Of a stretch of 64,000 bases of DNA, positions 1 through 64,000 are shown in pieces. The stretch is from assembly GCA_017506865.1 (NCBI GenBank), contig JAFCMP010000526.1:62001-126000 (forward strand). The letters run 5' to 3'. Origin of the DNA: Tribonema minus (lineage: Eukaryota > Sar > Xanthophyceae > Tribonematales > Tribonemataceae). A program made the translations under genes and the position numbers. Position 1 is the stretch's first letter. Each line of letters opens with the position of its first letter. The notes below the pieces were generated by a model. It did not search any database, was not told where the DNA came from, and saw only the letters and a list, made by a program, of their open reading frames with translations.

Positions 1-737
1 TGGGTTCAAGGCAGTGTGTTAGACTGACAGAGCGTCGCCATATGCAAGGTCAGATGCCAGCAATGCAATGTGCGGCTCATAACACAAAGCATGCATGAGG
101 AACTTGAAGTTCAGAAGTCATGCGCGAAGAGCTCGATGATGTCTCAATGACTAAACCAAGCAATGGGTGCGCAGTCATTCTGAAGACTGTGCCAAAGAAA
201 CTTATGCGCCTGGTCCCCATAGGTTCGTGTGCATTACGTCATCGAAGTTGACCTTGACTTCAACTTCAACTGCTCGCGCCGTGCCTCATTCTCTGCCATC
301 CTGCATCATCATAACCCTGATGTCATCAAATCCCAATGCCATGGAGACGTGTTACTGTAGCCACCATGTACTGTTTGTGCCGATGGCGCAACCTGATTGC
401 CGCAGGCACAGGCAGGCAGTGCAGGAGCTTCAGCATACCTACATGCGCCACATAAGCCATCATGGCATCAGACACCGCTGCCGGCTTGCCACACTTTGCG
501 AGCGCGAGCGGGCGGATCATCAGCTGCTAAGCCTAACCCAAACCCTATGTAACCGTAACCCTGCTCACATCTTGCCACATCTCCGCCCTACCTGGCGCGT
601 TATCAAACACGTCGCCCTCGCCATCAGAAACCGCACCACCTGCGCTCACGGCCTTCGCTGCTCTCGCCACGCGAGACCACACCACTTGTGCTGATGCCAC
701 AAGACCGCTCTCTCTCTCGCGCGCACTGCGTGACCAG
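1..737. other. Upstream region of the low-complexity gene, no confident gene
   Basis: No convincing complete gene is visible. Short open frames on both strands lack recognisable protein features. A TTCAACTTCAAC-type motif at about 257-271 recurs many times in the window. Near 530-560 there are degenerate CCCTAA-like hexamers. A pyrimidine-rich stretch ending in CCAG at 734-737 could be a 3' splice site for the gene that follows, in which case 5' exons lie here or left of the window. Confidence 0.4.
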
Positions 738-794
738 GCGGCGCAGGAGCTGTCGCCCATCGCGTACCCGCAGACGCCGGCGCAGACGGACGCC

Positions 795-3700
795 ATGAAG
801 GCGTGGCGCGTCGAGTTCGACGCCGACTGGGAGGAGAACGAGCAGCGCCGCGTGTTCCAGTCGCAGGACGCGCAGAAGCAGGTCAACGGCCACAACGAGG
901 ACTTCGCGCGCGTGAAGCACGCGCTCAAGGCCGCCGGGGAGCAGCAGGAGTCGCTGGACAAGCGGCGCAAGCACGTGGCGGCGGCGGCGGCGGCGGGGGG
1001 GGCGGCGGCGGCAGCGGCGCTCAGCAGCCGGCTTGACCACGACCTCACGCGCGAGGAGATGGAGGTGACGGCGCGCATGCAGGAGCTCAGCGTGGAGCGC
1101 CAGCTCGCGCACCAGCACCAGATGGGCGTCAAGCTCAACTTCCGCGCGTTCATGGTGCGCCTACTGCAGCGCCGCTACTGGCGCACGCGCGCGCTCTACG
1201 CGCGCCTGCGCTGCCTCAACATATCGCGCGCGCGCGCGGAGGCGCGCCTGTGCGGCGACGCCGCCGCCGGCCTCGCGCGCCTGCGGCTGCTGCTCACCGT
1301 CGCGGCGCTCGATGCGGCCGGCGCCGCCGTCGGCGCGTGGGCCGCGCAGCGCGTGGAGCAACAGCTGCTGCTGGAGGCGGAGGCGGAGGCGGACGCGGCG
1401 AGCGCGCGGCGGCGCAGGGAGGCGGCCGCGCGCAGCAGCAAGGCCGCGGCAGCGGCGGCGGCGGCGCGCAGCAGCGGCGACGGCGACGGCGGCGGCGCGC
1501 AGGACGGCGCACCCGAGGCGGCCAGCGATGCAGCAGAGGCGGCGGCGCCCGCGGCGCCAGCGGCGAAACCCGCGGCGCCAGCGGCGAAACCCGTCAGGCC
1601 AGCCAGCGCCAAGCAGCCTGCCGACACAGTGCTGGCAGCAGCAGCAGCGCCAGCGGCAGCAGTAGCGCCGGCGGCAGCGGCACCAGCGGCGCCGGCGAGC
1701 AGGAAACGGCAAGGGGTAGACCCCCTGGCGCCGGTGGGGGGGTGGGACAGGGGGATCGTGGAGGACGACGAAAGTGGCTTTGTGACCATAGCGCGGTCCA
1801 GGAAAGCGCGCGGCAAGAAGGAGCCGGAGCCTCCAGCCGCAGCGTTGAATGGCAGCAGCAGCGGCGGCAGCATGGGTCCTGCAGTTAGACCACAAGTGGC
1901 GGCCCCGGTAGCTGCTACGCAGAGGCCTCCTGCTGCTCGCGTGACAGCCGCACCCGCGCCTGCGGCCGCCGCCGCTGCCGCCGCCGCTCCTGCTGCCGCC
2001 GCCGCTTCCGCTGCACCTGCTGTTCCTGCGGTGGCGGTGGCAAGGGTCACGGTGGCACCGGCAGCAGCGCCACTCGTCCATGATGCTCACATTTGGCCAG
2101 AGCTGCCGAAGCTTGACCGCCCTCGTGCACGGCCTGCATCTGGTACGGCAGCGTCGCGACAGGCGGCTGCAGCAGCAGCAGGTGCGCCGCCAAAAGCACC
2201 AGCAGCGGCGGCACCGCCAGCAGCAAAGGCGACGCCACTGGACGCAAGGGCGCCTGTGTTCAGGCCGAAGATGGCATTGACAGCTGCCGCAGCTGCAGCA
2301 CCGCCGCTCCTGAAGGTGCCGCCTGCCGCGGCGGCAGCAGCCGCGGGGTCTTCAACGAAGGCGGCGCCGGCGCAAGCGGCAGCGCCAGCGTTTGACGCTG
2401 ATGCGGCATCGCCTGCTGTGCCAGGTGATCGGAAAGCGCCACCGCCGACGGCAGCATCGCCGAAGGCAGCATCGCTGAAGGCCGCATCACCAAAGGCGGC
2501 ATCGAAAGCGGCATCGCCCAAGGCGTCATCGGCGGCATCGGCACCACAGACAGCAGATGCTCGCCAGTCATCACCACAAACAGTAGCAGCAGCGGCGGCG
2601 GACAGCAAGCCAGCGAAGGGCGATGCTGCTGCCGCTGCGCCTGCTGCTGCTGACCAACCTGCCCCGGCTGCTGCTGCTAGTGCCGCTGCAGCAGCAGCTC
2701 CGGCCATCATAGCGCCAGAGGAGGAGGTGCCGCCCGCAGTAGTGGAGGCAGCAGCTGCGGCAGGGCCTCAGCCTGCGGCGAGCGCTGCCCCGGTGCAATG
2801 TACACAAGCACTCCCATTGGCAGCGCAAGCCGATGCCTTGCAGGACGAAGCAGCTGCCGTGCCCACGATACCTGCAGACGATGCCGCTGCGCCAGCGACG
2901 CCGCTAGCGGCGGCACCGCCGGCAGCAGCAGCGTCATCGGCCCCGGCCACCACCGCCGCAGCAGCACCACCACCACCAGCAGCAGCAGCAGCAGCGGATC
3001 AACCACCGCAACATCGGCACGAACCGCGGCAGCCGCAGCCGCAGCAGGAGCCGCCTGCGGAGGCGGACGACGTGCGCGTGCTGGAGGACGGCGGAGCGCT
3101 GCTGCCTACCATCAGCATCAATGGCATTGTCATACAGTTTGGTGCCGTCGACTCCAGCGAATTAGACTTCGACGCGCCTGGCAGTGGCGACGCAGCGGAG
3201 GCGTGCGAGGCGTACGCTGAGGGCATCCCCAACACGGACGGCGTTGTCGCTGACGCTGTTCCCAGTGAACGCGTTGTGCCAGCAGCAGAGTCACAAGCGC
3301 CAGCGAAAGCGCCAGCGGCTGTGGAGGCACCGCCAGCGGCAGTCGCGGCACCACCGCCGTCCCCAACGGCGGCGGCGACGCTGCCCGCTGCAGCAGCAGC
3401 TGCGGCGGCGCTCTCGCCGCCGTCAAATCCGCAGTCGCCGTCGCCGCAGGTGCAGTCTCCGCCGTCGCTGCACGCGCAGCTGGTGGGCAGCCCCGGCGCG
3501 GCCGCAGCGGCAGCGCCCGTGACGCCGCCGCTGCAGCAACGAGGCGCCTCTGATGAACCGCCCATGCCTTCTGGCATCACGGAGTTGGTGCTGCCAACCT
3601 CGCCGGCGATGGACGCCGCGCTGCAGCCGTCGGGCGGCGGCGGCGTGTACGGCCCGCAGCAGCAGCAGCAGCAGCAGCAGCTCGCGCCGTCCGGCAGCAG

Positions 3701-4889
3701 CGACGCTGCCATGGCGCCGGACGGCAGCAGCGGCGCGGACGCGGGAGGCGGCGCGCAGCAGCAGCAGCAGCCTGGCGGCATGGCCTTTGCGCACCCTTCC
3801 GCGCCGTATGCGCACCACCCGCATCACCCGCAGCAGCACAGGGGGGGCGGTCCGCACGCGCCCATGGCCGGCATGGTGCCCGTGGGCTACGGCCCGGGGA
3901 TGCACCCCCCTCATATGGGGCCCCCGATGGGCCCCCCGCAGATGCCGTACATGATGCCGCAGGGCGGCGGGGGCGTGCTGCCGCCGCAGCAGGGGGGCAT
4001 GAACATGCCGCTGCCGCCGCCGGGCGGCATCAACGGCATGCGGTCGCCGGCGGGCAACCCCCCGCCCGGCGCCATGCAGCAGCACCAGCAGCAGCCCCCT
4101 TTCTTCCCTGCGCAGGGCCCGCACCCCCCCTACAGCGGCCCGTTTGTGGGACCCCACAGTCCTGCCGGCGCGGCTGCGATGGATGGCGGGCGCGGCGGCG
4201 GCGGCGGACGTGGCGGCGTTGGCGGCGGCGGCGGCGGCAACGCGTATATGAACCCGCAGATGATGGGTCCCAATGGGCCGATGCTGCCGCCGCACATGAT
4301 GGGCATGCAGCAGGGCATGTACATGCCGTTCGTGCCGCAGCAGGGGTACATGGGGGGTCCGGTGCCCCCCGGCGGTTTCATCCCGCACCCGCACGCGGGG
4401 TACCACATGTACCCGCAGCACGGCGGGGGATTCCACCCGATGCAGCAGCAGTTTGCGCAACAGCCGATGCAGATGATGATGCGGGGGCCTCAGCAGCAGC
4501 AGGGCGGCATGGGCGGCGGCGGCGGCGGTGGCGGGGGTATGATGGGCTTCCAACAACAACCTCCGCTGCACCAGCAGCAGCAGCAGCAGGCGGGCGTGCC
4601 GCAGCAGCAGCTGCCGCCGCCGTCGTCCCCGCTGCCGCAACAGCAGCAGCAGCAGCACACGCCGCCGCTGCAGCCGTCGACGCCGCAGACGGCGGCGCGG
4701 CGCAGCGGCGGCAAGAGCTACAGCGGCAAGGCGAAGCGGGGCGGCATGCCCCGCGGCGGCCCGCCGCTGCAGGCGAAACGGCTAGCCGGGGGGAGGGGGG
4801 AGGGCATAGGGGGGAAGCAGGAGGGGGGGGACACGGGCGGGGGTCCAGGGGGCTCGCCAGGGGCGCCGCCACCCCCTGCAGCACCGTGA
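795..4889 (+). CDS. Ala/Gln/Pro-rich low-complexity protein, function unknown
   Basis: I do not recognise the family. The 1364-codon frame starts at ATG 795 and ends at TGA 4887-4889. Residues 1-220 are charged and helix-prone, with many Arg, Glu and Gln, probably coiled coil. Residues 220-760 are alanine-rich with Lys/Pro spacers and a basic SRKARGKKE patch near residue 335. A short ordinary-looking stretch with ISINGIVIQFG lies near residues 770-785. The C-terminal 500 residues are a His/Met/Gly/Pro/Gln-rich tail with polyglutamine, ending in an Arg/Gly-rich basic tail. Such tails are typical of RNA-associated or condensate-forming proteins, but that is only a guess. The frame stays open upstream of 795, so the protein may begin earlier if CCAG at 734-737 is a splice acceptor. 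Long open frames on the minus strand are GC-driven shadows. CDT1 lies 1.1 kb downstream on the same strand. Confidence 0.65.
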   Translation: MKAWRVEFDADWEENEQRRVFQSQDAQKQVNGHNEDFARVKHALKAAGEQQESLDKRRKHVAAAAAAGGAAAAAALSSRLDHDLTREEMEVTARMQELSVERQLAHQHQMGVKLNFRAFMVRLLQRRYWRTRALYARLRCLNISRARAEARLCGDAAAGLARLRLLLTVAALDAAGAAVGAWAAQRVEQQLLLEAEAEADAASARRRREAAARSSKAAAAAAAARSSGDGDGGGAQDGAPEAASDAAEAAAPAAPAAKPAAPAAKPVRPASAKQPADTVLAAAAAPAAAVAPAAAAPAAPASRKRQGVDPLAPVGGWDRGIVEDDESGFVTIARSRKARGKKEPEPPAAALNGSSSGGSMGPAVRPQVAAPVAATQRPPAARVTAAPAPAAAAAAAAAPAAAAASAAPAVPAVAVARVTVAPAAAPLVHDAHIWPELPKLDRPRARPASGTAASRQAAAAAAGAPPKAPAAAAPPAAKATPLDARAPVFRPKMALTAAAAAAPPLLKVPPAAAAAAAGSSTKAAPAQAAAPAFDADAASPAVPGDRKAPPPTAASPKAASLKAASPKAASKAASPKASSAASAPQTADARQSSPQTVAAAAADSKPAKGDAAAAAPAAADQPAPAAAASAAAAAAPAIIAPEEEVPPAVVEAAAAAGPQPAASAAPVQCTQALPLAAQADALQDEAAAVPTIPADDAAAPATPLAAAPPAAAASSAPATTAAAAPPPPAAAAAADQPPQHRHEPRQPQPQQEPPAEADDVRVLEDGGALLPTISINGIVIQFGAVDSSELDFDAPGSGDAAEACEAYAEGIPNTDGVVADAVPSERVVPAAESQAPAKAPAAVEAPPAAVAAPPPSPTAAATLPAAAAAAAALSPPSNPQSPSPQVQSPPSLHAQLVGSPGAAAAAAPVTPPLQQRGASDEPPMPSGITELVLPTSPAMDAALQPSGGGGVYGPQQQQQQQQLAPSGSSDAAMAPDGSSGADAGGGAQQQQQPGGMAFAHPSAPYAHHPHHPQQHRGGGPHAPMAGMVPVGYGPGMHPPHMGPPMGPPQMPYMMPQGGGGVLPPQQGGMNMPLPPPGGINGMRSPAGNPPPGAMQQHQQQPPFFPAQGPHPPYSGPFVGPHSPAGAAAMDGGRGGGGGRGGVGGGGGGNAYMNPQMMGPNGPMLPPHMMGMQQGMYMPFVPQQGYMGGPVPPGGFIPHPHAGYHMYPQHGGGFHPMQQQFAQQPMQMMMRGPQQQQGGMGGGGGGGGGMMGFQQQPPLHQQQQQQAGVPQQQLPPPSSPLPQQQQQQHTPPLQPSTPQTAARRSGGKSYSGKAKRGGMPRGGPPLQAKRLAGGRGEGIGGKQEGGDTGGGPGGSPGAPPPPAAP

Positions 4890-6032
4890 TTTGGGTAGGC
4901 GAGGTATGTTGCGGTGGTTTGGCAGAGGTGCTGCGGCCGCGTTGCGCAGCGGGCGGCAGCAGTGCTGAGCGATGCTGCAGGCCGTTTTGATGGCGGCGAC
5001 GTTGATGCATGCTGCTGGATAGTGTCATAGAGGTTGCGGCTCGGTTGTTGGCGCGCACAGCAGCAGGGGGAATAGGGGTTTTGTGGGCAGTAGCAGCCTC
5101 TCGGGCGCCGCTTGCAGGCAAATGACAACAGCGCACGCACGTCTGTCGACTTGCTTATCGTTGTGCTCACTTGAGAGTGCCATGTTTGCAATGTTCATGT
5201 CTCAGCGTTTGAAATTGCGTTAATGGTATTGCATCACTGTTGCGCAGGTGGTGCAACTGCAGGCATATCATTGCCCGGTGTGCTCAACGGGCAATCAAAC
5301 CAGGTAGTCGAAAAACTGTTTTCTCGAATCATGTTGAAATTTCTATCATGCAACAACAACACCAAGCATGCATGATGAATCTTTGTCATTCCCCAAGTGA
5401 GAAGGGTGCTGCAGCTGCAACACTTCATGATGACACAGTTTTATTCATGACATGCGGTCTCTGCAATAGTTTACGATGAGGCAAGCATCAACTGCAGATT
5501 GATGCAACCAATTGAATGACAATATGGCAGCAGCAGCAGCAGCAGCGTTGTATTGAAGACAAAGAGTATGATGATGTCAGCATGATGCACACTCCCGCAG
5601 TATGAAACCGAGCTTCGGAGCAGCTCCCACTCATGCACAGGATCAACATAATGTTGCCTATGTGCACCACACAATTGGACCATGCATGCTGATGGCAACA
5701 CATTCAGTCTGTTTTTCCACTTTGGTTCATGTTCTACAGAACTTCCTGAGACAGAGAGTGGCACATACACGCCTGCATGATCAACTCCGAAACATGTGGA
5801 GTGAGGTTGAAGGTACCGCGTCATATATGTACACACCATGTGCCCACTTATTTATGATGAATACTTTTGGTCGGTCAAACAGCAGCAGGGGGGTCACTTT
5901 CTTGAAGTTAACAACAAGAAAATCTCGTGCTCGCGCCCTTTTTTGCAGTCGAGAGTTTCCATCGGTACACTGCCCTGGATTCACGCAGGCAAGCCGATAT
6001 TAAGAGGTTGGGCTCGCCAGTAGTTTGTACTG
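4890..6032. other. Intergenic region between the low-complexity gene and CDT1
   Basis: About 1.1 kb with lower GC than the flanking genes. It should hold the 3' end of the upstream gene and the CDT1 promoter. I saw no conserved protein frame, RNA gene or strong repeat beyond short CAG runs near 5527-5545. Confidence 0.5.
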
Positions 6033-7595
6033 ATGTCACAGCAGCCCAAGCGAGCCAATGCAGCTGGCAAGCGTAGTCGAACGCCCTCCCCGGCGCACCA
6101 GCTCGTGCCCACTCCGCCAGCGGCGAAGCGGCGAGTGCCATCGTCGGCGGCGTCATCAGCAAGATCGTCAACAGCAGCGCTGAAAACGCCGTCGCCGTAT
6201 TCAAAGAGTGCGGCAGGCAGTCCCGGCAGCAGCAGATGGAGTACGCACCCAATGCCGGGCTCTGCGCGTCGAGCCGCTACGCCATCGCCGACGTCTCAGG
6301 CAGCGGCAGAGCTGAATGAAGCAAGCAGCATTGTCAACAGCCTGAAGCGGCTGCCTGCAGCTGGCACGCCGGCGTCTTCAACGCCGACCAGCTCCACGAC
6401 TGCAAATGGTGTCGTGACACAGGACTCTCAGCAGCAGCAGCAGAAGCAACCACCACTGCAACCGGTTCACCTGCTGCAGTCAATGTTCAACTCCCTGGAC
6501 AACGTCATCTGCCTCGCACGGCTCAGGAAGCAGCTGTGCACGTTCGAGCGCATCAAGCCTCAGGTGCAGCGGTTCTGCGGCCGAGAGTTCACCCTTCAGC
6601 ACCTCGCTCGGATCCTGACCGTTTACCCCACCGCCTTCAGGATGCACAGAGTCCCCGTGCCCGGAGCCCATGCGCAGTCCGAACAGCACTTTGACATCGC
6701 ACTTGACTTGGACGATGACGACAGCATCAGAATCGTTACGCCCTTGCGCGCGGAGCTGAAGCTCAACGAGCGGCGGCAGGAGTTTGCGCGGCGGCTGCGA
6801 GACGCGACGGCGCAGCACTGCCGCTGCGCCACCATTGCCGCCGAAGCTAGCACAGACGCAGCTGCTGCCGGCGACCTTGCCACGGCCGGCGCGTGCGAGG
6901 GCGGCTGCATTCCGACGGCGCCGCTGCCGCCGCTGCACCGCGCCGCCGCCGAGACCACGGCGGCGGCGGCGCGCGCCCCGAACCTCACCGCGCACGTCGC
7001 CGCGCTGACGCCGCCCGACCCCGACTCCCCCTCACCCGCCGCGCCCGTGGACATGGACCCCATCGTGGCGCGGCTGCGCGCGCGCGACAGGGCGGCGGCA
7101 GCGGCGGCGGCGCGCCCCACAGCGGAGGTCGCCGCGGAGGAGCGGCGCCGCTGCGGCCTGCCGGCGCTCGCGGACGCGCTGCGCGCGTCCCTGCGGCAGC
7201 GGCGGCGCACGTCCGATTACCTGGCGGCGGTGGCGGCGGACCTCGCGGCGACGCTGCCGGCGCGCCTGCCGCCGCGCGAGGTCGCACGCCGCCTGCGCAT
7301 GCTGCCGGCGGTGGTGCCGGAGTGGTGCAGCGTGGACGACGGAGGCAGCGGCAGCGGCGGCAGCGGCGGCGGCGGCGGCGCCGCGCGTAAGCCCGTGCTG
7401 CGCGTGAACTGGGAGCTGGACTATACGGAGGTGCGCAGCATGCTGCTGTTCATGTTGACGGACAGCAACGACGAGGGTGCTGATGGCGGCGGCGGCGGCG
7501 GCGGCAGCAGCAGTAGCGGCGGCGGCAGTCGGAGTCACGCCGGTAGCAGCAGCATTGGCGCTGGTGCCGCGCGGCTCATGCAGGCAGTGCGGTGA
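6033..7595 (+). CDS. CDT1: DNA replication licensing factor CDT1
   Basis: A 520-residue intronless gene. CDT1 binds ORC/CDC6-marked origins and recruits the MCM2-7 helicase in G1, in the nucleus. Residues 1-145 are disordered with many Ser/Thr-Pro sites (RTPSP, LKTPSP, ATPSP) near basic clusters such as AAKRR, as expected for CDK-controlled licensing factors. Residues about 146-255 match the CDT1 central winged-helix region: MFNSLDNV, then TFERIKPQVQRF, then LARILTVYPTAF, then the LNERRQEFARRL helix. Residues about 340-480 match the C-terminal MCM-binding winged helix: DPIVARLRARD linker helix, then LPPREVARRLRMLPAVVPEW. Between them is an Ala-rich insert; Gly/Ser-rich segments lie at the end. 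I see no canonical N-terminal PIP-box degron. ATG 6033 is the first in-frame start. Family assignment rests on motif order recalled from animal CDT1. Confidence 0.88.
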   Translation: MSQQPKRANAAGKRSRTPSPAHQLVPTPPAAKRRVPSSAASSARSSTAALKTPSPYSKSAAGSPGSSRWSTHPMPGSARRAATPSPTSQAAAELNEASSIVNSLKRLPAAGTPASSTPTSSTTANGVVTQDSQQQQQKQPPLQPVHLLQSMFNSLDNVICLARLRKQLCTFERIKPQVQRFCGREFTLQHLARILTVYPTAFRMHRVPVPGAHAQSEQHFDIALDLDDDDSIRIVTPLRAELKLNERRQEFARRLRDATAQHCRCATIAAEASTDAAAAGDLATAGACEGGCIPTAPLPPLHRAAAETTAAAARAPNLTAHVAALTPPDPDSPSPAAPVDMDPIVARLRARDRAAAAAAARPTAEVAAEERRRCGLPALADALRASLRQRRRTSDYLAAVAADLAATLPARLPPREVARRLRMLPAVVPEWCSVDDGGSGSGGSGGGGGAARKPVLRVNWELDYTEVRSMLLFMLTDSNDEGADGGGGGGGSSSSGGGSRSHAGSSSIGAGAARLMQAVR

Positions 7596-8995
7596 CACTC
7601 AACTGTAGTTACTTGAGGGACATCATGCACTGCAAGTTTATGTACTTCAAGTTCAAGGCTGTATGCCCGCTGCACAGCATGCAATGTATGTGCTGTATAT
7701 GTCAATGAAGTCTCTACCAGATCATGAGCTCCCTTGCAGTCAGCTGGTGCTGCCTTGTCTTGGTGCCATCATGCAGTGCCATCATGATATCCATGCATGA
7801 CAGTGTCTCACGCTGCTCATGGGCTGCTGCACAGGTGTAGCATACAGTTCATGCGCTGCGTTTCAATGTGTCTCATTCAGTTCATGAATTACCTTATGTG
7901 ATGAGCGCGTGCCTTCATCGGATTGGCCGCATCAAAAGCTGCAAATTGTGATGTTTACACCATGCGCTGCCATCCGCAAATTGAGACAGCTTGAGCCTTG
8001 TTGGCTTTCTCAACAAGGCATGCGCGGCGATGTAAGGTTTGGCACGTTGCTTTAGTGTGATCACGTGTGCTTAAGCGGGTGAGCGCAGACGTACTCTGAC
8101 CGCATCTGAATCATCATATTCGGCCGGACCTCCAAACGACGAACGACCATACAACGAACGACCAACACCAAACAGTGTGCATGCACTATGCCTGGCAGCA
8201 GCAACGCAGTGAAGTGGTGAAAGGTGCACCATCAGAAAGAGCGCCTTGTGGAGGGTGTACACAATGTCATTGCGCTGCATGTTGAGCATTTTGTCGCCTT
8301 GCGTCGAGGACATGGACCCCCTGTAGTAGTACATATTGCGATGATCATCTTGGCGCTTTCACACCCTACACAAGAACCGATCTACAGCACAAAAACATGG
8401 GCGCGGAAAGAGGCTTACCCGTAATTGGCAGTACAGTTGTGGTGTTTGCGAACAGGAGTGCGTGCACACAACAGGCGATGTCACACACATGGTGATGATG
8501 CATGTCACATAATGTGCTAGCGCAAGCGGGCGCATTCATCGCGCGCTAGCGGCCTGGCCTCTACTGTACTGCATGCGTGCACTCATGGTGGAGCATGGCG
8601 TGCTGTGCTTGCTGACAGCATGCGCCGACACATCTCAGCATTTGCCGGTGAACGTTTGCATGCAGCGGACAGGACACAAGTGCGGTCACCGCGCAAAGGT
8701 CATTCATTCACTGCGGACCATTGTGACAACACGAGGGCAGATACCACTTGTCACGAAGCTCAGGCTGAGCCAACAGGTTAAGGCCAGGGTATGTGACTAG
8801 CAGCTACAGGCGCTGTGAAAACCAGCGCTGCCCTGCCCCCTACACGGATCAACTGACATGTTATGAGCCACAACTCTGCGGCCAGCCTCTATGCACGCGC
8901 AGTCACCTGACTCTGCCATTGCTGCTAGCACAGCTGCTCCTCTTTGCCGCCGCCCCAATGAGCCTCTTTTCCCGCCTCCCCCCCCTGCTCCACCT
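7596..8995. repeat. Diverged copy of the ankyrin-cluster intergenic unit
   Basis: No gene is supported. Much of 7740-8990 is a decayed relative of the spacer found between the ankyrin genes. Shared pieces include the TCATGGGCTGC...GTGTAGCATACAGTTCATG segment near 7817-7855, the ATTGGCCGCATCAAAAGCTGC segment near 7921-7945, and the ACAGCATGCGCCGACACATC segment near 8615-8635. The same order occurs at 10.5-11.5 kb and 13.2-14.2 kb, where copies are nearly identical to each other. So a fourth, older spacer unit sits on the left flank of the cluster. Confidence 0.7.
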
Positions 8996-10227
8996 TTAAG
9001 CCGGCGAAAACTGCGTGGGGCATCCACGCGCGCGCGCCCACTCCAGAACCGCGTGGTGCCCGTTGTTCGCAGCCCAGATGCATACGCGCTTGTCCCAGGG
9101 GCAGCCGTTCGCACGGGCCCACTGCAGCACCTCCAGGTGCCCGTTTGCCGCAGCCAAGAAGCAGATGCGACCGTCCCAGGGGCAGCCGTTGGCGCGGGCC
9201 CACTGCAACACTGCGAGGCGCCCGTGCTCTGCAGCCTTGTGGCACGTGTCAGCATAGCAGGGGCAGCCATTGGCGCAAGCCCACTGCAGCACCCCCAGGT
9301 GCCCCCCTGCCGCGGCGCCGCTGCACGTTTCGTGGTTCCACGGGCAGCCGTTTGCGCGCGCCCACTGCAGCGCCGCCAGCCGCCTGTGCAGCGCAGCCTG
9401 GCGGCACGTCTCCTCATCCTACGGGCACTCGGTGGCGTGCAGCCAGCGCAGCACGGCGACGTGCCCGTATTTGGCCGCAGCGACGCACGTGGCGCTGCTC
9501 CAAGGGCAGCCATTGGCTCGTGCCCACTGCAGTGCCTCGAGGTGCCCGCTGCCAGCAGCGCTGTTGCAGCTGTCCTCGCCCCAGGGGCACCCGTTCGCGC
9601 GTAGCCACTGCAGCACACCGAGATGCCCGCGCTCCGCGGCAATACTGCACGTTCGCGTGTCCCAGGGGCAGCCGTTTGCCCGCGCCCATTGAAGTACTGC
9701 GAGGCGCCCGCTGCCCGCGGCGGCGTCGCACGTGGTCGTGTCCCAAGGGCAGCCGTGGTCTCGCAGCCACTTCAGCAGCTTGAGACGGCCGTTGCTGGCA
9801 GCAGCGGCACAGCTGTCCACCGCCCAGGGGCAGCCGTTGTCTCGCAGCCACTGCACCGCCTCCAGGTGCCCCCCGGCGGCAGCCAGGCAGCAGTGGTCCG
9901 ACAGTAGGGGCAGATGGTACGTGGTGTAAACCAGGCGCAGGCCCGTGACGTCGCCGCAGCGTGCGCACGACCTCTGGGCCATGTCGGGCCTCAAGCCTTC
10001 CTGAGCGGCCCATTGAAGCAGGCTGGCACTGGCGGCAGCTTCAGCTGCCAACGTCAAGCGTGTTCTCTCGGCTGTGTGAGTCTGATCTATCACGCCAAGA
10101 AAGGTGCGGCAGGCGCTCCTGACCATGACCGTGGGAGTTAGAAAGGCAAGGATTTCCGAAACCAGGGTAAGCACCGGGTGACTACTGCCGCGCTCTTTTT
10201 CGTGCACCTGGCCTCGGGCTCTGCCAT
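8996..10227 (-). pseudogene. Ankyrin-repeat protein, left copy, broken
   Basis: The minus strand encodes about eleven repeats of roughly 26 residues with the pattern TCxxAAxxGHLxVLQWARANGCPWD, an ankyrin-type solenoid for protein binding. Two lesions are visible. First, an in-frame TAG at 9421-9419 replaces the TGG (Trp) found in the other two copies, while the same frame stays open to a TAA at 8996. Second, relative to the right copy there is a 1-nt deletion just after the ATG at 10227: the frame begun by MAEPEARCTKK closes after about 29 residues, and the repeat frame has no early ATG. The N-terminal part before the repeats (ILAFL..TVMVRSACRTF) loosely recalls an F-box. The C-terminal end (CPTQFSPA) differs from the other copies. 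Confidence 0.8.
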
Positions 10228-11624
10228 CCTTTCGATGTGGAGCGTGGTGTTGATCGCGTGAACTACGGCTATGTCCCGCTGTGAAGTAAGCTTTTCAGAA
10301 GCACTCTGCTGCTGCTGGCTCTTACTGCACTGCCTGCTCTTCTTCTCTGCCTGCTCACTACATCTGAAATGTGTTGAAGTTCCTTGCAACGGTTGAAGTT
10401 GAGGTGCAGTGGCCTCTCGGTGCCATGGTCGGGGTGGAACAGGCGCTGCAGTGCGCGCCGTGTCCATCATGCAGTGCCAACGCCATATGACCTGCATGCG
10501 TTATCGTGCCTCGTGATCACGCTGCTCATGGGCTGCGCAGGTGTAGCATACAGTTCATGTGCTGCATCTCAACTTGTCTCATTCAGTTCATGAGCTGCCT
10601 TGTCTATTCAGAGCGTGCTTTCATCGGATTGGCCGCATCAAAAGCTGCAAATCGTGTTGTTCACACCATGTGCTGCGATGCGCGAATTGGGGCAATCTGA
10701 GCCTTGTTGGCTTCTCGACATAGCATGCGCCACGATGGTGAGGTTTGGCATATTGCTTTAGTGTGTTCGTGTGCTGTTTGGTGCAGAACGCGGCTATCAG
10801 ATTAGGCAGGACCTCCATATCAGCTACCATTATCAAAATCAGTGTGCGTGCACTATGTCTTCAAGGTGCAGCAGCGCGGTGAATTGTGCGAAGGTGCATC
10901 GTCGAAATGAGCGCCTTGGGGTGTCGTTGGGCTGCATATTTGAGCGCTTTGCCGCCGTGCATCGAGGTCATATGTGCCCCCCTGAAATAGTATGTTGCAT
11001 TGAGCATCTGCGCGTTTTCATACCCTACCCAAGAATGGACCAACAGCAAAAAAAAACGTAGGCGCGGAGGGGAGCTTACCCTTGCGTGGCGATACTGTTG
11101 TGGTGGGGGGCAAAAAGGAGCGCGTGCACGCAACAGGTAATGTCACATGTGGTGATGATATATACTTCAAAGCATGTCACATACAGTGGCTGGCAGTGGC
11201 GCTACGTTTGGCCAAGCGCAAGCGCAAGCGGGCGCGTTCATCGCACGCCGGCCTGGCCTCTACCGCGTGTGTGCAATTGTGGTGAAGCATGGCGCGCTGC
11301 GCTCGCTGACAGCATGCACCGACACATCTCAGCATTGGCCGGTAAACAGTTGCATGCAGCGGACAGGATATGAGTGAAGTCACCGCGCACAGGCTATTCA
11401 TTTACTGTAGACCACTGTGACAACATCAGGCAGATGCAACTTGTCGCAAGGCTCAGCTCTGAGCCAACAGGTTAAGGCCAGGGTATGTTACTAGCAACTA
11501 CAGTACAGGCGCTGTGAAAACCAGCGCTGCCCTGCACCCTACATGGATCAACTGACACGTTCATGAGCCACAACTCTGCAGCCAGCCTCTGTGCACGTGC
11601 AGTTACCTGACACTGCCATTGCTG
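10228..11624. repeat. Spacer of the duplicated ankyrin unit, copy 1
   Basis: No gene is supported. This 1.4-kb spacer is almost identical to 12923-14318, with an offset of 2694-2695 bp. The one clear difference I saw is a single-base indel: GAGGTGCAGTGG near 10403 versus GAGGTGAGTGG near 13097. Small open frames here are duplicated along with the spacer and show no protein features. The promoter of the left ankyrin copy and the 3' flank of the middle copy must lie inside. Confidence 0.75.
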
Positions 11625-12922
11625 CTAGCGCAGCTGGTGTGCTCCTCTTCGCCGCCGCCCCAAGTGCCTCTCTTCCGCCCCCCCCCTCCTGTACCTCCAA
11701 GTCTGCGGCGTGGGGCATCCATGCGCGCACGCCCACATCAGTACCGCGCGGTGCCTGTTCTTCTCAGCCCAGATGCCTACGCGCTCATCCCAGGGACAGC
11801 CGTTCGCACGGGCCCACTGCAGCACCTCCAGGTGCCCGTTTGCCGCGGCCAAGAAGCAGGTTCGATCGCCCCAGGGGCAGCTGTAGGCGCGGGCCCACTG
11901 CAACACTGCGAGGCGCCCGTGCTCTGCAGCCTTGTGGCACGTGTCAGCATAGCAGGGGCAGCCATTGGCGCAAGCCCACTGCAGCACCGCCAGGTGCCCC
12001 CCTTCCGCGGCGCCGCTGCACGTTTCGTGATTCCACGGGCAGCCGTTTGCGCGCGCCCACTGCAGCGTTGCCAGCTGCCCGTGCCGCGCAGCCTGGCGGC
12101 ACGTCTCCGTGTCCCACGGGCATTCGTTGGCGCGCAGCCACCGCAGCACGGTGACGTGCTCGCATTTGGCGGCAGCGGCGCACGTGGCACCGACCCAAGG
12201 GCAGCCATTGGCCCGCGCCCATTGCAGCACCTCGAGGTGCCCGCCGCCGGCAGCGCTGTTGCAGGTGTCCTCGCCCCAGGGGCACCCGTTAGCGCGCGAC
12301 CACTGCAGCACTCCAAGATGTCCGTGCTCGGCAGCAATACTGCACGTTTGCGTGTCCCAGGGGCAGCCGTTTGCCCGCGCCCATTGAAGTACCGCGAGGC
12401 GCCCGCTGCCCGCGGCGGCGTCGCACGTGGTCGTGTCCCAAGGGCAGCCGTGGTCTCGCAGCCACTTCAGCAGCTTGAGACGGCCGTTGCTGGCAGCAGC
12501 GGCACAGCTGTCCACCGCCCAGGGGCAGCCGTTGTCTCGCAGCCACTGCACCGCCTCCAGGTGCCCCCCGGCGGCAGCCAGGCAGCAGTGGTCCGACAGT
12601 AGGGGCAGATGGTACGTGGTGTAAACCAGGCGCAGGCCCGTGACGTCGCCGCAGCGTGCGCACGACCTCTGGGCCATGTCGGGCCTCAAGCCTTCCTGAG
12701 CGGCCCATTGAAGCAGGCTGGCACTGGCGGCAGCTTCAGCTGCCAACGTCAAGCGTGTTCTCTCGGCTGTGTGAGTCTGATCTATCACGCCAAGAAAGGT
12801 GCGGCAGGCGCTCCTGACCATGACCGTGGGAGTTAGAAAGGCAAGGATTTCCGAAACCAGGGTAAGCACCGGGTGACTACTGCCGCGCTCTTTTTCGTGC
12901 ACCTGGCCTCGGGCTCTGCCAT
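11625..12922 (-). pseudogene. Ankyrin-repeat protein, middle hybrid copy
   Basis: The repeat frame is open from about 12902 to TAG at 11625-11627, roughly 425 residues with eleven to twelve 26-residue ankyrin repeats. Its 3' part (low coordinates to about 12393) equals the right copy, and its 5' part (from about 12467 upward) equals the left copy. It carries the same 1-nt deletion as the left copy after MAEPEARCTKK (ATG 12922-12920), so translation from that ATG stops early. The first in-frame ATG in the repeat frame is at PTVMVRSACRTF, about 30 codons further in. It could still make an N-terminally shortened protein; I call it a probable pseudogene because the lesion removes the normal start. 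Confidence 0.65.
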
Positions 12923-14318
12923 CCTTTCGATGTGGAGCGTGGTGTTGATCGCGTGAACTACGGCTATGTCCCGCTGTGAAGTAAGCTTTTCAGAAGCACT
13001 CTGCTGCTGCTGGCTCTTACTGCACTGCCTGCTCTTCTTCTCTGCCTGCTCACTACATCTGAAATGTGTTGAAGTTCCTTGCAACGGTTGAAGTTGAGGT
13101 GAGTGGCCTCTCGGTGCCATGGTCGGGGTGGAACAGGCGCTGCAGTGCGCGCCGTGTCCATCATGCAGTGCCAACGCCATATGACCTGCATGCGTTATCG
13201 TGCCTCGTGATCACGCTGCTCATGGGCTGCGCAGGTGTAGCATACAGTTCATGTGCTGCATCTCAACTTGTCTCATTCAGTTCATGAGCTGCCTTGTCTA
13301 TTCAGAGCGTGCTTTCATCGGATTGGCCGCATCAAAAGCTGCAAATCGTGTTGTTCACACCATGTGCTGCGATGCGCGAATTGGGGCAATCTGAGCCTTG
13401 TTGGCTTCTCGACATAGCATGCGCCACGATGGTGAGGTTTGGCATATTGCTTTAGTGTGTTCGTGTGCTGTTTGGTGCAGAACGCGGCTATCAGATTAGG
13501 CAGGACCTCCATATCAGCTACCATTATCAAAATCAGTGTGCGTGCACTATGTCTTCAAGGTGCAGCAGCGCGGTGAATTGTGCGAAGGTGCATCGTCGAA
13601 ATGAGCGCCTTGGGGTGTCGTTGGGCTGCATATTTGAGCGCTTTGCCGCCGTGCATCGAGGTCATATGTGCCCCCCTGAAATAGTATGTTGCATTGAGCA
13701 TCTGCGCGTTTTCATACCCTACCCAAGAATGGACCAACAGCAAAAAAAAACGTAGGCGCGGAGGGGAGCTTACCCTTGCGTGGCGATACTGTTGTGGTGG
13801 GGGGCAAAAAGGAGCGCGTGCACGCAACAGGTAATGTCACATGTGGTGATGATATATACTTCAAAGCATGTCACATACAGTGGCTGGCAGTGGCGCTACG
13901 TTTGGCCAAGCGCAAGCGCAAGCGGGCGCGTTCATCGCACGCCGGCCTGGCCTCTACCGCGTGTGTGCAATTGTGGTGAAGCATGGCGCGCTGCGCTCGC
14001 TGACAGCATGCACCGACACATCTCAGCATTGGCCGGTAAACAGTTGCATGCAGCGGACAGGATATGAGTGAAGTCACCGCGCACAGGCTATTCATTTACT
14101 GTAGACCACTGTGACAACATCAGGCAGATGCAACTTGTCGCAAGGCTCAGCTCTGAGCCAACAGGTTAAGGCCAGGGTATGTTACTAGCAACTACAGTAC
14201 AGGCGCTGTGAAAACCAGCGCTGCCCTGCACCCTACATGGATCAACTGACACGTTCATGAGCCACAACTCTGCAGCCAGCCTCTGTGCACGTGCAGTTAC
14301 CTGACACTGCCATTGCTG
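12923..14318. repeat. Spacer of the duplicated ankyrin unit, copy 2
   Basis: No gene is supported. It is a near-perfect copy of 10228-11624, so it was duplicated with the hybrid ankyrin gene. A run of A near 13742-13750 and short C/G runs are the only simple-sequence features. Confidence 0.75.
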
Positions 14319-15773
14319 CTAGCGCAGCTGGTGTGCTCCTCTTCGCCGCCGCCCCAAGTGCCTCTCTTCCGCCCCCCCCCTCCTGTACCTCCAAGTCTGC
14401 GGCGTGGGGCATCCATGCGCGCACGCCCACATCAGTACCGCGCGGTGCCTGTTCTTCTCAGCCCAGATGCCTACGCGCTCATCCCAGGGACAGCCGTTCG
14501 CACGGGCCCACTGCAGCACCTCCAGGTGCCCGTTTGCCGCGGCCAAGAAGCAGGTTCGATCGCCCCAGGGGCAGCTGTAGGCGCGGGCCCACTGCAACAC
14601 TGCGAGGCGCCCGTGCTCTGCAGCCTTGTGGCACGTGTCAGCATAGCAGGGGCAGCCATTGGCGCAAGCCCACTGCAGCACCGCCAGGTGCCCCCCTTCC
14701 GCGGCGCCGCTGCACGTTTCGTGATTCCACGGGCAGCCGTTTGCGCGCGCCCACTGCAGCGTTGCCAGCTGCCCGTGCCGCGCAGCCTGGCGGCACGTCT
14801 CCGTGTCCCACGGGCATTCGTTGGCGCGCAGCCACCGCAGCACGGTGACGTGCTCGCATTTGGCGGCAGCGGCGCACGTGGCACCGACCCAAGGGCAGCC
14901 ATTGGCCCGCGCCCATTGCAGCACCTCGAGGTGCCCGCCGCCGGCAGCGCTGTTGCAGGTGTCCTCGCCCCAGGGGCACCCGTTAGCGCGCGACCACTGC
15001 AGCACTCCAAGATGTCCGTGCTCGGCAGCAATACTGCACGTTTGCGTGTCCCAGGGGCAGCCGTTTGCCCGCGCCCATTGAAGTACCGCGAGGCGCCCGC
15101 TGCCCGCGGCGGCGTCGCACGTGGTCGTGTCCCAAGGGCAGCCGTGGTCTCGCAGCCACTGCAGCACCCTGAGATGGCCGTTGGTGGCAGCAGCGGCACA
15201 GCTGTCCTCCGTCCAAGAGCAACCGTTCTCTCGCAGCCACTGCACCGCCTCCAGGTGCCCCCCGGCGGCAGCCAGGCAGCAGTGGTCCGACAGTAGGGGC
15301 AGATGGTACGTGCTGTAGACCAGGCGCAGGCCCGTGACGTCGCCGCAGCGTGCGCACGACCTCTGGGCCATGCCGGGCCTCAACTCCTTCTGAACGGCCC
15401 ATAGAAGCACGCTGGCGCTGGCGGCGGCTTCCGCTGCCAACGTCAAACGTGTTCTCTCGGCTGTGTGAGTCTGATCTATCACGCTAAGAAAGGTGCGGCA
15501 GGCGCTCCTGACCATGACCGTGGGAGTTAGAAAGGCAAGGATGTCCGAAACCAGGATTAGCACCGGGTGATCTCCTGGGTGATCTCCTGCCGCGATCTTT
15601 TTTGTGCACCTGGCCTCGGGCTCTGCCATCCTTTTCGATGTGGGGCGAGGTTCTGATCGCGTGAACGACGGCTGTTCTCCAATCGTGACGTGCTCTTCTC
15701 GAAGCACTACGTTGATGTTGGCTCTCACTGTACGCTGATCTCTCCTCGTTTGGGCCGGAAAGTTGAAGTTCAT
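14319..15773 (-). CDS. Ankyrin-repeat protein, right intact copy
   Basis: A 484-residue intronless frame from ATG 15773-15771 to the stop at 14319. A second in-frame ATG (MAEPEARCTKK) about 48 codons later is the start implied by the other copies, so the true start is uncertain. Residues about 60-100 (LVSDILAFLTPTVMVRSACRTF) are weakly F-box-like. From about residue 130 there are eleven to twelve repeats of TCxxAAxxGHLxVLQWARANGCPWD, an ankyrin-type solenoid of about 26 residues per repeat with invariant Cys, Trp and His-Leu positions. The C-terminus is basic (RRGGAEERHLGRRRRG). A 12-bp direct duplication at 15566-15589 gives GDHPGDHP near the N-terminus. Likely a cytoplasmic or nuclear binding adaptor; the partner is unknown. 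Confidence 0.8.
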   Translation of the reverse strand: MNFNFPAQTRRDQRTVRANINVVLREEHVTIGEQPSFTRSEPRPTSKRMAEPEARCTKKIAAGDHPGDHPVLILVSDILAFLTPTVMVRSACRTFLSVIDQTHTAERTRLTLAAEAAASASVLLWAVQKELRPGMAQRSCARCGDVTGLRLVYSTYHLPLLSDHCCLAAAGGHLEAVQWLRENGCSWTEDSCAAAATNGHLRVLQWLRDHGCPWDTTTCDAAAGSGRLAVLQWARANGCPWDTQTCSIAAEHGHLGVLQWSRANGCPWGEDTCNSAAGGGHLEVLQWARANGCPWVGATCAAAAKCEHVTVLRWLRANECPWDTETCRQAARHGQLATLQWARANGCPWNHETCSGAAEGGHLAVLQWACANGCPCYADTCHKAAEHGRLAVLQWARAYSCPWGDRTCFLAAANGHLEVLQWARANGCPWDERVGIWAEKNRHRAVLMWACAHGCPTPQTWRYRRGGAEERHLGRRRRGAHQLR

Positions 15774-17509
15774 TGCAGTTGAAGTTGGCTCGGTGAGAGA
15801 GTCTCATCTATGCATATATGCGAACTGCATCTTGTGTCGTGCACTGCTTGGTTTTTTGCGGCCTGCAGCTTGTTCGTCTGGCACTACAGCTCATCCTGGC
15901 TTGGGGATGGGTCTGACTTTGGGTCTTTCGACACCCAGGACTCCAGCTGAAGCTTTTTTTTTACTTCGTGCAAAACTGCATCGCCTACAGCCGAGCAGAC
16001 GAAGCTCTGGACAATTGCATTAATGCTGCAGGTCAATATACCCGGCAGGTAATGTTTTGGGACAGATTGGTATGGTGTGGTGCTGCGTTGCACGAATGCC
16101 AGCTCCCAAGTCGCGCAGCCCTCACAGAAGCACTCTCAGAGGCTCAAGGCCTGCGCACCGCCATCCAGGCTGAAGCTGTCAGGCAACGCAACACCGAGGG
16201 CCCTGCGGCGCTGTGCACCAAGAAGAACCACTATTCGCGCCACTTTGACGCGAATTGCTAACCCCTGCCACAGCGGCATTTGGTTCTTTTTGGTGTGATT
16301 GCCGATGAAGCCAGCGCCCTCATTACCGACATGGCTGAGGAGTACATATGCAGCGCGCGAGCGGAGCAGCTTTGGCTCCCGGCGGGGGCGACGTATAAGG
16401 GAATAAATTGCAGTTGCTAGGATTAGGGCTGCGCTTTCACGGCACTGCAGATGGGGTTCTCTCAGCGAGTGATGGCATATTTGGCGGCGCCAACCTGGAG
16501 GGGCAGTAGTGGGGGTTCCTGAGGTGGACGAAGTGCTCCTGGACGCCGTTCTGTAGTTGGCTTCAAGTTGACGCTCAGTGGCCGTTTGATAGTGTAGATA
16601 GCGCATGTGCTGCGCGTAGCAGATGTGTACACAAGTTGCGTGTTCTGTTTTTAATACGGTGTCCGCTCCTCTGGCGGAAGTAAATAAAGTACAGCACACT
16701 CAGCGGCAGCGGCACCTACCTGGTTGTTGGACAGGTGCTCATGCGCCCAGCAGGCCAGCTCGTAACTGCTCAGGGCGAGACTCACCTGTTCGCTGTGCTC
16801 GGTCCATTGCTCAGCGCCCGATGTGACCGCCTCCTGCGAGCACGAATAAACAAAAAGATCGCGCTGCCAGAATTGCTCAACAAAGGTCATTTTACATGTG
16901 CTGATGCAGTGCTGCCCACAAGCCCCCCTGTGTGTGTGCAGCAAGCTTGTATCAGGCATGCTTGTGTCGCAGGTGAACATGTTGTGGCCCTCGGGCATCG
17001 TCTATTTGATCATTGCTATGAGCTGTGATGTGATGGTGCAAGGTCATACGGTGCATGAATTCCCGCTCTTTTTTCTGAACAGATCGTGCCCGCATGCAGC
17101 TTGGCTGGCTCCTGTCTGCGCTCATTGTTTGGAGGTTCTGAGCCGCACCGCCAAGCAACTGGGTGCACGCACAGCAACTGAGGGACTCTTCCACGTGTTC
17201 CTCTTGCTGGTGCCGTAGGCGTGAGCGAAGCATCCTCTCACGTATGAGCAGGATGGCAATGCTCTGTGCGTGTCTGCGCGCCGCCGGGCAAGCACGCGGT
17301 GCGCAGTGCGTGCAGCGCACGCGCATGACCGCAACCTTCGACTGTGGCAGCGTGCAGGGTGTCTGCATTTGACGCGCTGGCGCATCTGAATGCCGTGCAA
17401 AGTAGGGGTGCAAGCCTCATTCGGTCATCAAGCGCAGCCATGGGTCGCCAGCCCTCCGCTGGCATGCGCAGCAGGGGCCTGAACTGACAACGCTACACAC
17501 ACCACTCGA
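15774..17509. other. Intergenic region between the ankyrin cluster and the giant gene
   Basis: This region should hold the 5' flank of the right ankyrin gene and the 3' flank of the giant minus-strand gene. Open frames here are short and unlike known proteins. I saw no RNA gene and no repeat shared with the spacers to the left, except two GTTGAAGTT motifs at about 15762-15787. Confidence 0.5.
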
Positions 17510-19020
17510 CTATGCTCCGTAGATAGCGGCCCACGACAGGTACACCACCTCCTGCCCCCCGCCCGTGCTGCTGAACACCCACATGTCCCCCCTAATGTAC
17601 AGCCCTGCAGCATCGCTCAGCGCCCCCTTGAACTCCTCCGCGCTCACCGCCTCCCCCCCCGGCTCGCGCGCCCACCCGTGATCCTCCCTCAGCACAACGC
17701 TCAGGTGCCGCGGGGACCCCCCCACGTCAGGTGGCGCGAACGGCGTCGCATGGCTGTACCGCGCGCCGGCGGCGGTGGCGACGACGACGGCGCCGCGCCG
17801 CGCGCGCCGCGCGCCCCCCGCCGCCGTTGCGGCCAGCGTCAGCTGCAGGCGCCCGCCGTAGGCTGCGCGCAGCGCGGTCACGAAGGCGGCCGGCGCCGCG
17901 TAGTGCCAGATGCCGCTGTAGACCTCGCCGCACGGGTAGTTGGGGTTCAGCGACGGCGTGCCAGGCACGAGCGCCGCGCCGCGCGCCGACAGCAGCGCTC
18001 CGTTCTTGCCGCCGCTCGCGTCGGCGACGGCAGCGGAATATGGCACTGCGGCGGCAGCGGCAGCGGCAGCGGCAGTGGGCGCGATGGGCGTCATGCGCTC
18101 CGGCGCGAACTCCCAGTACAGCACCTGGCCGGCCGTGGCGCCGTCGAAGGGCGTATGCAGCAGCAGGGCGACCTCTGCGGCGCTCAGCATGCGGTCCCAC
18201 AGCTGCAGCGCCTGCACGTCGACGTCGAGTGCGGCGTCGGCGTCGGAGAACGCGCAGCGCGGAACGGCGCCCGCGGAACCCGCTTCCTCACATGCGCACG
18301 CGCCGAGGAACTGTCCGCGGCCGAGGACGAGCGCGCCGCCGGGCGCGAGCGCCGCGCCCACGGCGTACGGCCCGCCCTCGAACGCGTGCGCGCCGTCGAC
18401 GTACGCGGCGACGCGGCCGTCGGCGGCGCGCCACGCGAGCGCGACGTGGTGCCACGCGCCGTCGCCCGCGACGCGCGCGCCGGTGCGCAGGCCGCGCCGA
18501 TCGTTCGCGGCGCCATGTATATATTCGCCCGCGACGAGCACGCGCAGCCCGCCGCCGCTGTCGCCTTCGTCGGTGACGAGCAGGTCGAACGCGCCGCGCG
18601 GCGCCCCGGGGCGCACGTACGAGAGCAGCGTCTGCGGCCGCTGAGCGCTGGCGTCGGCGGCGCCGCGCGCGCGCCGCGCCCACAGGCTCACCGTGAACGC
18701 GTCGGGGGGGAAGTCGCGCAGCGGCGCCGCGGACACGGCGTGGCCGCCGCGCGACAGCCGCAGCACGCCGGGGCTCGCGCCGGAGAGCGGATAGGCGGCG
18801 CCGAGCGCGCCGCCGAAAGCGCAGTCGTGGTTGCACGGCGCGGCGGCGGCGAAGTCGCACGCGGCGTCGTACTCCGCGGCGCCGACGATGGCGTCGCTCA
18901 CGCCGAGCCCCGCCTCCGGCGCGACCCAGGGCGCGTAGCCATCGCCGTTGCCGGTGACGCTCCAGCCGTGCGCGCCGCCGCTGTTGAAGTTCGCTTCGGC
19001 GAGAGCTGGCACGGGCGACC
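17510..19020 (-). CDS. C-terminal laminin-B module interrupted by LamG/pentraxin-like domain
   Basis: Part of the last exon (19129-17510). After the end of the Calx-beta domain comes ANFNSGGAHGWSVTG, which looks like the first strand of a laminin domain IV (laminin B). Then comes a jelly-roll LamG/pentraxin-like domain (about 18830-18140) with FTVSLWARR, GAWHHVALAW, VAAYVDG and VQALQLWDRMLSAAEV. The laminin-B pattern then resumes at about 17925-17515: IWHYAAPAAFV, YGGRLQLTL, HLSVVLREDHGW, SAEEFKGALSDAAGLYIRG. Laminin B and LamG modules bind glycans or matrix partners. The gene ends YLSWAAIYGA-stop, with no transmembrane or GPI-like tail. The nested arrangement is inference from motif order. 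Confidence 0.72.
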
Positions 19021-22000
19021 CTGCTCCGAAGTCGTAGATGTAGAGGGTGGCGGAGGAGGGGGAGCCGGCGGCGGCGTCGAGGGTTTCTACAGAGAGGGTG
19101 ATGATGACTGTTTCGAAGAAGGACTCCGGCTGAGGGAGGGGGGGGGGAGGGGGGAGGCGGCTGGGATCACATGCGCTGCTGCTGCTGCTAGTGCGCGTGT
19201 GGTGACAGCACTACCAGGCCAGTTGCATTCAGAGCTTTCTGTGCATGCAAGTGCGTACACGTGCTTGCCAGCATGTGCCTACAACAACAGACCTGAACTG
19301 AATGTAGAAGCTTCAGCGGGCATGCTCATTTGCGCATAGCAGATCCGACATTAACGACGGACGCACCAGCTAACGCGTCAGTCAGTTTGCACATGCCAAT
19401 TCACTCAAGTTGTATTACTTGTACATGTCTGAGACATCAGGACTGCGGCAGACGCCGCTGCCATTACACTACGCATGTAAGTGCGCAAGTACTACTTACC
19501 ACCCTGTCGTTGACGATGCCTATCGAGAACGTCTTCGAGACTTCCCCGATGTCGAAGCGCAACTGCCCGGAGCCGCCAGTATAGTCTACTCCCGCTGTAG
19601 CTGTGCCGCCCGTGACCGAGTACTTCACAACCACAACGGCACCAGTGCCCTGCACGCGGAAGCGCCATCAGACAAACAAGAGTTTCATTTACATGGCATC
19701 ACATGTGGACAGTTGCAAGGTGATCGGCTCACCCTCACGACTCTGGCAGGCAATGATGCGGTTATTGTCTTGTGGCAATGCCCCGCAGCAAGGAGTGCAT
19801 GAGAAAGTTACCCCCCTCCCCCCCCCCCCCCCCAAGCAACGAGTGCATGATACAGTAAGTGGCGCAGCAGGTGCGGCATGATGCCAGCATCACCCTGTGG
19901 GTACTGAGAGCGGCGGAGTGCTGAGCACTGCTCACACGATGACGACCAGCATCATCAGCAACTGCACGAGCTGCAGGAAGAGAGTGAGAGTAAGAGTCAC
20001 CTGTGTCTGGCACCGCCTCATGAGCGCTGCTACGCAGTCTGCTAAGGGTTAGGGTTAGGGTTAGGGTTAGGGTTAGCGGGCCTTTGTGAAGCATTTTTCT
20101 GCGGTACACAGCTATGACACAACCAGGCAAGTATGTATGCACACAAACCTGTGTCCGCTGAACGGTCATCGTGGCCGCGCCGTCCGCCTCAGTGGCGCAA
20201 GTACAACCATAGTACAAGTGTGCCCTCAAGCGGAAGTACATCAAGTACAACTGTGTACTTCTCTGCAGTGCACAGCCAGGCATGGGAGTATTGACGGAAC
20301 CAGCCAGGTAAGTAGGCAAATACAACCCTGCGTCCGCAGAACGGTCAGTTCGGTCGCGCCATCCGCCTCAATGGCCCAGTACAAGTTCAGTACAACTGTG
20401 TACTTCTCTGCAGTACATAGCAAGTATGCCATGTAGGCACACAAACCTGCGTTTGCAGAACGGCAAGCATGGCCACCCCGTCCGCCTCTGTGGCCGCAGT
20501 ACAACTGTGTACGTCTCTGCAGTACATAGTCAAGGTACAACAGAGTACTTCTCTGCAGTACACAGCCAGGCATGTGAGTATTGACACAACCAGGCAAGCA
20601 TGCATGTATGCACACAAACCTGCGTTCGCAACACCGTCAGCGTGGCCGCGCCATCCGCCTCGGTGGCGAAGTACTCGCTAGAGCTGAGCGTCACCAGGCC
20701 CGCGAGCTGATACGGCAGCACCGCCGCAGTCGCGAAGCCCTGCGCCGCCAGCGCCGCCTCCGCGGGCCCTACTTCAACGACTTCCGTTGTGAACTTCAAG
20801 TAGCCGGCCACCGCTGTTTTGGTGACGGTGCCGGTGTAAAGGGCGCTGGAAGGGTCGTCAATCTGGGCTTGGAGTGTGCTCAGCACCTCTACCGTGGACT
20901 GCAGAGAAGGCAACGTGAAAGGGGGTGAGGAGGGGGGGGGGGGGGGGGGGGGGGGTATCATGGTGTGTGGAATGCAGAGGGGCGACAGTTTCGGCAGCAT
21001 GAATGAAAGGGGGTGGGGGTGGGGGCATCAGTCGCCATGAGCGTGAGTGTGTGTGCGTGTGATGGGTGTGGGGAGTATTGGGCAGCGGTGCAAGAGTGCA
21101 GCGGAGTACGGCGTTTCGTGGTGTACACACGTGCTTTGAAAACCACGGGGTGCGCGCATAGTGAATGATCAAACCTGCTGGTGAAACTTGCCGAACAGAA
21201 CTGCGGCGTGCGTGCCTGCAGGATGAGCACTGTCTCAGCAATGGCAGCGCTCAGCATGTCTGCAGGTTGAGCACTGCCTCAGCAATGGCAGCGCTCGACG
21301 TATCTGCAGGATGAGCACTGCCTCACCAATGGCAGCGCTCAGCGTGTCTGCATGTTGAGCACTACCTCAGCGAATGGCAGTGCTCAGCTTACCTTGTCTG
21401 CCAGCGACGCTGAGGGCCAGATGACAAAGGAGAACACCAAGGACCCCGATGAGACGCCAGTCACCTGCAGCAGCGCTCAACACGCGTACAAGAAATGTCA
21501 ATTCAGAGCCGGCAAAGCCGTGAGCCGTTCATGTTTTGTAAGATGTGGTCTCGCACGCCTGATCGTGCGCCAGCAAAATAACTTCAACAGTGCACATGAA
21601 TGCTTGTACCTCATATGGTGACGCATTCGGCGGCGGCCAGATTGGCTGCGCAGCACCTCAAACCGTGACACACCCACGCAACGGGCGGCAGCAAGGTCGG
21701 CGGCGAAGTTGCCCATCAGCAACAATGGCAAGTCATCCAGACAAATTCAACAGTGCAACAGGCTTGAAGTTCTTTACCTCAAAACGTGACGCATCCAAGC
21801 CGAGGGCAGTAGCGAGGTCGGCGGTGAAGCTGGCTATCAGCGACGTCCTGGCGGCAGAGCCAGCGGGATACTGACCGATGTCGCCTTCCGTCTTCATGGC
21901 GGCGACCACCTGCGGTCGCAGCAGTGGTTGAGCGTTGTGGAGTGTGGCAGTTCAATCAATGTCAACGCTACATAGTAATTTATCGATCCACATACTCCGC

Positions 22001-25000
22001 TCACAGTGTGAGTGGTAGTGGTAGCCGTTGGCCATTTGTGTATCGGCCCGTACAGTGCATGAGCGCTGGCTGCAGCAGTGCTTGAACTCTGTGGTTTCGG
22101 CAGCTAACGCTGTGCCTGACCCAATCTCAGGGCACCACAGATCATGTGACGTCGATGCGTGCATCGCGAATCACAATAGGGTTTGCCTCAGGTCTAGCGT
22201 AAAGGGTTGAGGTGAGGAGAATGGATTTTAAACACAATCCCAACACAAACCCTGATTCCAACCTAACCCTAACCTCAGCCCTAGACCTAACCCTGACCCT
22301 AACCCAAGACGGCGGCTTTGGTGACGCACTCACCTTCGTGCGTTGTGTCGCAGAGGAGGCTCCGTTGGAAACGCCGGCACCGCCGCTCTCTTCCTCTGCA
22401 GATGAAGATGCTGACGAGGTTGTTGAAGATTCCAGACGCATGGTCACCGCCATGTTGGCGTAGAGTTGCCACTGGCCTGCCGCTGCATGCCTGCTCAGTA
22501 ACAATTTCAGCAAGAAAGTGGATGAATATCGTCAGAGGAGATTTGCACAATGGGGATCATGATACTTCTCGGGTACCTGTGCCAAGTGCATTCAAATGTG
22601 TGGTGGTATTCGATGACGCTAATGACCTAACCCTAACCCTAACCCTAACCCTAACCCCAAATAAGAACCGACAGCTGGCTGCTGACCCAAGTGCCTGGCT
22701 CTAGCATTGCCTGGGCAAACGGGGTAAAAAGCAAGTGCCGTGCTTAATTTCCTGTGGACACAGGCACGTGAGGCAATATTGTGCTCTGCTGCGTGACTCA
22801 GCAATTCACATGCGTGCGCGTAGCAATGACTGACCACTTGGCCTTATGTTTTGATACCTCATTGAGCAATGGCACGTTGAACGAAGTGAGCAAACTGTCA
22901 GAAAATTTCCTGCGTCGCAGCAGGGCTTGCTCTCCTTGAGATGTTACAGATAAATGCTGCAACCGCTCAGTCACCCCCTAAGGCCTCACTTCATGGTGCC
23001 ACCATCACCGTGTACTTCCAGCGTACTTCAACTTCACCTGTAGCACAGATTCCACGGCGCGGCAACAGCGCTCAACGTCATGGTCGCGCGCAGGTCCGAG
23101 CCCACGCTGGCCGCTGCTGAGCCGCTGACACCAGTCGCTGTTGCGCATGCTGCGCTGGTGGTGATCGTGCTCTGAACAAAGAGCGCAGTGTCTCCGGAAG
23201 CGAGGCCGCCGCCGGTAAACTCAAATGTCACTGCCGTTGCCCCGGAGTCTGTCAGGTATTTCAGTCAAACAGCAAATGTATAGTACATATCAGTACGCGG
23301 GGGCATGTGATTCAATATCCCATCCCTTAGCCCCTGATTCTACCCCGAACCCTGACCCTAACCCTAACTCTACTCCTAACCCTAACGCTGCTCACCCATG
23401 GCCTTGGCGCGAACGACACGCACACTCAAGTACACAGTAAGATCATTGTCCGACGCCAGAAGTGGTCTGATGCCATAGGTACTATCACACCGTCGTCTGT
23501 TTGCTGCTGGCGATAAAGACGATGACAATCTGTTAGTAAACAATCTGTTGTTGTTGTAAGCAAGCTGCATCAGGCGGCAGGTCATGGCCGGCTGGTTTCC
23601 TGCATTGCATAGGAGACGCACCATCACATGCGCCAGTCCCACCGTCTGCCCAACACAAACCGCATGTACACTCAGACCCAAACAATCTCTCAACTTGAAG
23701 TCTCCAATAAACGCCGGAGCGCATCCCCACCCGCGCACAGCTCAAGTCAGCGCTCACCCGTCGTCGCCGTCGCCACGACAGCCACGGCATCAACAGCGGC
23801 GGCGGCGACCGACGCCCCATCGCTCAGCAGCCACGCGTCCCCCGCGCCGCCGCCGAAGCGTGCACACACGCGGTACGGCTTGTTGGCCGGCGTGGCAGCG
23901 CTCAGCGCGATGGGGAACGTCGCGGCGCCGTCCGTGAGCGCGGCGGCGGCGGGGGGCGTCACCGCCGTCGCCTGTATGGGCTGCGCCCCCGCGACGGCGT
24001 CGTACGCGGCGGAGCAGTCGGCGGCGTCGCCGGAGACGAGCTGCGGAGGCGCGGGCGCGCAGGGGGGGGGGGTAGGTGAGTATGTGTAAAATTTCGAGTG
24101 GTGGTCGGAGTCTTGCGCAAAAGCGTGGCAGGGCAGTTGGGCTTGACCCTCACCCACCCCCTAAGCTGGGCTCAAGAGGCAATCTGAGTGCCTGCACTGG
24201 GCAGCATAAGGATCGTGTACCCCAAGGTAATGAGCATGAGTGTAACTTGAGCCGTAATCTCAACCCAGTACTGAGGATATGAAGGCCGCCGCTGCAACAA
24301 GGCGATTTCGCACATGGCGCATGCTACCTGCAGCAAGTGGCAGAGCTGGCCGGCAATGCTCCTGCTCTGAGGGGACCGGGCAAGTCCGATAGCAGTGGCT
24401 GGATATATTTTCGTCACGTGCCATGTCACCAAGCTGATGGCAACTGTGCGCCGCCACGTGCTGCTGCAAAGCGTCAGAACAGAGCGGCCAGCCCAGCTGG
24501 TGGCCTTGCAAATATGAGGAAGCAAGTAACCTGTCACATGATCAGTGTTGGTTGCGGTCGCGTATGGCGACATGGGCTAGATTAAGTGTGGTTCAGTGAG
24601 CTAGGGTTCTGACTAAGGGTTGGGGTGACAAAAGTCAGCCATGGTGGGCGTCCACGTGCTAAAAACCCGCACCCGGCGCGCCTGCGTGCAGCCTCACGTA
24701 AAACATCAACCACTACCCCCCCCCCCCCCCCCCCGCTCACAAGCACTCACTCCAGTACACTCAACAACAAAGGACGCCAACAGCAGCAACCCCTCCCACA
24801 TGCGCCGCACCTTGATGTACGGCGCGCTTGCGACGAGCCCAAAAGTTCCCGCGAGCGTCACCGGCGTCGCCGCCGCGGCGCCCGCCACCAGCCACCGCGT
24901 CACCGCCAGCGCGTCGCCGGCGGCGGGCGCGACGACGCGCGCCGTAACCGCCGCATACAGCGCCAGCGGCTCCGCGCCAAAGCCGTAGCACAGCTGCAAC

Positions 25001-28000
25001 CCCTGCGCCGCCGCGCTGAACGTGAACGACGCGTCGGAAAACGGCCCGCCGACGATGGAAACGGCGCTGCCGCCGCCGCCGCCACCCGCCGCCGCTGCCT
25101 CCGCGGCGGCGCAGTCGCGCACCGCCGCCGCGACCCACGCGGCGCGGTCCCCCTCGCGCACGCCCGTGCCGGAGAACGTGACGGTCTGCGCGGTGCCGGC
25201 GACGGCGGCAACGCTTGCTGCTGCTGCCGCGCCGCGGAGCACGACGCCGCGCACGGCAGCAGAAGCCAGCGCGCTCACCGCCATGCGCAGGTCGCGCCGC
25301 AGCGCGAACGGCTCGCCCGCGGGCGCGTAGCACGCGATCAGCGCGTCGCCAGGCGTCGCGGCGGCGAACGTCACGGTCGCAAGGAGCGTCGCTGCTGCCA
25401 CTGTTGAATTTGAAGTTGATGTTGAAGTTGCCACGGTGAGAGTGGCGGCGGCGGCGGCGGCGGGCGCGCAGTCGGCGTCGGAGGCGGCGAGCGCTGCCAC
25501 CCATATCATGGCATCGCTCGGCTGCAGGCCCTCGCCCGACAGCGTGAGGGTCTTGGGCTGGCCCGCGACGGCCTCGGAGGCGCAGCCGGCGAGCGCTGCC
25601 ACGCCGCGGAGTGTCACCGCCGTGAGCTTGATGTCGCGGTAGAGCTTGACGGCGGACTCCGTGTTGAACCTGCGGGGCGAGAGAGTGGGGGGGGGGGTGG
25701 CGTTGTAGGTGAAGCGGATATGAGGACTTGCAGGCGTCAAGTAGTGGTGAGGATCAGGGTTGATGAATGCTTGTATGCAGCAAGGAGCCCCTGCGTCACT
25801 AGGGCTTATCACTTTTGAACCACATATGCTGCATAGTGTGCGATTGCTCACTGTTCTTGATGCTGGCCAGGGCATGCTGGGACACGCTGCAATCCCTACT
25901 CGCAACGCTCATGGGCAGAAAAGAGGCTTGCGCAATTTGGCAGCTGCATTTTGGCTTTAAAAATTTGCTGACACAACACTTGCCCCCCCCAGATCACCAG
26001 CAAATCACACTTGAAGGCCACACGCATTTTACAGGCAGCTGGCACGCTTGTGACCGTGGTGGATTGCGTTATTCACAAGATGATACAATCGACTTGCCGC
26101 AATACTTGAAACTGCATAACTTCAAAACGGAGAGTCACCCACACATGCAATTGACAGACGCAGTCTCATCACCTGTAGCAGAGCACCCAATCGCGCGCCG
26201 CCAACACAGTGCCGAGACGTTCGCTGAACACTGCCACGCCCAGGGCCCCGTCGCCCCCCACCACTGCCGCGGGGCCCGTCTGTAGGGAGGCCACGCTGCA
26301 GTGATCGTCGAGCGTCGCAGTTGAAGTTATCCACCACGCCTCGTCGCCGTCTTGAACCTGCGTGCCGCAATGGAAGGCAGGCAGATGCGAGTCACAGCTT
26401 ACTTCTTAAAGTATGACACGCGTATGAGGGCGTATGAGGCATTCAGATGCGAGCAGTTACAGCTACTGAAACAGCGTATGAGGTGGCCACGCTGCACGGC
26501 GCGTCAGTAGTTGAAGTTGAAGTGATGCACCACGCCATTGTCGCCGAATTTAACCCGTGCGTCATCATGAGACAGGCAACAGAGGTTTTAGGGTGCTGTG
26601 CCATGCAAGAGAGAAGAGGGATAATACACCTGGTCTCTGCATGTCACTCGTTATCAAACACGAAACATCCATGGTACAGTGATCGGAATAGTTGTTGGGA
26701 TGGTCGTGATCACCAGCAGAATACCTCATGGCTTGCTGACCCTAACTCAAATTCAACTCTTACCCGAATTCTCACCAATGAGACGCTTCATCAGTGGGGT
26801 ATGGTTGATCCTTATTCTGATGCTTATTCTAACCCTAACCCTAACCATAACCCTTCAGCCTAAGCCTTACCCCTAACCCTCAACCTAACTCCAATCCTAA
26901 GCCTGACCATTGACCCAATTAGAGGTAAATGCTAGCCTCAACCCCCCAACTCTCATCCCAATCTTAGCCCAGTTTCTAACCCTAGACCTAACGCTCACCC
27001 TAACCCTACCCTACTCCCTGCCCCTCACCCACCTGCTCATACCCCGCAAACACCAGCTCCTTCGGCTGCCCAACGACCAGCACATCCGCAGCGCCGCCGC
27101 GCCCCGCCGCCACCGCAACGCCGCTAATCCCCACCACCGCCAGATACAAATTTGGGTAGGCCATGTAAGGCTCCGTCGCGAACGCGTAGCACAACGTGTA
27201 GGGGCCCCCTATCGACGCGTCGGGGAACACGAGCGCGCGCGCGGTGCGGCCGCTCGCGTCGTCGTACGTCAACTTGAAGTCGCGCGCCGGCGCCGCGTCC
27301 GCGCGCGCCGTCGCCGGCGCCGCCGCGAGCACGCCCTGCGCGGCGTCGCAGCGCTCAGCAGCGGGGACCCACTTTACGGCATCCACATCGGCGGCGGCGG
27401 CGGTGCCGTAGCCCGCGAAGCGGAAGAGCTTGGGGAGGCCGGGCACGGCGCGGGTCCAGGCGCCGGCGTTGACGGCGACGGAGGTGAGGGCGCGCACTTC
27501 AATGGTGAAGTTGGGGTAGGACTTCCAGGGCTCGTCCGCGAAGCGGTAGCAGAGGCGGCCGCGGCGGCCGCCCATCGCGAAGGCGAACTGCGGTGAGGGG
27601 GGGCGGTGAGGGGGCGGCCTGTGTGAGAGGGGCAGCGGAGGCGTCGCCGCATGTAGACGTAGTCTGTATGCTATCGCAAGACGAGCTTGTTGCGGGTGCT
27701 TCAAATTGTCAATCTTGAAGTGAGTATTGGTCTCCCTGCGATGAACGGCGTGCAACTGACGCTCACTAGCGCATGCAGATGGCCCATGTGCAGCTGGCGA
27801 GCACTGCTGCTTTGCGAGCTCGTGCTCTGCGCGTCATGGCGACATGAGCTGCGATACGAAGTGATGATCTGAAGGCAGATGGCGCGGTGCTCTTTGCCGA
27901 CGAGGTGAAGGCTTGCCATCGGACGTGCTTCATCAACGCAGCAGCCGCCAAGCGACACCCGCCAAGGCCAATCACCGCTCTGCCACACTGAACAGCACCC

Positions 28001-31000
28001 ATACGTGTGTGCGCGACCACAGCAGATGTCCTTGAAAGCTCAAGCTAGCTTCACGCGTGTACACAGAGCGCGCACAGCGCGGCAACGCCGCAAGCAGCAG
28101 CAGCGCTCGGCACCTGAAAGTCAACCGCCAGCGTCGCCGGAGCGGTCATCACCGAGTCGTCCGCGCCGTCGGCGCCGTCGTTCATGAGACTGAGCGCTGT
28201 TGCAGGGTCACACTGCTCAGCAGCGGACTCCTCCGCGTCTGCCCAGAACGCCTGGTCGCCGGCAGCGAGCAACGGCCCGCTGAACGTCCACGGCTTCGTG
28301 TACTCCGCCACCGCCACGTCGGCAGCGCCGAAGGGGACGCTCACCCCCTGCACCATCGCCACCGACACGCCGAACGCTTCATATGCCTTCCAGTGCTCGG
28401 TGGCGAACTTGACGCACGCCGTCGCGGCCTGCCCCGCGTACTCTGCGCGCAGCAGGAAGGCGGCGGTGGCGGCGGAGGCGGCGCCGGCGCCGCGCAGCGC
28501 CGCCTGCGCCACGTCGAGGAACAGCGTAACGGCTGTCGCGGCGGGGTCCTCGACGCCCAGCGCGAGGGCGGTTTCGGCGGTTTCGCAGGCGGCGTCGGTG
28601 GACGCGCCGGGCAGCAGGCGCAGCTGATCTCCCGGCTCGATGGCACAGCCGTCTAGGAGCCAGACTTCCTGAGCATCCGCCACGGCGAGCGTAGGCGCGC
28701 CGGTGGAGCTGGCGATGCCCGTGGCCATGTGCACGGTTACGAGCCAGCTGCGGGGGGGGGGCGGGGGGGGGGGGGGGGGGGAGGAGGGGAACGGCGAGGT
28801 TAGCGTGCTGATGTGATTTCCTGAAAACACGCAGAATCAGGTGCAGCTTGAAGTGATTCACAGTGGTAACGACATGTGAAGTAGTGCAGGCTGTGGTGTG
28901 CTGGCGACTGTGTCCCTCAGCCGCTAAAACCGCAGCCTGCCAGCTGTACTGGGAGCAATATACTTCGAAAGAAGTATAGCAATGCACCACACACACCTGA
29001 CACACACACCTGAGCCACTCTTTCTTGTTGCAAGGTGCTGAGTACAAATATGAAACGCCGCATGCGGGCTCAAGCGCTAGAACATGCAAAAAGCTGCCAG
29101 CCACTTGTAGAGGCGCGTGCAACACGTACCTAGACTGAGAGATGGCCATGAGGTTACTAGATTTAGGGCTAGCATTAGGTTCAAGGTTAGAGTTAGAGCG
29201 CGTTAGGGTCAGGGTAAGCGTTAGGATGAGAGGCGGCCCAGCACCACACTGCGCAACTGTTGCGCCTCCGCTGCTCTGATCAAGATCATAACCTTCCACG
29301 TGCGTGCTTACGCCCTCCGACCGTCCGCCACCAGTGCTCACCTATCATAGAGCATGTACGGTTCGGCGCCGTGCCTGTAGCACAGCCGCAGCGCCGCGTC
29401 TGCGCCGGACGCGGTGGCGGCGCTCGCCGCGAATTCAATTTCAACCAGGCCGTCCGCCCCCACAAACTTCTCAGCAGCACTCAGCGTCCCCGCATCGGCA
29501 TTGACAATTGCTGAGCCGCTGATGCAGTCTGCAGCGGTTGCGGCGTTGGCGACGAACATGACGCTGTCCATGGAACCGTCCGTTGCCAGAAACTGTCCGG
29601 CGACGGTCCAGGACTTGAGCTGCTCGGCGACGGCGTGCGCGGCGTGGCCGTAGCCGGCGGCGGCGACTTCAAAGGAGGAGACGGTCTTGATCTGCGAGAA
29701 CGGAACAGGTGACAGGACGGTCAGCGAGTACGATAGGATTTTTGAGGAAGGAGCGGCAGCTGTGTTGTGTGCAGAGATGGACTGATCGGTGACCGTGATT
29801 GGCTATGTCGCCAGCGGTGCACACGACAGGCATGTTGAATGGCACCTGGCGCGCTGGTGAGTAACCCTAATCCTAACCCTAACCCTAAGTGTCAGAGTTG
29901 AGCAGCAGCGCACACGTTGACAGCTACACCAGCACCAGTCGATCCACAACTTTATGCCTGTCAGCACGTTTGACACTGCATCGAACCACAGGGATGGAGC
30001 GAGGGTCAGCGTTCGGGCTTACCATTAGTCTCATACTTCATATATACAGAAATATATATAAAAACATAAGGTGCCGCAACGCACTCACATCAAGTGTGAC
30101 GTCGTATGCCCGGTACGGCTCACTGCCAGCGCCGTGAGAGTAGCAGACCGTCACTTGCTGCCCCGCGAGTTCAACTGGGAAGTTGAAGTCGCCGACGGTG
30201 ACTGCACCGGCGCTGGCAACGGCAGTGCCGTCCCCGGCGTAGTTGAGCGCTGCTGACAGGCTGTCTGCGTCGAGACAGTTGCCTCCGCTTGGTATCCACT
30301 TCACCTGAGGGCAGGCGTGCACACAACGCACAAGGGAGGAGGACGGATTAGAACAGGGCAGTTGTTAAAGCTGTTGGGGGCGGGAGTTGAGGTTACGCTA
30401 TAGCTGAAATTGCAGCCAGATCAGGGTGTGTGTGTGCAACTGTGCCGATTGTTACAGACTGCGAGACCGAAGTAAAGGGTTGGCGATGCGGTGGCGCTCA
30501 CAGTTGAAGGGTCACTACAAGACATTACTCCAAATGACGCTGGAAGTTGGTGGAAAGGAACTGCACACTGCACATCCTTGTTGTTGCATGCTGTGTAGCA
30601 CAATTTTCCATGCGTCACTTCAGCACATCGGGTACTTGAAGTGACGCTGAGAGTTGATGCGAAGGAACTGCGCACTGTACATCCTTGCTGTTACATGTTG
30701 CGGAAGCACAATTTGCCCCAGTACAAAAGCTCCAACCCAAGTTCATGAATGTGAAATCCACTCACAGTGGCAAATACAGCATGGATTTGACCACTTTTTT
30801 GTCACCTGACCTGTGAACGACCTCCAAGCAGCAGCAAGTGAAGTGTCAGACTCATCAGGCTGAGCATAAGGCCAAAATGACTGTTGGTGTTCCATGCACC
30901 TCTTTGTGAGGGGCAGTTCAGATCATACTTTGTCTGGAGTGGACGTACACACAAACACTTCAACTTCAACTTCAAATTTCAATTATGACGCACCTGGTCG

Positions 31001-34000
31001 CCGCTCACAAGGTGCCCTCCAGAGAACGTCCAGGACTTGGAGTACCCCGCAACAGCGGTATCGAGGTCACCGAAAGCGGGCGCGAATGCGGATGCGTAGG
31101 CGACGTCTATGGTCAGCTGCGGGTACGCCATCCACGGCTCATCGGAGAACTGAAGGGGGAAAGCACAGATGCAGGGAGCGGGGGGGAGGGGGGGGGCTAG
31201 CGCTTGATTTGAGTGCTTGCAATTTTGATAAATGTGGGCGCATGGGAATGCAGCGAGACGCTGCTGAGCGTAAGAGTGGTGACAGAATTAATGTGTTGTC
31301 CACGAAAGTTGCTTTATGTCTTAGGGTTAGAGTTAGGCTGTTGGGCCCTGTACTTGTCGCTCAGAAGTACGTCACTTGCACACAGGCACGCGCTGAACTT
31401 GTAATTCAAACGCAGCCACGTGCACAACACGGGCACGACCTTCACGCGGGCGAGCGCTGCTGCAGCGAACGAGGGATCATTCGCATCGCGCGACGCTGCT
31501 GCAGACGTGCACTTGAATTGCAATAAGCCGCCACTGACCTTGTAGCAGAGCATTGGGGACAGCCCCGCCGCCGCCGCCTCAAACGTAACCGTCACGCCGC
31601 CATCCGCAGCCACCTCAGCAGTGCTCAGCTGTCCGCCTGCGCTCTCCGCCGTCGCCGCCGCCGCCGCCGCCGCCGCGCAGCTGCCACCCGCGGGCGCCCA
31701 CCGCACCAGGTCCCCGGCGCGCGCGCCAAACACGTTGAGCATCATCACCTCCGGGACCTCCGCCACCGCCACCGCCGCGCCGCCGGTGGTGCTCGTCCAC
31801 CCCTGCGCGTGAAACAGCGCCAGCGCGACGTCCGGCTCGTGCCGGTACGCCTCGGCGCCGAAGCGGTAGCAGAGGCTCAGCTGCTGAGCGCTGCTGGCGC
31901 CGACTGCGACCGCGCCGCCGAACGCGCCGCTCGCGAACGTGAACGACGCTCGCTGAGCCGTGGTGACGAAGGCAGCGCTCGCGCCGTCGCCGCCGCCCCC
32001 CTGCAGGGGGGCCACGCTGGCGGCGCAGTCGGCCCCGGCGGTGATCCACAGCGCGCGGTCTCCCGCTGCGACGCCGAAGCCGGAGAGCGTGAGGACTTTG
32101 GCTGCGCCGACGACGGCGGCGGTCGTGGAGCCTGCTGCTGCTGTCGTAACTGCTGAGAGCCGGTAGACCTGCGGCCGGCGCAGTGGCGATTGGCACCGAG
32201 GAAGCGGGAGCGTATGGGGGTAGGTGAAAGGGGGGAGAAGTTAGTGTGAACGGCTGCTTAACCCTGACTGTTATCCTAATCCTTAGGTGTGATCCCCCCG
32301 CGCAAGTGCTTGTGGACAACTGCCTCCAATCCGCAACCCAACCACAAAGGGTGCGCATGCTTGGCCAACGGACCCATATATCCGTGCCGCCCACCGGCCT
32401 CACACTGCCCTGACCCTAACCCTAAGTGATTGACACTTGGAGGAAGTGGAGGGTAAGTGCAAGTCCTGATTGCCCCATGAGATGTTCGTCAAATGTGCAC
32501 CACGCATGATTTCAGCACGGGCCCACAAACACAGCATGAGGTTTTGCGTCCACGTAGTGGTGCAATAATGGCGCAAGTGCAGGCTGATCAGTCAACTCGA
32601 GGTCTCAGTTGCAGCCACAGTTAGGACGCTTCCATCTTCCACAAACCGAAAAGGCCGAACCCTAACCTTAGCACTGCTTCTGAGCCCTACCAAACCCCTG
32701 CAGACTATCTCGCATCAGCTGGCCACGCAAGTGGTACGCACCTGAGTCGTTAAACCCTACTCCTAGTACTGCTCCTGAACCCTACGACACCTCAAACCCC
32801 TCGCACCAGCCAGCAACGCGTCTAGTGACGCACCTGAGTCGTGAAACCCTAATTCTAGCACTGCTCCTGAACCCTACCCTTTTACCCTACTCAACCTCAA
32901 CCTCTCGCACCAGCTGGCCACGCAAGTGGTACGCACCTGAGTCGTGATGAAGCTGTAGAGCTTGTAGGGGGTGGCAGACCCCCCGCCCCCTTCAGCGAAC
33001 CGGTAGCAGAGCTTCAGCGGCCCTGTGAACTGCGAGTCTTCCTGTTGAATTTGAAGCGACAGCAGGGGATGAGCCTAGCTTCAACAGCAGCGTTCGGCAA
33101 CACAGCTTGTGCTGAGACTAGCTCTGGTGCATCAGGGTTAGGGTTAGGGAATTCCATGAGCATGAACGACATTGAACTCGACCAGGCTCCACGAAGTCTT
33201 TTCAGCGGTCCTGTACAACTGCGACCCCTCCTGCTGTGCGTGTCGGAGCACATGGCAGTAGATTGCTCATTTGCAGTTTGCACGCGTGACGGTTATGGCA
33301 ATTACACTGACTGGTAGGCAGACAACAATACATCCACTTCTATCACCACACGACTGGCGTCGGTCTTCTGCTGCATTGGTCATCTTGACGTCTACATCTG
33401 GCGCTGCGGAGCAACAGGCCAGTGAGCAACAGCTCTCCACGGTGCAACAGTACGGGAAGCAGTGGCAGAGGGGATGCGCATACATGCAGGCTTGGGGTTA
33501 GGGTTAGGGTTAGGGCAAAGTACAACGGACTTCAAAGTGAGCGGTCAGCAACAAGATAAGATTGCCGTCAGGTGAAGAGCGCTGATCAACACAGTTCGGA
33601 GTACATCCAGGTTCTGCTGAGACTAGCTCCGCTGCAACCCAGCGGCGTTTCATTGGCCTATAGCACTGGGAACTCAATCAGGCTCCACGACATCCTGCAG
33701 ATGGTCCCGCTCCGATTGAGCTGTGCGCACTGCATCAGCGACCCAAGGCGCTGAAGCAGTGGTTTAACGTGTGCTCAGTGCATCGACACCACCACCTTTG
33801 TGGGAGACGCACCTGGAACGTCACTGTGACAGTGCTCAACAGAGAGCTTGCGGCAGTCGACATCACGGTCAGCGGCCCCTGAACGATCATGTTGGGCGTG
33901 GCGCAGTGATAGTCCGCGGTTGCCGACGCTGCCACCCAGAGAATCTGCGAGTACAATGCGGGTGAAATTGCGGCGGGAGAGAATCAGAGGCCTGGTAGTT

Positions 34001-37000
34001 TTGAAACTTTTGATGTTTTGTCTCGCGAGCACGAATTACCTCCGGTGTTTTGATTGCCACATGCACTTCTGGTGGTGACGCTAGCTTCCGGTAGTGCAGG
34101 ATCGCAGACAGTGAAGCTATGTCCAGATCGCTTCGCGCATTGCCTTTGGCGATGCACCAAAGCGTACGCAGCACCTACAGCAGTGCCAGCGCTCAACACA
34201 CAAGTACAGGTCACAACACCCGCCGCTGTCAAGAACTGTCCTGTTGCAGGAACGTTCTTCGCACCTCATCGCCGGCCGCCATGCCGTGGCCGACAAAGTT
34301 GAAGCCCTTGGCCTGCAGCGCGACGGCGACATCGTCAGCGCCGAGCACCGCCGCCGCCTGCGCCGTTACGCCGTGCGTAACCGCCACCGGCGCCGACGCC
34401 CCCGCCTCCGTACGGTACCGCGGCGCCCCCTCGAAGTCCGTGTACACGGTGATAGCGAAAGTACCGTAGACAGCCACTGCGGAGGGGTTGGTGACGCTGC
34501 TGAGCGTGAAGGACACGGTCGTGGCGGGGGGGAGGTCGGAGCCGACGCCGTCTCTGGAGAGGAGGAAGCCCGACGCGTAGCCGGGGGTGATGGTCCAGCC
34601 GCCGTCGCTGCCGGTGGTTGAGACGATCTGCGGGAATTTGGAGGGTTTGCGAAGATTTATCATTGATTTTTTTTGCCAACTTTCGAAGTGGCAAAATCTG
34701 GCGGAAAAAACGGTGCACCAATTCATGCAGATTAGCAGAGCAATCGCCGCCGACTTTTAGGCGGATATCCTCGCAGCAACACTGGGTTGCCCTCAGCCTA
34801 AACCCTGGCTCCGACTCCTGCAGCCCAACCCCAAGCCCCCCCCTTACTCACCTCCGTCGGCGTGAACCCCGGGAAGTCGGCCGGCGGCACCACCTCCACG
34901 TGCGCAGCGGCAGGCATTACATTCGCAAGCGTAAAGGTGACAGTAGCCTGTGTCTCCAGGCCTGCCACCGTGTACTGGAGAGTCACAACGGCGTCGACGA
35001 CGGCGGCTGCGACGATGCTGACGGCGGCGGCGGGGGCGGCGGAGGCGTCGGCGGCGGCGCTGCTCTGCTCGATGGCGGTTACGCCATCGCTCAGCGCCGT
35101 GCGGATGAGCGGGAACGCGCCCGACGGCGCCTCGTAGCGCTGCACGCGGGGTAGGTAGGTATGTGTGCGTGAGGGTAGGATGGTAGGTAAGCAGGGCAGG
35201 TATGTATGAGTGTGTGAGGGTGTGATGGTAGGGGTCGGCAAGCAGGGTAGGTATGCGGGTAGGATGGTATGGGTCGGCAAGCAGGGTAGGTATGTATGTG
35301 TGCGTGAGGGTATATGGTGGTATAGGTGGGTGATCGGGAGTACGCAGCTGCTTCGGCTGAATGTCACTGCAGGCGTGCACGAGTGGACTTGAGGTTTTGA
35401 GTTGCAACGGGGTGCATTGGAGGTTGATGTGGTGACGCGTAGAGTGTGGGAGAGTCACAGATAGGCAATTGATGAAGCTTCGCCAATGGATGAAGTCAAC
35501 ACTGGAGCTCGCGCTTGCAACAAAAACAGAGCATGCCAATGATGACCTTTGCAAGCCTCCGTAGCAGGTTGGAAACCGTGCTCAAATGCTTTCTGGCGGC
35601 ATAACAGGTCAGAATTTGACATACCTGGTTGGAGACTCCACTGGGTAGGTATATGCTGATCAAGGTACCCATGCCCATCTCAGTCCCGCTGTATATCATA
35701 CCAAACAGGCAGCAGCAGCGACAAAGCAAGTGTTGGTGTGGTCAGTGCTGCACGCTGATCTTGGAGCAGCACCAATGTATATCCATCCTGTTGCAATAAT
35801 CAACGACATGCCTTGCGGGCGTACCAGCTTAATGCCACACTTCCCAAGCGCTTGGTGCTCTGTAACTGCCTCACATTGCTGATGCTGGTGCCTGTCTATT
35901 GCATCAGGCCTGCATAATCAGCGAGCTGCTCAGCTAAATTTCACGATGTTTGTAACTGCTGTTGTGCTATAGACCTATATACACCAACCCTAACCCTAAA
36001 GCTGACCCACAGGCATCATCTACGTGATGATCAATAGGCATTTGCACACCAGCACCGACTCCTTCCCCTCCCCGGAATCAACCGGCACGAGCCGTCGCAT
36101 CGCCAGTTGCAGGCAGCACAAACCAATACTTCAAGTATTGACACGTCACACGTCGCACATCAACAGCGCCACGACTCACTCACCTCTCATCTCTGGCCAC
36201 GGTGACCGTGTGCCCGCTAGTCACGGCAGTGAGCAGCCCGTCTAGCTGAGCGCTGACGGCCTCTGTACACGCCACCGCCACGAACGTGCTGGGAAACTCT
36301 ATGACGATGGTGCCGTTTGCGGGCAGGGGAATGCGAGGCATGAACGTGATGGTGGCGCCCCCCGTCTCGCCGGCAACGTACGTGTTGAGCGTCACCACCG
36401 GGTCCACCTGCCAGTCGCTGGGGGTGAAGAGGACCTGCGCGTGGGGCAGTTGCAAGGTCAGGGTTAGGGCTAAGGCCAGTGTCAGATACTGCAAACAGAG
36501 GGGGGATGTAGACACCACATTTGTTCGTGAAAAAACGCATGGGGCGCAAACAAGCACGCGTAGGAGCGGTGGCCTCAGACAGCTGGCCATGCCTGCAGGG
36601 TTGCAAACGCGGAGGACGATAACACAAGGCGCAGGGGCATGTGGAGTGAATTCTCTTGTGATTCTCCTGTGCGCCACTAGGTGCTGACCGGTTAAGGCGA
36701 ACTTCAAAGTGCGCAGAAGCAACTGGGAGAAATACTGGTCCGTGGCTTCCGCACCGTTTCACAGCAATCATACAAAACTCCACCAACGATGCAGGGTCTG
36801 TGAGCTATAAAGCTCTTCTCACGCTGTGAAGCACACTGCAGCATGCTCAATAAAACATGTCACATACCACCTGACGTTTGCAGTGCAACGGTTAAGCCGT
36901 CGTACCCAAAGAGCTTTGCGAGTAGTACTCGTACACCCTTACGTACAACCCGTCTTGGAGGTGCCTGCTGGCAATGCGACAGCCGCTTCACAACTTGAGT

Positions 37001-40000
37001 GCGCCGCTCCCCTTAGAATACATGTGTGGCTCCCTTTGAACTGAAGTACCTCATTGCCGTCGCCTCTGTCGATGTCGCGCACGCCGTCCGCCAGCATCGT
37101 CCAACACTGAACCACGCCGCTCCAGCCCTCGAAGCGCTGATTTACGATGCCGTCCAGCTCCAGGGTAACAGTGCTCAACTCGGGTACCGCGGTGACCCCC
37201 GCGCGCGCCACCTCCACGGTAACAGCCGCCGACGCAGGGTCCTCCGTCCACGCGACCGCCGCGCCGCCATCAACACTGCCGGAAAGCGTAATCGTTGCCG
37301 GCGCGACGGCGTAGAAGCTCGGCGGAAAACCAAGAAATATGCGCGCGTCCGTCGGCAGCGGATTCGACAGCTGGAGCGTCACCGCGGCAGTTACGGAGGC
37401 CCCCGCGAGCGCGCTGGAGAGCGCCAGCAGCGGCGGCGCGGCGAAGCTCGCGTAGGTGAAGTCGACGCCCGCGATGGCGCCAAGCGCGGCGTCTGCGCTG
37501 TCCCAGACGTCGATCGCGGCGCCGCCGATGGCGACGTACGTCGTGACGGAGGGGAAGGCGCCGCTGCCGCCCGCGTGACGCTGGTTCTGCACGCGGTCGA
37601 TGGTGACCACGATCCGCGCGCCTGCGGGCACGGGCGTGCCGCCGCCGACGCGTGCGACAGTTACGGTGTAACTGCCGTCTCCGCCGTGAGCAACGGCCAC
37701 TACCTCTGTGCCACCATCGACGGGCGTGCCAGCAAGAGTTACACTGGCCGAAACCGACGCGACGGCGGCGAAGGTGGCCGGAAGCGCGATGGCGATTACG
37801 CCATCACTGGGCAGGTCGTTGCCAAGGTGAAGCGCGATGCTCAGCGTCCCTATGGTCCCCGCCGCGAGGCCGCCGTTGAGCGTCACCACCGGCACTTCAT
37901 TGTTGAAGTGGGAGGGCGTGATGTCCAGGCCTGCGGGGAGGTCAAAGGGGCTGAATGCGGCGGATGCCTCGCAGAGGACGGCGGCGGCGGCGGCGGTGGC
38001 AGTGAGCCGGCGGAATGAGCTGGTAGTGCCTGAGTAGCCGGGGTTCACGATGCCAGCGATGACCAGCTGCGAGGGACGGCAGAGGAATGCGTGTGGTTAG
38101 CGCTGGTTGCGGAGCGTAGAGCAATGATATGTATGTCCTTCAGGTAGGTGACGGCGCTTGTGTGTGCAAAAATGCGCCGTGTGTTGAACGCAGGTTGCGG
38201 GGCGTGGAGCAATCACATGCATGTGGTTCAGGTAGGTGACGGCGCATGTGCGTGCAAAAACGCGCCGTGTGTTGAACGCAGGTTGCGGGGCGTGGAGCAA
38301 TCACATGCATGTGGTTCAGGTAGGTGACGGCGCATGTGCGTGCAAAAACGCGCCGTGTGTTGAACGCAGGTTGAGGAGCGTGGAGCAATCACATGCATGT
38401 GGTTCAGGTAGGTGACGGCGAATGTGTGTGCAGAGAGGCGCGCATATTTCACTTTAACTCCAACCCTAATGCCAGCTCTAACCCAAATTGCATTCACCGC
38501 GTACTCCTACTCGACAGCTGCTCCGCTATGCAGCGGGCAGCCAATTGAGCTTCATGCTGCGCTCAACATTACGCTTGACGCACCATTGCCTAATGAGCAG
38601 GAGCAAGCAGTGATGCTGCCTAACCCATGCTCAGGCAACCAGACGAACCGAGAGATGCCAAGGGTGCCACGTCTGTGCTGGCAGTTTGCTCAGGGACGGC
38701 AGCAGTGAGCTGATCCGCACAGCTGCCCTCAAGCTAACGTACATCGGCTTATGCAGTATTGGCTTGCCGCAGGAGCAACTTCTGGCGGCGGAAATCACCT
38801 TAGAAGCCTGTTAGCTTTCAGACTCAACAAAGACCACGAGTTGAATGACAAACCTTCATCGAGTACTTGATGGCTTCTTGATTCACCAGCGCTTCAGGTG
38901 TATGTCACCCTGACGTCGATGCACCATTGTTTCAAATGTGTGTCAGTTCAATGTTGGCACACTCGGTGACCTCATTGAGTGGAGGTGCTGCCGCATCAAG
39001 CCGCGAGCACTTCAACGACGCAACATGTATACAATGTTGGTACTATACACTCATGCTGACGCCATTGCTAAGGGTGCCTGCGGGCAGTTCACTCGTGGCT
39101 GGCGACCAATATGGCTTCAACACCATAAATTAAGCTGCTGCCCACACGCTGCGAGGTGGAGAGTCACATTGTGAACTAGTTGTCGTGCTAACAACTGCTT
39201 GACAACGCAAGAAACTCGAATATGCACTCACCTCAATCAACGCATTTGCAGGCACCGCTGTGCCGGAGCCGTCTCTGGTGACTGTGATTGGAGCGCTGGC
39301 AGTTACGGCAGTTACCACAAATGCCCCATCTGTTGGTGACGTTGCCTGTGACGTGCCAGCCAGCAAGCGGGGCAGGGCGCAAAGCCGTGGATTATGAGAG
39401 TACGGTGAGCACTGTTGGCTGGAGGCACGGGTATCAGCCACTGCAAAGAGACCCCCTGTGGCCGCCGAATGACAATGCTTCAAGCGATGTGAAGTTGAAG
39501 TATGATTTTACAGACTACTTCATCAGGGCTCAGCAGCAGCTCAATATCAGCTTGGGTCGCACATCAGGCGGGCCGGCGGTGAGGTAGCAGGCACGCAGGC
39601 GCCAATCCAGCTGCCTACTAAGCCAAGCAGCAATCTCATGCCCGATGTCTTCACACGTACGCATGCACACGAATGCGCGCTGCTTGTGCTGCTCACCGCC
39701 AAGTCTGAGGTGCTGGCAATAACTTCAACTGGAAGTGCCAGCACCAGTGCTCCGTCAGCAGGCCAGTCCTCCGTCATCGTAAAGGACAGCGTCAGGGCAG
39801 TCTCGGCTCCAGCCATCTGCACAGGGTATTGCGACACGATAACAATGTGTTCGTGTTATGAAATGGGGAGTTTAACCGGGCGTGGATGCTCAGCACAAAA
39901 TCGGGCCATCGAGGCGAGATTGCAAAGTAGTTGACATTAAATGTTGTAATGGCATGTTTGGATGAGCATCGATGCTCAGCAGCCTCACTGGCACAGCTCT

Positions 40001-43000
40001 GATGTCATTGCATCAGTGGAGAGAGTTGAGCTTTGCTATGGGCCGCTACTACACGAGCAGGTGCCTGTTCTCAGTGGCTTGGCAACGAGTCGTGCATCAT
40101 CAGTGGCCTCAAGTGCACCTCAACAACCCTAGGGGGGCGGAGCAGTTCAACTGTGGCCATTGTGAATCAAGTGGTAACCTACCGAAACCCTGATCCTGAG
40201 CCTGATCCTAACCCTCGCCCCAACCCTTGCCTTGCTGGCCTGCATGGAGTATGACCCCCCACATTCTAACCCTAACCCTAACCCTAGCACGCAACGACGC
40301 TCCGGTGCAAAAAGTGAAGCCCTGCAAACAGAGGTCGGAACCGCACGCCGCAGGTGATCAAACACACAGCATGCCAATCTTGACATAAGGTGCTGCAGGC
40401 GGGTACGCTACCTGATCCGCCAAGGAAGCCGAGAACAATGCGTTATGAGATCACGTCTGCGAACGGCGTTCCCTTAGGCAGGTCTCTGACATAACAACAG
40501 GTACTATGTACAGCAAATACAACACAAAGTTCTTTTGTCAGGCGTTGGTGACTGATACGCTACCTGATCCGCCAAGGAAGCGGTCGCTCCAACGACGAAC
40601 CCGGGCAGAATCACCGTCTCAGTGGTGGCGGCACTAGCGGCGCCCTCGCCAGCCAGGTTGGTGGCGTACACCCAAAAGGTGTAGGACTGTGTCACATTCA
40701 GGCCGCTGATGTCGATGCTCTGAGCGCTGCCATCGACCGTACGCGCGTCTGACACGTCCGTTGTGCCGGCTTGCTGGTACTCGATGCGGTAGTACGCGAT
40801 GTCGGCGTTGTTGCTGAGCGGTGCTGTCCATGTCACGGCGGCGAGCCCGCTCCCCGAGGGGCTAGATGACGCGCTGCGGCAATGACAGCAAATATTCAAG
40901 AGTGCAAGATAAGAGAAAAAGAGGTTAGGGTTAGGATTTAGGGTTGGGGTTAGGGGTAGGGTTAAGGGTAGGGTTAGGGTTGAAGAGGATGGAAGGAGCG
41001 AGACAAAGGTGTGTAGGCTACGTGGTGTAGCAAGGGCGAAATGTACTGTGCAGAAACAAGAACGAAACGGGTATTCAAGTAAACACGCAGGTCTTGCAGT
41101 GGCAAGAGCGAAATATATTGTGCAAAGCGCCCCACAAGTGCACAAAAACACTCAGCTTTGGCAGTGCAAGGGTTCATGGTATGTCTGGTGGGGAACACGG
41201 CAGCGTCCCGCAGCAGCGTGGCGCCCGTTACCTACATATCGATGACGATGGCACAGCAGCAGCATATGCAATACCAACAGCACACCCGTGTAAATGTTCA
41301 AGGCGTGCAACATAGATGGCTAAGCAGATGCCGTGAACACATGAGACTCACCTTGCTTGAGAGGGTGCGTCTGGCACTGCATACGATGTCAAAGGCACTG
41401 CAGCGAACGCTGTCACTGCATTGCCCTTGTCAAGGCCCGCTGTTGAGGCAATGGTCACCCCTCCGGCAGTCAGTGCTGAGCAGTAGAGGTAGGGCCCATC
41501 TGCTGTCAATGATCCAGTGCTGTCAAAGATCACAGTCTTGCTCAAAGCACCCGTGTTGACGGCCGATGTTGCAGTGTCCAGCAGCACACAGGCGGTGCCG
41601 ATCAAAGACACCACAGCTGTCATCTCTGTGGGGGATAGAAGGTTCAGCGGTAGGGTGAGCGGAGAGCTCTTGTGTGGTCGGCAATCATTCTGGTCAGCGA
41701 TAGCTATCAATCATTATGGTCAGCGATAGCTATCAAGGCTTTTTAGCCACAGCTGTCAAGAGAGTTGTAGAGATCATGCCTGCAGCATGTCGGACGTGGC
41801 TTCAGGGTCAGGATGGCGGGTCTGCGTTGCACGCACAGAATGAACCAGCAAGGTACTTTTTTTTAAATTGATACGGGTGCACACCGACCTGATGTAAATT
41901 TCTGGATCTGATTACAATTATCATGGTCACTGATCTGCAAACACGAGATGTACAATACAAGCACTTTGAAGGATGTGCCGATGGACCATACAAACCTGAC
42001 AATGTCCGAGTCAGTTCTCACAACCGCGAGCAATGGGTCACCATTATGGAATAAAACGCCGGCGTTTTCTTTTTCTATCAAAACTGTCCGGTGGCACCAT
42101 CATGGGCATGGAAACACAAGCAAACCTACTAGTTTACCATCTTTATATCTGCATGCAGACGCACACCTGCCCTGAACCAGCAGGGTGCACGATCGAGCTG
42201 ACCTGAGCTATGAGTCAGACCCCAACCCAAACCCTAACTCAGCCCAAATGTCAAACCCGACTTCTGAACCAGCTTTTGTCGCACAGATCCAGAGCATCAT
42301 GCAGCACAGTTGCTGCTGCAGATGTGACCACCTTACCTCCATTTGCCACCGTCTGACCGTTGGTGGCGTCAAGCACCACCTGCAGCTGCGTGGCGTTGGC
42401 CATCACCACACCGCCGTAGCTGCCGGTTGCGACAGCACCGCCACCCGACTTGTAGACGAGCTGAATCGCTGCGTAGATGCCAGTCCTCACAGCCGCCGCG
42501 AGCTGCGTGTAAGCGCTTGTCCCTGAGAGGAACAGCAGGGACAAGTCAATGTGCCTACGTGTTGAGTCTCTCTACTTCAGAGTCTGACACTGAATTGACA
42601 TGGCCAACAGGTTCAGAACCCGGATCACAAGAGTAACCAGAGTGACCTGGTGCGACTAGATTGGAATCAAAAGGCAATGAGATGTGGTCTGTCTGGCCAA
42701 TGGCCCGGGTGGTCAATGGGCTGCAAGACCTGATCGAACAAAAGTGCGGCAGGGCACCCCGTGGTGACACTGGCAGGCAAACACGCAATGGTCCGCACTG
42801 ATACCAGGCGAAGACGCATCCATACCGCTGCCAGCACATTGGCGCTTTAAGGTATGGAGTCTCTGCGGCTACGACTTGCCAAGAGATGCTGTACATCGAA
42901 AAATGTAATCACTTTCCTCAATAAAGTAGAGCTCAGCAAGGACAGATACACTCACCACTCTGATTAATGGTCTTGACACGGAACAGGTATGATGTGACCT

Positions 43001-46000
43001 CTGTCAGCCCTGTTGCAGTGACTGCAGTTCCAGTGATGGTGTCTGAGACAGCTGCGTAGCTGGTGTCGCTATCGGCAGCTGCCTTCACCTCCACCAAATA
43101 GCTGGTCACCACATGGCCAGGTGACACAGGTGCTGTCCAGCTAAGGCCAACCGTTGTCGGGGACATGGCAGTTGCTGACAGACCGGTTGGCGCACCCGGC
43201 ACTGCTGGAAAGATGAACACGTTGTCACTACCAGCGCTACCTGCGCCTTCCCCGGCCGCATTGGTGGCAAAGACCTGAAATGTGTAGTTCTGGGCTACTG
43301 CCAGCCCTGGCAAATCCAGTGTCAATGTATTGCCGTCAACACTGGTAGCATTGTTCACTGTGGAGGTGCCAGCTTGCTGGTATGCTACGCGGAACTGTGA
43401 GATGGCTGCATTGTTGCTGGCAGGTGCTGTCCAGGTTACGGCGGCATTGCCTGTGGCAATGCTGGGTATGACAGATACAATGCTGCAGTGCAACAGGCGG
43501 CAGCAAAGAGGAAGCAGAAGTGCAATGGTAATGGTCAGCGCCACACACGATCCATCTGCATCTGATGAGTCATGCAGGTGCCCAAAGCGTGAATACCTAG
43601 CATTAAAGCCTCAAGCTCATATTGGCGCTTTCACCACCTACCTGGCAAACCATGCTGATAAATATGCAGATGCCAGCAGGTTCAAACAACAAGAAGCTAC
43701 TTCAGCGGATCTCCCAAATTGCTAGCATGCAGTCATGCCGTTGTCTCCGCAAAGTCTTCTTTCAGCATGGCAGAAGTATAACTTGCCAGCAACTCTGTGC
43801 ACATTGCTCACCTGACAATGGATGGTGCAGCAGGCACTGCATATGATGTCAGCGCAACTGCTGCAAATGCTGTCACTGCATTGCCCTTGTCAAGGCCTGC
43901 TGTTGAGGCAATGGTCACCCCTCCGGCAGTCAGTGCTGAGCAGTAGAGGTAGGGCCCATCTGCTGTCAATGATCCAGTGCTGTCAAAGATCACAGTCTTG
44001 CTCAAAGCACCAGTGTTGACGGCCGATGTTGCAGTGTCCAGCAGCACACAGGCAGTGCCAGTCAACGATACTACCGCTGTCATATCTGCAGCATCAACAC
44101 AAGAGCAGCAGGGTTTGCATCAAAGTCCACTATGACGTACTGCCAGTGTGTATGTACCCGGAAGCATGAAAAAGCGCACGTGTATATGAAGAAGAAGTAC
44201 AAAAATGTCAGGCAACTGGTGGTGGCTGCCTCACAAGTAGGCATGCAGGTGGTGGTTGACGATGCATACGACGTGACATTGTGCGAGCAAATCACCTTGA
44301 GGCCATAACTGATGTAGAAAAGGTGCTTATGGGCGAGCAAATTACCTCTTCAAGTGAAGAATGAACGGCTATTCATGAGGATGAATTTCAAGAACCACTG
44401 TTAAAATTATCCTACACTGCGCAAGCCACATGCTGGTGAATTTCTGCTTGTCAATGAATAGCCCAGCATCACTCGCTGAGCGCTGTAGCATTCCTTACCT
44501 CCATTAGCCACCGTCTGGCTGTTGGTAGCAGTGAACACAACCTGCAGCTGTGTAGCTTGGGCCAGCACAACGCCACCAGCACTGCCAGTTGCGACAGCAG
44601 CTGCATTCGCCTTGTACCGCAGTCCCAGTGACCCATAGATGCCAGTTCGAACTGTAGCTGCAAGCAGTGTATATGCGCTGGAGCCTGTGCATCAGCAAAA
44701 AACCAATAAAGGCAGCAGGCATTGAGAGAGGGTGAGTTTTGGAGTCAATCAAAATTACTTCTATATTTCTCAATAGCCATGCACAGTATCCAGCAGTCAC
44801 CCATGTTGGCAATGCCGTGCTGGCGATTCGGAAGAGGTTAGGGGCTACATCATGATCATGACATGACTTCAGCCATCATTGTTGGACCTGCATTGAGCGG
44901 AGGGCTCCTGCTCTATTGCCACACCTAAAGTTCGTGAAGCAATGTTGATTTCCGCAAATGAGTGCACGTGCAAAATAGCTCAAATGCCGTATAAAGCGGA
45001 ACCACAAGAACACTACGCAGTGAGCTTGGTAGCCCCTCAAGGCCAATTGAATTAGCTGCCATAGACACAGTTTGTCAAATTCATGACCCAGGTAACCGTA
45101 TCTGATCCTCCCAACCTTCAGTGAGAGAGACACCAAGCAACAATGCCTGTGTCAACTTGAGAAAACCCTCAGGGGCGATCCTGCATAGACAGAATGGTGG
45201 GCTGCTCATGATCCACAGCAGCTGCACTCAGCGCATGACGACGAACGCATTCAGAAACACAAAGCTTGGGGTAGAAAAGTTAAAAGGGGCTTCATCAGCA
45301 GACTCACCACTCTGATTTATGGTCTTGACGCGGAACAGGTATGATGTGCCCTCTGCCAAGCCTGTTGCGGTGACTGTAGTTCCAGTGATGGTGTCTGAGA
45401 TGGCTGCGTAGCTGGTGTCGCTGTCTGCAGCTGCCTTCACCTCCACCACATAGCTGGTCACCACATGGCCAGGTGACACAGGTGCTGTCCAGCTAAGGCC
45501 AACCGTTGTCGGGGACATGGCAGTTGCTGACAGACCGGTTGGCGCACCCGGCACTGCTGGAAAGATGAACACGTTGTCACTACCAGCGCTACCTGCGCCT
45601 TCCCCGGCCGCATTGGTGGCAAAGACCTGAAATGTGTAGTTCTGGGCTACTGCCAGCCCTGGCAAATCCAGTGTCAATGTATTGCCGTCAACACTGGTAG
45701 CATTGTTCACTGTGGAGGTGCCAGCTTGCTGGTATGCTACGCGGAACTGTGAGATGGCTGCATTGTTGCTGGCAGGTGCTGTCCAGGTTACGGCGGCATT
45801 GCCTGTGGCAATGCTGGGTATGACAGATACAATGCTGCAGTGCAACAGGCGGCAGCAAAGAGGAAGCAGAAGTGCAATGGTAATGGTCAGCGCCACACAC
45901 GATCCATCTGCATCTGATGAGTCATGCAGGTGCCCAAAGCGTGAATACCTAGCATTAAAGCCTCAAGCTCATATTGGCGCTTTCACCACCTACCTGGCAA

Positions 46001-49000
46001 ACCATGCTGATAAATATGCAGATGCCAGCAGGTTCAAACAACAAGAAGCTACTTCAGCGGATCTCCCAAATTGCTAGCATGCAGTCATGCCGTTGTCTCC
46101 GCAAAGTCTTCTTTCAGCATGGCAGAAGTATAACTTGCCAGCAACTCTGTGCACATTGCTCACCTGACAATGGATGGTGCAGCAGGCACTGCATATGATG
46201 TCAGCGCAACTGCTGCAAATGCTGTCACTGCATTGCCCTTGTCAAGGCCTGCTGTTGAGGCAATGGTCACCCCTCCGGCAGTCAGTGCTGAGCAGTAGAG
46301 GTAGGGCCCATCTGCTGTCAATGATCCAGTGCTGTCAAAGATCACAGTCTTGCTCAAAGCACCAGTGTTGACGGCCGATGTTGCAGTGTCCAGCAGCACA
46401 CAGGCAGTGCCAGTCAACGATACTACCGCTGTCATATCTGCAGCATCAACACAAGAGCAGCAGGGTTTGCATCAAAGTCCACTATGACGTACTGCCAGTG
46501 TGTATGTACCCGGAAGCATGAAAAAGCGCACGTGTATATGAAGAAGAAGTACAAAAATGTCAGGCAACTGGTGGTGGCTGCCTCACAAGTAGGCATGCAG
46601 GTGGTGGTTGACGATGCATACGACGTGACATTGTGCGAGCAAATCACCTTGAGGCCATAACTGATGTAGAAAAGGTGCTTATGGGCGAGCAAATTACCTC
46701 TTCAAGTGAAGAATGAACGGCTATTCATGAGGATGAATTTCAAGAACCACTGTTAAAATTATCCTACACTGCGCAAGCCACATGCTGGTGAATTTCTGCT
46801 TGTCAATGAATAGCCCAGCATCACTCGCTGAGCGCTGTAGCATTCCTTACCTCCATTAGCCACCGTCTGGCTGTTGGTAGCAGTGAACACAACCTGCAGC
46901 TGTGTAGCTTGGGCCAGCACAACGCCACCAGCACTGCCAGTTGCGACAGCAGCTGCATTCGCCTTGTACCGCAGTCCCAGTGACCCATAGATGCCAGTTC
47001 GAACTGTAGCTGCAAGCAGTGTATATGCGCTGGAGCCTGTGCATCAGCAAAAAACCAATAAAGGCAGCAGGCATTGAGAGAGGGTGAGTTTTGGAGTCAA
47101 TCAAAATTACTTCTATATTTCTCAATAGCCATGCACAGTATCCAGCAGTCACCCATGTTGGCAATGCCGTGCTGGCGATTCGGAAGAGGTTAGGGGCTAC
47201 ATCATGATCATGACATGACTTCAGCCATCATTGTTGGACCTGCATTGAGCGGAGGGCTCCTGCTCTATTGCCACACCTAAAGTTCGTGAAGCAATGTTGA
47301 TTTCCGCAAATGAGTGCACGTGCAAAATAGCTCAAATGCCGTATAAAGCGGAACCACAAGAACACTACGCAGTGAGCTTGGTAGCCCCTCAAGGCCAATT
47401 GAATTAGCTGCCATAGACACAGTTTGTCAAATTCATGACCCAGGTAACCGTATCTGATCCTCCCAACCTTCAGTGAGAGAGACACCAAGCAACAATGCCT
47501 GTGTCAACTTGAGAAAACCCTCAGGGGCGATCCTGCATAGACAGAATGGTGGGCTGCTCATGATCCACAGCAGCTGCACTCAGCGCATGACGACGAACGC
47601 ATTCAGAAACACAAAGCTTGGGGTAGAAAAGTTAAAAGGGGCTTCATCAGCAGACTCACCACTCTGATTTATGGTCTTGACGCGGAACAGGTATGATGTG
47701 CCCTCTGCCAAGCCTGTTGCGGTGACTGTAGTTCCAGTGATGGTGTCTGAGATGGCTGCGTAGCTGGTGTCGCTGTCTGCAGCTGCCTTCACCTCCACCA
47801 CATAGCTGGTCACCACATGGCCAGGTGACACAGGTGCTGTCCAGCTAAGGCCAACCGTTGTCGGGGACATGGCAGTTGCTGACAGACCGGTTGGCGCACC
47901 CGGCACTGCTGGAAAGATGAACACGTTGTCACTACCAGCGCTACCTGCGCCTTCCCCGGCCGCATTGGTGGCAAAGACCTGAAATGTGTAGTTCTGGGCT
48001 ACTGCCAGCCCTGGCAAATCCAGTGTCAATGTATTGCCGTCAACACTGGTAGCATTGTTCACTGTGGAGGTGCCAGCTTGCTGGTATGCTACGCGGAACT
48101 GTGAGATGGCTGCATTGTTGCTGGCAGGTGCTGTCCAGGTTACGGCGGCATTGCCTGTGGCAATGCTGGGTATGACAGATACAATGCTGCAGTGCAACAG
48201 GCGGCAGCAAAGAGGAAGCAGAAGTGCAATGGTAATGGTCAGCGCCACACACGATCCATCTGCATCTGATGAGTCATGCAGGTGCCCAAAGCGTGAATAC
48301 CTAGCATTAAAGCCTCAAGCTCATATTGGCGCTTTCACCACCTACCTGGCAAACCATGCTGATAAATATGCAGATGCCAGCAGGTTCAAACAACAAGAAG
48401 CTACTTCAGCGGATCTCCCAAATTGCTAGCATGCAGTCATGCCGTTGTCTCCGCAAAGTCTTCTTTCAGCATGGCAGAAGTATAACTTGCCAGCAACTCT
48501 GTGCACATTGCTCACCTGACAATGGATGGTGCAGCAGGCACTGCATATGATGTCAGCGCAACTGCTGCAAATGCTGTCACTGCATTGCCCTTGTCAAGGC
48601 CTGCTGTTGAGGCAATGGTCACCCCTCCGGCAGTCAGTGCTGAGCAGTAGAGGTAGGGCCCATCTGCTGTCAATGATCCAGTGCTGTCAAAGATCACAGT
48701 CTTGCTCAAAGCACCAGTGTTGACGGCCGATGTTGCAGTGTCCAGCAGCACACAGGCAGTGCCAGTCAACGATACTACCGCTGTCATATCTGCAGCATCA
48801 ACACAAGAGCAGCAGGGTTTGCATCAAAGTCCACTATGACGTACTGCCAGTGTGTATGTACCCGGAAGCATGAAAAAGCGCACGTGTATATGAAGAAGAA
48901 GTACAAAAATGTCAGGCAACTGGTGGTGGCTGCCTCACAAGTAGGCATGCAGGTGGTGGTTGACGATGCATACGACGTGACATTGTGCGAGCAAATCACC

Positions 49001-52000
49001 TTGAGGCCATAACTGATATAGAAAAGGTGCTTATGGGCGAGCAAATTACCTCTTCAAGTGAAAAATGAACGGCTATTCATGAGGATGAATTTCAAGAACC
49101 ACTGTTAAAATTATCCTCCACTGCGCAAGCCACATGCTGGTGAATTTCTGCTTGTCAATGAATAGCCCAGCATCACTCGCTGAGCGCTGTAGCATTCCTT
49201 ACCTCCATTAGCCACCGTCTGGCTGTTGGTAGCAGTGAACACAACCTGCAGCTGTGTAGCTTGGGCCAGCACAACGCCACCAGCACTGCCAGTTGCGACA
49301 GCAGCTGCATTCGCCTTGTACCGCAGTCCCAGTGACCCATAGATGCCAGTTCGAACTGTAGCTGCAAGCAGTGTATATGCGCTGGAGCCTGTGCATCAGC
49401 AAAAAACCAATAAAGGCAGCAGGCATTGAGAGAGGGTGAGTTTTGGAGTCAATCAAAATTACTTCTATATTTCTCAATAGCCATGCACAGTATCCAGCAG
49501 TCACCCATGTTGGCAATGCCGTGCTGGCGATTCGGAAGAGGTTAGGGGCTACATCATGATCATGACATGACTTCAGCCATCATTGTTGGACCTGCATTGA
49601 GCGGAGGGCTCCTGCTCTATTGCCACACCTAAAAATCGTGAAGCAATGTTGATTTCCGCAAATGAGTGCACGTGCAAAATAGCTCAAATGCCGTATAAAG
49701 CGGAACCACAAGAACACTACGCAGTGAGCTTGGTAGCCCCTCAAGGCCAATTGAATTAGCTGCCATAGACACAGTTTGTCAAATTCATGACCCAGGTAAC
49801 CGTATCTGATCCTCCCAACCTTCAGTGAGAGAGACACCAAGCAACAATGCCTGTGTCAACTTGAGAAAACCCTCAGGGGCGATCCTGCATAGACAGAATG
49901 GTGGGCTGCTCATGATCCACAGCAGCTGCACTCAGCGCATGACGACGAACGCATTCAGAAACACAAAGCTTGGGGTAGAAAAGTTAAAAGGGGCTTCATC
50001 AGCAGACTCACCACTCTGATTTATGGTCTTGACGCGGAACAGGTATGATGTGCCCTCTGCCAAGCCTGTTGCGGTGACTGTAGTTCCAGTGATGGTGTCT
50101 GAGATGGCTGCGTAGCTGGTGTCGCTGTCTGCAGCTGCCTTCACCTCCACCACATAGCTGGTCACCACATGGCCAGGTGACACAGGTGCTGTCCAGCTAA
50201 GGCCAACCGTTGTCGGGGACATGGCAGTTGCTGACAGACCGGTTGGCGCACCCGGCACTGCTGGAAAGATGAACACGTTGTCACTACCAGCGCTACCTGC
50301 GCCTTCCCCGGCCGCATTGGTGGCAAAGACCTGAAATGTGTAGTTCTGGGCTACTGCCAGCCCTGGCAAATCCAGTGTCAATGTATTGCCGTCAACACTG
50401 GTAGCATTGTTCACTGTGGAGGTGCCAGCTTGCTGGTATGCTACGCGGAACTGTGAGATGGCTGCATTGTTGCTGGCAGGTGCTGTCCAGGTTACGGCGG
50501 CATTGCCTGTGGCAATGCTGGGTATGACAGATACAATGCTGCAGTGCAACAGGCGGCAGCAAAGAGGAAGCAGAAGTGCAATGGTAATGGTCAGCGCCAC
50601 ACACGATCCATCTGCATCTGATGAGTCATGCAGGTGCCCAAAGCGTGAATACCTAGCATTAAAGCCTCAAGCTCATATTGGCGCTTTCACCACCTACCTG
50701 GCAAACCATGCTGATAAATATGCAGATGCCAGCAGGTTCAAACAACAAGAAGCTACTTCAGCGGATCTCCCAAATTGCTAGCATGCAGTCATGCCGTTGT
50801 CTCCGCAAAGTCTTCTTTCAGCATGGCAGAAGTATAACTTGCCAGCAACTCTGTGCACATTGCTCACCTGACAATGGATGGTGCAGCAGGCACTGCATAT
50901 GATGTCAGCGCAACTGCTGCAAATGCTGTCACTGCATTGCCCTTGTCAAGGCCTGCTGTTGAGGCAATGGTCACCCCTCCGGCAGTCAGTGCTGAGCAGT
51001 AGAGGTAGGGCCCATCTGCTGTCAATGATCCAGTGCTGTCAAAGATCACAGTCTTGCTCAAAGCACCAGTGTTGACGGCCGATGTTGCAGTGTCCAGCAG
51101 CACACAGGCAGTGCCAGTCAACGATACTACCGCTGTCATATCTGCAGCATCAACACAAGAGCAGCAGGGTTTGCATCAAAGTCCACTATGACGTACTGCC
51201 AGTGTGTATGTACCCGGAAGCATGAAAAAGCGCACGTGTATATGAAGAAGAAGTACAAAAATGTCAGGCAACTGGTGGTGGCTGCCTCACAAGTAGGCAT
51301 GCAGGTGGTGGTTGACGATGCATACGACGTGACATTGTGCGAGCAAATCACCTTGAGGCCATAACTGATATAGAAAAGGTGCTTATGGGCGAGCAAATTA
51401 CCTCTTCAAGTGAAGAATGAACGGCTATTCATGAGGATGAATTTCAAGAACCACTGTTAAAATTATCCTCCACTGCGCAAGCCACATGCTGGTGAATTTC
51501 TGCTTGTCAATGAATAGCCCAGCATCACTCGCTGAGCGCTGTAGCATTCCTTACCTCCATTAGCCACCGTCTGGCTGTTGGTAGCAGTGAACACAACCTG
51601 CAGCTGTGTAGCTTGGGCCAGCACAACGCCACCAGCACTGCCAGTTGCGACAGCAGCTGCATTCGCCTTGTACCGCAGTCCCAGTGACCCATAGATGCCA
51701 GTTCGAACTGTAGCTGCAAGCAGTGTATATGCGCTGGAGCCTGTGCATCAGCAAAAAACCAATAAAGGCAGCAGGCATTGAGAGAGGGTGAGTTTTGGAG
51801 TCAATCAAAATTACTTCTATATTTCTCAATAGCCATGCACAGTATCCAGCAGTCACCCATGTTGGCAATGCCGTGCTGGCGATTCGGAAGAGGTTAGGGG
51901 CTACATCATGATCATGACATGACTTCAGCCATCATTGTTGGACCTGCATTGAGCGGAGGGCTCCTGCTCTATTGCCACACCTAAAGTTCGTGAAGCAATG

Positions 52001-55000
52001 TTGATTTCCGCAAATGAGTGCACGTGCAAAATAGCTCAAATGCCGTATAAAGCGGAACCACAAGAACACTACGCAGTGAGCTTGGTAGCCCCTCAAGGCC
52101 AATTGAATTAGCTGCCATAGACACAGTTTGTCAAATTCATGACCCAGGTAACCGTATCTGATCCTCCCAACCTTCAGTGAGAGAGACACCAAGCAACAAT
52201 GCCTGTGTCAACTTGAGAAAACCCTCAGGGGCGATCCTGCATAGACAGAATGGTGGGCTGCTCATGATCCACAGCAGCTGCACTCAGCGCATGACGACGA
52301 ACGCATTCAGAAACACAAAGCTTGGGGTAGAAAAGTTAAAAGGGGCTTCATCAGCAGACTCACCACTCTGATTTATGGTCTTGACGCGGAACAGGTATGA
52401 TGTGCCCTCTGCCAAGCCTGTTGCGGTGACTGTAGTTCCAGTGATGGTGTCTGAGATGGCTGCGTAGCTGGTGTCGCTGTCTGCAGCTGCCTTCACCTCC
52501 ACCACATAGCTGGTCACCACATGGCCAGGTGACACAGGTGCTGTCCAGCTAAGGCCAACCGTTGTCGGGGACATGGCAGTTGCTGACAGACCGGTTGGCG
52601 CACCCGGCACTGCTGGAAAGATGAACACGTTGTCACTACCAGCGCTACCTGCGCCTTCCCCGGCCGCATTGGTGGCAAAGACCTGAAATGTGTAGTTCTG
52701 GGCTACTGCCAGCCCTGGCAAATCCAGTGTCAATGTATTGCCGTCAACACTGGTAGCATTGTTCACTGTGGAGGTGCCAGCTTGCTGGTATGCTACGCGG
52801 AACTGTGAGATGGCTGCATTGTTGCTGGCAGGTGCTGTCCAGGTTACGGCGGCATTGCCTGTGGCAATGCTGGGTATGACAGATACAATGCTGCAGTGCA
52901 ACAGGCGGCAGCAAAGAGGAAGCAGAAGTGCAATGGTAATGGTCAGCGCCACACACGATCCATCTGCATCTGATGAGTCATGCAGGTGCCCAAAGCGTGA
53001 ATACCTAGCATTAAAGCCTCAAGCTCATATTGGCGCTTTCACCACCTACCTGGCAAACCATGCTGATAAATATGCAGATGCCAGCAGGTTCAAACAACAA
53101 GAAGCTACTTCAGCGGATCTCCCAAATTGCTAGCATGCAGTCATGCCGTTGTCTCCGCAAAGTCTTCTTTCAGCATGGCAGAAGTATAACTTGCCAGCAA
53201 CTCTGTGCACATTGCTCACCTGACAATGGATGGTGCAGCAGGCACTGCATATGATGTCAGCGCAACTGCTGCAAATGCTGTCACTGCATTGCCCTTGTCA
53301 AGGCCTGCTGTTGAGGCAATGGTCACCCCTCCGGCAGTCAGTGCTGAGCAGTAGAGGTAGGGCCCATCTGCTGTCAATGATCCAGTGCTGTCAAAGATCA
53401 CAGTCTTGCTCAAAGCACCAGTGTTGACGGCCGATGTTGCAGTGTCCAGCAGCACACAGGCAGTGCCAGTCAACGATACTACCGCTGTCATATCTGCAGC
53501 ATCAACACAAGAGCAGCAGGGTTTGCATCAAAGTCCACTATGACGTACTGCCAGTGTGTATGTACCCGGAAGCATGAAAAAGCGCACGTGTATATGAAGA
53601 AGAAGTACAAAAATGTCAGGCAACTGGTGGTGGCTGCCTCACAAGTAGGCATGCAGGTGGTGGTTGACGATGCATACGACGTGACATTGTGCGAGCAAAT
53701 CACCTTGAGGCCATAACTGATGTAGAGAAGGTGCTTATGGGCGAGCGAATTACCTCTTCAAGTGAAGAATGAACGGCTATTCATGAGGATGAATTTCAAG
53801 AACCACTGTTAAAATTATCCTACACTGCGCAAGCCACATGCTGGTGAATTTCTGCTTGTCAATGAATAGCCCAGCATCACTCGCTGAGCGCTGTAGCATT
53901 CCTTACCTCCATTAGCCACCGTCTGGCTGTTGGTAGCAGTGAACACAACCTGCAGCTGTGTAGCTTGGGCCAGCACAACGCCACCAGCACTGCCAGTTGC
54001 GACAGCAGCTGCATTCGCCTTGTACCGCAGTCCCAGTGACCCATAGATGCCAGTTCGAACTGTAGCTGCAAGCAGTGTATATGCGCTGGAGCCTGTGCAT
54101 CAGCAAAAAACCAATAAAGGCAGCAGGCATTGAGAGAGGGTGAGTTTTGGAGTCAATCAAAATTACTTCTATATTTCTCAATAGCCATGCACAGTATCCA
54201 GCAGTCACCCATGTTGGCAATGCCGTGCTGGCGATTCGGAAGAGGTTAGGGGCTACATCATGATCATGACATGACTTCAGCCATCATTGTTGGACCTGCA
54301 TTGAGCGGAGGGCTCCTGCTCTATTGCCACACCTAAAGTTCGTGAAGCAATGTTGATTTCCGCAAATGAGTGCACGTGCAAAATAGCTCAAATGCCGTAT
54401 AAAGCGGAACCACAAGAACACTACGCAGTGAGCTTGGTAGCCCCTCAAGGCCAATTGAATTAGCTGCCATAGACACAGTTTGTCAAATTCATGACCCAGG
54501 TAACCGTATCTGATCCTCCCAACCTTCAGTGAGAGAGACACCAAGCAACAATGCCTGTGTCAACTTGAGAAAACCCTCAGGGGCGATCCTGCATAGACAG
54601 AATGGTGGGCTGCTCATGATCCACAGCAGCTGCACTCAGCGCATGACGACGAACGCATTCAGAAACACAAAGCTTGGGGTAGAAAAGTTAAAAGGGGCTT
54701 CATCAGCAGACTCACCACTCTGATTTATGGTCTTGACGCGGAACAGGTATGATGTGCCCTCTGCCAAGCCTGTTGCGGTGACTGTAGTTCCAGTGATGGT
54801 GTCTGAGATGGCTGCGTAGCTGGTGTCGCTGTCTGCAGCTGCCTTCACCTCCACCACATAGCTGGTCACCACATGGCCAGGTGACACAGGTGCTGTCCAG
54901 CTAAGGCCAACCGTTGTCGGGGACATGGCAGTTGCTGACAGACCGGTTGGCGCACCCGGCACTGCTGGAAAGATGAACACGTTGTCACTACCAGCGCTAC

Positions 55001-58000
55001 CTGCGCCTTCCCCGGCCGCATTGGTGGCAAAGACCTGAAATGTGTAGTTCTGGGCTACTGCCAGCCCTGTCACATCCAGTGTCAATGTATTGCCGTCAAC
55101 ACTGGTAGCATTGTTCACTGTGGAGGTGCCAGCTTGCTGGTATGCTACGCGGAACTGTGAGATGGCTGCATTGTTGCTGGCAGGTGCTGTCCAGATTACG
55201 GCGGCATTGCCTGTGGCAGTGCTGGGTACTACTGACACAATGCTGCAGTGCAACATGCGGCAGCAGCGAGTAGCCATGATGATGGTCAGCATCTCACTTG
55301 ATTCATGTGCTTCTGGTGAGTCACGCAGGTGCCAAAAGTGCTAATAGGTACCTAGCAGCAGCCTTGCACTCATATTTGCGCTTCACCAGCTGCCTGGCAT
55401 GGTACGCTGGTGAGACAAACAGGTTTGTACAAGCAATATCTACTCAAGTCGATCTCTCAAGTATTGCTAGCATGCAGTCATATCTTGCCCGTGTTCCATC
55501 ATGGTATCATTAGCCAGCAACTCCGTACACCTTGCTCACCTGACAATGGATGGTGCAGCAGGCACTGCATATGACGTCAGCGCAACTGCTGCAAACGCTG
55601 TCACTGCATTGCCCTTGTCAAGGCCTGCTATTGAGGCAATGGTCACCCCTCCGGCAGTCAGTGCTGAGCAGTAGAGGTAGGGCCCATCTGCTGTCAATGA
55701 TCCAGTGCTGTCAAAGATCACAGTCTTGCTCAAAGCACCCGTGTTGACGGCCGATGTTGCAGTGTCCAGCAGCACACAGGCAGTGCCAGTCAACGATACC
55801 ACCGCTGTCATATCTGCAGCATCAACGCAAGAGCAGCAGGGTTTGCATCAAAGTCCACTATGACGTACTGCCAGTGACATTGTGTATGTACTCGGAAGCA
55901 TGAAAAAGCAAGCGCGCGTGTATATGAAATAGAAGTACAAAAATGTCAGGCAACTGGTGGTGGCTGCCTCACAAGTTTGCATGCAGGTTGCGGTTGACGA
56001 TGCATACGAGGTGACATTGTGCGAGCAAATCACCTTAAGGCCATAACTGATGTAGAGAAGGTGCTTATGGGCGAGCAAATTACCTCTTCAAGTGAAGAAT
56101 GAACGAACGGCTATTCACAAGGATGAATCTCAAGAACCACTGTTGAAAATTATCCTACATCGCGCAAGCCACATGCTGGTGAATTTCTGCTTGTCAATGA
56201 ATAGCCCAGCATCACTCGCTGAGCGCTGTAGCATTCCTTACCTCCATTAGCCACCGTCTGGCTGTCGGTAGCAGTGACCACAACCTGCAGCTGTGTAGCT
56301 TGGGCCAGCACAACGCCACCAGCACTGCCAGTTGCGACAGCAGCTGCATTCGCCTTGTACCGCAGTTCCAGTGACCCATAGATGCCAGTTCGAACTGTAG
56401 CTGCAAGCAGTGTATATGCGCTGGTGCCTGTGCATCAGCAAAGAACCAAAAAAGGCAGCAGGCATTGAGAGAGGGTGAGTTTTGGAGTCAATCAAAATTA
56501 CTTCTATATTTCTCAATAGCCATGCACAGTATCCAGCAGTCACCCATGTTGGCAATGCTGTGCTGGCAATTCGGAAGAGGTTAGGGGCTACATCATGATC
56601 ATGACATGACTTCAGCCATCAACAACTTTTGATGTGACATACCAGGTTGTTGGACCTGCATTGAGCGGAGGGCTCCTGCTCTATTGCCACAACTAAAGTT
56701 CGTGAAGCAATGTTGATTTCCGCAAATGAGTGCACGTGCAAAATAGCTCAAATGCCGTATAAAGCGGAACCACGAGAACACTCCGCAGTGAGCTTGGTAG
56801 CCCCTCAAAGCCAATTGAATTAGCTGCCATAGACACAATTTGTCAAAAACATGACCCAGGTAACCGTATCTGATCCTCACAACCTTCAGTGAGAGAGACA
56901 CCAAGCAACAATGCCTCTGTCAACTTGAGAAAACCCTCAAGGTCGATCCTGCATAGACAGAATGGTGGGCTGCTCATGATCCACAGCAGCTGCACTCAGC
57001 GCATGACGGCGAACGCATTCAGAAACACAAAGCTTGGGGTAGAAATGTTAAAAAGGGGTTCATCAGCAGACTCACCGCTCTGATTGATGGTCTTGACGCG
57101 GAACAGGTATGATGTGCCCTCTGCCAAGCCTGTTGCGGTGACTGTAGTTCCAGTGATGGTGTCTGAGATGGCTGCGTAGCTGGTGTCGCTGTCTGCAGCT
57201 GCCTTCACCTCCACCACATAGCTGGTCACCACATGGCCAGGTGACACAGGTGCTGTCCAGCTAAGGCCAACCGTTGTCGGGGACATGGCAGTTGCTGACA
57301 GACCGGTTGGCGCACCCGGCACTGCTGGAAAGATGAACACGTTGTCACTACTAGCGCTACCTGCGCCTTCCCCGGCCGCATTGGTGGCAAAGACCTGAAA
57401 TGTGTAGTTCTGTGCTACTGTGAGCCCCGTCACTTCCAGTGTCAATGTATTGCCGTCAACACTGGTAGCATTGTTCACTGTGGAGGTGCCAGCTTGCTGG
57501 TATGCTATGCGGAACTGTGAGATGGCTGCATTGTTGCTGGCAGGTGCTGTCCAGGTTACGGCGGCATTGCCTGTGGCAATGCTGGGTATGACAGATACAA
57601 TGCTGCAGTGCAACAGGCGGCAGCAAAGAGTAGCCATGATGATGGTCAGCATCACACTTAATTCATGTGCTTCTGGTGAGTCACGCAGGTGCCAAAAGTG
57701 CTAATAGGTACCTAGCAGCAGCCTTGCACTCATGTTTGCGCTTCACCAGCTGCCTGGCATGGTACGCTGGTAATACAAACAGGTTTGTACAAGCAATATC
57801 TACTCAAGCCGATCTCTCAAGTATTGCTAGCATGCAGTCATATCTTGCCCGTGTTCCATCATGGTATCATTAGCCAGCAACTCCGTACACATTGCTCACC
57901 TGACAATGGATGGTGCAGCAGGCACTGCATATGATGTCAATGCCACTGCAGAGAAGGCTGTCACCGCATTGCCCTTGTCAAGGACCGCAGTTGAGGCAAT

Positions 58001-61000
58001 GGTCACCCCTCCCGCAGTCAGCGCTGAGCAGTAGAGGTAGGGCCCATCTGCTGTCAATGATCCAGCACTGTCGAAAACAACAGTCTTGCTCAAAGCACCC
58101 GTGTTGACGTCCGATGTTGCAGTGTCCAGCAGCACACAGGTGGTGCCAGTCAAAGACACCACAGCTGTCATATCTGCAACATCACAACAACAGCAGCAGG
58201 GTATCATCCAATATTCAGACCTCGGGTACTGACAGTGTGCATCTTTGTGATACTGTGCATGTATATCAAACACAAATTTCAGGCAAATTGATGGCGGCTT
58301 ACTCACATGTAGGCGATCAGGCTGCATTTCACAATGTTGACAGCAATTCAAAAGGTGCTTGTGTGCTATCAAATCACCTCTTCATGGCAAAATCATCTGC
58401 TACTAGTATTACCGCAAGGACCGATGCCCTCAGGCTGATGCCAAGCAACACTTGAAGCGATGACCTGCAGGCAAAAGACACACGCTGGTGCAATTGTGCT
58501 TGTCAATGAATAGCCCAGCACCACTTGCTGAGTGCTGTTGCATTCCTTACCTCCATTAGCCACCGTCTGGCTGTTGGTAGCAGCGAACAAAACCTGCAGC
58601 TGTGTAGCATGCGCCAGCACAACGCCACCAGCACTGCCAGTTGCGACAGCAGCTGCATTTGCCTTGTACCGCAGCCCCAGTGACCCATAGATGCCTATTC
58701 GGACTGCAGCTGCAAGCAGTGTATATGCGCTAGTGCCTGTGCATCAACAGCAGCAACAAAGGCAGCAGGCAGTCTTGAGCATGAGTTTTCAACTGGAGCA
58801 AAGTGTAATTCATCAAGGGACAGCCATCAATGCATTGCAAAAGTCACTCACGTTGGCAAGACGTGCTAGCGCGGGAGTCAGAGTCTACATCATGATGATG
58901 ACATAGAGTCATGTGTGGCTACTAGTATGCTAGGAGGCAAGTTCTGCTGCCATTGAAATCTTGCACGGGGCACCATTATGCCTCAGGCTGCAAGTGGGTT
59001 GTGGTCCCATTTGCCCTTACATCAAGTCCAACCCTACAATTAACTTCAACGCTTATCTTAGCCCTCGTCTGAAACCCTACCCTGCATCCTCATCCAGACG
59101 GTCTTCCTGCACCCACCGTCAAGCTGTGATGTGACATACTGATGACATGGAGACATGTGTGTGGCTACTAGTATGCTAGGAGGCAAGTACTGCTGCTGTC
59201 AAGAACTTGCACGGGGTACAATGCCTCCAAGGGGGTTTTGGCCCCGTTTGCCGTCACACTTATAGTAAGTCCAGTCCCTAATCTAGAGCCAACACTGAAA
59301 ATCTAACCTGCATCCCCATCTAGACCCTTCTTCTTCACGCATCGGCAGTTGTTGATGTGACATAGCAGGTTACTGGGCCTGCATGGAGCGAAGGGCTCCT
59401 GCTCTATTTGCAATAACCAAAATGCGTGAACTACGATCTGATATTGGTTCCAGCAGTTGAGGGCACCTGTGAAAGTAGCTCAAATGCCATAAAAAGCGGA
59501 ACCACACAAAGGCTCTGCAGTATGCTTGGTGCCCCTCAAAAATCCAATGCAAGGCTGCAGGCGATCCGCAAGCGACACTCGGCACATGACGACAAAGGCC
59601 CCACCAGAAAAGACCAACTTGAAGCTTCAAGTTGGCATCAAGGATGCACTGCAGAGTCTGACTCACCGCTTTGATTGATGGTCTTGACACGGAACAGGTA
59701 TGATGTGCCCTCTGCCAAGCCTGTTGCGGCGACTGTAGTTCCAGTGATGGTGTCTGAGATCGCTGTGTAGCTGGTGTCGCTATCGGCAGCTGCCTTCACC
59801 TCCACCACATAGCTGGTCACCACATGGCCAGGTGACACAGGTGCTGTCCAGCTAAGGCCAACCGTTGTCGGGGACATGGCAGTTGCTGACAGACCGGTTG
59901 GCGCACCCGGCACTGCTGGAAAGATGAACACGTTGTCACTACCAGCGCTACCTGCGCCTTCCCCGGCCGCATTGGTGGCAAATACCTGAAATGTGTAGTT
60001 CTGTGCTACTGCCAGCCCCGTCACTTCCAGTGTCAATGTATTGCCGTTAACACTGGTAGCATTGTTCTCTGTGGAGGTGCCAGCTTGCTGGTATGCTACG
60101 CGGAACTGTGAGATGGCTGCATTGTTGCTGGCAGGTGCTGTCCAGGTTACGGCGGCATTGCCTGTGGCAATGCTGGGTATGACAGATACAATGCTGCAGT
60201 GCAACAGGCGGCAGCAAAGAGGAAACAGCAGTGCAATGGTAATGGTCAGCGCCACACACGATCCATCTGCATCTGATGAGTCATGCAGGTGCCCAAAGCG
60301 TGAATACCTAGCATTAAAGCCTCAAGCTCATATTGGCGCTTTCACCACCTACCTGGCAAACCATGCTGATAAATATGCAGATGCCAGCAGCCTGAGGTTC
60401 AAACAACAAGATCAACTTAAGCGGATCTCCCAAATTGCTAGCATGCAGTCATGCCGTTGTCTCCGCAAAGTCTTCTTTCAGCATGGCAGAAGTATAACTT
60501 GCCAGCAACTCTGTGCACATTGCTCACCTGACAATGGATGGTGCAGCAGGCACTGCATATGATGTCAGCGCAACTGCTGCAAATGCTGTCACTGCATTGC
60601 CCTTGTCAAGGCCTGCTGTTGAGGCAATGATCACCCCTCCAGCAGTCAGTGCTGAGCAGTAGAGGTAGGGCCCATCTGCTGTCAATGATCCAGTGCTGTC
60701 AAAGATCACAGTCTTGCTCAAAGCACCCGTGTTGACGGCCGATGTTGCAGTGTCCAGAAGCACACAGGCGGTGCCAGTCAAAGACACTACCGTTGTCATA
60801 TCTGTGGCATGGCAAAAAACAGCAGCAGGTTTGCATTACTGTCTACGTTACTGTCTACTCTTTAATACTGACAGTGTGTATGTACTTCGAAGCATGAATT
60901 AGCGCGCGTGTATACAAAAATGTCAGGCAATTGGATGGTGGCTGATTCACATGTAGGCATGCAAGTTGCGGTTGTCAATGTAGACATGTTGGCATTGTTC

Positions 61001-63715
61001 AGGCAAATTACCTTAAGACCGTAACAGATGTTGAGAAGGCGGTTTTGGGCGAGCAAATCACCTTGTCAAGGCAACACCGAATGGCTATTCATGAGAAATG
61101 ATGTCAAGAACCACTGAGACAAATTACCGTAAAATGCAAAAGCCACACGCTGCTGCAATTGTGCTTGTCAACAAATGGCCCAGCACCGCTTGCTGAGCGC
61201 TGGTGCGATGCTCACCTCCATTAGCCACTGTCTGGCCGTTGGTGGCAGTGAATACAACCTGCAGCTGTGTCGCATGGGCCAGAACAACACCACCAGCACT
61301 GCCAGTTGCGACAGCAGCTGCATTCGTCTTGTACCGCAGTCCCAGTGACCCATAGATGCCAGTTCGAACTGTAGCTGCAAGCAGTGTATATGCGCTGGTG
61401 CCTGTGCATCAGCAAAAAACCAAAAAAGGCAGCAGGCATTGAGAGAGGGTGAGTTTTGGAGTCAATCAAAATTACTTCTATATTTCTCAATAGCCATGCA
61501 CAGTATCCAGCAGTCACCCATGTTGGCAATGCCGTGCTGGCGATTCGGAAGAGGTAGGGGCTACATCATGATCATGACATGACTTCAGCCATCAACAAAT
61601 TTTGATGTGACATACCAGGTTGTTGGACCTGCATTGAGCGGAGGGCTCCTGCTCTATTGCCACAACTAAAGTTCATGAAGCAATGTTGATTTCCGCAAAT
61701 AAGTGCACGTGCAAAATAGCTCAAATGCCGTATAAAGCGGAACCACAAGAACACTCCGCAGTGAGCTTGGTAGCCCCTCAAAGCCAATTGAATTAGCTGC
61801 CATAGACACAATTTGTCAAATTCATGACCCAGGTAACCGCATCGGATCCTCACAACCTTCAGTGAGAGAGACACCAAGCAACAATGCCTGTGTCAACTTG
61901 AGAAAACCCTCAAGGGCAATCCTGCATAGACAGAATGGTGGGCTGCTCATGATCCACAGCTGCTGCAGCTGCACTCAGCGCATGACGACGAACGCATTCA
62001 GAAACACAAAGCTTGGGGTAGAAAAGTTCAAAAGGGGTTCATCAGCAGACTCACCGCTCTGATTGATGGTCTTGACGCGGAACAGGTATGATGTGCCCTC
62101 TGCCAAGCCTGTTGCGGTGACTGTAGTTCCAGTGATGGTGTCTGAGATGGCTGCGTAGCTGGTGTCGCTGTCTGCAGCTGCCTTCACCTCCACCACATAG
62201 CTGGTCACCACATGGCCAGGTGACACAGGTGCTGTCCAGCTAAGGCCAACCGTTGTCGGGGACATGGCAGTTGCTGACAGACCGGTTGGCGCACCCGGCA
62301 CTGCTGGAAAGATGAACACGTTGTCACTACTAGCGCTACCTGCGCCTTCCCCGGCCGCATTGGTGGCAAAGACCTGAAATGTGTAGTTCTGTGCTACTGT
62401 GAGCCCCGTCACTTCCAGTGTCAATGTATTGCCGTCAACACTGGTAGCATTGTTCACTGTGGAGGTGCCAGCTTGCTGGTATGCTATGCGGAACTGTGAG
62501 ATGGCTGCATTGTTGCTGGCAGGTGCTGTCCAGGTTACGGCGGCATTGCCTGTGGCAATGCTGGGTATGACAGATACAATGCTGCAGTGCAACAGGCGGC
62601 AGCAAAGAGTAGCCATGATGATGGTCAGCATCACACTTAATTCATGTGCTTCTGGTGAGTCACGCAGGTGCCAAAAGTGCTAATAGGTACCTAGCAGCAG
62701 CCTTGCACTCATGTTTGCGCTTCACCAGCTGCCTGGCATGGTACGCTGGTAATACAAACAGGTTTGTACAAGCAATATCTACTCAAGCCGATCTCTCAAG
62801 TATTGCTAGCATGCAGTCATATCTTGCCCGTGTTCCATCATGGTATCATTAGCCAGCAACTCCGTACACATTGCTCACCTGACAATGGATGGTGCAGCAG
62901 GCACTGCATATGATGTCAATGCCACTGCAGAGAAGGCTGTCACCGCATTGCCCTTGTCAAGGACCGCAGTTGAGGCAATGGTCACCCCTCCCGCAGTCAG
63001 CGCTGAGCAGTAGAGGTAGGGCCCATCTGCTGTCAATGATCCAGCACTGTCGAAAACAACAGTCTTGCTCAAAGCACCCGTGTTGACGTCCGATGTTGCA
63101 GTGTCCAGCAGCACACAGGCGGTGCCGGTCAAAGACACCACAGCTGTCATATCTGCAACATCACAACAACAGCAGCAGGGTATCATCCAATATTCAGACC
63201 TCGGGTACTGACAGTGTGCATCTTTGTGATACTGTGCATGTATATCAAACACAAATTTCAGGCAAATTGATGGCGGCTTACTCACATGTAGGCGATCAGG
63301 CTGCATTTCACAATGTTGACAGCAATTCAAAAGGTGCTTGTGTGCTATCAAATCACCTCTTCATGGCAAAAGCATCTGCTACTAGTATTACCGCAAGGAC
63401 CGATGCCCTCAGGCTGATGCCAAGCAACACTTGAAGCGATGACCTGCAGGCAAAAGACACACGCTGGTGCAATTGTGCTTGTCAATGAATAGCCCAGCAC
63501 CACTTGCTGAGTGCTGTTGCATTCCTTACCTCCATTAGCCACCGTCTGGCTGTTGGTAGCAGCGAACAAAACCTGCAGCTGTGTAGCATGCGCCAGCACA
63601 ACGCCACCAGCACTGCCAGTTGCGACAGCAGCTGCATTTGCCTTGTACCGCAGCCCCAGTGACCCATAGATGCCTATTCGGACTGCAGCTGCAAGCAGTG
63701 TATATGCGCTAGTGC
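17510..63715 (-). CDS. Giant modular FN3/Calx-beta/LamG/laminin-B protein, 5' end outside window
   Basis: Fifty-five exons join with matching phases and no internal stop: 18,584 coding nt, about 6190 residues. Exons in transcript order: 63715-63530, 63152-62879, 62581-62055, 61401-61216, 60801-60528, 60193-59667, 58736-58551, 58173-57900, 57602-57076, 56427-56242, 55813-55540, 55242-54716, 54092-53907, 53493-53220, 52890-52364, 51740-51555, 51141-50868, 50538-50012, 49388-49203, 48789-48516, 48186-47660, 47036-46851, 46437-46164, 45834-45308, 44684-44499, 44085-43812, 43482-42956, 42522-42337, 41625-41352, 40873-40564, 39816-39697, 39345-39232, 38066-37050, 36434-36184, 35688-35625, 35139-34852, 34627-34265, 33944-33813, 33029-32937, 32168-31539, 31149-30994, 30304-30089, 29691-29342, 28747-28114, 27587-27033, 26357-26173, 25669-24811, 24040-23758, 23248-23038, 22490-22334, 21909-21778, 21464-21393, 20898-20620, 19649-19500, 19129-17510. 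All domains are extracellular types and there is no membrane helix near the C-terminus, so a secreted or N-terminally anchored matrix or adhesion protein is likely. Splice sites are predicted by eye; one gene rather than several is inferred from phase continuity and domains that cross exon borders. Confidence 0.82.
19023..20698 (-). CDS. Calx-beta domain split over three exons
   Basis: Joining the end of exon 20898-20620, all of exon 19649-19500 and the start of exon 19129-17510 gives one complete Calx-beta domain. It begins EYFATEADGAATLTVLRTQ, continues GGTATAGVDYTGGSGQLRF and IGEVSKTFSIGIVNDRV, and closes with FFETVIITLSVE and SSATLYIYDFG. Both internal junctions are phase 0. Calx-beta domains bind calcium in exchangers and in many extracellular adhesion proteins; here the context is extracellular. 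The GTATAGxDYT signature and the acidic IVND site are intact. Confidence 0.85.
20045..20077. repeat. Interstitial telomere-like TTAGGG repeat
   Basis: About five perfect TTAGGG units on the plus strand, in the intron between the first and second exons of the Calx-beta domain. Confidence 0.9.
20132..20619 (-). pseudogene. Three decayed copies of a Calx-beta exon end inside an intron
   Basis: The 3' end of exon 20898-20620 (FATEADGAATLTVLRTQ plus its donor CAG/GTTTGTGTG) recurs about three times in the following intron, near 20132-20210, 20311-20395 and 20430-20510. The minus strand reads ATEADGAATMTVQRTQ, AIEADGATELTVLRTQ and EADGVAMLAVLQTQ there. The donor context CAG/GTTTGTG is kept in at least two copies. 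Between copies, a CTCTGCAGTACACAGCCAGG spacer also repeats. No complete exon is present, so these are exon fragments rather than working domains. Confidence 0.75.
20699..21909 (-). CDS. SEA-like stretch over three exons
   Basis: Exons 21909-21778, 21464-21393 and the first two-thirds of 20898-20620 read in one frame through phase-0 junctions. The reading runs TSLIASFTADLATALGLDAS, RFE joined to VTGVSSGSLVFSFVIWP, then STVEVLSTLQAQIDDPSSAL. The order 'ALGLxxSR.xVTGVxxGSLVFSF' followed by a short helix is typical of SEA-like ferredoxin folds seen in protist surface proteins. I see no GSxxV autocleavage motif at the expected turn, so cleavage is not indicated. The assignment is a motif impression only. 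Confidence 0.5.
21600..21731 (-). pseudogene. Decayed duplicate of the SEA-like exon
   Basis: The minus strand reads MGNFAADLAAARCVGVSRFE followed by GTGCTG, clearly parallel to IASFTADLATALGLDASRFE/GTAAAG of exon 21909-21778. It lies in the intron just downstream and lacks a matching 5' half. It could be an alternative exon, but the weak donor and incomplete length favour a relic. Confidence 0.6.
22334..34480 (-). CDS. Array of thirteen LCYRF-type domains (unnamed family)
   Basis: Exons from within 34627-34265 down to 22490-22334 encode thirteen units of very roughly 80-160 residues. Each has a start such as KTLTLSGEGLxxGD or KSWTFSGGHLVSGD, a WV/WI strand, an early Cys after about ten residues, and a closing LCYRFGAEPYxLY or a variant (LCYRF, LCYK, VCYSH, CVKF, LCYAF, CYAP, LCYGF, VCARF). 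The paired Cys suggests one disulphide per unit. Many introns fall at fixed places, right after the LCYR codons or after the GD/GDE motif, so the exons are offset half-domains. I know no named family for it; it resembles an immunoglobulin-like or TIG-like beta sandwich. The region follows the LPxDG domains and precedes the SEA-like stretch. Confidence 0.72.
22626..22657. repeat. Interstitial telomere-like CCCTAA repeat
   Basis: About five perfect CCCTAA units on the plus strand, the opposite orientation to the 20-kb tract, in the intron between exons 23248-23038 and 22490-22334. A shorter degenerate tract lies at 22256-22305 in the next intron. Confidence 0.9.
26478..26560 (-). pseudogene. 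Decayed duplicate of exon 26357-26173 start
   Basis: The minus strand carries a segment (GCGTGGTGCATCACTTCAAC, ending GCAGCGTGGCCACC) parallel to the start of exon 26357-26173 (GCGTGGTGGATAACTTCAAC ... GCAGCGTGGCCTCC). The copy runs into an in-frame stop after the expanded TTCAACTTCAAC tract, so it cannot replace the real exon. Confidence 0.6.
26829..27008. repeat. Degenerate CCCTAA-rich tract
   Basis: Perfect CCCTAA units at 26830-26848 are followed by a long decayed series (ACCCCTAACCCTCAACC, CTAACGCTCACCCTAACCC) up to about 27008, in the intron downstream (transcript sense) of exon 27587-27033. Confidence 0.8.
29863..29888. repeat. Telomere-like CCCTAA repeat
   Basis: Four CCCTAA-type units, one of them imperfect (TCCTAA), in the intron between exons 30304-30089 and 29691-29342. 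Confidence 0.85.
32735..32945 (-). repeat. Threefold repeat of an exon 3' end and donor
   Basis: The phrase ACGCACCTGAGTCGT, which is the 3' end of exon 33029-32937 plus its GTGCGT donor, occurs at about 32736-32750, 32828-32842 and 32931-32945. A CCTAA-rich linker and a CTCGCACCAGC phrase repeat with it. Only the last copy continues into the real exon. Confidence 0.7.
33134..33515. repeat. Two TTAGGG tracts in one intron
   Basis: Tracts at 33134-33149 and 33495-33515, both TTAGGG on the plus strand, in the intron between exons 33944-33813 and 33029-32937. The same intron holds exon-fragment copies. Confidence 0.85.
33170..33245 (-). pseudogene. Decayed duplicate of exon 33029-32937 start
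   Basis: The plus-strand text TTTTCAGCGGTCCTGTACAACTGCG near 33198-33222 parallels CTTCAGCGGCCCTGTGAACTGCG at the acceptor of exon 33029-32937. Only the acceptor and the first codons are recognisable. A similar ending of a GCTCCACGA phrase recurs near 33683-33690. Confidence 0.45.
34265..39816 (-). CDS. Five LPxDGxIxIxLP-type domains (unnamed family)
   Basis: Exons 39816-39697, 39345-39232, 38066-37050, 36434-36184, 35688-35625, 35139-34852 and part of 34627-34265 encode about five related units of roughly 110-180 residues. Each has an amphipathic strand pair, then a DWPADGALVLALP, DLPSDGVIAIALP, PLPTDARIFLGFP, PLPANGTIVIEFP or VMPAAAHVEVVPP motif. It later has VTVAR...VPAGARIVVTI and closes with a VxNQR or VTNPS segment followed by SGAFP...TT. 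Exon 35688-35625 is only 64 nt and supplies the GTEMGMGTLISIYLP part of one unit; leaving it out breaks the frame. Known families with this layout occur in protist and bacterial surface proteins, but I cannot name one. Confidence 0.7.
35150..35330. repeat. GTAGGTATG-rich imperfect minisatellite
   Basis: Irregular repeats of GGTAGGTATGTATGTGTGCG and GGATGGTA...GGGTCGGCAAGCAGG, in the intron just before exon 35139-34852 in transcript sense. Read on the minus strand it is a C/T/A-rich tract leading into the acceptor, so it may serve as an extended polypyrimidine tract. Confidence 0.7.
38105..38440. repeat. 88-bp minisatellite, nearly four copies
   Basis: Units begin with GGTTGCGGGGCGTGGAGCAA at about 38105, 38193, 38281 and 38369. 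The middle two are identical; the first and last are diverged. It sits in the intron directly upstream (in transcript sense) of exon 38066-37050, about 40 bp from the acceptor. Confidence 0.9.
40265..40288. repeat. Telomere-like CCCTAA repeat
   Basis: Three to four CCCTAA units in the intron downstream of the last FN3 exon (transcript sense). Confidence 0.85.
40404..40581 (-). repeat. 26-nt duplicate of an FN3 exon end and its donor
   Basis: Plus-strand 40404-40429 and 40556-40581 are identical (TACGCTACCTGATCCGCCAA and six further bases). The second is the real 3' end of exon 40873-40564 with its GTAGCG donor; the first is an isolated copy 152 bp further into the intron. Confidence 0.7.
40564..42522 (-). 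CDS. Giant gene, cassette 10 with single terminal FN3
   Basis: Exons C 42522-42337, B 41625-41352 and a shortened A exon 40873-40564. The A exon carries only one FN3 domain (AAVTWTAPLSNNADIAYYRIEY, then YTFWVYATNLAGEGA) and ends in phase 0 after SLADQ instead of phase 1. It leads into the LPxDG domains. The sequence is clearly diverged from the homogenised copies to the right, so this is the old edge of the array. Confidence 0.85.
40923..40982. repeat. Degenerate TTAGGG tract near an FN3 acceptor
   Basis: Ten or so TTAGGG variants (TTAGGATTTAGGG, TTGGGGTTAGGGG) starting 50 bp upstream, in transcript sense, of exon 40873-40564. Read as CCCTAA on the sense strand, it lies where a branch point and polypyrimidine tract would be expected. 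Confidence 0.85.
42956..44684 (-). CDS. Giant gene, cassette 9 (C, B, FN3-FN3)
   Basis: Exons C 44684-44499 (62 codons), B 44085-43812 and A 43482-42956 (two FN3 domains). The C exon, B exon and the 5' part of A match the homogenised array; the last 140 nt of A (YLVEVKA, SYAAVSDT, TGLTEVTSY) are diverged. The left edge of near-identity is therefore at about 43100. Confidence 0.9.
45308..47036 (-). CDS. Giant gene, cassette 8 (C, B, FN3-FN3)
   Basis: Exons C 47036-46851, B 46437-46164 and A 45834-45308. Exon lengths are 186, 274 and 527 nt with phases 1-1, 1-2 and 2-1, so the cassette adds exactly 329 codons. FN3 one has AAVTWTAPASNNAAISQFRV and YTFQVFATNAAGEGAG; FN3 two has APTGLSATAMSPTTVGLSW and SYLFRVKTINQSG. 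C plus B encode an unnamed module with two Cys (ACVLL, LYCSAL). Confidence 0.92.
47660..49388 (-). CDS. Giant gene, cassette 7 (C, B, FN3-FN3)
   Basis: Exons C 49388-49203, B 48789-48516 and A 48186-47660. The three exons look identical in protein to cassette 8. The introns show a few private changes, such as GATATAG near 49014-49021 and TCCTCCACTG near 49113. Confidence 0.92.
50012..51740 (-). CDS. Giant gene, cassette 6 (C, B, FN3-FN3)
   Basis: Exons C 51740-51555, B 51141-50868 and A 50538-50012, offset 2352 bp from cassette 7 and the same in protein. The intron just left of A, near 49630, reads CTAAAAATCGTG where the sister copies read CTAAAGTTCGTG. Confidence 0.92.
52364..54092 (-). CDS. 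Giant gene, cassette 5 (C, B, FN3-FN3)
   Basis: Exons C 54092-53907, B 53493-53220 and A 52890-52364, again at 2352-bp spacing with the same protein. A few intron changes (GTAGAGAAGG and GCGAGCGAAT near 53722-53750) distinguish it and link it to cassette 4. Confidence 0.92.
54716..56427 (-). CDS. Giant gene, cassette 4 (C, B, FN3-FN3)
   Basis: Exons C 56427-56242, B 55813-55540 and A 55242-54716. The 3' two-thirds of A belong to the homogenised array. From about 55070 rightwards the sequence diverges (SVVPSTATGNAAVIW, LDVTGLAV), which marks the right edge of near-identity. Confidence 0.9.
57076..58736 (-). CDS. Giant gene, cassette 3 (C, B, FN3-FN3)
   Basis: Exons C 58736-58551, B 58173-57900 and A 57602-57076. 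FN3 one carries variant residues (QFRIAYQQAG, LEVTGLTV, GSASSDNV) shared only with cassette 1. All three exons lie exactly 4979 bp from their cassette 1 counterparts, showing a two-cassette higher-order duplication. Confidence 0.9.
59667..61401 (-). CDS. Giant gene, cassette 2 (C, B, FN3-FN3)
   Basis: Exons C 61401-61216, B 60801-60528 and A 60193-59667. Variants are TSTENNATSVNG and SYTAISDT in the FN3 domains and MTTVVSL in B. The intron between this A exon and the next C exon (58737-59666) is unusually long at 930 bp and mostly unlike the other A-to-C introns. Confidence 0.9.
62055..63715 (-). CDS. Giant gene, cassette 1, first in window
   Basis: Exons C 63715-63530, B 63152-62879 and A 62581-62055. 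The C exon starts in phase 1, so at least one more upstream exon, probably another FN3 pair, lies beyond 64000. Sequence to the right edge (63716-64000) matches the intron at 58737-59020 almost perfectly and holds no exon. Confidence 0.88.
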
Positions 63716-64000
63716 CTGTGCATCAACAGCAGCAACAAAGGCAGCAGGCAGTCTTGAGCATGAGTTTTCAACTGGAGCAAAGTGTAATTCATCAAGGGAC
63801 AGCCATCAATGCATTGCAAAAGTCACTCACGTTGGCAAGACGTGCTAGCGCGGGAGTCAGAGTCTACATCATGATGATGACATAGAGTCATGTGTGGCTA
63901 CTAGTATGCTAGGAGGCAAGTTCTGCTGCCATTGAAATCTTGCACGGGGCACCATTATGCCTCAGGCTGCAAGTGGGTTGTGGTCCCATTTGCCCTTACA

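Follow-up and report, generated by a model that had tools for sequence, protein, structure and literature searches.

The question raised by this locus is whether the minus strand of one stretch of algal DNA encodes a single giant extracellular protein, and what such a protein might do. The window, i.e., the whole stretch of 64,000 nucleotides that was analysed, spans positions 62001-126000 of C523, a contig of 743,444 bases in a genome of 158 Mb and 554 contigs. Positions beyond its end are given as window equivalents.

Host and setting

The host had been described, from the letters of the window, as what looks like an alga. A photosynthetic host is borne out by 92 light-harvesting matches in the genome search. 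The nearest match of a light-harvesting piece is FCP-D/Fcpb5, which we take to be diatom proteins. A RuBisCO fragment scored 114-117 bits against one set of entries, presumably of the red type, and 65 bits against a second set, presumably of the Chlamydomonas and plant types. A green alga is disfavoured by these scores; judged by the sequences compared, the host is likely an alga of the red lineage.

Two other loci of the window were noticed. At 8516-15803 lie ankyrin-repeat genes duplicated in tandem, which carry LQWARANGCPW repeats and are 95% alike over 4.5 kb; the copy at 14319-15803 has Pfam Ank matches. An open frame of 1,450 aa, rich in A, P and Q, lies at 537-4889 on the plus strand, i.e., opposite to the giant gene.

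Gene model

The features of the gene within the window are the following.

63715..17510, minus strand: in-window part of the giant gene (hand-curated exon-chain model; 55 exons, 6,221 in-phase codons)
42337..63715, minus strand: in-window part of the FN3-FN3-X array (exon models, fn3 and X places, exon selection)
43483..55242, minus strand: five near-identical 2352-bp tandem units, introns included
40564..41625, minus strand: end of the array, i.e., second half of the last X and last FN3 (exon model, Pfam, LPxDG profile)
34376..40575, minus strand: region of five LPxDG domains (profile from contig C143)
~40575-37902, 37892-37437, 37433-37068, 36401-35002 and 34986-34376, minus strand: LPxDG domains 1 to 5
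22417..34369, minus strand: about 13 LCYRF domains (hand alignment A2, LCYRF profile)
20780..21909, minus strand: SEA-like stretch (motif by eye)
19031..20700, minus strand: Calx-beta domain (PF03160; 67.2 bits when spliced, cut-off 27)
18170..18742, minus strand: LamG-like domain (Laminin_G_3, concanavalin A-like; PF13385, 36.7 bits, cut-off 27.6)
17582..17902, minus strand: laminin B domain (domain IV; PF00052, 30.8 bits, cut-off 22.4)
17510..19129, minus strand: terminal exon with the end of Calx-beta, LamG, laminin B and the TAG stop

The earlier note had proposed a 46-kb gene of at least 55 exons, joined in phase without a stop over about 6190 residues. An independent curated model arrives at the same 55 exons and limits, and its 6,221 codons contain a single, terminal stop (TAG at 17512-17510). 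The full model, extended beyond the window, has 70 exons over 60.3 kb and encodes 7,868 aa (781 kDa, pI 4.6). Every one of its 69 introns (54 lie in the window) has GT-AG ends, the chain having required AG and allowed GT or GC as donor.

Curation consisted of (i) the removal of five doubtful exons (29270-29245, 29037-29010, 24463-24328, 20485-20447 and 20187-20149); (ii) a shift of the donor at 24800 to 24811 to hold the frame, since removal of exon 24463-24328 with the donor left at 24800 broke it; (iii) outside the window, the joining of two pieces into the 186-nt exon 73668-73483. Exon 35688-35625 was kept with a negative coding score (−4.0). It must be noted that the exon finder was trained on the gene's own region and chained spurious exons through both flanks, so that the chain by itself is weak proof and other support was used. 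Self-trained gene finding with loose penalties chained exons over the entire fetched stretch and served as a source of candidates only.

Repeats also occur within the gene. Telomere-like (TTAGGG)n repeats are present on both strands at ten sites of the window, all between 20049 and 40281, and the ten sites all fall inside model introns, which lends the exon model further support. The sequence TTAGGGTTAGGG has 15 exact matches in the window, versus 0.02 expected. A 43-bp segment occurs four times at 20148-20661: one copy spans the end of exon 20898-20620 together with its donor, and the other three lie within the intron that follows this exon. These copies are possibly decoy donors or alternative 39-nt exons.

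FN3-FN3-X array

The array had been described as made of FN3. The FN3 assignment holds, with scores above the Pfam cut-off; the array is not composed of FN3 only and reads FN3-FN3-X. FN3 scores 223.1 bits over a segment of 702 residues from the array's 5' end, which lies beyond the window; the last FN3 of the gene scores 59.2 bits. The Pfam scan covered four segments, i.e., these 702 residues and the region 3' of the array, while the middle of the array was covered by a six-frame FN3 search. By that search the gene contains 28 FN3 places, 19 of which are in the window. The upstream limit of the array is at window-equivalent 74904. It comprises 13 complete units of three exons (527 + 186 + 274 nt), each encoding 329 aa. 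X is a third unnamed domain of about 135 residues, encoded by the 186- and 274-nt exons and present in 14 copies. It has no Pfam match in the scanned segments and no NCBIfam or PHROGs match, and it was found at 41 places in the genome, on the giant gene and contig C439 alone (this and the other genome-wide place counts for domain queries being lower bounds). X and the near-identical tandem exon units are absent from the earlier note.

Selection on the array exons was measured on the units at 72540 and 70150. Their exons are 94.5% identical (54 of 984 coding positions differ), and the differences are distributed 13/5/36 over codon positions 1/2/3 (dN 0.024, dS 0.153). Their introns are only 57% and 67% alike, with large gaps. 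The low dN/dS of the exons, together with the decayed introns, shows purifying selection on the protein in the array exons.

Other units are much closer to each other. Neighbouring 2352-bp units differ at 12, 3, 5 and 0 of 2352 positions, and for the three double units of 4979 bp the differing positions number 19 and 6, with a further 6 and 2 gap columns. Contig C439 (14.4 kb) consists of array sequence, with 12 FN3 places by the six-frame search, and is 99.1% like part of the array; it may derive from the second haplotype or consist of copies left unplaced. The number of units in the assembly is to be taken with caution. A real possibility, to which we give somewhat less than even weight, is that the near-identical units are partly an artefact of assembly and that the real protein is shorter or longer. 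The similarity of C439 is what an unresolved repeat or a second haplotype would produce. The point changes that separate most neighbouring units argue against an artefact, with the limit that one neighbouring pair is identical, and the older unit types are clearly distinct. Gain or loss of a unit keeps the frame, because a unit holds 987 coding bases, a multiple of three; the array is read as amplified recently and in frame.

Domains downstream of the array

The earlier note's proposal to search profiles of FN3, Calx-beta, LamG and laminin B gave all four above the Pfam cut-offs. Calx-beta is encoded by three exons (20898-20620, 19649-19500 and 19129-17510), and its score rises from 41.1 bits unspliced to 67.2 bits spliced. 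For Calx-beta, Laminin_B and the last exon the giant gene is the only match found in the genome, these counts being lower bounds. One weak match of the last exon (21% identical) was found in viral contigs.

The description of some domains as unnamed was right for LPxDG and LCYRF in the pieces scanned. In the scanned segments neither has a Pfam match; the LPxDG exon 38066-37050 and two LCYRF exons have no NCBIfam or PHROGs match. Profile searches of both against PDB stayed at chance level (the lowest E values being 0.0052, for a heat-shock protein, and 0.66), and the viral contigs gave no confirmed relative of one LPxDG exon or one LCYRF exon. A pair of cysteines is invariant in all 13 hand-cut LCYRF copies. 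The SEA-like label is not sustained by Pfam, with no match at E 1 or at 0.01.

Splicing can be judged from profiles built on unspliced copies, one of them an unlinked paralogue, which match several domains formed only by splicing. For LPxDG the profile drew on 11 units of the paralogue on contig C143, which is intronless, and only rows above 3 bits were kept. It finds five domains in the spliced protein (56.9, 33.5, 34.3, 48.1 and 12.2 bits), the first, fourth and fifth being interrupted by introns. Splicing raises the first to 56.9 bits from pieces of 27.4 and 31.0 and the fourth to 48.1 bits from pieces of 42.9 and 1.7; the fifth gains nothing (12.2 bits versus 14.5 for its best piece). Among the three top-ranked of 200 shuffles, the best domain reached 2.8 bits. 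The LCYRF profile was built from six single-exon copies and scored on seven held-out spliced copies (copies 1, 3, 4, 7, 9, 12 and 13: 34.5, 49.0, 42.4, 53.4, 22.4, −0.2 and 13.1 bits). Five of the seven, at 22.4-53.4 bits, exceed their own pieces; copy 13 scores below its unspliced piece (17.9 bits), and copy 12 is missed by this profile.

LPxDG and FN3 also occur elsewhere in the genome. Six of the seven places found with a one-exon LPxDG query, a lower bound, are on C143. The paralogue there (158499-167554) is large, with an open frame of 2,206 aa that has no intron over its 2,206 codons, and its cysteine-rich tail resembles Ephrin_rec_like below the cut-off (21.8 versus 23.1 bits). It shares LPxDG repeats with the giant gene but is intronless, and none of the queries for X, LCYRF, Calx-beta and Laminin_B matched its frame. 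A 555-residue LCYRF query found at least seven places, one of which is a 50-residue fragment on contig C135; there, at 324855-325024, a 166-bp piece is 96% identical to the DNA around one LCYRF exon and would be a small, fairly recent copy of it. Another large modular protein, of contig C101, has FN3 in common with the giant gene and shows FN3, PA14 and filamin matches in a single 1,571-aa frame. FN3 also matches open frames of great length (the longest 6,963 aa) on contigs C179, C223, C181, C59 and C90. In this they differ from the spliced giant gene, and they may be bacterial contigs, viral stretches or intronless algal giants.

One gene or several

Of the five junctions between domain classes, three lie inside single exons, a fourth does so marginally, and the fifth is bridged by splice phase alone. 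In exon 34627-34265 the fifth LPxDG, a weak one, gives way to the first LCYRF; in exon 20898-20620 the SEA-like stretch (motif by eye) gives way to Calx-beta; and exon 19129-17510 contains the last part of Calx-beta together with LamG and laminin B. Exon 40873-40564 combines the last FN3 with no more than the five opening residues of the profile match to LPxDG domain 1. The joint bridged by phase is that between LCYRF and the SEA-like stretch, at intron 22333-21910.

The single gene of the earlier note is thus firm or fairly firm at three joints, marginal between FN3 and LPxDG and dependent on phase between LCYRF and SEA-like. That two or more adjacent genes have been read as one is quite improbable. 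Breaks would be placed at intron 22333-21910 or at intron 40563-39817, where exon sharing amounts to five profile residues, and the finder was too ready to chain flanks. Against this, a single exon holds parts of both classes at LPxDG/LCYRF, SEA-like/Calx-beta and Calx-beta/LamG, although the LPxDG concerned, the fifth, scores weakly and the SEA-like stretch was recognized by eye only.

N-terminus and secretion

The 5' end, said to be still outside the window, is likely an ATG at window-equivalent 77857, i.e., 13.9 kb beyond the window. Nine hydrophobic ATG candidates were listed from 85300 to 74904, and none of the others reaches the hydropathy of this one (3.17). The exon that it opens, 104 nt long, encodes MAQRRRTANSRWSWSCVVVLLLLQCIVAARKGSS, which has the typical look of a signal peptide by hydropathy and by eye, the start codon being presumptive. 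Between this first exon and the first exon for FN3 the model places the 647-nt exon 77570-76924, which is in phase with both. Exons in 76924-74904 are uncertain, the small exons 76745-76651 and 76349-76322 being likewise frame-keeping. The distance from the ATG to a divergent open frame (window-equivalent 78106 onward, plus strand, contig C523) with its own hydrophobic start is about 250 bp. The open frame just downstream of that divergent frame has a TPM domain and, by eye, a RING-like cysteine pattern.

No convincing transmembrane segment was found by hydropathy in the full protein model (highest 19-residue value 2.11, in the LPxDG region), and no membrane or wall anchor was identified in it. 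The model contains 48 N-glycosylation sequons and two RGD motifs, the latter about as many as expected from composition by our own estimate. The placement as a surface or matrix protein is thus supported by the signal-peptide-like start and by the hydropathy profile.

Proposed function

We favour, with a confidence modestly above even, one gene (77857 to 17510, minus strand) whose product, about 7,870 residues long, would be secreted and serve as an adhesin of the extender type or as a matrix strand. The protein would be secreted via the hydrophobic leader. The 28 FN3 and 14 X domains would form a long stalk, and the LPxDG and LCYRF domains would extend it; for X, LPxDG and LCYRF the stalk role is presumptive. 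At the C-terminus, Calx-beta, LamG and laminin B would be the tip, predicted to bind glycan or matrix. The length of the stalk would shift by duplication or loss of whole three-exon units, with the frame kept. This reading is suggested by (i) the leader-like start, spliced in phase to the first FN3; (ii) the domain matches and the lack of a strong transmembrane segment; (iii) array units that are nearly or fully identical, as in MpIBP; (iv) binding-type domains located at one end alone.

A bulk structural protein of a matrix or sheath, placed in an extracellular layer without a specific binding tip, is a rather unlikely alternative. It would fit the leader-like start, the acidic pI, the sequons and the highly repetitive sequence. 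It accounts less well for binding-type C-terminal domains that are gathered at one end and for which no second genome copy was found (lower-bound counts).

Relation to known systems

The extender-type reading draws on bacterial adhesins. In the part of PMC7493085 available, the repeats of MpIBP, a bacterial extender adhesin, are given as 100% identical even in DNA, and the tandem beta-sandwich region of such adhesins is said to bear ligand-binding domains. As far as that part goes, the RTX extender adhesins (MpIBP, MhLap, AhLap) and the giant gene are alike in a very large protein, probably secreted in the case of the giant gene, and in a long tandem stalk and distal ligand-binding domains, both presumed for the giant gene. 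The giant gene differs in being nuclear, with 69 model introns, a leader-like start, FN3 and unnamed domains, and no Pfam match to the RTX family was found in the scanned segments. Because it is spliced, has a leader-like start and shows no RTX match in the scanned segments, it stands outside the RTX adhesins; a bacterial extender adhesin may be its closest working analogue.

With animal tenascins, fibronectin and laminins the giant gene shares the FN3 array, LamG and laminin B modules. It differs in domain order and in its unnamed domains. No laminin EGF match was found in the scanned segments, and no fibrinogen C, FN1 or FN2 in the four Pfam segments or the N-terminal 250 residues, so the gene is not placed among animal laminins, tenascins or fibronectins. 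Phase 1-1 is the class described for shuffled animal modules (PMC8001218, as far as available). Both the exon of the first FN3 (74904-74665) and the exons of 186 nt are of phase 1-1 and recall that class, to the extent that this source describes it; most FN3 domains of the gene are not individually bounded by phase-1 introns.

The presence of animal modules had been called striking. For FN3 this does not hold, as it is no animal signature: it matched in six of 14 prokaryote control genomes (five above cut-off), so the module alone is no surprise. Calx-beta and Laminin_B, in contrast, were found in none of the 14. The unexpected features of the gene are its size, the amplification of an exon cassette and the unnamed domains. 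According to the available portion of PMC8307928, brown algae lack fibronectin and other matrix partners of integrins; having FN3 domains does not by itself make a protein a fibronectin, so the giant gene is not in conflict with that portion.

The accessible text of the review PMC8001218 asks why exon shuffling of extracellular modules stays restricted to animals, and that of PMC11378527 reports tandem exon shuffling of leucine-rich repeats in brown algal ROCO genes. Among literature titles none was found on this architecture in an alga, most subscription papers being outside the search. With this locus, amplification of an FN3 cassette across introns is documented in a photosynthetic lineage outside the animals, and the selection on its exons has been measured; three domain families (X, LPxDG and LCYRF) are offered for description. 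Array length polymorphism between strains is likely. Tentatively, an alga of the red lineage may have evolved independently an animal-like way of building giant extracellular proteins, i.e., a phase-symmetric FN3-FN3-X cassette amplified in frame through introns, with a length variable between strains, tip domains in single copy in the genome and three undescribed domain families.
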